A DNA stretch of 64,000 bases from Membranipora membranacea (lineage: Eukaryota > Bryozoa > Gymnolaemata > Cheilostomatida > Membraniporidae). The position numbers and the translations under genes are program-made. Position 1 is the stretch's first letter, and each line of letters opens with the position of its first letter. The stretch lies in the NCBI GenBank assembly GCA_914767715.1, contig OU612065.1, positions 124,001 to 188,000 on the forward strand, read 5' to 3'. Positions 1-64,000 of this stretch are shown here, piece by piece. The notes beneath the pieces were generated by a model, which worked only from the letters and a program-made list of their open reading frames with translations, was not told where the DNA came from and did not search any database.

Positions 1-188
1 AGTACTACTACTACTATGCCTATGGTTCTGAAATATTACAAAATTAAGTAACATGGCACATATCAAATTCTGTGTGGAAATAATCGCGTTGGTTATTTCA
101 AAGTATTAGTATCATTAGCTGGATAATATCACTTATAAGTGCCTACTCCGGAAAACAGGTAAGCTTCCTATGTGGGTATCACACTCAC

Positions 189-3100
189 CGTTACTTTACT
201 GACACATCTCGTTCTATTGACCACATTATCAGCAGTAAAGTTAGCGTGAGTCACACAGAATTCATCTGTCTCTCCAAATAGTATACTCAGATCCTTAATA
301 GATTGCTCAAAGCTCGGCTCATTAAACTGCTTCACATATGGAGTTATCATATGTCTCACAGTCTGTAGAGGATGCATAAACACACAAGCCTTTATAATGG
401 CCCTGTACTCCTCGACACTATAAAACATACGCATTACAGATAATATAGATGTATATATGAGTGAGGGGGGGGGGGCGGAGAGGCACACACAAATACAAGG
501 TTAGTGTGAGAACAAAGGCTTAATAGTGATTACTTAGCCTGAGGTCTCAGGAGCTCACCTAGCCATGTCTCGATAAACAAACGAGTGTGAAGTAGTCAGT
601 AAGTGGAGGCAACTCCATATGAAGAGTTTCACATATATTTCTCTTTGTTATTTGCTGTTATCTATGCTGGCTGTATTGTGATACTCACTAAAACTTAGCC
701 TCAATGAACTTTTGAAGACTTCCTTTAGCTTTGATTCCGCATGACTTCACAACAAGCTTCCTGCTATAAAGGGCTACTTCTACAGCATCCTCCGGTGTGA
801 ATGTCATATTCTGAAGATGTACTCGGGCTGTATCACATTCTGCATCCGTCTCAAGAATAACTGTCAGTTTAAGGAGAAGCAATAATAGTAACAACTATAG
901 CTACTTCAATGTTTAAAGCAACACTCTCTACTATTTAAGCATGTCTTATCACAGTAAGTCACACTCTCTACTATTTAAGCATGTCTTATCACAGTAAGTC
1001 ACACTCTCTACTATTTGAGCACGTCTTATCACAGTAAGTCACACTCTCTACTATTTAAGCATGTCTTATCACAGTAAGTCACACTCTCTACTATTTAAGC
1101 ATGTCTTATCACAGTAAGTCACACTCTCTACTATTTAAGCACGTCTTATCACAGTAAGTCACACTCTCTACTATTTAAGCATGTCTTATCACAGTAAGTC
1201 ACACTCTCTACTATTTAAGCATGTCTTATCACAGTAAGTCACACTCTCTACTATTTGAGCACGTCTTATCACAGTAAGTCACACTCTCTACTATTTAAGC
1301 ATGTCTTATCACAGTAAGTCACACTCTCTACTATTTGAGCACGTCTTATCACAGTAAGTCACACTCTCTACTATTTAAGCACGTCTTATCACAGTAAGTC
1401 ACACTCTCTACTATTTAAGCATGTCTTATCACAGTAAGTCACACTCTCTACTATTTGAGCACGTCTTATCACAGTAAGTCACACTCTCTACTATTTAAGC
1501 ATGTCTTATCACAGTAAGTCACACTCTCTACTATTTGAGCACGTCTTATCACAGTAAGTCACACTCTTTACTATTTGAGCATGTCTTATCACAGTAAGTC
1601 ACACTCTTTACTATTTAAGCACATCTTATCATAGTAAGTCACACTCTCTACTATTTAAGCACGTCTTATCACAGTAAGTCACACTCTCTACCATTTGAGC
1701 ACCTCTTATCACAGTAAGTCACACTCTCTACTATTTGAGCACGTCTTATCACAGTAAGTCACACTCTTTACTATTTGAGCACGTCTTATCACAGTAAGTC
1801 ACACTCTTTACTATTTGAGCACGTCTTATCACAGTAAGTCACACTCCTTACTATTTAAGCACGTCTTATCACAGTAAGTCACACTCTTTACTATTTGAGC
1901 ATGTCTTATCACAGTAAGTCACACTCTTTACTATTTGAGCACGTCTTATCACAGTAAGTCACACTCTTTACTATTTAAGCACGACTTATCACAGTAAGTC
2001 ACACTCTCTACTATTTAAGCATGTCTTATCATAGTAAGTCACACTCTCTACTATTTGAGCACGTCTTATCACAGTAAGTCACACTCTCTACTATTTAAGC
2101 ATGTCTTATCACAGTAAGTCACACTCTCTACTATTTGAGCACGTCTTATCACAGTAAGTCACACTCTTTACTATTTGAGCATGTCTTATCACAGTAAGTC
2201 ACACTCTTTACTATTTAAGCACATCTTATCATAGTAAGTCACACTATCTACTATTTAAGCACGTCTTATCACAGTAAGTCACACTCTCTACCATTTGAGC
2301 ACCTCTTATCACAGTAAGTCACACTCTCTACTATTTGAGCACGTCTTATCACAGTAAGTCACACTCTCTACTATTTGAGCACGTCTTATCACAGTAAGTC
2401 ACACTCTCTACTATTTGAGCACGTCTTATCACAGTAAGTCACACTCTCTACTATTTGAGCACGTCTTATCACAGTAAGTCACACTCTCTACTATTTGAGC
2501 ACGTCTTATCACAGTAAGTCACACTCTCTACTATTTAAGCACGACTTATCACAGTAAGTCACACTCTTTACTATTTGAGCACGTCTTATCACAGTAAGTC
2601 ACACTCTTTACTATTTAAGCACGTCTTATCACAGTAAGTCACACTCTTTACTATTTGAGCACGTCTTATCACAGTAAGTCACACTCTTTACTATTTGAGC
2701 ACGTCTTATAACAGTAAGTCACACTCTTTACTATTTAAGCACGTCTTATCACAGTAAGTCACACTCTTTGATATTTGAGCACGTCTTATATCAGTAAGTC
2801 ACACTCTTTACTATTTAAGCACGTCTTATCACAGCAAGTCACACTCTTTACTATTTGAGCACGTCTTATCACAGTAAGTCACACTCTCTACTATTCAAGC
2901 ACGTCTTATCACAGTAAGTCACACTCTCTACTATTTAAGCACGTCTTATCACAGTAAGTCACACTCTCTACTATTTAAGCACGTCTTATCACAGTAAGTC
3001 ACACTTTTCACTATTTAAGCACGTCTTATCACAGTAAGTCATACTCTCTACTATTTAAGCACGTCTTATCACAGTAAGTCACACTCTCTACTATTTAAGC

Positions 3101-3286
3101 ACGTCTTATCACAGTAAGTCATACTCTCTATTTTTTGTGATGTTGTTTTTATAGAAAGCACTGACCTGATGAGTTGACTATGCCAGTTCTACAGAAACAT
3201 CCCAGAAACAAGTCAGTGGCCAGCTCCTGATAATCCAGCTCGTGTTCACATCTCTTAGTGAACAGCTCATGAAGCTCCTGTCTGGA
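189..3286 (-). CDS. Unrecognised gene, three internal exons (3'-partial at window edge)
   Basis: Three minus-strand exons join in phase: 3286-3166, 860-689 and 417-189. Each has an AG acceptor and a GT donor (GTCAGT, GTGAGT, GTGAGT). Together they encode about 174 residues: a helical, leucine- and glutamate-rich first exon (starts SRQELHELFTKRC), then a segment starting VILETDAECD, then YVEEYRAIIKACVF and a run with FGETDEF. I see no membrane segment and no signal peptide. I do not recognise the family. The gene continues past position 1, and more 5' exons probably lie upstream of 3286 but were not found. The 2.2-kb minisatellite at 921-3130 sits in the intron between the first two exons. That these are exons rests on matched phases and splice sites, not on homology. 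Confidence 0.6.
921..3130. repeat. 40-bp minisatellite, about 55 copies
   Basis: The unit starts acactctctactatttaag and is exactly 40 bp, so copies fall into register every two sequence lines. Variation is mostly substitution (aagc/gagc, atgtc/acgtc, ctcta/cttta). A block of variants at 1561-1740 recurs at 2161-2340, so the array has grown by copying multi-unit blocks. It lies in an intron of the minus-strand gene at the left edge. Confidence 0.97.
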
Positions 3287-3614
3287 CTATAAGAAAATCA
3301 GACTTATCACTTTATATCACATATTACAGGCTACAGACCACCCGCACACATCACGTACATTACTTACATGCATACATACTTACCTACATACATACCTACC
3401 AACATACATACCTTGCCATGATGAGATGTTTGAATGTTTAGTTCACGTTTTACACAGTATCTCAGTTTACTTGACGTGCTGATATCAGACTTAGTTATTG
3501 TTGTCTTGAGTACAGGAGCTATTGAGGGCAGATCCATCTTTTCTACAAGTATAATGTCTACTCAGTTTAGAGGAAGAACTGAAACTGTAATAACATGCTT
3601 ATCATTATATTATA

Positions 3615-4103
3615 GACAGTTTCTGAGGTCTAATTTGAGCCTCTATTCAGAGTTGTCCTCTCTCCACTATTAACCCACGCCGCATAGGTAAAAGGAGCTG
3701 AAAAGAGTGCTATCTTGAAAAAAACCAAATTATATTAGGATAAAAATGTGTCTTGATTCAGCATCGGCATCATTGAAAACCCTGAGAGACAGGGTCATAG
3801 ACAAAACACATGGACAAGGTTTCCAAATCATCGAGGGATTGAAGGCTGATAAATCCCAATTTTAGTGACGAAATTCATGAAAAATTCCATAAAATTTTAC
3901 CACAAAACAGGCTGAATTTGATATACAGGACTACCCGAGTAACCAAAATTACTTCCAATGTGAGTTTTCAGTGGTGCAGATTCTGAATCAATAATCATTT
4001 TTATCCAATTATAAGCGGTTTTCAAGATTACCCTTTTCCGGCTCCTTTTTCCGATGCAACGTGGGTTAAAAGTACCAAACTGGAGAGAGGATAACTCCTA
4101 ATA
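3615..4103. mobile_element. TA-flanked MITE family 1, copy A (right end decayed)
   Basis: The left end, TA then GACAGTTTCTGAGG, matches the ends of two fuller copies at 15555-16062 and 39978-40484. The interior shares landmarks with them: the 'aacccacgccgcatagg' block, a stretch with 'aaaaccctgagagacaggg', and a right inverted copy ending 'ccaaactggagagagga'. The last roughly 50 bp of the right terminal repeat is lost. No transposase is encoded, so this is a non-autonomous element. A TA target site suggests a Tc1/mariner-type source. Confidence 0.8.
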
Positions 4104-6430
4104 GACCTATATGTGATAGATGGCCCGGATGTAACAATCAGAATTAGACTAACAAAGCAGCAGGTAATAAAAGATGGAATGTTCATGGACATAAGATAGG
4201 AAATGTATCTCCACTCTCAGGCTAACATTATTGCCACAAAGGTGATAGCTCATAGCGTTCCAATTATGTCCTACCAGGGGCTGAGTTTAGTAAAGGAGAT
4301 GATTCAGACAAGGATTATTCAATTCAAGTGTATCGGGGGCGCACTTAATTTGGCTTTCTAGAGGAGGCAGTGCCTCCTTGTAACCCTTTGTAGTCTTAGG
4401 GCATTGTAGGACAGTCCAGAGCATTGTAGGACTGTCTTGGGGCCTAATACATAGACTGGTAGATAGGAGGATAACAAATGCCCCGAAACCTGACCTTCAT
4501 GGAAAACCAAAGATGAATGACTGTTATATGTACCTTTCAGAACTGGGATAGTTTTGCTACATGACTAAGCTCAGCAGGGTTTGGAGTCTCAAAATTAGAA
4601 TGAGCAACGCTTTTCACCGAATCATTGATGTCACTTTGCTCCAAATTCTGTCCTATTTGCTCCTTCAGCAAATCACGCACTCAGAATATGCATAGATCCA
4701 TCAATGAGTGAGCGGTTTTGGGAATCGGTGTGAGCTATGACTATGAGAGTGGTCAGACAGTGATTTTGGCAGTTTACAATTATATATAAAATTTAAGCCA
4801 CACCCTAGAAAACTACAAAACAGGGTGTTATTACTCCTTGTCACAACACCTTAATTTTGGCTTGTTGCCCAGACAGATGATGCTGATGTTCATATACATT
4901 TTAATTATGACACTACTACCTCCAACCTGCCCACTGTTGATCCCCTAGTCCTTACATAGCTGTTCAAATTAATTTACGGTATTGACCCGGACCGAACAAC
5001 AGACAATGACTAAATAGGTTCCTTCAAGTCACAGCTGGAGAGGCTGGAGTTTGGAACCTACACACATGCAGGTAAACATACTGTGCTGTAACTATACACA
5101 ACTAGAAAGATTTCCTGTGGCCCAAAACACCAACAACAACAAAAAGTGGCCGCATTGCAAGGCCAATTTACTGTTTGGTGATTGTCTGAGTGATTGTGAC
5201 ACAACAATCACAGGGGCTGTTACTCCTGGTTGACACTGAGCTTATAGGCAGAAGATATAATGAGTAGTACTTGGGAAACTGCAGCTATCAGTGTGTGTCT
5301 GGTTGGAGTGGGGTATGTCTCAGCAAAGCTCACATAGTTATACCAAAAGCCCATTTGTGAACATACTGACTCTCGTGATCTGACATGCAATAGTATATCA
5401 CGTGATCAGTGTGCAACAGCATTTGACATCTAAGCATAGCCTGGGCGTGTCCATTATAATGACCTTAAAATTACCACTTTATATATTATTATACAAATGC
5501 TACAGGGGTAAATTTGGTTTGATTGGATAACTGGAATATAATTACAGCTATCCCAGTTTTGACAATATGGTTTTTTTAAGACACCTAATTGGTCATTTGT
5601 ATGCTGACCCATATCCAGCCTTTTTGTATTTAGATAAAAAAAAAGACAATAAGCTTTAACCAATATAGAGCGAGTTCATTGCTAAATCAAGCTAAACTAT
5701 GCCCTTGGCTAAATTGTACATAATGAACTAAAGCACTTCTACTAGCTAATTTATTTTCACACCATCCAATCATTGTGTTTCACGCAGAGATTGGGCAATA
5801 GAATAGACGTTTTACCTCCCTCCAATGATTAGCCTGTGTTGAAAATCTTGTCAAGGCAGATAGTTCAAGGAGTAAAAGACCCCTTGGATAGTCTATCTAT
5901 GACAAGTTTTGTTCAGTTGCGTGGGTTTTCCCTACTTAACAACAAGCACAAGTAGCCTGGGTTTTCCCTACTTAACAACAAGCACAAGTAGCCTGGGCAG
6001 GCTCTCGACACGGTGATCACGTCGGCAAGTAAGTACCAGATGGTAGCTGTATTTATAAAGACTATACTCATACTGCATTTTATGCAGTAGACATACTAGT
6101 CCTTGTATAGCCAATGTGTTGGCTGAATCTGACTGGCTGAGGAGTGATCTCCTCAATTAATCAGAGCCAAGACATTGGCAAACTATGTAATGGTATTGAT
6201 GGAGTGTGTCTTTTCCAAAAACAGGGGCTCAGCGTCTATGTGCAGGTTCCCAACTTTTTGTGCATAGTACTCGATTTCAACTAAGTTTCATCAGGGAGAA
6301 TGGACCATTCTCCCTGGTTTCATCATCAGAAAAAGTGGGCCAGTTCTACATGTGCAGTGACCAGTATTGTTAAATCATAGAGTAGTAGAGGGTTTGTTCA
6401 AGGAGTCACCCCTTGGTTTGTTGGTGCAGT
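4104..6430. other. Spacer without a supported gene
   Basis: No exon chain was found. A minus-strand open stretch of about 50 codons (roughly 4690-4545, starting near VRDLLKEQIGQ and ending in a stop) has no partner exon. A 36-bp unit beginning tgggttttccctacttaaca occurs twice in tandem near 5920-5993. The rest is AT-rich, low-coding sequence. Confidence 0.6.
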
Positions 6431-6436
6431 CAATTT

Positions 6437-6611
6437 GTATAGTCGAGCAGCGTATATTAAATATTATCTTCTCTTGTAATCGGGAAGATAACTCCTTTAT
6501 CACACTAATAAATTTGTATAGAAATGTATACAAATTGATTAATGTGATAAAGGAGCTATCTTCCCGATCGCAAGAGAAGACAATATTTAATATCGGCTGC
6601 TCGACAGTCGA
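6437..6611. repeat. Foldback palindrome with about 80-bp arms
   Basis: The left arm begins tagtcgagcagcgtatatta and the right arm ends with its near-perfect complement, ...aatatcggctgctcgaca. The centre is near 6525. Two overlapping antisense reading frames here are by-products of the symmetry. A second, smaller hairpin follows immediately: caagctttg, a run of about 16 C, then caaagcttg (about 6628-6669). This is most simply a foldback or MITE-type insertion; no transposase is present. Confidence 0.85.
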
Positions 6612-6969
6612 GCATGCAAGAGTTGACAAGCTTTGCCCCCCCCCCCCCCCCACAGAACAAAGCTTGTCAAGACAGGCTACCCTAGACCAAGTTTTGTCCA
6701 TTTGCTTGCATTTGGAGTTGCTCCCGATTCAAAGGTATGCCACAGGCAAAGGGACCAAGGATTTACTACAATTTTGAGGTAATTTTCTGCTCCCAGGTGG
6801 ATATAAGGTGGTGCTTGATGTTTTTATCAGGAGATGCATGACAGACTATCAGATAATACGGAAACAAGTATGAGGATTCCAAGTATGGAATTTTTTTTTT
6901 CGAAAATATGACCTACCAGCTGAGTAATATGTGTAACCCTTCCTCATGATGCCAATACACAATTTTCTT

Positions 6970-8532
6970 AAATGACAATGGCCCCACCGGAGATAATATC
7001 TAATTGGACCTTGTAGCTACCAACTTTCATGAGAAGATGAACAAGACCCAAGACCATCATGGCATAAGTGACCACAAGTGTGTCCTCACTGAAATATCAA
7101 TGCGGGTCAACCGTAGAAAGTTCTGGTTATATAAAAGGGCACACAGCACTGGACTGCAATTGGAAAGCAGCTCTTCAGTAGAAGATACATAGACTAAAAT
7201 AAAATCTTGTCTTCAAAGAGGGGCTCAAAAGTTTATTCCCACAAAGGCAACTAGAACCATAAAGTAGCTGGGCCAATCATTGAACAGCGTTATAAATTAT
7301 AAGAAAATAAAGAGAGAATTTCAACAACAACTAAAGAGAGAAATCGGCTCTACATAAAAAGTCCATGTTGTGTGCTAAGATATAGGTACATAGTCCAACA
7401 ACACTCGGGTGTTGGGCGACATGTGGCAGGTGATGTATGGAACATTCCCTACAGCACTCACACAGCCCCTACAGCACTCACACAGCCCCTACAGCACTCA
7501 CACAGCCCCTACAGCACTCACACAGCCCCTACAGCACTCACACAGCCCCTACTGCACAAACATTAATGCTTTATAGGCCTTGATTGCTGTGAGACATGTT
7601 CCAAACAACACCTGGCACATGTTTTTAGTGCCCATTCAGAACAGGATAAATTTTTGGAAAGTAGATAGTCCACTACCATCCAGCTAAATGCCACAAATCA
7701 CCATCTGACGGAATTAAAGCACAACTTAAACGGCAAAATCCATACAAAGCCACAGAGCATGATGACATAAGCCCTCGCTTGCTTAAAGAACTTGCCGACG
7801 TGCTCACCTCTCCACTAGAATTGTTATCTCAAATGTCTTTCGATCAAGCCACTGCCCCTGAAGACTGGAATAAAGCTCGCATCACTCCACTCTACAAAAA
7901 GGGTGATAAATAACTCCCTCAAACTACCGACCAATTAGTCTCGCTTGTAGAAGCTGCAAATTCATGGAGCACATTGTGACTAGTCAAATGACAAAAAAAA
8001 CCTCCAGAAAATGCCAAATTAAGCCAGCGCCAACATGGCTTCAGAAAACTCAGAAGTTGTAAAAGCCAGCTCACAAATCTAATATGCGACATATCACAGC
8101 AGCTTGACCAAGGTAGGGAAGTGAATGCTATTTTCCTGGATCCCAGTAAAACTTTCGAGAAAGTTGATCATAACAATATCGTTCGAAAACTCGCACATAT
8201 TGGAGACACCCTCAAGTTACTTCCTGGGTACAGAGTGTACTAAAAGATCGATCCTAGGTAGTTACAGTTGATGGCCATAGTTCTAGCCCATGCCTAGTAT
8301 CATCTGTTGTCCTTCAGGGCTCTGTAATTGGCCAAATCCTGTTCCTGTTGTACATAAACAACCTTTTTGCCTCAATAACTTCCAGAACCTGCACTTCGTA
8401 GACGATAATGTCATCTATTCCACCAGTGAAAGTTTCCGTCAGCTCCAAATTGATCTAGATGCCCTCCAAGTATGGGAGAGTAGCTGGAAGATGGAGCTCA
8501 AACCTCTCAAGTGCGGGAATGTCAAGTTATAG
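6970..8532 (+). mobile_element. Decayed non-LTR retrotransposon (endonuclease tail plus reverse transcriptase)
   Basis: Frames on the plus strand, broken by stops and frameshifts, read as a CR1/Jockey-like ORF2. The endonuclease C-terminus shows GISDHKCVL near 7065 and RKFWLYKRA near 7115. A 20-bp tandem repeat interrupts it at 7451-7556. The reverse transcriptase follows with DDISPRLLKELADVL and ITPLYKKGD (7760-7910), QHGFRKLRSC (8025-8060) and the catalytic-box variant FVDDNVIYS near 8395. The element stops at WKMELKPLKC near 8515, where the next minisatellite begins. It is a pseudogene relic and not a host gene. Confidence 0.85.
7451..7556. repeat. 20-bp tandem repeat, five copies
   Basis: The unit is cctacagcactcacacagcc, nearly identical in all copies. 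It lies inside the decayed retrotransposon. Confidence 0.95.
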
Positions 8533-9004
8533 TGGAACCCTAACACGGTCCTTGTACATATAGTGGAACCCTAACACGATCCTCGTATATATAGTGGAAC
8601 CCTAACATGGTCCTCGTAGTGTATAGTGGAACCCTAACACGATCTTTGTAGTGTATAGTGGAACCCTAACACGGTCCTCGTATATATAGTGGAACCCTAA
8701 CACGGTCCTCGTATATATAGTGGAACCCTAACACGGTCCTCGTATATATAGTGGAACCCTTACATGATCCTCGTAGTGTATAGTGGAACCCTAACATGGT
8801 CCTCGTAGTGTTATAGTGGAACCTTAACACGGTCCTCATAGTGTATAGTTGAACCCTAACCCGGTCCTTGTAGTGTATAGTGGAACCCTAACACGGTCCT
8901 CGTAGTGTATAGTGGAACCCTAACCCGGTCTTCGTAGTGTATAGTGGAACCCTAACACGGTCCTCGTAGTGTTATAGTGGAACCCTAACATGGTCCTCGT
9001 AGTG
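8531..9004. repeat. Minisatellite of about 33-37 bp, about 13 copies
   Basis: The unit reads tagtggaaccctaacacggt followed by cctcgta and a variable 'tata/gtgta' linker, which gives small length differences between copies. It abuts the truncated 3' edge of the retrotransposon and ends about 175 bp before the HAP40 start codon, so it lies in the HAP40 upstream region. Confidence 0.95.
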
Positions 9005-9178
9005 GATGTGACCAGGTGTGAGAAAGTAAACGGTCATGACTATTAAGTATTAACGATACTACAATATCAGCTGGGATAACTGCAAAGTGTCCAAGGGAGC
9101 CAAGCAGAACTAGCTAAAGTTTATATTTTATTGAGATTTTAGTGTTCTCTGGATCTGAAGAGTTACTATATATGAATC

Positions 9179-12100
9179 ATGGATAGAAATACAGACTATA
9201 TGGCTATGTACAGAAACATTTCATCTGCAATGAAAAGGTAATACATAAGTAAAAGGTAAACTTGTACACATGTTGATACTTGGTTATTTTGGTCAAGTCA
9301 GGGCTTGTTTGACTGGCGATATAACAACCTTGAGCTCCTTCTCCAGCTCATTAGTTTGCCCCTACAAAGAAGTGATACCATTACGATTCTTTGATTCATT
9401 CAAATTGAATAAAGAATATAGGAAACCCCAGTACAACACTTTATCACCCAAGTCCAATACTAAATCACCTAAGTAGCATATTCAGGTAGATACACGGGGC
9501 CAGCAAGTATATACTTTCTCTATAATGTTAGAAAGCTGCCGAGCTGCTGATGGTTAACTGATGGTTAACTGATGGTTAACTGATGGTTAACTGATGGTTA
9601 ACTGATGGTTAACAACTTAACACAAATTTGATCGCATGACTTTGCATCATTTTATCAAAGAAATGAGGCTGATAAGGGCTGTTTCAAGCAAAGTGGATGA
9701 CTGAGCCAATTTCATTGCTTGCAAATTCAAAACAGCTAATATATATTCTTAGAGATATTGTTCATCGTTTCTTTTGATTTAAAATGATACATTACGGGCA
9801 TATAGTGACATTTTCACACCACCTCATGTGAGTGATTTTTTTAATCTTGATGATAAAAAAGTGAAATGTTGTTTTTGAGACGATTAGCAATAAACTATAT
9901 TTTGATAATCAACATGGGGAATGAGATATTGTACTGATTAAACCTTCAGCAAACATTAATGTGCCATGCTTACCTCGACCCTCAGCCAGCCATCAATCTT
10001 TTATTGCAGGAGATTTTTGAAGAAGCCAAACTTAGCTGAAGGTAGAGACCAGTTCGCATCATTAGCTAAAAATTTAGCTCAGCAGGATTGCCCATCTTAC
10101 GCTGGATATTGTAGTCTGGCTCAGGCCCGGTATGTATATTGCATACATATATTGCATATATATACATATAATGTATATGTATAATGTATACACATATTGT
10201 ATACATATATTTTATATGTATAATGTATATGTATATTATATATGTATAATGTATATTATATATGTATATTGCATACATCTATTGTATATGTAATGTGTAT
10301 ATGTATATTGTGTGTGTATATAGTGTATATATAATATGTATATTGTGTGTGTATATATAATATGTATATTGTGTGTGTATATAGTGTATGTATATTATAT
10401 ATGTATATCGTGTATTGTATATGAATATTGTATATAAAATGAAGTTGTAATTATTTTATCACTGTGAGATGTAAGTATTAAGGGATAATATGTAGAAGTT
10501 CAGTTTAACCAACTAATATAGAGCAGTTTTCAGCTCACAACATGATTGCCCCCTAAAGCGTATGGTATGACTGGGTTACGTTTGGATTGTTTTGACAGGT
10601 GTGAGCATGTGCTCGGGAACGGAGCGAGTGAAGTTCAGTGTCTACTGGAAGCTGCTCGAATGTTCATACAAGCCCAGAAACAATCATCTGATCTGCTCTG
10701 TCCTTCTTATGATGAAAATCTAACCGCTGCCATTAACTGCTATGAACACGCTATAAAGGTAAGGGATAAATTGATACTACTTGTCCCATATCCCAAAAAT
10801 TCCGTTGATGAGACGCCGGTAATAGACTGAGCTGGAATTGTACATTTATGAAAATACTTGTAAATATATAGGCAGCGGTTGGCAAAATGATTCAGTAAAT
10901 TACGGTGCTGTGTAATGAAAATCTATGCAGGTGAGCCATCATCAAATGAAGCTCTTTTCACATTATAAATGACAAGAATAGTGTACTGCAGGCTAACGAG
11001 GTGGTTAGCTGTCTCCGTAGATTTAATATACTACATATACTATATATTAAGTCTATGGCTGTCTCCAACTTTGAAGTTGACGGTGATACATCATTACTAT
11101 AGAGATTGTTGTATTATTACGTAGGTATCGGTGACAGCAGGTGAGACTTCACTAGCTGCCAGCTATTCACAGGAAGTCGGCACTATTCTACTGGTTAGTA
11201 TGACTATCATGACATGTGGGTGGTTACAAAGAGCCATCTTCTATATACCACTTACATAACACTCGCTCACTAGTTGTGGCCATGAAAATCTTTCCTCAAA
11301 CTTTTCTCAAGCCAATATTACTTCATGTGGTACTGATCTCTCCATTTCATTCGAACATGGTCACACAGCAGAATTTCACAACTTTGTGTCTCGACTAAAT
11401 TACATGATATCATGTGACGGGGCATATGTGACGTGACATTTGTGACGTGACATATGTGACGTGACATTTGTGACGTGACATATGTGATGTGACATATGTG
11501 ACGTCACAAATGTGATGTGACGTATGTGATATGACATATATGACGTGACATTTGTGATGAGGTGTTTCTGTGTCACATGATATGTTATTATTATTGCCTG
11601 TATTTAGGAGTTCGGTAGAGCCAGTGAAGCTCGTATACACTTTCAGAGAGCTGCAGAGTTACACCTTCAGGTAAGCTCACTCTTCTCTCATTGGGCAAAA
11701 ATAATGTAAAACATTGCAGTTGCCTGTGTCAAAATCTTGAAAAGTGGCATAATGCCCCTATCTAGGCACTCTCTGGTAAATATAATTAATAAATGGTAGG
11801 CATATATATAGAAAGTGTGCTATAATATGATATAGTTCATAATAATATGTAAATTAGCATTTAATTACGACTCACAGTACTGGCAAATCAAAATACTGAC
11901 TGCATATAGATGCTATGGTGGCCAACCAGATCAAGACACTTGGACTACGGTACATACACGATGAAGAGCACTTTATCAATGACTTTCTAACTAAATGCCC
12001 CTCAGGTCGCTACCGCACCGTTAAATATCGGGGTACATGAGGTAGAGACAGCTTTTTAAGACATCTCATACATACACTTAATAATATACTATTCTAAAAA

Positions 12101-13385
12101 AACTTTTTATACAACAGAGATTTGATTTTTCCATGTTTTTCTTTCATGTCAGTATTAACAACGTATTTCGTGACAAATTTTTGTCTATGATAGTAATAAA
12201 TCCATCCATCCATCCATCCATGTTCAATCAAATCTATCTTTCCTAGTTCTCTGTTGATGTTTTTGATGATATTCCGAGTAAACAAGTTTATATTTAGGTT
12301 GGATATTTTGTAGAATCCAGTAGAGTGTTTGTTATGTATGAAGAAAGTGGCCTGCTGTAAGATAATGGATGATGATATGGAGGGTGCCCTGACTATACTA
12401 ACGGAGATGCAGTTCTTAGCTCAGGAGAAGGGCGGTGAGTTTAGTTATAGTTCTTAGCTCAGGAGAGTGGCGGGTTGATAAAGAAGCTCTAACCCTGTCA
12501 TGAACTTGACTTGTATGTAATATGTATACATATAGGTGTAAGCGGCTACGAGAGAGCGTTAGGAGTGTATACAGATATACTGATTGACTGTGAGATAACT
12601 CGAGTACTGCTACTAATGATACTACAGCCTACACCACAGAGGATAAGACCTGAGCACGCTCAAACATTAGAGAAATATGCCTGGCATAGTCTGCTAACCT
12701 CCTCCTCAGCTAGTACCTCAGCAGTGACAGCGGCAGCAGCAGATAACTCAGCTGACTGTCACTATATAGTAAAACTACTAGATGAAGATACATTCTTACT
12801 TCTACAGTGTCTAGTGGTAAGTATGTTATCCGCTCTTATAGACAGGGGCACAAATACGTATATATACAAAACATGTCTACCGAACAGAATAAACCATGCA
12901 GCAAATCCGGCGGAGTCAGCCAATCAACACAGAGAGCCCGCACAACCTCACATAACTAGCATGGATGATTAATCTCATGTGTATCTAATTAAGAAGCATG
13001 GTGTATTTAAATGAATTTTGTGGTAAAGGTTAGATCTAATTTCCCTGCATTTCAAGTTGCTGCCATTCTACTGGAGAGCCAGCTGCTAGAGTAAGTATCT
13101 CCAGATATCAGACATCATCTCTAGGATATGGTGCGGTCTGAGTCAGTATTGGGAAGTATAAATATAAATAGATTACTGAGTTCACAAAAAAGAAACCGTG
13201 GGTCCAAGTAATTAAGAATAATATCGAGCTGATGACAGATCTTATTCTATTGTCTGTTTTAGATGTCCTGTCAGTCGGAGGATGTCGAAGGATTGCTGGT
13301 TTTACAAACAGACATCTCTGAAAAGCTGAGCAAACAGCAACAAGAGTTAGTGCAAAGAATCGTGCAAATGCATTTAAGTAAATAA
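9179..13385 (+). CDS. F8A1: 40-kDa huntingtin-associated protein homologue (HAP40), complete, 8 exons
   Basis: Exons 9179-9237, 10010-10129, 10599-10758, 11125-11193, 11608-11670, 12314-12434, 12536-12816 and 13263-13385 join in phase to 331 aa plus stop; human HAP40 is 371 aa. Exon 1 starts [12 protein letters not shown] after an in-frame TGA and leads into [12 protein letters not shown], matching the vertebrate N-terminal motif KKRFLRKPNVAEA. Other landmarks are [23 protein letters not shown], the segment [16 protein letters not shown] and the near-invariant [12 protein letters not shown]. The family is all-helical (TPR-like), binds and stabilises huntingtin, and has a role in early endosomes. 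The proline-rich loop of the human protein is absent; a short Ser/Ala stretch follows [10 protein letters not shown]. Human F8A1 is intronless, unlike this copy. An AATAAA overlaps the stop codon. Confidence 0.95.
9544..9612. repeat. 11-bp tandem repeat, six copies
   Basis: Unit ctgatggttaa, perfectly repeated in intron 1 of the HAP40 gene. Confidence 0.97.
10130..10435. repeat. Simple TATG/TATA-rich repeat from the HAP40 exon 2 donor onward
   Basis: The intron begins GTATGTATATTG, and the next 300 bp are irregular repeats of the same tatgtatat/tgtatattg words. The repeat therefore starts at the splice donor itself. Confidence 0.85.
11410..11560. repeat. Irregular tandem repeat of tgacgtgacatatg words
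   Basis: Copies alternate gacatatgtgacgt and gacatttgtgacgt, with self-complementary cores (catatg, and tgacgtca near 11500). It lies in intron 4 of the HAP40 gene. Confidence 0.85.
11915..12222 (+). mobile_element. 3' end of a non-LTR retrotransposon with (ATCC)n tail, in HAP40 intron 5
   Basis: The translated segment [15 protein letters not shown], a following [10 protein letters not shown] and [16 protein letters not shown] match the element at 21.7-21.9 kb almost residue for residue. Both copies then run through a short 3' UTR with 'atgatagtaataaa' and end in tandem atcc repeats. A 5'-truncated copy ending in a short tandem repeat is typical of CR1/L2-type target-primed insertion. Confidence 0.8.
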
Positions 13386-13386
13386 A
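13381..13386 (+). promoter_or_regulatory. Polyadenylation signal AATAAA overlapping the HAP40 stop
   Basis: The sequence agtAAATAAAgaag puts AATAAA across the TAA stop. The next gene's stop codon on the other strand is only 192 bp away. Inferred from sequence only; a signal further downstream is possible. Confidence 0.4.
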
Positions 13387-13577
13387 GAAGTAATCACAGC
13401 GCTACACATCAGTGGTTATACTTATATAGAACAGTGTCACAGCTAGAGCTTATAATATCTAGTCATTGGTCCAGTTATACAAGCTCATCAGATAGCAAAG
13501 AGTTAGATATGATAATTTAAGAATGCTGGATCATTTAGACCTATATAAATATTTATAATATGTAACATTTTTAAGAA

Positions 13578-16500
13578 TCACTCTGATTTAATGACATTTT
13601 TTGTAGCAGGAAAATGGCAGAGTATTTGTCCTAAAAATAAAAGGAATATCAAAACAAAGTGTCCACAAAAATAAATAGAAGACCAGTAACGCATGATATG
13701 ACTATAGTGTAAAAAATGTGCACCGACAGCAAAATACTCAAAAAATCTCATTCTAATGAATGAAGCCATACAGTCATATATATAAAGTGCTGTGGGTGAA
13801 GTGATACGCAGCCTCAGTCCACTAGTCATACTGTCCTCGGCTAGTAGAAGAAATGGAGCTGATAGGAATGTAGCGTACCAGCCGGGGTGTACGCCGTGCC
13901 AGTAAGCGCTAATCACCATCAGTATTATACCTCGTACTGTTCTCTCTTCTATCGGGATCTTTTTATAAACATGTACAGCTAACCACCACTGAACTGTCAT
14001 ATTCCAAGTTCTTATAGACGAACGTATTGTTGTTGCAAACTCTGTCTCATACGGTAGGATGTTAGTAATCGTCTTAAAATCATACTCTACAGCTTTTCCT
14101 GTCCGCTCTGCTGTCTCTCTGTCCTCTAAAGCTGATCATGGCGTGAACATATAATTGAAAATTGAACACTTGAATTTTATAGATTTATTTCTTTTTTTCA
14201 AGAAAATGAAATTCCAGCAGGAAGGATATTTGTACTGTATGGTTTTGATCACTCTGCTATGTTAAGTTAGTTATTACTGCTGTACTGTCATGATGTGATG
14301 ATTTACCTTTAAGGTTGGTTGGTCCTCCTCCAGGTTTGTTCTCAGCTTGTTTTGGGTAAGCTCCGAGGCCAGCAGTCACACACATACATTCAGCTAATAT
14401 CCATGCACAGTAAAATCTTGTCTAAAGGTAAGGTAATAGCTCTAAGTTATGTTATTTATTACGTTGCTCTTATGTCATGTAGAAGGGTTGATCACTTATT
14501 CCAATATAGGTTTTATGACATTCCTTCCTTTTGATCGAATTTGGAGTTTCGCCAGCCAATTGAAACCTGGTGTTCAGAGCATGTCAAGGTTCTTGGACAT
14601 GTACAGGTTTGGGGCCTCGACAAGACGGAATAATTTGGGTGAATTTATTGCATAGAGCAGTTCTAAGATAAATTATTTATGATAATTTAGCCTAGAATAT
14701 GATTTTACCTTGAACAGCACAAAGCACAGTATACAAACATATCCATAGCGATAGAGAAAACTTGTGTTCTCAAAAAATTCATCTTCTTTTGCGACCTGCA
14801 AAAAACATGTTGAATATATCAATAAGTGGGCTCAGGGCTTACTATAATCTAGCTGTTGTGTGTCAGATCACTGAGCACCTGACTACAGAGGCAGTAATAT
14901 CAGCTGACTACAGACAGTAATATCAGCTGACTACAGACAGTAATATCAGCTGACTACAGACAGTAATATCAGCTGACTACAGACAGTAATATCAGCTGAC
15001 TACAGACAGTAATATCAGCTGACTACAGACAGTAATAATATAATGTGCTACATGACAAGACTAACCCTTGAGCTAGATCTCTAACTCTGTGGGTTACTAT
15101 ATTAGTACAAGGTTATGATCACATATGGCCGGCCTGAGGAGCAGGTGCTGAGCTAACCTGTACTGATATATATGATGTTGTGAAGAGGAATATTGCGGCA
15201 CACACAGGGAGAGCACGTAGTCTTAGTCTGAGATCGGTTAATAGGGGCAGAGAACGTCTCTTCTCAACTGAACTATTTATCATATCCTGGTATGTGCGAC
15301 ATGTGTAAAATGGTCCTGTAATAATAATAAAAATATTAAGATAAAAGTCAATGTGAATACACTGCACATCAATCAATGCTCATACGCAATACCATAAATC
15401 AGTCGCGTCATGGCCTGCGGAGACGACCGCTTCAATACAAATTATAATTCTTATAAATAAATTGATTGCGTTTTCTAACACTTGCATTCAAACTTCAACC
15501 TAAAACCATATTACTCATGCCGGCAACAATTTTTACTTTTCTCATCAAGTTATAGACAGTTTTCTGAGCTCTTATTTATGCCAGAATTCGGAGTCGTCCT
15601 CTCTTCAGTTTGGCACTTTTAACCCACGCCGCATAGGGAAAACCTGCTGAAAGAGAGTTATATTGAAAACCGCTTATGTTGGGATAAGAATGGTTTTTGA
15701 TTCAGAGTCTGCACCATTGAAAACCCTGTGAGAAAGGGTTTCCAAATCATTGGAGGCTTGAATGTTGATCAATCTTAAATTTTAGTGACGAAACTCAAGA
15801 AAGATTCTGCCAAATTGTCCGCAAAACAGGCAGAAAATGAAAAATTGACTATCCAAATACTACAATTATTTCCCAAACTATGTCCATATGAGTTTTCAAT
15901 GTTGCAGATTCTGAATCAAAAACAATTTTTATCCTTTTATATGCGGTTTTCAAAATAACCCTCTTTTCAGCACGTTTTTCCTATGAGGCATGGGTTAAAA
16001 GTACCAAACTGGAGAGAGGACAACTCCAAATTGAGGCTCAAATCAGAGCTCAGAAAACTGTCTATTATCTAAATGGGGCCATTTTTGTATAAAAAAAAAT
16101 AAGCAAATGAAATTCTGCTTAGAATACTCGGACTTTATTTTGGATGGCTGGCTGACAAATGACAGATCAAGCGACTATTCCATTTCAACTGAAAACTGTA
16201 TAGCTGCAATTTATTATTTTGCTGACAACCACACAGCTAGAGTGTCTATAGAGAGTCCAAAAGTGATGATCTAAAATCATTTTACCTGCTGTCAAATGCT
16301 ATCAAGAGCTCCTCAATTTTTATCGATAAGGCATAACACAGCTTTATAGATGGCTCCAACAGTGTTATGAGGTTTTTGTCCAGCCTTGCCAACTTATACT
16401 TTTAAATAATTGTGTATAGTGATGCGCGAATGCCTTACAGAGGTATCAGAAGAACTCTCTAGTGAAAAGTGCTGGGTTGGATCATTTCATCCATTGGCAT

Positions 16501-19500
16501 CAGATCGGATCATCTGATAAATTTGTAAGTTGGAAAATGCATTTACATGTGAATACATACACTCACTTATTTGTCACTCAAAATTCAGTGTATCACCAAT
16601 AACAATTTATTATTATTATCATGTTATGGCAGATCAGCATCACTGAGTATTATTGACCTGTGAGGGCTCCAATGTAGCAGTAGCTGTAGGATATTATACG
16701 CCATAGTGAAGTATCTATCACTCTATATCTATACTCCAGCTTTATCTTACTCAGCTCATCATCATCTTCTCTATCTGCTAACTGTGTCAGCTTCTGTTTG
16801 AGCCCGTCCGATTGGTGAATTTCTCCAGCCAATCCCACTAAGCGCAGCGTGAGCAGCAGCTGTACAGCATTACTGTGGGGAGAAGCTCGGGGAAATCCGT
16901 ACCAGTGACATGTACGGAAGAAGAATAAGTATGAGAAGCACCACAGGAAACTGTATATATGTACATACCTGTAATAACAAACAATAGCCTATATCATCTT
17001 TGAGCCTTATTTAGTCTTTGGCTCGAACACTTATTCCTCTTACATAAGCAGTAAAGTTTTGAAAAGAAAGAAATTTGTAGACATTTGCTTATCGAGTGGG
17101 TTACAGCTATCCGATTGGTCGTCATATAGTCTGAGTGCAGTGTTTGTTTTTCTCATCCATCCATCAATAGACTGCTGACACAACTCTTTGAAAATACACT
17201 GGTCTATAAACTTTGAACCTATTTTATTATTACAAATACTTATATTATTATGGTTATAGTATATTGTACACTCAAACATTCGATACATTAGGGATTATTT
17301 ATTGTTAATTCATAGACTACTACGGGTGTGATCCCAACTCCAACACACCGCAAAAAATCTGGTCGGATGCCTAGCTGCACTGAAGCCTAGCTGCACTGAA
17401 GCCTAGCTGGAGGAGGCATTGACAACTGAACTTCAGCTAGTGCACTGCAACCATAGAGTAGATGTGCTAGATTCCTGCCATTCACAGACTTCTCATAAAA
17501 CTGGTGTCCTCAATATCTGCCATGTAAACAGCACTTCTTCTGTTGACATATCAAGCATACTGAGCTACATCCACAGATCCAGCTGGAATTCCTGACAAAC
17601 TTGTGCGATAAAACCTGCTGCTACGACCTCATGGAGAGAAGTCTTGCCATGTTTTGTGAATTCAACATCATTGTATACAAGGAACCAAACTAGGTGTGGT
17701 AGAATGACTAGCCTTGCAGGTAGTGCATGACATCTTCAAAAGAAAAACCCAACTGACAGACGAGTGTCTCTATCTATTGCAGTAAGAATCCAAAACTATA
17801 TGGAACAAGCATATACTGACAGCTCAGGGTAACTCATTTAATTCATCTGGGCAAAAGTTTGACAAGCTGTGAGTATGTCAAAGCCAACATATATTTCATA
17901 AACATCTCATGTGTCCAGTCTTGGAGTAATCTTCTGCCGCACAGACGCCAGATGTCTCAGAGCTATCCAGGCAAGGGGCTGCAAATAGACAAAAACCACC
18001 AGTATCCAACAAAAACTACAACCTCTCAGTGGGCGCCACAGTGGTAGAAGTCTGAAAATATTCAGTCTGTATCGCATAACTTCAGCAAAGCGGTTATTAG
18101 CAGCTATATCCAGTGATACAGCAGCTATATCCAGTGATACAGCAGCTATACATTACAAAATAAAGTACAGTTGTAAAATACCCTTTACCAGTGGTTCCTA
18201 CATATCGTAGCAGCGGGTGGATTGTGTATACCCACAAATAAGTGTAGCAAAAGTGGAGAGCTGAGCCTAGCATACACGCGCCCCAGCATGCAATCACATG
18301 AATCAAACATGCATTCAGACAAGCACACTTTGCCTGCCATTGTACTCCTTTGTTCACCAAACAAAAGGCCTTTTGTTACACAACTCTCATAGGTGCATTG
18401 GGGCATGTCTCCCTGACATCGGCCCCCAGGGCCTATCCAACATACTACAGCATAGGTGTACTTTATTTTGTAATGTATCCAGTGATACAGCAGCTATATC
18501 CAGTGATACAGCAGCTATATCCAGTGATACAGCAGCTATATCCAGTGATACAGCAGCTATATCAAGTGATACAGCAGCTATATCCAGTGATACAGCAGCT
18601 ATATCCAGTGATACAGCAGCATTGAATTCCATATCTGGAATAGCATCATTAGCTTTCTTTTGCAAAACAAAGGGCTTGCAAAAATAGCCAGTCCCTAGTA
18701 GCAATCTAGAAATGCCCTAATCATCGACACTGTAGGGGTATAATTACTGTTTGCAATTTTGTAAACAAGACAATTTCTCAGGCTAATTATTCATGCTACT
18801 AGGAACAGCCAATCAGATAACAGTCAGATGGGTCCCTGTGTTTAGTGTCCTAACTGTATAACGCTATGATACTATTTCCATTCTAAGAGAAGAATCTAAT
18901 TCAGTGTACAGCAGCTATATCCAGTGATACAGCAGCTATATCCAGTAAAGGCCCAGTAACTCCTTGGTCAAACATTTCCAGGGACCCAGATTTGACTGAA
19001 CATTGTCAGAGAGCTTTCCAGAAATTGTACATCCCTGACGCGATTGTCCTGTGGAACTCCTTGCCACCAAGAGTGACGTCTGTGGTCACAGTGGACGCCT
19101 TCAGAGCTGCTGCAGCTGGCGTTCTGACCAAAACCTTCTAATCTCTATACTCCTCTCTCTTGTTCCAGCACAAGCACCCTGCACCTGTATTCTTGTTACG
19201 ATGTATTCACAGAAACGCATAGGAAGCACAGATGAGTATAGATGAGACCACAGACGTCTTCTGCTCACAGATCTACTTTAGAGTGAGACAAGTCAGACTG
19301 ACCAGAGTAAGAGTAAGACCCTTGTGTCATCAAGGAGTTAACTCTTTGATGTTTTATAAATACATGTCAGTTTTATACCACACTTAGAGTTAGTAGCATA
19401 TCTTGATAAGCTTTCAATTTAATAAGCTTGTCAAGACAGACCATACTTTTGAAACATAATTGGCTCATTCATTCTTAAATTAAGCTCCAATATCCCGCAG

Positions 19501-19853
19501 CTACTGTTAACCCAATGATGAGCCCTAGCTTGCCCAGTACAGATTAAAGGTAACATATTGTCATGTGGATGTGCCACCACCATTCACCCTGATGCCATCA
19601 ATGAGAGGGAGCTCATGGTGCCACGCCCCCTTTTCCCTTACCTGTTCCTCATTAACATGCATATGACAGTGTTGCCAATTGTCAGAACAGCTGAGTGTAG
19701 GGCATGTTGTCTGCATACCAGTAGTATGATCAATATACCCGAGAATGTGCACAATACCTCTTTTGCTTTTGAAAGTGATTGCACTCTCACCAAAAGCCCT
19801 AGAGGTATTGAAGAAAAAAGGAGACATGCGTATATAAAATCATCACTGGCCAT
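13578..19853 (-). CDS. MBOAT7: MBOAT7 / lysophosphatidylinositol acyltransferase homologue, complete, 6 exons
   Basis: Exons 19853-19642, 16950-16658, 15315-15158, 14795-14709, 14421-14307 and 14125-13578 join in phase to 470 aa (human 472). The N-terminus starts MASDDFIYACLL and contains RQHALHSAVLTIGN. Later landmarks are NAVQLLLTLRLVGLAGE, SYSYCYIGALTG then PFYTCRTYQDM, TRFYCAWILAEC with GLGAYP, and the catalytic region: WNMTVQWWLA (conserved Asn) then SAYWHGVHPGWY (conserved His). RYWSSIYFCGHF matches the human C-terminal motif RYWASIYFC. The family moves acyl chains, preferentially arachidonoyl in vertebrates, from acyl-CoA to lysophosphatidylinositol in ER-type membranes through about ten membrane segments. 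Intron 1 is 2.7 kb and holds repeat and retroelement fragments. Confidence 0.95.
14887..15032. repeat. 23-bp tandem repeat, about six copies
   Basis: Unit cagctgactacagacagtaa plus tat, in the MBOAT7 intron between the 158-bp and 87-bp exons. Confidence 0.95.
15555..16062. mobile_element. MITE family 1, copy B (full length, 508 bp)
   Basis: Flanked by TA on both sides. It begins GACAGTTTTCTGAGCTC and ends with the inverted GAGCTCAGAAAACTGTC. The terminal inverted repeats extend about 85 bp inward, to 'ggtacttttaacccacgccg'. It is nearly identical in plan to copy C at 39978-40484. It sits in a MBOAT7 intron and encodes nothing. Confidence 0.92.
18106..18152. repeat. 21-bp repeat block 1
   Basis: Two to three copies of atccagtgatacagcagcta plus t, the same unit as the larger block at 18476-18620, separated from it by about 320 bp of unrelated sequence. 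Confidence 0.9.
18476..18620. repeat. 21-bp minisatellite, seven copies, in MBOAT7 intron 1
   Basis: Unit atccagtgatacagcagcta plus t. The period is a multiple of three, so several frames stay open, giving long overlapping open frames on both strands that are not genes. Further copies lie at 18106-18152 and 18906-18950. Confidence 0.95.
18990..19142 (+). mobile_element. C-terminal fragment of a non-LTR reverse transcriptase
   Basis: The plus-strand frame reads LYIPDAIVLWNSLPPRV then a stretch ending at a stop near 19142. The motif (I/F)P-x3-LWNSLP is the hallmark C-terminus of many CR1/Jockey-type ORF2 proteins. Only this tail is kept, in intron 1 of MBOAT7. Confidence 0.75.
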
Positions 19854-20120
19854 AGTTGAGACTATGAAATTCCGGCCTCCCAGATCAAAGTAATGATGCC
19901 TGATCCAAAATGATTTATTTCAAAATAAAATATCAATTTCGATCTCATTTCAGTCAGGTCCATCACCAAATTCAATATATGCATTCAAAAAATTAGATCA
20001 AATATAAGTACATAATTGTGAATCTGAATGCATATATCATTAGTAATAGTATTACTAATTACTAGAGCTAAATTTTCATAAATATCTTGTGGTGCTAACT
20101 TTCTGTGTGCTGAACTATTA

Positions 20121-20131
20121 AATATGGCGGC
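20121..20131 (+). promoter_or_regulatory. Possible YY1-type site AATATGGCGGC
   Basis: The site matches the metazoan YY1 consensus core ATGGCGGC, lies in a small GC-rich patch and is about 270 bp upstream of the MBOAT7 start codon (on the opposite strand). It could mark the MBOAT7 promoter. This is motif evidence only. Confidence 0.2.
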
Positions 20132-21179
20132 CCCCGTGAGGTGTGTACAGGAATTGCAAACAACTGAGAGAGTAGGTAGTATTTAAGTCACTTGTCAGTC
20201 AAACTAATGATTTGTAAGCCTATTCAAACAAAAACCTTCAAAGACAATTAGTCAGGTTGTAAATAGCACGACCACCACTGACGTTGTCACTCTGTGGTGC
20301 AAATGTAGGGCCAGCATTAAATTATGCAATAAAATTAAATAGTAATTTACACAGCAGATCATTATTATTGTCAGGTCCGTTTAACGCTAATAATAGGATA
20401 GTACCTCCATATTTTTTGCAAATGCATACATTTATTCCTGTTAAACCTTATTAAAATAGTTGTCTTGCAACTTTGCTGCATAGTGGTTTGATAAGTTAAG
20501 ACTTTTAGGTCATCATTATGTGACCCTATCCTAACTTTGGTTCCTTGTCGCAATGAATGTCCGAATCAGATGGCGGGTTTATGTCTGACTCCCAGTTCCA
20601 CCAAACTTTTCCAGCTCTTAGACTTAGTATTACTTTCATCACTTCGGTCTAGATCTAGCCGGCAGAGGTCAGACTTCATTTGTCTTTCCACTGCCCTAAA
20701 TTGGCCGTCCACACCTTTCCCTCCACCCTCATCTCGTACACTCTCCTAATGTCTTTATCTCTATCACGACAGCAAACCTGACCGTTGCACAGCATTTTAG
20801 CCTTTATCTCTAATGGTTATAAATTTGGCTTCTGCTGTTATATCTTCATCTCATTTCTACAGCAGTGTTCCTCTTATCTCATGCGTTCCATGCAACACCT
20901 TGCTTACACATTTTACAAGAGCTAGCCCTGTCCATGAGGGCTCCTGTTAGGGGACAGTTTCATTCCCATATTTTTTGGCCGAAAATTTCAAGCTCATAGG
21001 CTACTTAACCATTTGGGCATGGGTTCATACAGTTATTGCGATACACACACCAGGTCCATCTTACTTACTTTTTCCTCCCTGTACTCTCCCTTTTCTCCAA
21101 AGAGTGTACATAGATGTTTCCTACAAACTCCTTGTCATCAAAACCAATTTTTCCAATTCATCAAAGTCCAATTTTGGAA

Positions 21180-22060
21180 TACATAGGTGCAAGGAAGCCC
21201 GGATTGTAAGTTTCACCAGAACATCTTTGTTGTTGATGGTAAAACTTCAAATGCTATTATAACGAACACTGGCATAGGCTGCATAGCTAATCAATCAGAT
21301 CTCAACTCCTATTTTGATGAAATCCATAGAATTGCTAAACAATGTGCTGATTTAAATCTTTTATTAAACCCTACTAAGACCCAGGAAATGATGCTATCCA
21401 CCCAATATGTTAAACCTTCTACCCCTACACTTGTTTTAAATGATACTGCTATTGCTTTTAGTGATAAAGTTAAATATCTTGGGGTATTAGTTGACGACAA
21501 GCTGCGTTTTAATGATCATGTGCATGGTATAGTTTCAACCGCCTCTCAAAGGATGTATGTAGTCAGGAATTTTGTATTTTTAAGCTCTAAATCACTATCA
21601 AATATGCTTTTATTGCATCGCGAATCTCCTATTGCTTAACCATTATTTTTAAAAGCTTGTATGCTGCTGACAAGCAACGCCTGTGTAAAATTTTCAAGGA
21701 CGCTATTAAGTTAGGCATTGAACATCCCGATATTTATACCATGATGGACAATCAGACACGAACACTGGCCTTACGCTATATTCACGATGAGGATCATTTC
21801 ATCAATGATTTGTTGAGTAAATTTCAATCCTGCAGATACCGTACAGTAAAACATAGAAGCTCACTGGGGAGAGACTGTTTTCTGCGTCATATCACTCTTA
21901 TTTTAAACGAAATACTTTTTTAGACAGAGATTTGATTTTTTATTCCAAGTGTCTTCGCTTTTTTCTTGCTGATTCAAAGTGCCAGCAATTACACTGTATT
22001 TCGCGACTCATTTTTTCTTTTAATAATGCTGTCAGTGATAGTAATAAAATCCATCCATCC
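21180..22060 (+). mobile_element. Non-LTR retrotransposon 3' half with (ATCC)n tail
   Basis: The plus-strand frames read the post-catalytic part of a reverse transcriptase: LLLNPTKTQEMMLS, VKYLGVLVDDKLRFNDHV and, after a frameshift, LALRYIHDEDHFINDLL with GRDCFLRHITLILNEILF. The 3' end has 'gatagtaataaaatccatcc'. The same tail occurs in HAP40 intron 5 (11915-12222), so this is a dispersed family. The 5' part and the catalytic box are missing. Confidence 0.85.
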
Positions 22061-22079
22061 ATGGTGTATAGCCAGGATA

Positions 22080-23860
22080 TTCAAATTAGTTTCTGTAACG
22101 ACAGACTGATCACAACAGCCGTGTTTAAACGTATCTTACTTTTATTGTCCACCAGAGAAGATCATAGGAGATCGTAAACACTAAATAAAACAAACAACGA
22201 TTAGCAGATTAGCAAATGATGAAAAATGTGAGCATGTGTGGGCAACGAAGTACAATACAATACAAATAATCAACAATGCCGTTCTTATTAATAAAAATAT
22301 ATATAATACAAAAACGATACACATTTCTTACTACATTAGGAAATAATTAATTAACACATCACTCAAAATTGGTGTTTGGACCAGAAGTATCTAGTCAATC
22401 TCAGCTCCTTATTAGCGTACAGATGCCCTAAAATATGGTGCCTTCTCAGACCCTAGTGGATGGATTTGTGTAGTGTGTAGTGTAGGCCTGTGCTCCATCC
22501 ACGAATTAATTTTTTTGCCCTGAGTGTTTTAAGCGAGTTTCTTTGACAACCTGTTGGTTGTCTCAACATTTTTCATGACATGACAGACGAAAAAATTTTG
22601 TAATTGTCATTGAGCAAAGCCAGAATGCCGTTTTACAAAATGTCATTAGTCCTGACCCTTCCAAAACATGAGAATTCAATGCTAACAGTGCAACACTTCA
22701 TTAATGTAGCCCTGCATGTCTTTACTGCATTTCTCCTTCGTTTTGGCTAGCTTCTCAAGTGCTGCTGCCTGAGATATTGCTCAACTTGGCATTGGTATTG
22801 TTAGCACCTGGTGGCATTGCCTTGAAGACACCATCATTAACCCTACAATACCTGAGCGATGTCACATTACTGGGTACAGGAATTTTCTTAAACTTATTCA
22901 TGACTAGGCCTGACTGAGAGCTGTCCTCATGTGATTTGCTGGAGCCCCACTTTTAAAGAGAAATTCCTGGCAAGACGCTTGTTTACGAGTCTAGCCACAG
23001 GTGTAGCCACAGGTGTAGCCACAGGTGTAGCCACTGCGGGGCCCTGATTTTAAGATGATTGGTTAGCTAATTCAGAGAGATATTAGTCAACCATATCATC
23101 TGTAGTGTTGCCCTGGCTCTTGTCCTCATCGCCAGGAGGCTGGTTCTCTGTTAGAAAATTACCCAGTGCCTGAGCTCCTGGGTCAACCGTACCGGGCCCA
23201 GATGTAATTATCATGGTTTTCCAGTCCAAACCGGTGGCTGTTGGAGGGATCTACACCTTTTTCTATCTCTGAAAGATGCAGATCCAAAGTAGAGAAATGA
23301 TGGAAGCAGATAATGATTGAAGAAATAATTTTACAGTAATCGTCTATTTGTAAACCTTAACCAGAGGTGGCGTTAGTGAACCCTTACCGCTATGCCATTA
23401 TTTACAGCTCACTCCCCTATTTATCATTTCAAGGAAATTATTGATTGAAAAGCAAAATATGAATAGGCTAACAAGAGAAATAGCCATGCAAGCGTAACGT
23501 ACCCAGTTATCGCACACAATGGGACGAAAGCTAATCAGCAACAGTTGTCATCATTGTTGGTAGTGCATACAATATCAGTTTGAGATTTTTCGATGCTGGC
23601 TCCGGTCCATTTGTCTCTCCTTGATCTCAGCAGTTGTGGTCAGAGTTCTTGATCAACTTAGGTGGTGATGTCTGTGATTTTGAAAATGTTTTTATAAACA
23701 AGAACTAGAATAAGCGTATTTCATTTGGTTTATAGCATTCCTTTTTATCGAAGCCAAAGCTTGTTTGTGGGACAACTTTCTCTCGACTTACTTTACTTAT
23801 GCAGACATACTCTATTCAGATATCCTGAGAGCTTCTAATCATCTCATCTCGTGTACAACA
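22080..23860. other. Spacer, no gene seen
   Basis: No exon chain and no recognised domain. It contains a 12-bp repeat (ccacaggtgtag, about four copies at 22993-23035). It is probably old transposon-derived sequence between the two retroelement fragments. Confidence 0.5.
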
Positions 23861-24540
23861 CGCCTCCACTCACCTCTATCTTGTGACACCTCGGGAGCTT
23901 GGTTCATGGAGAGATCTACTTTCTCAAGGTCTTTCTGGAGGTGTTTCACCCATGTTAATCTCTGTCCTCTTCTTGGTTTCGGTGTTGATTATGTCATTAA
24001 GGGCTTGGCTAGCTGGTGTTTCGGGGGTTTAGACGATTTACGTGGCCATACCATCTGACACGTCTTGTTGATATTTGCGTGCTCCACTGTATGAGACCAG
24101 TTCGTCTGTAGACTTCATCATCTGATAATTTGTTTGGCGATCTGATGCCGAGCATCCATCTCAAGATCTTGCGCTGGTAGCCATCTATAGTGGTGGTATC
24201 ATTTTCTCTTATGTCCATATCTCACAGTTGTAAAGAAAGATGCTGCAAATCAGGGTGGTGAATATTTTTGCTTTTTGTTTTGGTGGGAGACTCTTATCAT
24301 TGAAGATGGGCTTGAGGCGCTGCTATGCTGTAATAGCGGACTTCTTTCTTCGGCTGATGTCGCAGGATCTGTGAGCGTCCTTAATTCTTCCCTCATCTTG
24401 GGACCAGTCTGGCAGATTATAATCTCCCACAAGCCTGATAGTATGGGCATTATTAATATTTTGAGAATTGATTCCAAATCATCCAAGCACCTCCTTTTTT
24501 CGGGACAGCATACCCATTGGCGTACCACTTTTTGAGCAAA
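23860..24540 (-). mobile_element. Degenerate reverse-transcriptase C-terminus, second retroelement family
   Basis: Minus-strand frames read IDGYQRKILRWMLGI, then DEVYRRTGL and RRVRWYGHVNRLNP. These are typical of the distal part of RTE/Jockey-like ORF2 proteins, which have the order 'KILR-x-GI ... RRTG ... RWxGHVxR'. Stops and frameshifts break it. It is on the opposite strand to, and of a different family from, the elements at 21-22 kb. Confidence 0.7.
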
Positions 24541-26210
24541 TTGTGATTGTCACACAGGTAATGAGGAATTCCCAATTACTGCAATATAGCACCTACTGGA
24601 ATCCTCGATGTGTGATAGCTGGAATTTCACAGACAGAATACTGAAGACAGTATACACCTTGTGGGATTTCCCTATTTTTATCTTTTTGAACAAGACGAGA
24701 ATATGTGTGTCAATTCTTTTCTGTGGTGATGGTGGAATTGGCCAAAGGTTGGTGATCTAGAATCTAGATGATGTCTGATGGTGGTTATCAGATCAAATTT
24801 CATATTATGGACTATCAGAGTCAGTCAGTCAGATTCTCCAGGGCCATTTTGACGTTTTCAGATATGAAGGTTGTCAATGTTATTTTCCTGAAATCGATTC
24901 TCTGCCATCATGAACGATTCTGTTGTTTCTGTAAAGAGTTTAATGCCGCCTGTTGTCATAAAAAATGTGCTTGAAATCTTTGTTTCGCAGATACATATCA
25001 ACTCTGGTTTATATAGCTACAATATCATCTATTTTACCCTTGATAAAATAGGCATTGAAATAAATAATTAATAAATGGATGATAAGTGTAGCTTTTTTAC
25101 CTGCATGACTAGTCTCCCATTTTTTTATTGGGTTTTTGTTCGTACTGCTCTGACATTGTTTCTTCATGAATTTCTCCTATCTAGGCCACGGCAGCAGCTA
25201 AATAAAAAAAGGTATTAGAAAATGACATCCGTGGAAGCGTCTTGAACAGAGCAAACTGAAGACTGTGTCTGGTGTAGTTTTTTATGGCCGTTATGATGGC
25301 GCATATATGCTATTTCACAAATGGGGCACAAAGTGGCAGATCCAAGTAAGAAACATGGAAAAGGGGGTAACATTAATAGGGCGAAGTTTATAGAATGAAG
25401 CAACGTCATTGAATTTTTTTTTTCATATCCATATCTTGAGAAGTTTTTGAGAAATGCCATATCCAGCTGTTGAAGTTTTACAGACAAATTGTAGACACCC
25501 ATTGAACACAGTTGCAACATAAAAATAGGTTTTGCGCAAGTGTTCCAGAATAACAGCGATAAATGTACCTCCTATGTCATTTTTCATAATGTGTTTATAA
25601 AAAGACCCCATTATAAAAATATCTGGTAGCAGTCTAATTATGAATTGGGAATATATGGGAAAGGGGTGGATCCAGTTAAGATGTGAAAAACAGGTATACG
25701 TTTCTGAAGTTTCTTCTGGTAACGCATGTAATCTGATTGTGTGTCTTCAATTTGATAGCTAATTTAATTAGCACATATGTATCACTGCTAAAACAAAATT
25801 AAAAATAGCGGATCCAAATTTATACTTGAATATTATATAAAGTTCCAATTATTAGATTCTTGCCGATCCGGGAGCTGATTTTTGAGAAGCTAAAATTATT
25901 ACTTATGATATTATATACATTCGGATTCTGATATTTATTAGTTATTAAACCTTATAAGATTAACACTTTTGTTCTGTGTCATAGTTTAAAGGTCAAGGTC
26001 TTCATAATCAGTACTCTGGTCGTACTCATCATCTTGCTGAGTGTCGTCCATGTAATTGTTGCAGTGAAGGCATCCACACAATTGTGTACATTTCAAACCG
26101 GCCTTCAAAAATGAGCACTACCGCTTTTGCAGTTGGTTTTACAACTGCAGCGGTAGAGCTTCATTACTGTGGATGGTGAAGGTGGGCCCTTTAGCTAAGT
26201 GATGGATAGA
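24541..26210. other. Spacer, no supported gene
   Basis: AT-rich sequence with short unlinked open frames on both strands. The first exon of SMYD5, not located, could lie here or anywhere up to 27697. Confidence 0.4.
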
Positions 26211-26213
26211 ATG

Positions 26214-27007
26214 TCATCGTGCATCTCCTACCCATGATCTACAGGTGAGGGAGCATCCATTATCGCAGTACCTGCAAGACGCCAACATTTGGTAATGATT
26301 GGCCGCGTGTAGGCAGTGTGAGATGAGGCGACTAACTGCCTCCTCATGATCTCCAGCCAGCTCAAGTACATTTCTGACCTCGGGTATTTGATGAGCTCCT
26401 CCCAAAGAAAGCTTCCTGCAGGATCTGTCAATGCCTACAAAGAGATCTAATTTCAGATCAATCTTTGCAGTACTCAATTGATCAGCTATGAACCTCTTCA
26501 AACTCTCTTTATTTGCTCCAGAAGCAATGAATTTTTTCCATTGTTTTAGGATAGGCCGGTCTGCCCATATACTTCCATTTGCTGAACAGTATTCTTGGTG
26601 TGACGATTCCATTCAATATTTTCGATACTGACCTCCAAATATGGGTCACCAACAAAGTCGATGCGCAACAACTTAAATTGGATTGCCAGACGAATGTGCT
26701 TTTGCAGCACTAATTCCACCAGCTGACCAGATGCATTTGGTAACTGCGCTACACAGATTGATTGTAATATTGCCATTGCATCCACAACCAGACCTCACTC
26801 CAAGATTTTGTCAACCTGCTGTTGATTTAGGGACATTACATTGTCCTCCAGGACATGAAGCAACGCAGCCTTGTTTGTCTTGCTGAGGGAGGACATGTCT
26901 GCAGTACAAAGGGATGCAGGTATGGGATAGTTTGTGTAACATAGAACTTCTTTCATATCCAAGTCACTTTGCTTGCAACCAAAAGCGTGCATGCAAACAG
27001 GGATCAC
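26214..27007 (-). pseudogene. Broken copy of a multi-copy invertebrate gene family
   Basis: Frames on the minus strand, interrupted by frameshifts and stops, read in order MKEVLCYTNYPIPASLCTAD with KTNKAALLHVLED, then MDAMAILQSI, then RIDFVGDPYLEVSIEN and finally QWKKFIASGANKESLKRF. From memory, this layout (a 'KTdKaxLLxxLE' block, a '(D/F)GMAxLQ' block, 'RxDfVxDxYxxxSIK', then 'QWKKFLxxGxNKExL') recurs in large anonymous families in corals, molluscs and other invertebrates that I associate with mobile elements. No function is assigned. Stops between blocks mark it as a relic. Confidence 0.55.
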
Positions 27008-27513
27008 TCACCTTTTGCTGTCACCAGTAAATCTCTTGTTTATATATTCTAAAGCATTGGTCTCCCCCATTCCATGCGCACCAGACATGTCTGCTATTAC
27101 CTTATTTCTGGCAATAGTTCCTGAACTTAGAGACAAGAGACTTTCTGATTCGCACTTCAAGGGACCGTAACCACTACATAAACCGACATGTCTTCAGTTG
27201 TACAGTGTTAATACTATGTATACCTGGTTTTGTCTGTTTCTTTGTGAACATGAAACCAATCTGGCAATCTAGCCAGCTGATTTCAAACAGAGGATATTTC
27301 GGCCTTTGCCGGTTGTGACAAGACCCAAGAGGTGCTGTTGCCTATTCCTGATTTTAAACCTATTTTTTAGGGTTTTCAGATCAAATCTTCTTCAGTTTTT
27401 CTATCATTCCTCTGATATTGTATTGTCTAAGTTGAGCAATAATCATGAATGGGCATGCATATGTTTGGTGGTATTTGAGTAGAAATATCCATATTATGAA
27501 ATTTGATGTCAGT

Positions 27514-27552
27514 CTGCCCTCCCTCCCTCCCTCCCTCCCTCCCTCCCTCCCT
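27514..27552. repeat. (CCCT)n microsatellite
   Basis: About nine to ten perfect ccct units, about 145 bp upstream of the first located SMYD5 exon. Confidence 0.97.
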
Positions 27553-27697
27553 CTCTATAATTAGAGGTTCTTAAGCTGCCTGGTTGTTATATGCTTTGAG
27601 GAACTTTGCTGATGATTCGAACCTCGATCTATGTTTTCAGTATTTTTGGGGTGATTCTTCAGTTTGGTTGTTGTGATCTATTATTGTGGTATTTCAG

Positions 27698-30600
27698 GGC
27701 AGAAGTTTATTTACTACAGAAGATGTTAAAGCCGGTGATGTTTTGTTTGAGGAGGCACCTTTAGTATGTAACCAGTTCAGCTGGAACGCTGCCTGCAAAT
27801 ATGCTGCTTGTAAGTTGATCTCTCTTATGGTGTAAGTGATATTTCGTTTGTAAATAGTGATATGCATATAATAAGTGTGCAGTCAGTATTACAATGCGCA
27901 GCAGATTGAGAAGTTCTGTGGTTCCCTTCGCTCCTGAAAGTGGTAATTGTTTATAAAACTTGATGTACGTACAGACCACTGTTACATTGGCTTAGATTCA
28001 GTGTGTTAGATATCTGCTTTTATTTTAAGGTGAATTTTGTATGAGAAGTTTAGAGTCAGCCGAGGAGAATGCTAGACGTTTATCTAAACAGAGTGACCTC
28101 ATACTTCCTCACCCTGAGTGCTGTGAAATAAATAAGAACTTACATACAATTTGCTCTGATTGTGGTGTAAGTATCATAATATATGCTCCGATTGTGGTGT
28201 AAGTATCATACTATATGCTCTGATTGTGGTGTAAGTATCATACTATATGCTCTGATTGTGGTGTAAGTATCATACGATATGCTCTGATTGTGGTGTAAGT
28301 ATCATACTATATGCTCTGATTGTGGTGTAAGTATCATACTATATGCTCTGATTGTGGTGTAAGTATCATACTATATGCTCTGATTGTGGTGTAAGTATCA
28401 TACTATATGCTCTGATTGTGGTGTAAGGATCATACAATACGCCCTACATGTTGTTCTGTTCTTACATATGCTCATTACTTGATATTTTATTATATATTTT
28501 ATTATTATATGATATTATAGACGTCTGGTTATTACTTGTAGGCACGTTACTGTAGTGAGGTGTGTAGACTGAAAGCTCTGAAGTTATATCATGGAGTTTT
28601 GTGTGCTGGTTATAACCCTGAGAGAACAGACCATCCGCTACAGATCCTCGAGTCTGCATGGAGAGAGATACACTATCCTCCTGAGTCCACTAGTATCGGT
28701 CTCATCATTAAACTCATCGCCACTCTTCATCAGGTATTCATTTATCTATCAAATTCAGAGGATCGCTAACTCAACATTTATACACGATACTGTAACTGTC
28801 TTGTGTGTCCAAAGGTGGTCTGAGGGATACTCCGCTGTTGGCTTAAAGAGTGACTTTAGTTCAGGTTTAAAAATTATGATTAAGTGAAGTTGCATTCATC
28901 AAATTAGTTACTTTGATGTGGTGTAACTACGTAACTAAGTACTGTTATGGACATTCTGTAGCAGTATTGTTTGAACTCTACAATGTGGTCAAAGTTTTGT
29001 TACTGCTTACTGCTTGCGTCCAACCAAATGTTATGTGCAGGAACATGGTTATAGTTATGTGCAGGAACATGGTTATAGTTATGTGCAGGAACATGGTTAT
29101 GGTTATGTACAGGAACATGGTTATAGTTATGTGCAGGAACATGGTTATAGTTATGTGCAGGAACATGGTTATAGTTATGTACAGGAACATGGTTATAGTT
29201 ATGTACAGGAACATGGTTATGGTTATGTACAGGAACATGGTTATAGTTATGTGCAGGAACATGGTTATCGTTATGTACAGGAACATGGTTATGGTTATGT
29301 GCAGGAACATGGTTATAGTTATGTGCAGGAACATGGTTATAGTTATGTGCAGGAACATGGTTATGGTTATGTGCAGGAACATGGTTATGGTTATGTGCAG
29401 GAACATGGTTATAGTTATGTACAGGAACATGGTTATGGTTATGTGCAGGAACATGGTTATGGTTATGTGCAGGAACATGGTTATAGTTATGTGCAGGAAC
29501 ATGGTTATGGTTATGTGCAGGAACATGGTTATGTGCAGGAACATGGTTATGGTTATGTGCAGGAACATGGTTATAGTTATGTGCAGGAACATGGTTATGG
29601 TTATGTGCAGGAACATGGTTATAGTTATGTGCAGGAACATGGTTATAGTTATGTGCAGGAACATGGTTATGGTTATGTGCAGGAACATGGTTATAGTTAT
29701 GTGCAGGAACATGGTTATAGTTATGTGCAAGAACATGGTTATGGTTATGTACAGGAACATGGTTATGGTTATGTACAGGAACATGGTTATAGTTATGTAC
29801 AGGAACATGGTTATAGTTATGTGCAGGAACATGGTTATAGTTATGTGCAGGAACATGGTTATAGTTATGTGCAGGAACATGGTTATAGTTATGTACAGGA
29901 ACATGGTTATAGTTATGTACAGGAACATGGTTATAGTTATGTACAGGAACATGGTTATGGTTATGTGCAGGAACATGGTTATGGTTATGTGCAGGAACAT
30001 GGTTATAGTTATGTGCAGGAACATGGTTATGGTTATGTGCAGGAACATGGTTATGTGCAGGAACATGGTTATGGTTATGTGCAGGAACATGGTTATAGTT
30101 ATGTGCAGGAACATGGTTATGGTTATGTGCAGGAACATGGTTATAGTTATGTGCAGGAACATGGTTATAGTTATGTGCAGGAACATGGTTATGGTTATGT
30201 GCAGGAACATGGTTATAGTTATGTGCAGGAACATGGTTATAGTTATGTGCAAGAACATGGTTATGGTTATGTACAGGAACATGGTTATGGTTATGTACAG
30301 GAACATGGTTATAGTTATGTACAGGAACATGGTTATAGTTATGTGCAGGAACATGGTTATAGTTATGTGCAGGAACATGGTTATAGTTATGTGCAGGAAC
30401 ATGGTTATGGTTATGTACAGGAACATGGTTATAGTTATGTGCAGGAACATGGTTATAGTTATGTGCAGGAACATGGTTATAGTTATGTGCAGGAACATGG
30501 TTATAGTTATGTGCAGGAACATGGTTATAGTTATGTGCAGGAACATGGTTATGGTTATGTACAGGAACATGGTTATAGTTATGTACAGGAACATGGTTAT

Positions 30601-33600
30601 AGTTATGTGCAGGAACATGGTTATGGTTATGTACAGGAACATGGTTATAGTTATGTGCAGGAACATGGTTATAGTTATGTGCAGGAACATGGTTATAGTT
30701 ATGTGCAGGAACATGGTTATAGTTATGTGCAGGAACATGGTTATAGTTATGTGCAGGAACATGGTTATGGTTATGTACAGGAACATGGTTATAGTTATGT
30801 ACAGGAACATGGTTATAGTTATGTGCAGGAACATGGTTATGGTTATGTACAGGAACATGGTTATAGTTATGTGCAGGAACATGGTTATAGTTATGTGCAG
30901 GAACATGGTTATAGTTATGTGCAGGAACATGGTTATAGTTATGTGCAGGAACATGGTTATAGTTATGTGCAGGAACATGGTTATGGTTATGTACAGGAAC
31001 ATGGTTATAGTTATGTACAGGAACATGGTTATAGTTATGTGCAGGAACATGGTTATGGTTATGTACAGGAACATGGTTATAGTTATGTGCAGGAACATGG
31101 TTATAGTTATGTACAGGAACATGGTTATAGTTATGTGCAGGAACATGGTTATAGTTATGTGCAGGAACATGGTTATAGTTATGTGCAGGAACATGGTTAT
31201 GGTTATGTACAGGAACATGGTTATAGTTATGTGCAGGAACATGGTTATAGTTATGTGCAGGAACATGGTTATGGTTATGTACAGGAACATGGTTATAGTT
31301 ATGTGCAGGAACATGGTTATAGTTATGTGCAGGAACATGGTTATAGTTATGTGCAGGAACATGGTTATAGTTATGTACAGGAACATGGTTATAGTTATGT
31401 GCAGGAACATGGTTATAGTTATGTGCAGGAACATGGTTATAGTTATGTGCAGGAACATGGTTATGGTTATGTACAGGAACATGGTTATGGTTATGTGCAG
31501 GAACATGGTTATGGTTATGTGCAGGAACATGGTTATAGTTATGTGCAGGAACATGGTTATGGTTATGTGCAGGAACATGGTTATAGTTATGTGCAGGAAC
31601 ATGGTTATGGTTATGTGCAGGAACATGGTTATGGTTATGTGCAGGAACATGGTTATAGTTATGTGCAGGAACATGGTTATAGTTATGTGCAGGAACATGG
31701 TTATAGTTATGTGCAGGAACATGGTTATGGTTATGTGCAGGAACATGGTTATGGTTATGTGCAGGAACATGGTTATAGTTATGTGCAGGAACATGGTTAT
31801 AGTTATGTGCAGGAACATGGTTATGGTTATGGTTATGCCAATGTTATCAATGATATATAGAACTGATTCATAACTGAACTGGTTTTGAACATTTAGCTAC
31901 TACTGCATTCATCTCATTATAAGTCTCAGATTCAAACATTTGTAATGAAAGTAGTGGGTGATTCGTTTTATTTGTTTTTTTTCAAAGACAGATTATAAGA
32001 AAGAAATGATGACAGAGTTGGACAAGTTTTGTAGTCGCTCTAAAGATGAACAAACCAACAGTTTACATAAGCTACTCGGACAGCAATTCTCTGTAAGTAT
32101 CATTTGTATTTTCTATTATATACTTTTTGCCTCATATTTTTAAATCTGCAACTTCATGTATGTATGTAAGTCCCTGACTTAATCTGCTCCAGAATAAATA
32201 TGGAATATACATTATGTGTAGGCATGTGTGTATGTTGTGTATTTGTGGATGTGTACTTGTTCATGTGTTTTTGTACGAGTATGTGTATATATTTGTGTTT
32301 TTGTATGAGTTTGTACATTGTTTGTGTTAGTGTTATCTAGATTGTTATTCCTATTTGTCCCTCCTTATTGGTTTATAGATTTTCTACCTTGGATTTTCTA
32401 ACTCACAGTTAATCGGAGTCTAAATTAATGCCATCGACTTCTATATAACAAGCATTTTAGTCTGGCACCGATAAATATTGTACTGTACAAAAACACAACT
32501 ATGTTATATCAATTTATATAATACAGGCTACTAAAGTCCTATCTAGAGTTGATAATTACACTAATTTACTTTTATATTACAGTCAGGTCTGGAGACTCTG
32601 AGAGAATTATTAACGCATTCTCTATATGAGGAGACCGTGCCACAATTCTATACAACAGAAGGGTTTAGAAGTCTGTTTGCTATGATAGGTACTAACGGAC
32701 AGGGTATAGGTACTAGGTATGTATATCAAGTGATGATGAACAGTCAACACTGCTTCTGATAGCTGTCAGTGCTATGAGCAGTGATTGCTGTCAGTGCTAT
32801 GATCAGTGATCCCTGTCATTGCTATGATCAGTGATCCCTGTCATTGCTATGATAAGTGATTGCTGTCAGAGCTATGATCAGTGATCCCTGTCAGTGCTAT
32901 GAGAAGTGATTGCTGTCAGAGCTATTATAAGTGATTGCTGTCAGTGCTATGGTCAGTGATCCCTGTCAGTGCTATGATCAGTGATCCTTGTCAGTGCTAT
33001 GATCAGTGATCCCTGTCAGTGCTATGATAATTGATTGCTGTCAGAGCTATTATCAGTGATTGCTGTCAGTGCTATGGTCAGTGATCCCTGTCAGAGCTAT
33101 TATCAGTGATTGCTGTCAGTGCTATGGTCAGCGATTGCTGTCAGTGCTTTGTTCAGTGACCGCTGTCAGTGCTATGATCAGTGATTATTGTCAGTGCTAT
33201 GAGCAGTGATCGCTGTCAGTGCTATGATCAGTGATCCCTGTCAGTGCTATGATCAGTGATCCCTGTCAGTTCTATGATCAGTGATTGATGTCAGTGCTAT
33301 GATCAGTGATTGCTGTCAGTGCTATGATCAGTAATCACTGTCAGTGCTATGATCAGTGATCGCTGTCAGTACTATGATCAGTGATTGCTGTCAGTGCTAT
33401 GATCAGTGATCCCTGTCAGTGCTATGATCAGTGATCCCTGTCAGTGCTATAATAATTGATTGCTGTCAGAGCTGTTATCAGTGCTATGGTCAGTGATCCC
33501 TGTCAGAGCTATTAGCAGTGATTGCCGTCAGTGCTATGGTCAGCGATTGCTGTCAGTGCTTTGTTCAGTGACCGCTGTCAGTGCTATGATCAGTGATTAT

Positions 33601-36600
33601 TGTCAGTGCTATGAGCAGTGATCGCTGTCAGTGCTATGATCAGTGATCCCTGTCAGTGCTATGATCAGTGATTGCTGTCAGTTCTATGATCAGTGATTGA
33701 TGTCAGTGCTATGATCAGTGATTGCTGTCAGTTCTATGATCAGTGATTGATGTCAGTGCTATGATCATTGATTGCTGCCAGTGCTATGATCAGTAATCAC
33801 TGTCAGTGCTATGATCAGCGATCGCTGTCAGTGCTATGATCAGTGATTGCTGTCAGTGCTATGATCAGTGATTGCTGTCAGTGCTATGATCAGTGATTCC
33901 TCTCATTTCTATGATCATCGATTGCTGTCAGTGCTATGATCAGTGACTGCTGTCAGTGCTATGATAAGTGATCGCCGTCAGTGCTATGATCAGTGATCGC
34001 TGTCAGTGCTATGATCAGTGATCACTGTCAGTGCTATGATCAGTGATCGCTGTCAGTGATCCTTGTCAGTGATCGCTGTCAGTGCTTTGATCAGTGATTT
34101 GATTCATGATTTGGTTAAGATATGACATTGTTATGATCAGTGATTTGATTCATGATGTGGTTAAGATATGACATTGTTATACTTGCAGCTCTTTGAGTGT
34201 TTGGGTTAAGAACTGTGATGATTTGGATTTGGCTGCTTGCGATAGAGAGAGACTTGATTCTTATATAGATGATCTGTATACTAGTATAGAAGAAGCTGAT
34301 AGAGTATATGATGAGGATGGTATGGAGATCGGTAAGTAAATTAATAAGGACTACACCAAATACTTACTGACTTATGACTAACTACGATAGCTTACCGCTC
34401 ATACAGTCCACCTGAATACAAGTAGGAACCTTAAGAACTATTCACTGGAACTATTCTACAACCTATGTTCATACATACAAACGTACGCTCATACATACGT
34501 AAAAACACACGCACACACACACACACATAAATGTAAGCCTCTGATGGGAATCCTATGAATTTTTAATTTGGATGTTTTGTAGAGTGTACTCAGGATGCAT
34601 TCCTTAACTGTGAAGGGTCAGGATTGTATGTGACACAAAGCGCTGCTAATCACAGCTGTATACCTAATGCTCAGATTAGCTTTCCTTATAATAACTCTGT
34701 ACTAAGATTTACAGCTACACGTGATATCCCAGCTCATCAGGTAATACACATATTATTACTCAGTCTCATGTCACCTGTCACTTGTCACCTGTCACTAGAC
34801 ACCTGCTACTTGTTGAATGCTACTAGTTGTATGTCACTAGTCACCTGCTACTAGTAACATGTCTATGGCCCGAGTTAACAAGTCTAAATCAACATCAACC
34901 ACAAACTATGCATGCAGGATCTGAGTCAGCATCTTTTACGATCCACACCATTGACTTCATCACAATATTTTTATAACAGTGTTTATTAAAAACAACTTCA
35001 TTTTTCAGCTTTTATAATGTTTTTAAAGTGATAGTCTGAGGAAACAAAACATTTTACACACAATATGGTACGACACTTTCAACATGCCCAGGTTAATAAT
35101 AATCTCTTATAAGAGATTGTCTTTTCTATTGTTGTGAGGCTGCAACTCCAAATTATGTTGATTTTCACAAATGGTTACTCTCTGCAAGGAGTTGTCTGTT
35201 AGATTTATAGTCATCAGCTCCTCACTTCAAACTAATGGAGTATATATATATATATACCTATATCTCTTTTATAGGAAGTAATTATAGTATATATATACCT
35301 ATATCTCTTTTATAGGAAGTATTTATATCATATCTAGATGAGTGTATGATGGGGAGAAGTCGACACTCCAGACAAAAATACCTTAGGTCTGTATATTCAG
35401 CTTTTTTATTATTACAACTCAATTATATATGGATATATGAATGTGAGTTTGTTGGTTATGATACAATGAAAGGAGGCACTGTAGTAGCACATCCATCTGT
35501 AGATTTATAGACAAGGCTACCACCATCACATGTTCTCGTAAATGTGCATCCTGCCCATGGGCTGTATCTACAAGAGATAAAATTACTTATCTGCTGTAAA
35601 GGGTTGCCCTGTTACGGTACACACTGTCACAGTACGCCCCGTCACAGCACGCCCGTCACAGCACGCCCCGTCACAGTACGCCCCGTCACAGTACGCCCTG
35701 TCACAGTACACCCCGTCACAGTACGCCCTGTCACAGCACGCCCCGTCACAGTACACCCCGTCACAGCACGCCCTGTCATTGCATCATTGTGATTTTTAAA
35801 TTTGAGATTGGGTGGCACACACTCATATCATCTCCTCGTTACTTCATGTCTAGATTTTCTTGAGGATGGTGCATTCACTGTGTTATACCTTAGTGTTCCT
35901 GATAATTTGTTGATGAGGGTTTGTGATTTCCTCATGAAAACAATCATTTTTAAAACTAGTAACTGACCTCTCAATGATCTCGCCATGTCGATATACTTGA
36001 CCGTTTTGTACACATATTTTACTGAGATCATAGCCTGAGGTGAAAGGTTCACTGGTTGTAGTAGTAGTAGGGGGGATTGTAGTCTTTGTGTGGAAGCAGT
36101 AATAGCCATCAAAATACTGAACTGATCCTTGACTGCATGTCACACCATATACACAATCTCCGTCCTGTGTCCTGGATATACAATAATACAGCGACAGGTT
36201 AGAGATATGCTCAAACAACTGACAGTCAAAAACTAATGAACTACATACATTACGAATGTAGTTTTCTCTCAGCCATGGGGCCTGTCTGTATTCTGGGTTG
36301 TGTTGGATAATGCTTCTGTGGTGATTTCTACTCATGTATCACTATTGTACAGTAGACCTCTTTGGGCTTTGCTTTGATTGGCTGATGGGTTTAGGTTTGT
36401 TGCTGTGTGGAGTAGATAGCCCCAATTTGTTGGCCTGGAACCCAACAACAAACCTCCCTAAACATACTAGCACACCCAACCCGAGTAGATGACTCAAAAC
36501 TGTTGGCCTGAATCCCAGTCTAGACTATAGGCTCAGCTGTATCTAGTTTGACTATAGGCTTAGCTGGATATTGTTTGACTATAGGCTTAGCTGGATATTG

Positions 36601-37152
36601 TTTGACCTAAGGCTTACCTGGATATTGTTTGACCTAAGGCTTACCTGGATATTGTTTGACCATCAACGTACCATTTTCCCTCATACCAGCAGCTGGAAAG
36701 TGGAGCTCCTGGTATAGTAGTAGAAGGATATGGTGTAGTCCATGGTACAGATGTTCTACTCCATACCACAGGGTAAAATATCAGTATCAAGCAGTACCAA
36801 GCTAGCATCTTTGTGGAGCTTGTCTGTAACCCAAATGAGAACAGTTGATGTGTAAAGTTCTCTGTGGCTCAATACAAGTCAGATGGTTAATTAAGGAATG
36901 AGAACTAACATCTGTTAGCAGAGGAGTGTGAGCTGCTATGATAAGGCTATAGGGCAGGTAACCTGACCCCCAAACCTTCCACATCTGTATAATCACAGCC
37001 TGACACTTACAAGGTAATGTTTCTGTGTTTGTAGAGAGAATTATCTGTTTATTTGTGACTGTGGTAAATGTGAGAGTGAGTCAGCTGATCCTGATATCAC
37101 TAGTGACGATGACGAGGAAGAGATGGAGGAAATGAGCAGTGGAGAAGAATGA
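27698..37152 (+). CDS. SMYD5: SMYD5 SET/MYND methyltransferase homologue, 9 exons found (first exon missing)
   Basis: Exons 27698-27809, 28030-28166, 28542-28733, 31988-32092, 32583-32716, 34189-34331, 34583-34740, 35316-35386 and 37035-37152 join in phase: 389 aa plus stop, against about 418 in human. It begins at [14 protein letters not shown], so about 30 N-terminal residues on an upstream exon were not located. Landmarks are [26 protein letters not shown] with the zinc-binding cysteines, [33 protein letters not shown], the SET motif [17 protein letters not shown] and the C-terminal CDCGKCE. The tail ends in an acidic run ([10 protein letters not shown]), as in vertebrate SMYD5. The family are SAM-dependent lysine methyltransferases; histone and ribosomal-protein substrates have been reported for vertebrate SMYD5. 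Four introns hold large or splice-site-derived repeats, and the last intron holds an antisense gene. Confidence 0.95.
28153..28437. repeat. 32-bp array containing the SMYD5 exon 5' splice site, nine donors
   Basis: The end of the second located exon (gctctgattgtggt) and its donor GTAAGTATCATA form a 32-bp unit repeated directly in the intron. GT dinucleotides in the same context occur at 28167, 28199, 28231, 28263, 28295, 28327, 28359, 28391 and 28423 (the last as GTAAGG). The exon copy itself is the first unit. Confidence 0.97.
29035..31832. repeat. 24-bp minisatellite, about 116 copies, in a SMYD5 intron
   Basis: Unit ttatagttatgtgcaggaac plus atgg, with a/g variants at two positions. Because 24 is divisible by three and the unit lacks stops in several frames, it gives open frames of more than 900 codons on both strands. 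These are not genes: exon chains splice across the array from 28733 to 31988. One shortened 18-bp unit occurs twice, 522 bp apart, which shows block duplication. Confidence 0.98.
32745..34115. repeat. 25-bp minisatellite, about 54 copies, in a SMYD5 intron
   Basis: Unit tgctatgatcagtgatccct plus gtcag with many point variants (ttgctg, cgctg, attattg). It fills most of the intron between the exons ending at 32716 and starting at 34189. Confidence 0.96.
34507..34527. repeat. (CA)n microsatellite
   Basis: Short acacacgcacacacacacac run in the SMYD5 intron before the SET-motif exon. Confidence 0.9.
35258..35330. repeat. 41-bp tandem duplication of a SMYD5 3' splice site
   Basis: The sequence cctatatctcttttataggaagta occurs twice, 41 bp apart. 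The second AG (35314-35315) is the acceptor for the 71-bp exon. The first AG (35273-35274) would shift the frame. Confidence 0.9.
35405..35410 (-). promoter_or_regulatory. Polyadenylation signal of the nested VWC-like gene
   Basis: TTTATT on the plus strand reads AATAAA on the minus strand, about 46 nt after the stop codon at 35456. Confidence 0.5.
35456..36808 (-). CDS. Nested antisense gene: small secreted protein with two VWC-like modules, 3 exons
   Basis: Exons 36808-36645, 36171-35968 and 35567-35456 join in phase to 159 aa plus stop, all inside the last intron of SMYD5 on the other strand. The start gives a signal-peptide-like segment ([17 protein letters not shown]). Module 1 runs [16 protein letters not shown], then [10 protein letters not shown] and GYYC. 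A Thr/Pro linker ([14 protein letters not shown]) follows. Module 2 runs [16 protein letters not shown], then GCTFTRTC and DGC. Both modules are split by an intron at the same codon (the R after TIS or IIE, phase 2), so the gene arose by duplication of an intron-split module. An AATAAA lies about 46 nt past the stop. The fold is von Willebrand factor C-like by cysteine and glycine pattern; function is unknown. Confidence 0.72.
35622..35778. repeat. 15-bp tandem repeat, about 10 copies
   Basis: Unit cacagtacgccccgt with tac/cac and ccc/cct variants. It lies in intron 2 of the nested gene and in the last SMYD5 intron. Confidence 0.95.
36535..36660. repeat. 27-bp array built on the nested gene's exon 1 donor, about four copies
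   Basis: The exon end and donor (minus strand gtcaaacaatatccag then GTAAGCC) recur downstream every 27 bp. The next copy keeps GTAAGCC (donor at 36617). The two outer copies read CTAAGCC and have lost the GT. Confidence 0.92.
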
Positions 37153-37299
37153 GATGATGACATGAGGATGCAGGATACAGTCAATGACTCGATGTGCTCA
37201 TAATATGGGGGATTACTTTGTTATTACTTTGTTTCAAAGTCGCATGTCATTAATATTTTGAAAAGAAGATAATTATTGTTTAATTATCGCTTATTTTAG

Positions 37300-37305
37300 A
37301 ATAAA
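37300..37305 (+). promoter_or_regulatory. Polyadenylation signal AATAAA of SMYD5
   Basis: First AATAAA after the SMYD5 stop, about 150 nt downstream. Confidence 0.5.
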
Positions 37306-37888
37306 TACGTTATCCTTCTTCCAAAAATTTGAAGCCTTTCTGGTAGCGAGGGAAGGAACTGTACAGTTATTCAGATTGCATTGTTCTATCCAGTGTTTAC
37401 CTTTTGGTTGAATTCTGACACTTCTCACTATTCTTGGTGAGCACAACTCCCAAAATGTGGAAATCAAAATTTCATACACACGACTAAGTTTTCAATGTGT
37501 CAGCATTTAAGAAGTTTATGTTTTTGAATAGAATGATAGATCACAGTCTCGTGCATTAGTACGCTGTGATGTGGTTAATTTCGGCTTATGAGAACAGTTT
37601 CTGAATGCTAATGCTGCATGTAGGCATGTGATATGAGATACCCAATGTCAATTCAAAAAACCTGAATGGTGAATTTAAATTGTGATATTTGGAACTTGGT
37701 GGAATGATTTTAGAGGCAGGCGTACAATAGATTCACAATATGAAGTGATTCAGCCCGTCGTCACCCTGTCGTCACACAAACTTTGTTAGGTTAGGGCTAG
37801 AGATGATTAGGCCTCAACCGCATATGTAGAAATTCCTGAGCCAAAGTGTGAGGACTGATATAGTGGTTGTTATCCTTCAAGGATCAAT

Positions 37889-37894
37889 TTTATT
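37889..37894 (-). promoter_or_regulatory. Possible polyadenylation signal of the channel gene
   Basis: TTTATT on the plus strand (AATAAA on the minus), about 210 nt beyond the channel stop at 38105. Confidence 0.35.
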
Positions 37895-38104
37895 ACGGAG
37901 AGGTAAATTTTTGGAATACTGATTTATAGCTATGATAAATATATGCAGCAATGTTGAAGAAACCAAACCAGACTAGCTGTAGATGCATTAAAGGTGCTAA
38001 GAACGGTCCTGTCGCTTGGCCATGTTGGTCTGGTCAAGGAGTCAGCTGCACTCAATGGAACAAAAAACATAATATAGTGTAAGTGTATCAATGATCTCTA
38101 AAAA

Positions 38105-38736
38105 TCAGCAGCTGTATCGGGCTACAATGTTACTGAGGCCCTCACTACCGCCGACTCTCTGCTCCGCCTTCCCCCGCTCAGATCGTCGATTCTGCAACAC
38201 TCTCCACCATGTTTGTAGTTTTCTGATAGCACACTCTGTAAGAGCTAGTTCTTTAGTTGTGGACATGATCTCCACATCTAGATACTCAGGAAAGTAAATC
38301 TGATATTGTGTACAGATGGCAGATAAGAGATTATCTGGTATATTGCTGATCTCATCGGTTTGAGATGATGAGAGATTATGAGAGATGAGCCTTTGTAGTA
38401 CATCTAAACAGTGAACCTTCATACCTGTCAGAATAAAACAGTGAGCTTTCATAGCTGTCAAAACATGTAATAATAATATATAAACAAGTGAATCATCAGC
38501 CACAAGTTACCAATACTTGATTATATCTGATAACAAATAAGCTCACCTGTAGATACATTAATGTTGAGAATACTGATGGCTATTTTGTTGGGTTTAGAAA
38601 TCCTCAGCGGAGCTTCCAGGCTATTCAGGAAATCACACAGCTGTCTATATGTGATAAACTGTGTAGCCTGAGGATCATACTGCATCCATACTTTATAAAA
38701 GGAGGTTATGTCATCCTCCCGCAATAAGTCTGTCTC
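38105..38736 (-). CDS. Channel C-terminal domain: EF-hand-like and IQ motif
   Basis: Exon 38736-38547 encodes FYKVWMQYDPQATQFITY and RISKPNKIAI, the EF-hand-like fold shared by Nav and Cav tails. Exon 38424-38105 continues MKVHCLDVLQRLISHN, which matches the Nav motif RIHCLDILFAFTKR, then an IQ-type calmodulin-binding helix (AIRKLQTWWRVLQNRR). It ends in a basic tail and a TGA at 38107-38105. The tail beyond the IQ is only about 30 residues. Confidence 0.93.
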
Positions 38737-41700
38737 CTGAGGAAGATAGATTGTTTGGTATGTAGATAGCAGGGTAGGTAAGTATAAGCCTTGTCACGCA
38801 GCCACGGGTTTTGTTTTTTGGTTTTGAGGGTAAGTTTGTAGTGGGGTGGGTAAGTATGTAGTGGGGTGGGTAAGTATGTAGTGGGGTGGGTAGGTATGTA
38901 GTGGGGTGGGTAAGTATGTAGTGGGATGGGTAAGTATGTAGTGGGGTGGGTAAGTATGTAGTGGGATTGGTAAGTATGTAGTGGGGTGGGTAGGTATGTA
39001 GTGGGGTGGGGTGGGTAAGTATGTAGTGGGGTGGGGTGGGTAAGTATGTAGTGGGGTGGGTAAGTATGTAGTGGGATGGGTAAGTATGTAGTGGGGTGGG
39101 TAAGTTTGAAGTGGGATGGGTAAGTATGTAGTGGGATGGGTAAGTATGTAGTGGGGTGGGTAAGTATGTAGTGGGGTGGGTAGGTGTGTAGTGGGTTAGG
39201 TAGGTATGTCGTGGGGTAGGTAAGTATGTAGTGGGTTAGGTAGGTAAGTATGTAGTGGGTTAGGTAGGTAAGTATGTAGTGGGGTGGGTAGGTATGTAGT
39301 GGGGTGGGTAAGTATGTAGTGGGGTGGGTGGGTATGTAATGGGGTGGGTGGGTATGTAGTGGGGTGGATAGGTGTGTAGTGGGGTGGGTAGGTATGTAGT
39401 GGGGTGGGTAAGTATGTAGTGGGTTAGGTAGGTATGTCGTGGGGTAGGTAAGTATGTAGTGGGTTAGGCAGGTAAGTATGTAGTGGGTTAGGTAGGTAAG
39501 TATGTAGTGGGTTAGGTAGGTAAGTATGTAGTGGGATGGAATGGGTAAACTGCACAGAGAGTAGTTATCTTACCTGACTCAGTTCCTCGTATGTCTCGAG
39601 TATGAGAGCGATATAACAGTTAACTATAATCTGACAGGTGATCAGTATATATGACACACAGAAGAACACAGCTGATAAATACGATCCACATTCTCCATTA
39701 TCTACGCGTAAATATGTCCCTGTAAGTAATCATCAACCAATATTAATCTCTGATCAAAGTATAAATAGAGCCTAACCAGAGCTGAGATAAAGTAAGCCTT
39801 GAGTCAATTCATTTGGAATCAAGTGACAATCGATGACCAGAATGGTAGCACAGACCAGGACAATCTACTCCCCACGCTGACAGTGATATTTATATAAATT
39901 CCCTACATGGCCAGCCAAAATTATTGTATTTTTTATGTCAGAATAAGATATGTTATGAATAAGGGTGCAACTCAATAGACAGTTTTCTGAGCTCTTATTT
40001 ATGCCTCAATTCAGAGTTTTCCTCTCTCCAGTTTGGTACTTTTAACCCACGCCGCATAGGAAAAACCTGTTGAAAGAGGGTTATCTTGAAAACCGCTTAT
40101 GTTAGGACAAAAATGATTTTTGATTCAGAGTCTGCACCATTGAAAACCCTGGGAGACAGGGTTTCCAAATCATTGGAGGCTCGAATGTTGATAAATCTTA
40201 ATTTTAGTGACGAAACTCATGAAAAATTCTGCCAAATTGTCCGCAAAACAGGCGGAAAATGCTATAATTGACTATATCCAAATACTAAAATTGTTTCCCA
40301 AACTATGTACATATGAGTTTTCAATGCTGATTCTGAATCAAAAATAATTTTTATCTTATTATAAGAGGTTTTCAAGATAACCCTCTTTTCAGCAGGTTTT
40401 TCCTATGCAACGTGGGCTAAAAGTACCAAACTGGAGAGAGGACAACTCCGAATTGAGGCCTAAATCAGAGCTCAGAAAACTGTCTATTAAACAAAAAGCA
40501 ATGAAATTAGTCAAAAGTATTACCATTATTTAAGTGTGCGTGTGTGTTGTTACAATATGGTGGAGATAGTGAGAGTGATTCTAACATAAACGTCCAACCG
40601 TCTCCCGTCATCATTGTGAACATTATCATCATACTGCCTCCTAGAGTACAGTAGTAAGTACAGTACAGTAGTAAGTACAGTACAGTAGTAAGTACAGAGT
40701 ATATATCATCATGTCATCCTGTATATTATCATCACTAATACATTGTATAATGTTATTGTATTATTTTATCATGTTATTGTCTTTATACGCTAATAATTTT
40801 AGATTGGTCATTTTATAATACACGGAGGGAAATATTGTCAGATCAAATGGCACATTGTATTAGCCCATAGCATAGCCGTACATACCCATAGCGTACATAC
40901 CCATAGTCGTACATACCCATAGCGTACATACCCATAGCGTACATACCCATAGCCGTACATACCTATAGCCGTACATACCCATAGCCGTACATACCTATAG
41001 CCGTACATACCCATAGCCGTACATACCCATAGCGTACATACCCATAGCGTACATACCCATAGCCGTACATACCCATAGCCGTACATACCCATAGCGTACA
41101 TACCCATAGCCGTACATACCCATAGCCGTACATACCCATAGCGTACTTACCCATAGTTTGGAAGTTGAATACTTGGTTAAGTCTGTTGACAGGTTTGGTG
41201 TACATGAAGAGCTGCATACCGATGATACTGTATACAGTCATAACAAGCAGTAGTAGTGCCGCTATATTCAGTAACGCTGGGATAGACATGAGCATTGCTA
41301 CTAGTATCTTACGCACGCCTTGAGCACGTCTCACTACTCTCAAAGCACGAGTGGTGCGAAATATCCTCAGTGAGCGCAGAACTGTCGGTGATAAGAGCAG
41401 GAATTTCTCTCTGCCAAGCTGCTCCATCACAAACCCTGTCACATAACAATATCATATCAAAATCTTAGACTATATAAATATACATGTATAATCATTATCA
41501 CAGAGTACTATGGAGTCTTAGAGCTCTCATCACATATAAGTAAATCAGCGTTATATAAGGCGTTATATAAGGCGTTATATAAGGCGTTATATAAGGCGTT
41601 ATATACGAATTCATCCTGATTTGCTCTCATGTAATTTAATGATGAGATCCAGCCATCGATGTAGTAGGTAGGTGTAGACCGTTTGATGTGATTTGTCTCA

Positions 41701-44700
41701 GCTTTAGAGAATAATATAATAAATAAGCTCACCGACAAGGCTGATGATGAGAACGACAAAGTCGAGAAGATTCCAGGCTGATTTAAAGTATCTATAACTG
41801 TACGCGATGAGTTTTAATATCAACTCCAGCACAAATAGAGATATAATTATAAGATCTATAATATTCAGTATCTGAGTATGGCTATCAGGCTGATTGTAGT
41901 AACTGAAGCACATGGTTATCATGTTCACCTGAAATAAAATAAAATAAATCGGGTAGTAGGGTATCACATATTTCTATTCCGTAACTCAATGATTTTATTT
42001 TTGTAGCTGTGCCGGAGATTTTGAATGTATCAGTAGTAGCCAGTCACATCCACTTTCAAGTCATACTAGTTTTAATATTCTCAAGAGATCTTCCCGTGCT
42101 AAGAATGTATGCGATCTCCCACACTCGGATCTCCCACACTCGGATCTCCCACACTCGGAAACGCTTGGAAAGCTTTTTTCAGTTTTATATGAAGTTTTTT
42201 AACAGTGGCAACATATTTGCTGAGTAAAAGATGAGCACGGAAATTCAATGTTATAGAACCTAAGTCTAATAGAGAAGTGTTATAAAACCAACACCTATCA
42301 CCCTGAAGATTGTAGCTAGGGTAGTAGGGTATTACCATAATGACTAGTAGTAAAAGGTAGGGTATTACCATAATGAGCAGTAGTATAAGGTAGGGTATTA
42401 CCATAATGAGTAGTAGTATAAGGTAGGGTATTACCATTATGAGCAGTAGTATAAGGTAGGGTATTACCATTATGAGCAGTAGTATAAGGTAGGGTATTAC
42501 CATTATGAGCAGTAGTATAAGGTAGGGTATTACCATAATGAGTAGTAGTATAAGGTAGGGTATTACCATTATGAGCAGTAGTATAAGGTAGGGTATTACC
42601 ATAATGAGCAGTAGTATAAGGTAGGGTATTACCATTATGAGTGGTAGTATAAGGTAGGGTATTACCATAATGAGCAGTAGTATAAGGTAGGGTATTACCA
42701 TTATGAGTAGTAGTATAAGGTAGGGTATTACCATAATGAGCAGTAGTATAAGGTAGGGTATTACCATTATGAGCAATAGTATAAGGTAGGGTATTACCAT
42801 AATGAGCAGTAGTATAAGGTAGGGTATTACCATTATGAGCAGTAGTATAAGGTAGGATATTACCATAATGAGCAGTAGTATAAGGTAGGGTATTACCATT
42901 ATGAGTAGTAGTATAAGGTAGGATATTACCATTATGAGTGGTAGTATAAGGTAGGGTATTACCATAATGAGCAGTAGTATAAGGTAGGGTATTACCATTA
43001 TGAGTAGTAGTATAAGGTAGGGTATTACCATTATGAGCAGTAGTATAAGGTAGGGTATTACCATAATGAGCAGTAGTATAAGGTAGGGTATTACCATAAT
43101 GAGCAGTAGTATAAGGTAGGGTATTACCATAATGAGCAGTAGTATAAGGTAGGGTATTACCATTATGAGTAGTAGTATAAGGTAGGATATTACCATTATG
43201 AGTGGTAGTATAAGGTAGGGTATTACCATAATGAGCAGTAGTATAAGGTAGGGTATTACCATTATGAGTAGTAGTATAAGGTAGGGTATTACCATTATGA
43301 GCAGTAGTATAAGGTAGGGTATTACCATAATGAGCAGTAGTATAAGGTAGGGTATTACCATTATGAGCAATAGTATAAGGTAGGGTATTACCATAATGAG
43401 CAGTAGTATAAGGTAGGGTATTACCATTATGAGCAGTAGTATAAGGTAGGGTATTACCATTATGAGCAGTAGTATAAGGTAGGGTGTTACCATTATGAGC
43501 AGTAGTATAAGGTAGGGTATTACCATTATGAGCAGTAGTATAAGGTAGGGTATTACCATTATGAGCAGTAGTATAAGGTAGGGTATTAACATTATGAGTA
43601 GTAGTATAGGGTGGGTATTACCATTATGAGCAGTAGTATAAGGTAGGGTATTACCATTATGAGTAGTAGTATAAGTTAGGGTATTACCATAATGAGCAGT
43701 AGTATAAGGTAGGGTATTACCATTATGAGCAGTAGTATAAGGTAGGGTATTACCATAATGAGTAGTAGTATAAGGTAGGGTATTACCATAATGAGTAGTA
43801 GTATAAGGTAGGGTATTACCATTATGAGCAGTAGTATAAGGTAGGGTATTACCATAATGAGTAGTAGTATAAGGTAGGGTATTACCATAATGAGTAGTAG
43901 TATAAGGTAGGGTATTACCATAATGAGTAGTAGTATAAGGTAGGGTATTACCATTATGAGCAGTAGTATAAGGTAGGGTATTACCATAATGAGTAGTAGT
44001 ATAAGGTAGGGTATTACCATTATGAGCAGTAGTATAAGGTAGGGTATTACCATTATGAGCAGTAGTATAAGGTAGGGTATTACCATTATGAGCAGTAGTA
44101 TAAGGTAGGGTATTACCATTATGAGCAGTAGTATAAGGTAGGGTATTACCATTATGAGCAGTAGTATAAGGTAGGGTATTACCATTATGAGCAGTAGTAT
44201 AAGGTAGGGTATTACCATTATGAGTAGTAGTATAAGGTAGGGTATTACCATTATGAGTAGTAGTATAAGGTAGGGTATTACCATTATGAGCAGTAGTATA
44301 GCACTATCAAACTTCTCACAGCTCACTACTCTGTATATTATTGCTCTAATTCGGTTGTCTGGTAAGCTACACTCAGCAGCAGGTCGAACCCTTCCCAGAT
44401 TTCTCAGCATATGATAGAAATGACGCTGTGTCTCGGTCATCAGAGTCTCAGCATAGTTATATCCCTCTAACTAAAACATAATCCAGATAACCATACTTTT
44501 ATATTTTGTTGCAGCAAAGTCAGTGTAATATTAAATTATGGATTACAATATTAGAAAAAAGAAAAGCATCCAGAGAAACAACAGTAAAACATAATATAGG
44601 AATGTACCAAGTGGAGATAGGTGATATGATAGTTGAGAGTCATGACAATATTTATATAATATACATATACATGTAGATGTATATGTGGCATATGCGTTCT

Positions 44701-47700
44701 GTATACGGATCTGCGCTTATACATGTTTGTATATGTTAAAATTTATAAATACGTTTGGATAAATTTCGGTAACTGTAAATTGCTGAACAGGCTGAACGGA
44801 CTGAACAGCTGAACAGAATTTCTCAGACTAAAATTATTATTCGTAATCATTTCTCTGGCTGACTATCACTTCTCAAACACATTCCTGCTAACCAAATGAT
44901 TTGATGAGTCACAAAGTTTCTGTTGGCACCTTATATAACCAATTTATGGCAGCAAATGAAGCAATCTATGTGCCAATTCTGACAAAATCTGATGGTGTTT
45001 TGGAAATTGGATACCAGGAACATTATCCAGCTCAACCTTCCATCTAGCCAGTCTTAACAAGCTTTGTTTATAGGGGTGGGGGGGGGCTACTTTCCATCCA
45101 TTCACTAGTAGTGTAATACCGAAAAATTTACTGTAAATAAAATTGAAAGAAACCAAGGTGAATGCAAACTTAAAATAAAAAAATTAATAAGAAGAATATT
45201 AAGAATTGTCCATGCTTATGCAAAATTAGCCAATCATGTAAAGAATCAAACAAATAGTAGTCTGAGAAATTCTGTTCAGCTGTTCAGTCTGTTCAGCCTG
45301 TTCAGCAATTTACAGTTACCCGATAAATTTAGATACATATTATATTTAGAGTTGGATGATGAATTACCTGTTTCTTCATGTTATTAAAGCTATCTATCAT
45401 TACTCCGATAAATAGATTCAGTATAAACATGGAGCCAATCAGAGAGAATACAGTGAAGAAGAGTATAGATGTGTAATATCTACTCTCAGTAACAGGCTGA
45501 GAATCTACCTGCACACAAAAATCACACATGATAATATCACTGATTATTTCTTTATACTTATGCTTGTGATCGCCGTTACTAATATTATTTAGTTTTAAAA
45601 ACTATAATTGTGTAAATCTATGAGTAGTAAGTAGTTCAACTATTGAGCTATATGAGTGGGGAGATTACCTGCCATGCATCAGATGTAGATACCATCAGCT
45701 CTAACCAGTTATCAAATGTAAGCTGTAATAATATAAACATTCAACTTCTATATCACATATATTGAATTGGATATATCACGGTATCCAATATAGACTCTAT
45801 TCCAATGATACAGCTTATTCCAAACTTTCCTGATCCAGTCCGATGGCATGTGAATTAAACCTCAATTTGTTATAAATTTCTAGAGAACAACTTGTTAAAA
45901 ACTAGCACACTTCACCATCATATGTTGTCCACATAGGTGCCTTCATAGACTTAAAGGGCAACCAAGGTTTCGCAGCAATGCATAAACGGGTAGTAAAGAA
46001 TGTGCTAGGCAGCATCAGCTTTGTGCATGACGCGGTGCAAAACTCAAAGTAGTTGCTGACTCTAAGCTGGGTAACACTTCAGTTTAGGGGACGTGCCAAG
46101 ACATTGCTGTAATAATGATAGAGCACAGGCTAAATAATAACAGGAACAGGAAACTGCTCTGTGGTATTCTATTTAAGCTGAGTTTGAGTACCTGATGGCT
46201 GAAATGTTTCACAAGAATTCTAGCTGAACAATCATCCGAATTAGATTTCGTATTTTTCCCTATGCATAAGGTGCAATCTGCTATTAATCAATGAGAAGTT
46301 GTTTGAAACCTTGGTTGCCCTTTAATATACTTCATATAGTAAGTCTATGGGCGCCATGCACAGACAGGCACATCATATCACATTTCATGTTAGCTACCGC
46401 TAAATTTTGGCTAGCTGCGGTTGGAGTGTAAATATTGTAATGAGGATGGGTAATATTAGCTGGCTTTAAATTTCGCCAGCAAGATAAGAAAGATTCTCTC
46501 CCAGTGAGCAAATCTACTCCTTCTATGTCACATAGATCCCAGCAGGGTAAAGCTCTAATAATGTAGCTCAGATTCTAACAACAATTGTAACAATACAAGG
46601 TTTAATAAGCCACTCACCGCTCCAAATAAAGATAAATATGAAGCTCCTACATGATCAAAATGCCAGAAAGGATTCACCCATGAGTTGTTCGATGATATGC
46701 AGGAGTTTCTGTCTGGAAACTTTGAGGGTGGTAAGATCTCCCCTGGTGGGCTTTGACGGTCATGACAGTAATACAGTTTACCTGCAACACGCATTATACA
46801 AAAATACATGTATGTCCAGTATTTGTGTGCTCGTGGTGAAAAGCTTGAAAGTTGACAGCATAGCCTCACTCTGGCAGTGTTTTAATCATAGCCTCACTCT
46901 GGCAGAGTTTTAATCATAGCCTCACTCTGGCAGAGTTTTAATCATAGCCTCACTCTGGCAGAGTTTTAATCATAGCCTCACTCTGGCAGAGTTTTAATCA
47001 TAGCCTCACTCTGGCAGAGTTTTAATCATAGCCTCACTCTGGCAGAGTTTTAATCATAGCCTCACTCTGGCAGTGTTTTAATCATAGCCTCACTCTGGCA
47101 GTGTACTGTTTTAATGGCGTTCTCTAATTTAAATCTTTCTACCGAGGAATGTGAGGAAAACCAAAAATACCTTATAATTGTCTATATATGAAAATACAAC
47201 ATCGGAAGGTAGCTCTAGAGTCTAGAACCTATTCTGCAAGCGCTTACTTTAATTATTTCTATGTATGTGTGATATGTGAGAATGGCGCCATGTGATTTCC
47301 CACAATCCCATTGTAGTTATTTTGCCACAATCCAATTGTTGGTAATGACTCACCTCCTTAGAGCTAAGTAGATATGACGGAATGACCTACCTCCTGAGTA
47401 CTAAGTAGATATGACAGAATTACTTACCTCCCGAGTGCTATGTAAATATGACAGAATGAATTTAATCTGAAGAGAGATAAGTATATGTGAGAGAATGACT
47501 TACCACCGAAGAGATTGGTAGCCACGATGGAACAGAAGAGCAGAAGAACACAAATCAAACAGAGAACATTAAACACCGAAGGTAGAGAGTATACAAGAGC
47601 ATTCACTGTCAACTGCAATACCAACAATACAGATTGCTGCTACTACATAAATTATGTTGGGATGCAGCCGTTCCCATGTGAGCCGCTATCAGTGTCAATG

Positions 47701-50700
47701 AAAGGAGAGCAGTGATAGGTGTGCTCGCAACTGAATCTATGCAATGATAAGAAGAGACTATTGCCTCAACATATTCAATTATTAGGAGTGCGGTCTGATG
47801 GTGAAGGGTAATGGCTAATGGTTGTAAGATCCTAACGCCAAGTAGAGTTGTCTCTACCTTGGCAGTAGCGAGTCCACCCTAGCCCTCTGTGATCAGAGAG
47901 AGGTATACCCTTTTGTCTGCTTGTTTGTTTGTTTGCACACACACGGTATGAGGATCTGCTTCTCTCTCAGCACAAGGGCAGCAGACCAGGGTAGATGATC
48001 CCTGGACAAAGTTTGCCTGCATCATTCAAAGACAAGGATAAGGATAGGTAAAAAAATGTAATAATTTATGTTCATGTGTTTCAAAGTCCTAAGTTGATGA
48101 TTGATGAGTAGGAACGATTGAATGGTTTGGTATGATTGGTTAATTTGAATGGTTTATCAACTGTGATTGGTTGGTAAGAAGTGAATGATACAGTTATCGG
48201 TCGTTGGTCCTGTGGTCTTGTATTACTGTGGTATAATAGTTACCTTCAGTCCCTGCAGTCTTGAGACAACTCTAAGTGGTCTCAGGGCTCTCAGACATCT
48301 TATAGCTTTAAGAGAGCCCAGAGCGGTTACACTGCTCCACTGAGATTGGGTTATGGCTGTGTCCACTATACTGGTCTATTAAATACAAAGGTGATACAAA
48401 CTTACCTCATTGTCAGCACATCAATAATCAGAGTGATGTATTATGAAAGAGACTTTCACCTTCACCGTATTAACAACAATCAGACACTTGGTGGCACAGT
48501 ACGATCAGATAACAGGAGAGGTTATAATTAAAATCACTTACTATAATGATAAAACAATCGAGAAGACACCAGAGATTTGTGATATAGTTGTACAGTCCCA
48601 TAGCTGTAAGTCTGATCAACATCTCCAAAGTAAATAACATCAACACAATATAGTTCATAATAAAGAGTGTATGAGAGAGTTGGGGTCTGTGAATCAGCAT
48701 TATGTCATCTAAAGCCTAAAACAAAACATGAGCAGTTATGCCTTATCTTCACAATGTCCTCTGTATACTTTACAATAGCAAAGGATGTAGGTTCACCCTC
48801 AGGTGCAGGGGAGACTGGAACCTTCAGTCAAGAAAGCTTTCTAAATGGTCTCGAACAACTGCGGCATCCATTGTTTAGCAGTAAAAAGCAAGCGCTATCC
48901 GATTGCACCATCACTACCTCCATTCCCTTTACATAGCGTATTTATGAATGTATGATGCCTGTGGCTGGGACCTCAGGAAGTGTTCAGCACTCTTTCCAGC
49001 TTGTTAGCATGTATTTCCATGCAGAAACATGTTTTCTGGAGCAAGTCAAAAGGGGAGTACACACAGGAAGGGAGCATCGATCGTCTGGCAGTGAATAGCA
49101 AGCATGTTTACCAAAAAGACCAAAATTAAACCACTACTGGATCTGTTTAATTACATTACAGTGGTCTCCCCGAGCCCAGAATTATTGTCACTTGATGATT
49201 ACTTGAACAGTGAGATAACTTACCAGACATACAACACTGAACAGAATAATAAGAATGATTATCAGCTCGAAGACCCAGGTGTTCACAACTCTTGCAACAT
49301 TATCCTTAAACACACTCCAGCTTGTGGGCGTAGATAGGATCTTGAGTTGTCTGTCGATATCTGTGTAAGGCCATTATAAGAACTCCTTATATCTTATCTT
49401 ATATTATGTATAATGAACAACTACACACAAGAAGCTCACATAGCATTAGGGATTAGGTGCTCACATGATCACTTTTAGGGCGATGGCAGGTGGTCGCTGG
49501 ATGCTGTAGAGGAATTCACTGAATTGACATTATTTACAACGGCATCCATGAAATTAAGATCAAAGCTGTTTCAGCTTATTAGCTTCAAAGCAAGCCCAAA
49601 AGTGACCCTCTAGGACCACCAGAAGCTGTGTTATGAAGCATCGAAGTCGACCCTTTCGATATTCGCTCGTGAGATCGGAAAGCCTGTGTGTGAGGTCACA
49701 TCAAGGTTTTCGACCATTATTCGAAAATTCTTTTTGCATATGTAATTGTTAAAGTAAGACCAACTTTTTCCACCACAAAATATGCGATTATCTCCTTTGA
49801 TTTTTTGTTTTGGATTAATCTCTATGATGACACAAACTTTGCTTGATTACAAGTCGCTTCATCCAAATTTGATGAAATTACATGAGTCCGAAGATTCTAA
49901 TGGTAGACATTTTGGGCTCATTTTGAAGCCTATAAGCAGGAGCAGTTCCTCTGATTATTTTAAACTTTATTTCATGGATGCTTTAACCTTGTTGTTTTGT
50001 GTTATTTTTGTGCAGAAGGGTTACTAGCAGGCTTGTCAGATTAAGAGCCAGTCAAATACTCACCACACAGAGCCAGTCAGGCACTCACCACATAGAGCAA
50101 GTCAGTCACTCACCACGCAGAGCCAGAGAGGCACTCACCACCCAGAGCCAGTCAGTCACTCACCACACAGAGCCAGTCAGGCAATCACCACTCAGAGCCA
50201 GTCAGGCAGTCACCACACAGAGCCACTCAGGCACTCACCACTCAGAGCCAGTCAGGCACTCACCACACAGAGCCAGTCGGGCACTCACCACTCAGTTGTT
50301 TATGCGCTTGTTGATTGAGTCCAGGTATATCAGGTACTACCAGAGAAGTGACTTTGTCGTCGGTCTGTAAGCTTAGAAATGAGTGTAAAGCTGGAGAATA
50401 TTGATCTTTTTGCTTTAGAGATGATTTCAGCTCCTGCTGTACTGTGATCATTATATCATCTTTCTGTTTTCTTCTTTTCTCCGTCTCAAGGAATTCCATA
50501 CTGGGTATCACTCTGTTAGGAACAGCAGCTGATAATAGTCTCTTGTTGATTAAATTTGAATCCGCAGTCTTATTACTAAAAAAAGGTCAGAAAATGCGAG
50601 GTCAGAATAACAATTCAAAAGTACAAAGATATTGTACCTGTTGGCTCATCAGAAATAGACTGTTGAATGTCTCCTCGGGGTTGAGGGTCATCTGCATTGT

Positions 50701-53700
50701 AGTTTTTCATGCTATTTATTTAAAGGCAATCATATATGCATGTAATTTAAATTATTGCGCAAAGATTGTGAAAGTTACAGTGTCAATAGCAGGGTGTAAG
50801 CTACAGAGTGTAAGTAACAGTGTGTAAGTATCGGGGTGTAAGTTACAGTGCATAAATAGCAGGGTGTAAGTGAGTTTTTTGGGTGAGTTAAAACATGAGA
50901 AGCACAGTGAGTGTAAGTAGCACAGAGTGTAAGTAGCACCATGATTGTGTGACTTAGCTGACTTCCCCCCACCCCCCCAACCCACTACAAATTCAGGCCT
51001 GGTGTAAGCTAACAAATCTCAGTCTGTATGTAACTCAAGGAGGATACCATTTAAGGAAGATGATGGGCTGAGCATCCAGTATATCTCTCTCACACACAAC
51101 GGTGGCAATCTCATCATCATAAGAGTGAGTGATTCTGTCCTCATTCATCGCTTTGTGTGGAGACAACTTCTCATCTATAATATCACAACAGGAAGTCACA
51201 ACAGGAAGTCACAACAGAAAGTTCAAACAGAAAGTCACAGCATGTTACAGCATGTTACAGCATGTCACAGGATACACTCCAAGCCTACCATAATACCTCA
51301 AACTTTAAGTCACTTGACCGATAAATTAAATAAGATTAAGTCATAGCCACCTTTTTGCTGGCCATAATAATTTGTAAGTAAACATGACATAGGTCCCTAA
51401 AGTTTAGAGACATTATGTAATGGAAATTTTGAAATGTGATCAAAGATTCAGACTCGTTCGCAGTAACGGTCGCCTGTTTGAATGCTGTAGTGTGGTTTCC
51501 ATCAGTATAAATTTATATAATAACTGCTGTTCCTAAAAGCTCTCGGCTGATTTATTTTTGGGAGCTTCAAAATGTAGAGCATGGTTTTGCTCTCTCGTTT
51601 AACGCCAAACAAATCTTCGTTTACAGCCTCCTTTCACAAGAGATCATTAATAATGAAGCTTGATTAAACAAAAGATAAACAAAAAGAGGTAATCACCCAG
51701 TTGCTGTCTGCGTATGCTGAACAAGGTTTTTCTCCTTGTTTTTGGTACAAGCATCTCAAGTAGTTTCTGATTTTTCTCTGACTCTGTCAGAAAACCTCCA
51801 CCTTTGCCAATCACTGTCTCCATAGCACTATTAATCATGTCTACTGCACTGACAGCATGTGAATCTAATCCAGTTTTGGTGCCAGGATTCAACAAAGCTT
51901 TGCTCATAACACCTTAAACAAGTTTCATCGATAGAAGCCACAGCCAGCACTGATCAAGCTTGTCTAGTTTCCAAGCTTGTCCTTGCTTCAACTATTTATT
52001 CATACTCACTTGACCTTGCTTTTAAACCTCTAACAGCAAATAACACACTCAAACCCGTATTATTTGCCGCATCTTTGTGCCTTTTTTGGTGCGCTGCTGT
52101 CTATTAGTTATCACTATTTTAAGGGCTTCTATTATAGTTTGACCGGTTTAACAAGTCAGTAAGTATTTCATGATAGTCTCTGTTAATAACATTTAGATAA
52201 GCATACCCATGTCATATTCTGTAGGTGAATCATCTGACAGCATATTTTTGTGTTTGCGCCGCAGACTATTTTCACTCTGTACAACTTTAAGTAACCTCTG
52301 AGCCAGGGCAATATCTGCCACTTCTACAGCTTTCTCCTAGAAAACAAACGAAATACCTCACATCAAACCCCCAGGATCTCATAAAGTACATATACTATAA
52401 CCAACTATCAGTATACCTTTACTATTAATCATGTTATGAGAGACATATAGATCCTTACTCTTTGGCTAACAAGTTTGTCTTCTTTGTTCTCTATCCTTCC
52501 CTTTCTATCTTGGTGACCTTCACTGTGAGATATAAAACAGAATAAAAACTTAACTTTTGACACAATACACAATACACAATACTCATTACCACCCATACCA
52601 TTAATCAAATAGCAGAAATTCATTTCCAAGGATTAACTTTAAGAGTCGTTACTTGCCTTGATTCTACAGGTGAATGCTCACTATGAGCTGATTGGTTGAT
52701 ATTTAGCCATCTGTTGGTTGATTGGTTAATATCCTGCCAGCTGTGGCGTGTCTGATTCGTACTTATTTTTGTTGATACTGGCTGGTCTATGTGACTGGAA
52801 TGTCTATGTGGTAGTGAGTGTAGATTCCTTTTTCTCTCGCTGTTGAGGCCATGCAGAGCGTTGAAAGTAGAGTGTTCCTGATTGAGGGCGTGATAAGATG
52901 CACCATAAATATCACCAGCAGCGCTATGCGTCAAAGATCCTGAAAGAAGACCAAACCAGCAGCTAAGTATTGTGTCAGTGTCAGATGAGTGTGGGATCTA
53001 TGTCGGCTCTCTCAGGAGCCGGTGTCGGGTCAGTGTCAGCTCAGTAAGGTGTCAGGTCAGTGTGGGGTCAGTGTCAGGTCAGTGTTGGGTCAGCATCGGG
53101 TCAGTGAGGGGTCAGTGACCGGTCAGTGTCGGGTCAGTGTGGGGTCAGGTCAGTGTCCGGTCGGTGTTGGGTTAGTGTGGGGTCAGTGTGGGGTCGGTGT
53201 CAGGTCAGTGTCAGGTCAGTGTCCGGTCAGTGTCCGGTCAGTGTGGGGTCAGTGTCCTGTCAGTATCAGGTCAGTGTCGGGTCAGTGTCCAGTCAGTGTC
53301 CTGTCATTGTCCGGTCAGTGTGGAGTCAGTGTGGGGCCAGTGTGGGGTCAGTGTCGGTTCAGTGTCCTGTCAGTGTCAGGTCAGTGTCCGGTCAGTTTTG
53401 AGTCAGTGTCAGGTCAGTGTGGGGTAGGTGTTGGGTCAATGTTGGGTCAGTGTCCTGTCAGTGTCAGGTCAGTGTCAGGTCAGTGTCCGGTCAGTGTCCG
53501 GGCAGTGTCGGGTCAGTGTCAGGTCAGTGTCCTGTCAGTGTCGGGTCAGTGTCCTGTCAGTGTTGGGTCAGTGTCTTGTCAGTGTCGGGTCAGTGTCCAG
53601 TCAATGTTGGGTTAGTGTCGGGTCAGTGTATGTATAGACCAGATAGTGAATTGATCTTATATAACATATGGACAGCATATAACAAAGAGAATATGACCTT

Positions 53701-56700
53701 ATAGTGTGTTTTATCATATTTTGGAGATGTTCATCTTTTCCCAACAACACTTGATGTGCACAGTAAAGCCATCAGTAATGCAGAAGCTATCGCAATGAAC
53801 GCACAGAGGCTCATGCCTGCCTTTTCAATTATATCTATTTACTAAGTTCACCATATTCAGTCTTCTAACAACTGAACAGACTCAATACTATTATAGCATC
53901 CCTAGCTCTACACAAGGATATTTTAAGTCTATGGTGAGTTTTAATCATTTAATTTTCTTCGCTGTGGATTAACCAAATCAACTTTCCGCTGCTTTTTAGT
54001 CTATGTCATCATTCTGGTAGATACTTGAGAGCTTTTCTAATTATAGATTGAAATTTAACACTGATATATGTATTTATATTATGTATTTATATTATGTATT
54101 TAGGACATTGATATTATTATTGATAGGACCTATAGCTGGGGTGCTACTACCTTACTCAAACTGTTCATGACTATGTCGATAATTAACAAATTAGTCTGCA
54201 ACTATTATTGATGGTGTTTGATTGACTAATATTTGTAAGTTTTGCTTTGATATGATATTCACACACTGTCTATGTAAATCAGAATTATTTTACAATTGAC
54301 AGATGTTACACACTCACTATGGCATCATATTAAGCGTTGTGCTAGGTTTAATAACAGGCTACAATTTAACCTGAAAGTGACGTATTTAGCAAGCATTACT
54401 CATGCCACCTTATTAATCTTTCGTTTACAACTTTTATGCACAGTTCACTATACTGAACATAAACTTGTCATTTCAGGGTACAATCAAAATACTCACAATA
54501 AACCTGTAGCCAATATATGAAACACAAACCGCCAAACTGATACAGATAGTGATACAGATAGCACAACTACTTACCTTGAGACTTTAATATATTGCTGATA
54601 TATTTTGGATCAACAGCAGCATCGTTTAGTAATAGGTTCCTCTCCTCTTGTAGCTGTGTATTTTTGGTAGCTCTTGTTGCAGCAAACTTTGTTTTGAATC
54701 GTGTCCACTTACGAATCATGGTCGACTTAATGTGCGATTTAATATCTTTTTGCTGGTTGAGATCAAATATCTCACTGCTGAAGTTACTGAGTATGATTGA
54801 GACGTACAGGTTCATAATCTATAATGATATAACAGGCCAATAAGTATTAAACATAGACAGTTCTGAAACTTCAGAATACATAAATATCAATTAGCAGTCA
54901 TAGGTGGATACCATAATCATTAGCACCAAAGATAGAGAAAAAACAAACCACACAAACTGAACCCATATAAGAAATTAGATAAAACCAATTAAGATTTACT
55001 TACCATACGAGTTTACTACCATAAGACTTACTCACCGAAAGACTTACCATAATATTTACTTACCATAAGACTTACTCAACATACGACTTAACTATCTTAA
55101 GACTTACTCAACGTAAGATTACATTACCATAAGATTACCTGACCATAAGTTTTACCTACCATAAGATTAACTCATCGTAAGATTTACTTACCCTAATACT
55201 TCCTCATCATAAGATTGTACTTACTATAAGATTACCTTATGATAAGATTACCTTACTATAAGTTTTACTTACCATAAGATTAACTTATCATAAGATTTAC
55301 TTACCCTAAAACTTACTCAACATAGAATTTACTTACCCTTAGACTTACTCAACATGAGATTTTACTTACCCTTAGACTTACTCAACATGAGATTTTACTT
55401 ACCATGAGATTACCTAGAATAAATATGAAGAGTATGATGATGACACACATCGGTCTGCCGATCAGATCATCTTCAGCTGCATCGAAACACGAGTAAAGAG
55501 GCTCGATAAATTCACCACAGAATATTATATAAGCAACAGATAGACTGTGGATGTAATCATCGAATCTCCACATGTCTAGCTCGTCTATCCTACCAGTGTA
55601 GTAATTCTTCAGGCCTCTCATTCCAATCAAAGCCATTATCAGCAGGAAAATAAGACTTATAACACTCATATTACCAATGACTGGCAATGCGTTGGACATG
55701 GCTGTTATCAGACTACGCATTGTACTCCACACTCGACCTAATCGCAGCACTCTCAACTAAAACACAGTAGTTCAAAATAAATTTCACGCTGAATAATCAA
55801 AAGTCGAAAGCTTTCCAATGATATATAAATCAACATAATTGGTGAGTGCCGTTACTATATCTTGTCTATGTGGGGAGAGGGTAGCGGTATAAGACCGTAC
55901 ACTCCAGAGAACGGGTGATTAACACCCATGGTGCTCAAAGACCCCCGGGACAATTTTGATTATTACTGATAGAACACATCCTTGATGTTAGAAGGATGAG
56001 TTCCATCAGTCGGTTTTGTGATTACGAGAGTTGGCTGAGTCTGAGATGTTGGTGATTTGTGAGAGTTTGTTGGTTGAAGCTTATTTGACTTTTGTGGTTT
56101 GTGGGTAGGGATAACTCAGGGTAAATCCCTCGAGACGAGAACTATACCTTAATAAGTAGCAAATGTATCCAGGTAACAATCAACTAAAGTCCATTGCAGG
56201 TAAGATATGCATACGAAGGCATATTAAAGAATTATACCCAGACTCTGATGATAGGACCAACTCTGATAACATCATAATATTATATTATGACATTCTCAGT
56301 ATAAATAGGACTATTGTATAAGTGACTCCCTTATATATATACTGGTGATTATCTCCATCAGCACAACTTTTGGCCTTCACACTCACATCCATAGACTATG
56401 CTCACAGCTATCACAGCTATTTACTTGACACTTACTATTTTGAAAGCCCTGAGAACAGTAACAGCAGAGTCAGCCGAAAGAGTAAAATCGAATATACCGA
56501 GAAGCACCACCAGCAGGTCAAATATATTCCATCTGGACTTGAAGTAGTTTCTACCCTGAGAGCTCAGTTTGATAAGTGCCTCTGTGATGAAGACACCAGT
56601 GAAAGCCTGAAATAAAAACTGGTGACAGACACTTCTATTACAATAATATGGCTGGTCCAATCTGAGCTGAGAAAGTTTAATGTGTTTGTTCAGGAGTCAG

Positions 56701-59700
56701 TGAAGAACCTTGCAGCAATGAACTCCCTTTCATTGCTTGCAGTGAGACGAACTTCATTAGAAGTTCCATTAACACAACTTTCACCACATGTTGTCTCATA
56801 ACCGTAAATTAAACGGTTTCAAAATATGAAACAAGAAGAACTTTTATCTTACAAAGCCTAATTATGCTACCTTGATCAGTGATTTGCGTTTGGAAACTGC
56901 TGGAGTAAGGGTTTACAAACGGTAAGGGAAAAATAGCCTTATCTCAGCAATCCAACTTTGTTTTGTAAAGATGTACAGACATGAATTTATGGGAAGTGAG
57001 GCTACGCCCTTCTTCCATCATTTACAGTCTGGTCTCTGTGTGATGATGAGAATAAGTCAATCCAGGAGTGGTGCCCTGGGTAGATTGGCTTTCCATTTTT
57101 TTTTGTTCATAAACTGTTTCATAAACTGTCTTTGATGCAGAACATTATTACATTACATACATGCCATTTCATTGAGGTGGGATTTGGTGAGAATTACAGA
57201 TGAATTTATGATAGTTTAGGGTCCCTATAAACTTGTGAAATCAAAACAATCAGATACTTACAGCATTGGCTCTAGTGATGAGCTCATCAATATAATCAGA
57301 GCTACCATGGTGATCTAACGCCATGATTATGACATTTATTAGTATAAGTAGGCCCATTGAGAGCTCAAACAGTTCATGCTCTGAAGCCTCCGCCACATCG
57401 TCCTGGAGTTTGCTCAACTCTGCTAGTAAATCAGTGAAGCATCCAGTCCCCCTGTGTTCTGAGTAGCTGACTGCGCTTCTGAAACATAATATAAGTGATA
57501 TTAAGATTTGATATTTGATGCAGTTTGAATGTAGCCTGGGCAGGCTGACAGGGGAGTACAATTTATTTTCGATTTGTCCTCTCTTGTAAGATGGATTTAC
57601 CAAGGCTGTTCCCGCCAGCACCAACCCATCCCCCCAACTGCCTACCCAGGCTAGTTTGAATGTGTCTTGAAACCTGGAAAATAACAGTGTCTAGAGGGAA
57701 GGCAACCCCAAGTGCAGGAAGAGTCAGATCATTTGTGATCTAAGGAGTATGGCAAATGTTGTGTGAGCAACCCCACCATCAGTCACATGACTAACTTACA
57801 CATGATACTTACACATGAGCTATGTATACACGAGTAACTTACACATGATACTTACACATGAGCTATGTATACACGAGTAACTTACACATGATACTTACAC
57901 ATGAGCTATGTACACATGAGTAACTTATACTTGAGTTACTTACTGATTTAAATTGTAAAGGCCATATGAATTAGCATCACTGTCACTCATGACCGCCAAT
58001 CTGTGCTCGTTTAAAACAGTTGTCATATCTACAGCTCTCAACTCATTACTGCTATTGATATTAGCCTCAGGTCCTCCCCCAGCACTGTTAGGGAGGTCAT
58101 CAGGCCGTTTCAGCTCAGCCTGATGAGGTATATTGCTGAGCACAGGCTCAGCATCTTCATAATTATCTACTGAGGTCTGATCATCAGGAGAGCTGCATAC
58201 AGTGTGGTGATTGGTCGGCTCATCTCGGTTAGTATCAGATCTGTAGGCAGCATCACCTTCACCTGCAGCCTCACCTTCAGCCTCACCTTCAGGCTCAGCA
58301 TCACTAACATATATATCTGGTGTTCGAGTATCGCGGAAGCTGAATACACGCTCTAGATTAGAGGTGTTCGTTTTCTTCTAAAACAATAGATATCGATGGA
58401 TGGCACAAAGTGATATATGGCCAATTTGGTAAACTAGATTTCTGTGGCTGTAGTCAGGCTCACATATGTGTGTATAGTAGAACCATCTGTTGGTGATATA
58501 AATTTATCTGATGAACGTGTTTATAACTCGATATGTAGTTGATCATCACATTGATCATCTGATGACTGACTCACACTGTTTGCTTGTTTAAGGAGCTCTT
58601 TAGTGTATGCAATGTTAATCAGCGCCAGAATTGTGTTGAGCAACTGAAAACTTCCAAAGAAAACCATCACTATGAAATAAACACTCGCAAATGGTCCTTT
58701 GGCCTCCACAACCTAAAAGTATAGAATAATATAATTATATTTTGACGGCATCAGCAACTGAAGGTCATGCCAATGATACTAACTTGGCAACTACTGGTCC
58801 ATTTATTTTATTTCACTGTTTCAAGTTGTAGTTTTTCCTTGTTTGGCAAATTGCAAACCCTCAATTTTCTTCATTATAATTTCTTATAATTGTGTTTTCA
58901 ATTTTAAAGAACTTGTGCCACTCATGCCCATGCAAAAGCATAGGAGCTGCCAATAACTGGCTCAGACGCCTCACACCATTTCTTGGTATCAAACCAGGAT
59001 TGACAGCACAAATTTGTCCTGACAAAAGTATTCTGATACAATAAATCATAGTAGCAATCCTTCACATTAATTTTAAGTGCTAGAGGAGGAAAGCCCCATA
59101 GAAACAGACAAGATTGTGACCAATTAATAAATACACTAAAAATGACTGGATTTCAGAGACTAGGCAAGGCATGACATTAAGCTACAACTTCCTGAGGCGT
59201 CAACTGCTGAGATAGTTAGTTACCATACAAATGGTTAAGGAGAATCTAAAAGCGGGGCAACCATACACAGGACTTTACTATGGGGGTACAGCCATACATA
59301 GGACTATACTATGGGGGTACAACCATACATAGGACTATACTATGGGGGTACAGCCATACATAGGACTATACTATGGGGGTACAACCATACATAAGACTAT
59401 ACTATGGGGGGACAATTACCAAGGTCCTCCTACATGGCCTTTAACCAGGCTACGGCTACAGGCCCTACATTATGAATCCATCCATGCACATGTAATAAGT
59501 CACCTTTCTGTACACGAGACTCCAGTCGTCTAATAATGTGAGCTGGAAGGCTGCCAGGAATGCATCACCAAAGTCATCAAAGCTAAGCTTATCATCATGA
59601 GGATTAGGCAGGAGAGGTAACTCTAGGCATACATAACCAGCACCACATGACCTGTATTAGCAAACACATACACAGTTATATTAACCTACTCAATATACAG

Positions 59701-62700
59701 CTGTAATAGTGAGTAAGTTTGATTTGCAGTTACTGATACTATTGTGTTATGCATCACTTCCCATTATGATGTTAGTTATTGTTTGGTGAGATGATGAGTG
59801 TATGTTATTCCTGGCCAGTTGGCTGTGGCACTGAGCTGGTAATGAGCGCTCATCAAACTATATGCAATTTGACAACAAAATATAAGGTATTACTGAACTA
59901 AGTTATTAAATTTAGAAAGAGCTGTCAAAATCAGCGAAAGTAATAATAGTATAATAACCTTGCTCCAGAGCTATTACCACACATGTAATAATCACCATCC
60001 CAATCCACCTGACCATCCCAGTTACCTATCATCAACAGTATATGAGTGTATATAATCATCAACAGTATATGAGCATATACAATCATCTACAGTGTATGAG
60101 TGTACGTAATCATCAACAGTATATGAGTGTATACAATCATCAACAGTATATGAGCGTATACAATCATCTACAGTGTATGAGTGTACATAATCATCAACAG
60201 TATATGAGTGTATATAATCATCAACAGTATATGAGCGTATACAATCATCTACAGTGTATGAGTGTACACAATCATCAACAGTATATGAGTGTATACAATC
60301 ATCAACAGTTTATGAGTGTATATAATCATCAACAGTATATGAGTGTATACAATCATCAACAGTATATGAGTGTATACAATCATCAACAGTATATGAGTGT
60401 ATACAATCATCAACAGTATATGAGTGTATACAACCATCAACAGTATATGAGTGTATACAATCATCAACAGTATATGAGTGTATACAATCATCAACAGTAT
60501 ATGAGTGTATACAATCATCAACAGTATATGAGTGTATACAATCATCAACAGTATATGAGTGTATACAATCATCAACAGTATATGAGTGTATACAATCATC
60601 AACAGTGTATGAGTGTATACAATCATCAATAGTATATGAGTGTATACAATTATCAACAGTGTATGAGTGTATACAATCATCAACAGTATATGAGTGTATA
60701 CAATCATCAACAGTATATGAGTGTATACAATCATCAACAGTATATGAGTGTATACAACCATCAACAGTATATGAGTGTATACAACCATCAACAGTATATG
60801 AGTGTATACAATCATCAACAGTATATGAGTGTATACAATCATCAACAGTATATGAGTGTATACAATCATCAACAGTATATGAGTGTATACAATCATCAAT
60901 AGTATATGAGTGTATATAATTATCAACAGTGTATGAGTGTATACAATCATCAACAGTATATGAGTGTATACAATCATCAACAGTATATGAGTGTATACAA
61001 TCATCAACAGTATATGAGTGTATACAACCATCAACAGTATATGAGTGTATACAATCATCAACAGTATATGAGTGTATACAATCATCAACAGTATATGAGT
61101 GTATACAATCATCAACAGTATATGAGTGTATACAATCATCGGTATGCAATATGAGTGTATACAATCATCAGTATGCAATATGAGTGTATACAACCATCAA
61201 CAGTATATGAGTGTATACAACCATCAACAGTATATGAGTGTATACAATCATCAACAGTATATGAGTGTATACAATCATCAACAGTATATGAGTGTATACA
61301 ATCATCAACAGTATATGAGTGTATACAATCATCAACAGTATATGAGTGTATACAATCATCAACAGTATATGAGTGTATACAATCATCAACAGTATATGAG
61401 TGTATACAATCATCAACAGTATATGAGTGTATACAATCATCAACAGTATATGAGTGTATACAATCATCAACAGTATATGAGTGTATACAATCATCAACAG
61501 TATATGAGTGTATACAACCATCAACAGTATATGAGTGTATACAATCATCAACAGTATATGAGTGTATACAACCATCAACAGTATATGAGTGTATACAATC
61601 ATCAACAGTATATGAGTGTATACAATCATCAATAGTATATGAGTGTATATAATTATCAACAGTGTATGAGTGTATACAATCATCAACAGTATATGAGTGT
61701 ATACAATCATCAACAGTATATGAGTGTATACAATCATCAACAGTATATGAGTGTATACAACCATCAACAGTATATGAGTGTATACAATCATCAACAGTAT
61801 ATGAGTGTATACAATCATCAACAGTATATGAGTGTATACAATCATCGGTATGCAATATGAGTGTATACAATCATCAGTATGCAATATGAGTGTATGCAAT
61901 CATCAGTATAAATGATATTATGAGCGCATATATAGCTGGATCGGGTAAAAATCGTCACTAAGCTATTAAATAACATTTTCTCTCTCATCTTGAGTTTTCT
62001 CTTACTTTCATTGTAGATCCAGTTAACGTAGGAGTTATTCATAGCACTAAGATCTGCACCATTGAGAGCTGTTCCATTAATAATGCGGGCATGATCAGGA
62101 ATATTGTAGAGATCAGAGGAGGTGGTAGAAAAGCTCCGACTAGTAGTAATATAAGTATCATTGATCGTCAGGTTATTAGTAGTATATGATGTACTAGTCT
62201 GGAAACTCCAAATATTCTGTGTATACTCTGATACGCACCTAAATATAAAGTCAATGTAGATTCAATTTTTTAATGTTGGTTTGCTAGACTTAAGGTAATG
62301 GCTATGGCTATGTCACATTTGGCTTCCCTCTCCTACCAAAATACCCTCCCTGGTTGGAAGAGATTGGCTACCATCTGGACAAGTAAATTGCTCTTTCCAA
62401 CAACATTGCTACCCCAAGACCGATAATCGCAATCAAATTGATGACTACGGCAGGTTACACTGCAGATGCATCCAAGGAGCTTAGGTGACAATTACTAGTG
62501 ATTTCTGGGAATAATTTGCAGATCTCCATGTGAGGAATTAGTCTAAAATTGATCATGAGTCGTTAGTAAGGGTCTAAAATTAGAAATTTAATATTCATAC
62601 ATATCTAGGACCATGCTGGGAATAGCCTAGCTGGTCGATAGTTGTTGGGTTGTACTCTGTCTATGAGCTTACCATAGCATATAGATCCATTACACAATAC

Positions 62701-63948
62701 ACAACGTATATGTGGCATGTATGTACCAAACAGATCTTATCAGTATCAGAAAATAACGTGGCAACATGAAGATTGCAGTTGGGATATTGTACCTGTAACA
62801 TACCTTCTTTTAAATGCGCCCATGAAAAGTTGAAGTCCAAGGAGGGCAAAAACCACCAGCCAGAATATACTGAGTACAATGACTTGTGAAAGCATTCTAA
62901 CAGAACAATACATGGCAGACAGTAGGGTGCGTAAACCTGAAAAAAGAATTATTATACCAAAAAGAATGCGATAAAATAATAACATGATTGGGAATAATTC
63001 AGAAAGTCTACACAGGTCGACAAACTAAGCACAGAACACAGGATATATATCTGTGTGAATAGGATGATAAGAGAGGTTACCCACTCATCTAGTACATGAA
63101 CAAACTCTTATATATATGTGTATCAATCAATCATTAGTAAAATAAGGTAGTACCAGAGACTATAGATAATATCCATAGTCTCTGGTAGTACACCATAATC
63201 ACTCACCTCTGATAGAGTTGACAGTTTTAAATATTTTAATAGCTTTGAAGGCCCTCATGGCAGCGAGGATATTCAATAATGTCCTGTATTCCTGATCATT
63301 GTGATGTGAAGATACATATTCACTCAATATCAATGATAATTGTCTATAATATATAAATATTATAGCAAAGTACCAGAGATCAAACCCATGTTATGGCTTA
63401 TCTTTACATTACGACTGGTCAGATTCTTCTGATTCAAAGAATGACCTACTGCTTACTGCTTACTCCTCCGATCATAGTGATCATGCTTCCTTCCTAACAG
63501 TCAAATCAAGCGTGTAATATTATTAATTACGTTTGAACCAAAGATCTTAAAGGGAACACCAATATAACATACATCACCAGCAAGAGAATAAAGTCAAACA
63601 CATTCCAGGCAACACGAAAGTAGGACAAGTTATGACAAATAACTCCATATGCCGTCATCTTTAATATCACCTCAATAACATATATCGACATGAATACATA
63701 TCTGTAATATATAATGATAGAGACAGTATAGGCCGGTTATCATAGTAATCAGACAGTCATCAAATGCAAACTGATCGTTAGTCTATTAATACTTACTCCA
63801 GTTGAGGTATGTGATATTTCTCACCGGCAGCTGGATGAATCACATCTAGAATGATCACTAACACCATAAACACATTGTATACTAAGTGGCCAGCAACAAA
63901 GCTCGCCAATCTGCGAGGGGCGCTCTCAGCACCAAAGATCCCACATGA
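38105..63948 (-). CDS. Four-domain voltage-gated channel, Nav (sodium-channel) type, 33 exons, 5'-partial
   Basis: Thirty-three exons with matching phases give one frame of 2,005 codons and a stop. Coordinates: 63948-63797, 63701-63573, 63343-63207, 62936-62804, 62238-62006, 60025-59959, 59651-59504, 58712-58575, 58377-57944, 57478-57262, 56606-56436, 55756-55403, 54818-54575, 52939-52657, 52522-52459, 52336-52207, 51912-51697, 51174-51048, 50575-50289, 49360-49224, 48715-48542, 48375-48244, 47612-47504, 46781-46618, 45722-45669, 45508-45368, 44470-44282, 41928-41733, 41435-41151, 40640-40524, 39719-39574, 38736-38547, 38424-38105. It starts at domain I S1, so the cytoplasmic N-terminus is off the right edge. 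Nav rather than Cav identity rests on the CGE pore motif in domain II, the short III-IV linker with an MTETQ core, and the C-terminal DPQATQFI and HCLDVL motifs. Voltage sensors are intact in all four domains. The family conducts depolarising current across the plasma membrane. Confidence 0.95.
38411..38470. repeat. 30-bp tandem duplication of the last channel 3' splice site
   Basis: On the minus strand, two successive copies carry gacag followed by ctatgaaagctcactg or gtatgaaggttcactg. The second copy is the real acceptor and exon start at 38424. Confidence 0.85.
38827..39540. repeat. G-rich 20-bp minisatellite, about 36 copies
   Basis: Unit gtggggtgggtaagtatgta on the plus strand, with gggat, ggtta and taggta variants. 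It lies in the channel intron between the S6 exon and the C-terminal domain. Runs of GGGG and GGG every 20 bp could form G-quadruplexes on the plus strand, that is, in the non-template-like strand of the minus-strand gene. Confidence 0.96.
39574..44470 (-). CDS. Channel III-IV linker and domain IV (S1-S6)
   Basis: Exon 44470-44282 carries the inactivation linker. Vertebrate IFMTEEQKKYYN aligns with TLMTETQRHFYH, so the IFM triad is TLM. The same exon ends inside S1 (FDSAILLLIM). Exon 41928-41733 resumes VNMITMCFSYYNQPD and codes S2-S3 up to LLDFVVLIISLV. Exon 41435-41151 has S4, LRSLRIFRTTRALRVVRR, with seven charges, then S5. Exon 40640-40524 holds the pore MFTMMTGDGWTFML, with Asp at the usual Ala position. 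Exon 39719-39574 is S6 (VFFCVSYILITCQIIVNCY). Confidence 0.93.
39978..40484. mobile_element. MITE family 1, copy C (full length, 507 bp)
   Basis: TA-flanked, begins GACAGTTTTCTGAGCTC and ends GAGCTCAGAAAACTGTC, with long imperfect inverted repeats of about 85 bp reaching 'aacccacg'. Same family as 15555-16062 and 3615-4103. It lies in a channel intron. Confidence 0.92.
40861..41156. repeat. 15-16-bp array derived from the domain IV S5 exon donor, about 18 copies
   Basis: The exon ends ACTATGG and its donor is GTAAGTACGC. On the minus strand the array repeats GCTATGGGTATGTACG, so each copy carries ATGG then GTATGT, itself a good 5' splice-site match. Confidence 0.93.
41548..41605. repeat. 12-bp tandem repeat, four to five copies
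   Basis: Unit aaggcgttatat in the channel intron between the domain IV S3 and S4 exons. Confidence 0.93.
42318..44299. repeat. 33-bp array of the domain IV S1 exon end and donor, about 60 copies
   Basis: On the minus strand the unit is atactactgctcataatg then GTAATACCCTACCTT. The first 18 bases are the last 18 of the exon ending at 44282, and GTAATA is its donor. Copies differ mainly at one or two positions (cataatg/cattatg, gcag/gtag). The frame stays open from the exon through about 18 units, to a stop near 43676. Confidence 0.98.
44767..45321. mobile_element. MITE family 2 with 8-9-bp target duplication
   Basis: Inverted ends of about 75 bp: left cggtaactgtaaattgctga, right the complement beginning gggtaactgtaaattgctga. 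GATAAATTT flanks both sides (44758-44766 and 45322-45330). A duplication of 8-9 bp points to hAT or Mutator-type transposition. Nothing is encoded. It sits in the channel intron between the domain III S6 exon and the III-IV linker exon. Confidence 0.85.
45368..49360 (-). CDS. Channel domain III (S1-S6)
   Basis: Seven exons: 49360-49224 (S1, WVFELIIILIILFSVVC), 48715-48542 (ALDDIML, then S2-S3 LFTLEMLIRLTAMG and LWCLLDCFIII), 48375-48244 (S4, KAIRCLRALRPLRVVSR, six charges and the Nav-typical ALRPLR), 47612-47504 (S5, VATNLFGG), 46781-46618 (pore turret, FDHVGASYLSLFGA), 45722-45669 (LTFDNWLELM) and 45508-45368 (S6, GSMFILNLFIGVMID). In Nav1 the pore reads TFKGWMDIM and in Nav2 it is TFEGW; here TFDNWLELM puts Asp at the Lys/Glu selectivity position. 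Confidence 0.93.
45955..46321. mobile_element. MITE family 3 flanked by TTAA
   Basis: Ends are agggcaaccaaggtttc and its inverted copy gaaaccttggttgccct, with TTAA immediately outside each end (45951-45954 and 46322-46325). TTAA flanks suggest a piggyBac-type source. It lies in the channel intron between the two domain III pore exons. Confidence 0.75.
46862..47105. repeat. 28-bp minisatellite, about nine copies
   Basis: Unit agcctcactctggcagagtt plus ttaatcat, nearly perfect, just upstream (in channel sense) of the domain III turret exon. Confidence 0.96.
47340..47512. repeat. About 37-bp array derived from the domain III S5 exon donor
   Basis: On the minus strand the intron starts GGTGGTAAGTCATTCTC. 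Related units follow starting GGAGGTAAGTAATTCTG, GGAGGTAGGTCATTCCG and GGAGGTGAGTCATTACC. Four of about five units keep a usable GT donor. Confidence 0.8.
50041..50296. repeat. 25-bp array containing the II-III linker exon donor, about 10 copies
   Basis: The exon ends CTGAGTG and its donor is GTGAGTGCC. Downstream, each 25-bp unit on the minus strand repeats ctgagtg/ctgtgtg then GTGAGTGCCTGACTGG. Confidence 0.93.
50289..52939 (-). CDS. Channel II-III cytoplasmic linker exons
   Basis: Six exons (52939-52657, 52522-52459, 52336-52207, 51912-51697, 51174-51048, 50575-50289) encode about 370 residues of hydrophilic linker rich in Ser, Asn, His and Lys. The first ends in AG then GCAAGT, a canonical GC-AG donor. 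The next two link in phase as AGT then GAA and so on. The last exon starts after a long pyrimidine tract (ctttttttag) and ends at AGTG then GTGAGT. This linker is poorly conserved in the family, so its exons are supported by frame continuity, not by homology. Confidence 0.75.
50772..50960. repeat. Irregular 13-14-bp repeat (gtgtaagtagcac-like)
   Basis: Loosely repeated gtaagt(a/t)acagtgt words in a II-III linker intron. They read as donor-like GTAAGT only on the plus strand, antisense to the gene. Confidence 0.75.
52990..53640. repeat. 11-bp minisatellite, about 58 copies
   Basis: Unit gtcagtgtcgg with variable last three bases (cgg, cag, ggg, cct). It fills the channel intron between the domain II S6 exon and the next linker exon, and gives spurious V-S-G-Q-rich open frames. 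Confidence 0.95.
54575..57478 (-). CDS. Channel domain II (S1-S6)
   Basis: Four exons: 57478-57262 (pre-S1 and S1, LILINVIIMALDHHG), 56606-56436 (S2-S3 and start of S4, FTGVFITEALIKL and RWNIFDLLVVLLG), 55756-55403 (rest of S4, S5, pore) and 54818-54575 (end of S6). The S4 reads across the intron as LRAFKI then LRVLRLGRVW, with five charges. The pore reads IIFCGEFIEPLYSC, aligning with the Nav motif CGEWIE: selectivity residue Glu. S6 is split after ILGNLM, and the next exon resumes IMNLYVSIILSNFS. Confidence 0.93.
55010..55412. repeat. Degenerate array of the domain II S5-S6 exon donor motif
   Basis: On the minus strand the exon ends AATCTCATG and the donor is GTAAGTAAAATCTCATG. Words of the form (c/t)tta/tcatgGTAAGTaaa recur about 20 times over the first 400 bp of the intron with drifting spacing. 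Confidence 0.75.
57788..57950. repeat. About 43-bp repeat next to the I-II linker exon donor, three copies
   Basis: Unit acttacacatgatacttaca plus catgagctatgtatacacgagta on the plus strand. On the minus strand it contains gtaagt-tactc words matching the exon's own donor GTAAGTAACTC. Confidence 0.8.
57944..58377 (-). CDS. Channel I-II cytoplasmic linker exon
   Basis: A single 434-bp exon codes 144 residues of the linker after domain I S6. It is hydrophilic and acidic, with a short repeat-derived run (GEAEGEAAGEGD) and many Asp, Glu, Asn and Ser. No folded domain is visible. The donor at its 3' end (CA then GTAAGTAACTC) is followed by several repeats of a gtaagt-tactc motif. Confidence 0.85.
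58575..63948 (-). CDS. Channel domain I (S1-S6)
   Basis: Eight exons. S1 contains LVYNVFMVLVIILDV. S2-S3 runs from YVFMSIYVIEVILKM to WNVFDFILLL. S4 carries RAFKAIKIFK, with four positive residues spaced by three. S5 contains FALLGLQLFMGA, close to vertebrate Nav. The S5-pore turret (62238-59959) is long and has four N-glycosylation sequons (NLT, NDT, NGT, NNS), followed by cysteine-containing CGNSSGARSCGAGYVC. The pore is FQLTLLDDWSLVY: aligned on the Trp, the selectivity residue is Asp. The residue after it, aromatic in toxin-sensitive Navs, is also Asp, which predicts tetrodotoxin insensitivity (inference). S6 contains FGSFQLLNTILALINIAY. Confidence 0.93.
59262..59412. repeat. 31-bp tandem repeat, about five copies
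   Basis: Unit acaaccatacataggactat plus actatgggggt, in the channel intron before the domain I S6 exon. Confidence 0.95.
60028..61912. repeat. 27-bp minisatellite, about 69 copies, ending at a channel 3' splice site
   Basis: Unit catcaacagtatatgagtgt plus atacaat. On the minus strand the last unit runs straight into the acceptor of the domain I turret exon (ctgttgatgatag then GTAACTGG at 60025). Several multi-unit blocks (for example those with 'aattatcaacagtgtatg' near 60650, 60920 and 61650) are duplicated within the array. Confidence 0.97.
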
Positions 63949-64000
63949 CTGCAATATAAGACAGTCCAAGTCACCAACATACAGACATACAGACATCACA

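Follow-up and report, generated by a model that had tools for sequence, protein, structure and literature searches.

Why do tandem repeats in the introns of the bryozoan Membranipora membranacea recurrently take the end of an exon and its 5' splice site into their repeat unit? The question is raised by a 64,000-bp stretch of the genome (the window; contig OU612065.1, positions 124,001 to 188,000), of which tandem arrays cover 16,276 bp (25%). A sequence-only reading had proposed splice junctions as the seeds of such arrays in several genes, and its seven main, two weaker and two acceptor cases were all found at the places it gave. The analysis used Tandem Repeats Finder (TRF), reading frames and homology. 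The best explanation, and in our judgement a probable one, is that minisatellites arise again and again at the 5' intron end, lengthen through slippage or unequal exchange, and are spliced out with the intron.

Arrays at the splice sites of the window

Donor positions were set from joined reading frames and homology, and donor-like sites within arrays were scored with a donor matrix trained on the window. The genes include a sodium channel (PDB match Nav1.7, E 1.2e-176), MBOAT7 (7e-65) and HAP40 (4.6e-15 and 1.5e-17). A further gene matched only SMYD3 (1.4e-6) and Pfam SET (5.3e-9); we take it to be SMYD5 and call it SMYD5-like.

The sodium channel gene, on the reverse strand, carries several. 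At domain IV S1 (D4S1; 42324..44300), a 33-bp unit is repeated 59.9 times (TRF) over donor 44281, with 19 exon bases recurring in the next copy and 59 donor-like sites in the array. At domain IV S5 (D4S5; 40871..41156), a 15-16-bp unit extends for 18.3 copies (TRF) over donor 41150; 9 exon bases recur, and most distal copies read GTATGT. The II-III linker array (50044..50295; 25 bp, 10.1 copies by TRF) spans donor 50288 and repeats 7 exon bases, as does a degenerate array with 25 donor-like sites over donor 55402 at domain II S6 (D2S6; 54990..55411). Two cases are weak: at domain III S5 (D3S5; 47344..47504), a degenerate 37-bp unit (4.3 copies by TRF, 76% matches) runs from donor 47503, overlapping the exon by one base and repeating 3 exon bases, and the I-II linker array (57785..57943) begins at donor 57943 and repeats 4.

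Similar arrays occur in other genes. On the forward strand, the SMYD5-like gene has a 32-bp unit in 9.3 copies (TRF; 28143..28439) over donor 28167, with 18 exon bases recurring, and HAP40 has a 38-bp unit in two copies (12411..12486, read directly and absent from the TRF list) over donor 12435, with 24 recurring. On the reverse strand, a VWC-like gene has a 27-bp unit in 5.1 copies (TRF; 36523..36660) over donor 36644; 17 exon bases recur, and the GT is retained only in the first two copies. Another reverse-strand gene, outside the span of the sequence-only reading, has a 16-bp unit in 3.4 copies (TRF; 3356..3411) beginning at donor 3411. The clear cases in the window thus repeat 7-24 exon bases; the proposed figure of 6-22 holds roughly for seven of nine cases, the weak I-II and D3S5 arrays falling short of it.

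Five window arrays begin 5-40 bases into the intron and do not include the donor. They include a 13-bp array in HAP40 (10135..10435, forward strand), 5 bases past donor 10130; a 50-bp array in the SMYD5-like gene (32757..34099, forward strand), 40 bases past donor 32717; a 20-bp unit in 34 copies in a channel intron (38828..39539, reverse strand), 34 bases past donor 39573; and a 40-bp unit in 55 copies in a gene near the window start (921..3130, reverse strand), 35 bases past donor 3165. The latter two carry GTAAGT antisense to their gene.

Introns are enlarged by the arrays, as had been suggested, and the 2 to 60 copies that were found could be stages of one process. Many donor-like sites are present, from 1 to 59 per array, and in 12 of 15 donor arrays no later site outscores the first. 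Both proposed acceptor duplications exist: a 41-bp unit in 2.2 copies (TRF; 35243..35333, forward strand) over acceptor 35316 of the SMYD5-like gene, and a 30-bp unit in two copies (38400..38462, edges approximate, reverse strand; read directly and absent from the TRF list) over acceptor 38424 of the channel C-terminal exon.

Placement and donor sequence

For the placement tests, periods below 7 were excluded and five TRF rows were merged into their neighbours, which reduced 49 arrays to 44. These were compared with 43 acceptors and 40 donors; the donor set omits three channel ends that fail to join in phase (62005, 52650 and 51690) and a donor-like site after 12812. Seven of the 44 arrays span a donor, D3S5 by a single base, against 0.70 expected (P 5e-5; 1 of 20,000 simulations as extreme). 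In the donor zone, from -30 to +50, lie 15 arrays against 3.11 expected; none of 4000 simulations was as extreme, the simulated maximum being 11. One of the 15 (28482-28519) is within 50 bases of a donor only once its neighbour is collapsed; without collapsing, the count of 14 of 44 still exceeds that maximum. Duplications over acceptors match chance expectation in the window, with one of 44 arrays spanning an acceptor against 0.76 expected and four in the acceptor zone against 3.40, so the earlier wording 'splice sites' is better replaced by 'donor sites'.

The check that had been suggested, recurrence of the junction sequence (24-mers), gave a different result: it was passed at 8 of 40 donors and 3 of 43 acceptors, compared with 31% of 400 random non-coding positions. 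Being inside a repeat is no commoner for donors of the window than for non-coding bases taken at random. The 24-mer test lacks a donor excess because arrays fill so much of the window; since it is uninformative here, the placement tests, with one count per array, were used, and the donor excess emerges once each array counts a single time.

GTAAGT begins 8 of the 18 donor arrays counted, compared with 12 of the 40 window donors; the other 10 have GTGAGT, GTATGT, GTAATA, GTAAGC, GTATTA, GTAAAT or GTGAGA. In a set of 78 arrays (those with fewer than 2.5 copies or periods below 12 excluded), GTAAGT occurs in 12 against 1.33 expected, whereas seven other words occur in 0 to 3. Genome-wide, it forms 5878 tandem triplets, the most among eight words, against 2982 for the composition-matched control GATAGT. 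These genome-wide counts give moderate support to a donor bias and are only moderately specific.

Arrays beyond the window

Seven 10-kb stretches were chosen by position. For loci outside the window, genes were predicted with a small hidden Markov model whose training set was the window, and this served as a guide only; among 27 channel exons supplied, it missed three ends (62005, 52650 and the terminal one). Open frames together with splice signals gave the exons at loci L031-L033, and homology was added for an ARIH2-like gene and NMD3 (PDB matches 8.2e-15 and 8e-57, respectively). The ARIH2-like gene bears four donor arrays, repeating 18, 29, 4 and 23 exon bases. In NMD3, one array spans a donor and repeats 33 exon bases, and a second starts no more than two bases from a donor. 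NMD3 residues 1-135 align to 149-283 with no length change across the array-bearing junction, which is consistent with normal splicing despite the array. The same array anatomy is thus present in genes on two other chromosomes. As a separate observation on the assembly, contig C18 carries COX1, in which 10 TGA are read through.

Some stretches are not rich in repeats, namely C6:150-160 kb and, on either side of the window, C1:114-124 kb and 188-198 kb. Of 37 arrays in a sparser 191 kb, one spans a donor, about the chance level. The arrays cluster where DNA is rich in repeats, which in the small number of samples so far has mostly meant near chromosome starts; outside repeat-rich DNA the donor effect is weak.

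Origin of the arrays and comparison with known systems

That the arrays are real and their donors used, we infer from sequence. As to the cause of the donor bias, the mode of growth and the choice of donor, we infer the following course. In repeat-rich stretches, a birth zone would begin about 30 bases before the exon end and extend 50 bases into the intron. The first lesion, close to the intron start, could be a staggered nick or break or a stall in synthesis, upon which a segment of about 15-45 bp would be duplicated, often with the exon end and GT donor. Slippage or unequal exchange might afterwards raise the number of copies, up to 60. Growth would be confined to the intron; because the exon-proximal copy would remain the working donor, splicing would remove the array along with the rest of the intron and leave the frame intact. 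R-loops, which had been offered as a guess, receive no consistent support: sense-strand GC skew, determined for 15 donor arrays, varies between -0.54 and +0.89 without a shared sign (the four L032 arrays being measured over about six units each), and this G-rich-strand idea was rejected.

A stronger claim, which we advance only tentatively, is that true hot spots for the initiation of tandem duplication lie at donors, or in DNA no more than about 50 bp from the intron start: some process linked to transcription or to splicing at the 5' splice site would generate minisatellites and intron growth, with acceptors exempt. Duplications might instead arise evenly and be filtered by selection, those at acceptors or deep in exons being purged because splicing would put the repeat into mRNA, and those at donors being neutral or kept as spare donors for splicing robustness. 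The scarcity of acceptor-spanning arrays (1 of 44) and the 12 of 15 arrays in which the exon-proximal donor is best or tied agree with such a filter. It is nevertheless unlikely: loss at acceptors cannot raise donors above intron interiors, and the excess was measured against intron positions; acceptors are at expectation, not below; and the five arrays that begin within the intron lack the donor. We rank below it, as a doubtful alternative, that the word GTAAGT itself, rather than splicing, drives duplication on either strand. At least four window arrays carry the word antisense to their gene, and its excess among the 78 arrays and its first place among genome-wide triplets point the same way, but 10 of 18 donor arrays begin with another donor sequence.

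Chance in a repeat-dense region, noticed because junction arrays are striking, would accord with the 25% coverage of a window picked for this feature, with the single donor-spanning array in sparser DNA and with the 24-mer result. The placement tests with one count per array, and the ARIH2-like and NMD3 arrays in stretches picked by position, make it improbable. Least credible of all is an assembly artefact in which reads were collapsed or expanded near exon ends. One such repeat was misassembled in an early amphioxus draft, according to the part of PMC3087553 on which we draw, but here copies vary by substitutions and length, units vary among loci, and the assembly has 18 contigs for 339 Mb. 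Minisatellite birth at intron 5' ends thus remains our preferred explanation.

Comparisons with known systems below draw on parts of the cited papers. Intron gain by tandem genomic duplication (the Rogers model; potato RdRp, PMC4974935) also duplicates DNA with splice signals; there a new intron arises from a duplicated stretch of exon, whereas the arrays here sit in introns between known exons. In human duplicated genes, too, exon-intron boundaries bear variable tandem repeats, which are able to change introns, but these are mostly long coding units in segmental duplications, and the part consulted reports no donor preference (PMC2812944). Human subtelomeric VNTRs are also minisatellites, with units above 15 bp, enriched towards chromosome ends; unlike the present arrays, they have GC-rich units and, in the part consulted, no splice-site link (PMC7608644). 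Intronic repeats of an earthworm metallothionein are described without donor seeding in the portion used (PMC12783039), and an amphioxus huntingtin paper mentions tandem repeats in passing (PMC2206037).

Contrary to the statement that nothing of the kind had been described, amphioxus 'mirages' have already been reported: tandem repeats of exon-intron boundaries in the globins BflGb6 and BflGb9 (PMC3087553), in PGBD5 and troponin C (PMC3902484) and, via citing work, in Adh3 (Canestro et al., 2002). Where tested they are reported to leave splicing undisturbed (PMC3087553, PMC3902484), and length instability between haplotypes or tissues is counted among the marks of the kind. The present arrays are mirages in this sense: minisatellite-like, with repeats spanning the boundary (7-24 exon bases, up to 33 in NMD3), AG/GT splice signals in many repeats and several genes affected per genome. 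Until now mirages had been noted in a few lancelet genes and left unexplained. With many mirages in one genome, copy numbers from 2 to 60 and donors measurably preferred to acceptors, it becomes testable whether donors attract tandem duplication; if they do, intron growth and minisatellite birth would be tied to gene expression. In addition, the arrays offer natural tests of spliceosome choice among dozens of equal donors. In the amphioxus sources both boundaries are affected, whereas donors are favoured here; globin and PGBD5 units are 60-160 bp in few copies, against about 15-45 bp and up to 60 copies; and a single gene can here bear several arrays. What is new relative to amphioxus is the donor polarity, the many arrays per gene and the concentration in repeat-rich DNA.

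Genes and tandem arrays of the window

The assembly comprises 18 contigs (339 Mb), of which C18, bearing COX1, is taken to be mitochondrial; the window covers positions 124001-188000 of C1. Gene models for the window were built from homology and reading frames, partly by eye, and provided 40 donors and 43 acceptors, including sites without homology support in two genes: one without an assigned name at the left end, and one that the sequence-only reading termed VWC-like, for which Pfam gave no match. The window also holds HAP40, an MBOAT7-like acyltransferase and a SET-protein gene that we take to be SMYD5-like. A four-domain sodium channel, encoded on the minus strand (38105-63701; PDB Nav1.7 match, E 1.2e-176), is the main gene. 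Its four putative selectivity positions are all acidic and read D-E-D-D (TLLDDWS, CGEFIE, TFDNW and TGDGW in domains I to IV), unlike the DEKA or DEEA rings of animal sodium channels, and judged from these motifs the channel might pass calcium. A possible GC-AG donor (AAG/GCAAGT) closes a II-III linker exon at 52651 (-), with phases that do not join the next exon found. A fragment similar to the reverse transcriptase of LINE-like elements lies at 7992-8240 (+; weak Pfam RVT_1, E 1.5e-4, under the cut-off), and a second stretch, at 21187-21923 (+), resembles one by eye, with no Pfam match.

Repeats occupy 16,276 bp in 49 non-redundant tandem arrays, or 44 once neighbours are merged. The sequence-only reading had proposed that splice-site junctions are amplified into such arrays, and its array coordinates, periods and copy numbers were confirmed. 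In the clear cases, the unit of a donor array (a tandem repeat at a 5' splice site) contains 7 to 24 exon bases plus the GT donor; the domain III S5 and I-II linker cases are weak, repeating 3 and 4 exon bases, respectively. An additional array (3356-3411) begins at a donor. Among 15 arrays, 12 have a first donor that no later copy exceeds in strength, and distal donors have decayed in some.

Several arrays have further features. Through about 18 copies of the 33 bp donor array in domain IV S1 (43676-44470, minus strand) the exon frame stays open, so that splicing from downstream donors would extend the protein in frame by hydrophobic repeats of 11 residues. The 24 bp x117 array at 29030-31831 can be read through in several frames on either strand, giving ORFs of 947-997 residues, and its unit includes an acceptor-like TGTGCAG/G; it probably belongs to an SMYD5-like intron rather than being a gene. 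Arrays 40645-40697 and 34088-34180 stop 4 and 8 bases short of an acceptor, without spanning it.

Placement relative to splice sites

When each array was cut to one unit and placed randomly, with exon cover of up to 22 bases, donors were spanned by 7 of the 44 arrays against 0.70 expected (1 of 20,000 trials as extreme), and acceptors by 1 against 0.76. The zone from -30 to +50 around donors held 15 arrays against 3.11 expected (0 of 4000 trials), one of them counting only once its neighbour is collapsed, while the same zone around acceptors held 4 against 3.40. Seven to ten arrays from a single 64-kb stretch underlie these statistics. Counting against the excess, recurrence of the junction 24-mer failed to set donors (8/40) apart from non-coding positions drawn at random (31% of 400), as repeats occupy so much of the window.

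Genome-wide, three copies of a word at array-like spacing, counted as triplets rather than arrays, were most frequent for GTAAGT (5878), followed by GTGAGT (3311), GATAGT (2982), TGAGTG (1949), TGATAG (1864), TGAATG (1167), GACTTT (788) and TTTCAG (461). Support for a donor bias from these counts is moderate, since GATAGT, composed of the same bases, attains half the GTAAGT value and simple repeats raise the counts for some words. Counted by place, the first 1.37 Mb of contig C1 has at least 12 for GTAAGT (4 in the window), at least 7 for GTGAGT, at least 4 for GATAGT and at least 1 for TTTCAG. Of the 78 arrays in the window and the other stretches examined, 12 contain GTAAGT where 1.33 would be expected, and 0 to 3 contain each of the other seven words.

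Recurrence in other genes

Seven 10-kb stretches picked by position alone contained 34 arrays: 8, 1 and 8 at 114-124, 188-198 and 300-310 kb of C1, 7, 9 and 1 at 150-160 kb of C4, C2 and C6, and 0 at 20.00-20.01 Mb of C1. Seven of the 34 lie at donors, in a descriptive count that covered donors systematically. In an ARIH2-like gene on C4 (PDB ARIH2, E 8.2e-15), four donors bear an array each (37 bp x25.7, 45 bp x5.0, 27 bp x4.8 and 30 bp x2.0, repeating 18, 29, 4 and 23 exon bases). The NMD3 gene on C2 (PDB, E 8e-57) has a 38 bp x4.1 array repeating 33 exon bases and a 36 bp x2.4 array starting within 2 bases of a donor; its protein aligns over 135 residues across the array-bearing junction with unchanged length, which is what use of the first donor would predict. 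At C1:300-310 kb, one array starts at the donor of an exon without an assigned gene. Ion-channel regions (191 kb) were sparse in arrays (37; 4,211 bp, 2.2%), of which one (33 bp x6.8) lay on a predicted donor, and no clear donor excess is evident there. The cases found sit in DNA rich in repeats, and most of them are 120-310 kb from a chromosome start.

Possible origin and relation to amphioxus mirages

The analysis establishes the position of the arrays, their polarity within the window and their recurrence in further genes. A lesion or stalled synthesis close to the intron start may produce a short duplication, which slippage or unequal exchange would then multiply. Because the first copy retains the exon end and donor, the change would be nearly neutral and growth confined to the intron. 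A donor hot spot proper is possible, though we lean against it. Selection filtering the distribution of arrays would account for the scarcity of those at acceptors, but cannot account for the donor excess over intron interiors. A hot spot specific to the word GTAAGT would explain the arrays carrying it antisense to their host gene (921-3130, 38828-39539, 40645-40697 and 50779-50939), for which host-gene splicing is not an explanation; however, it leaves the varied donor sequences unexplained, as only 8 of 18 donor arrays start with GTAAGT, compared with 12 of 40 window donors.

The window arrays fit what amphioxus work calls 'mirages', minisatellite-like tandem duplications over exon-intron boundaries, reported for Adh3, globin, troponin C and PGBD5 (PMC3087553, PMC3902484). 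Their mechanism is described there as not known, and splicing as normal where tested. No earlier report of a comparable donor bias was found in the open-licence literature. Compared with the amphioxus reports, the present analysis adds the polarity, with donors above chance and acceptors at chance, together with the number of arrays per gene, the copies per array and the repeat-rich setting, mostly near chromosome starts.
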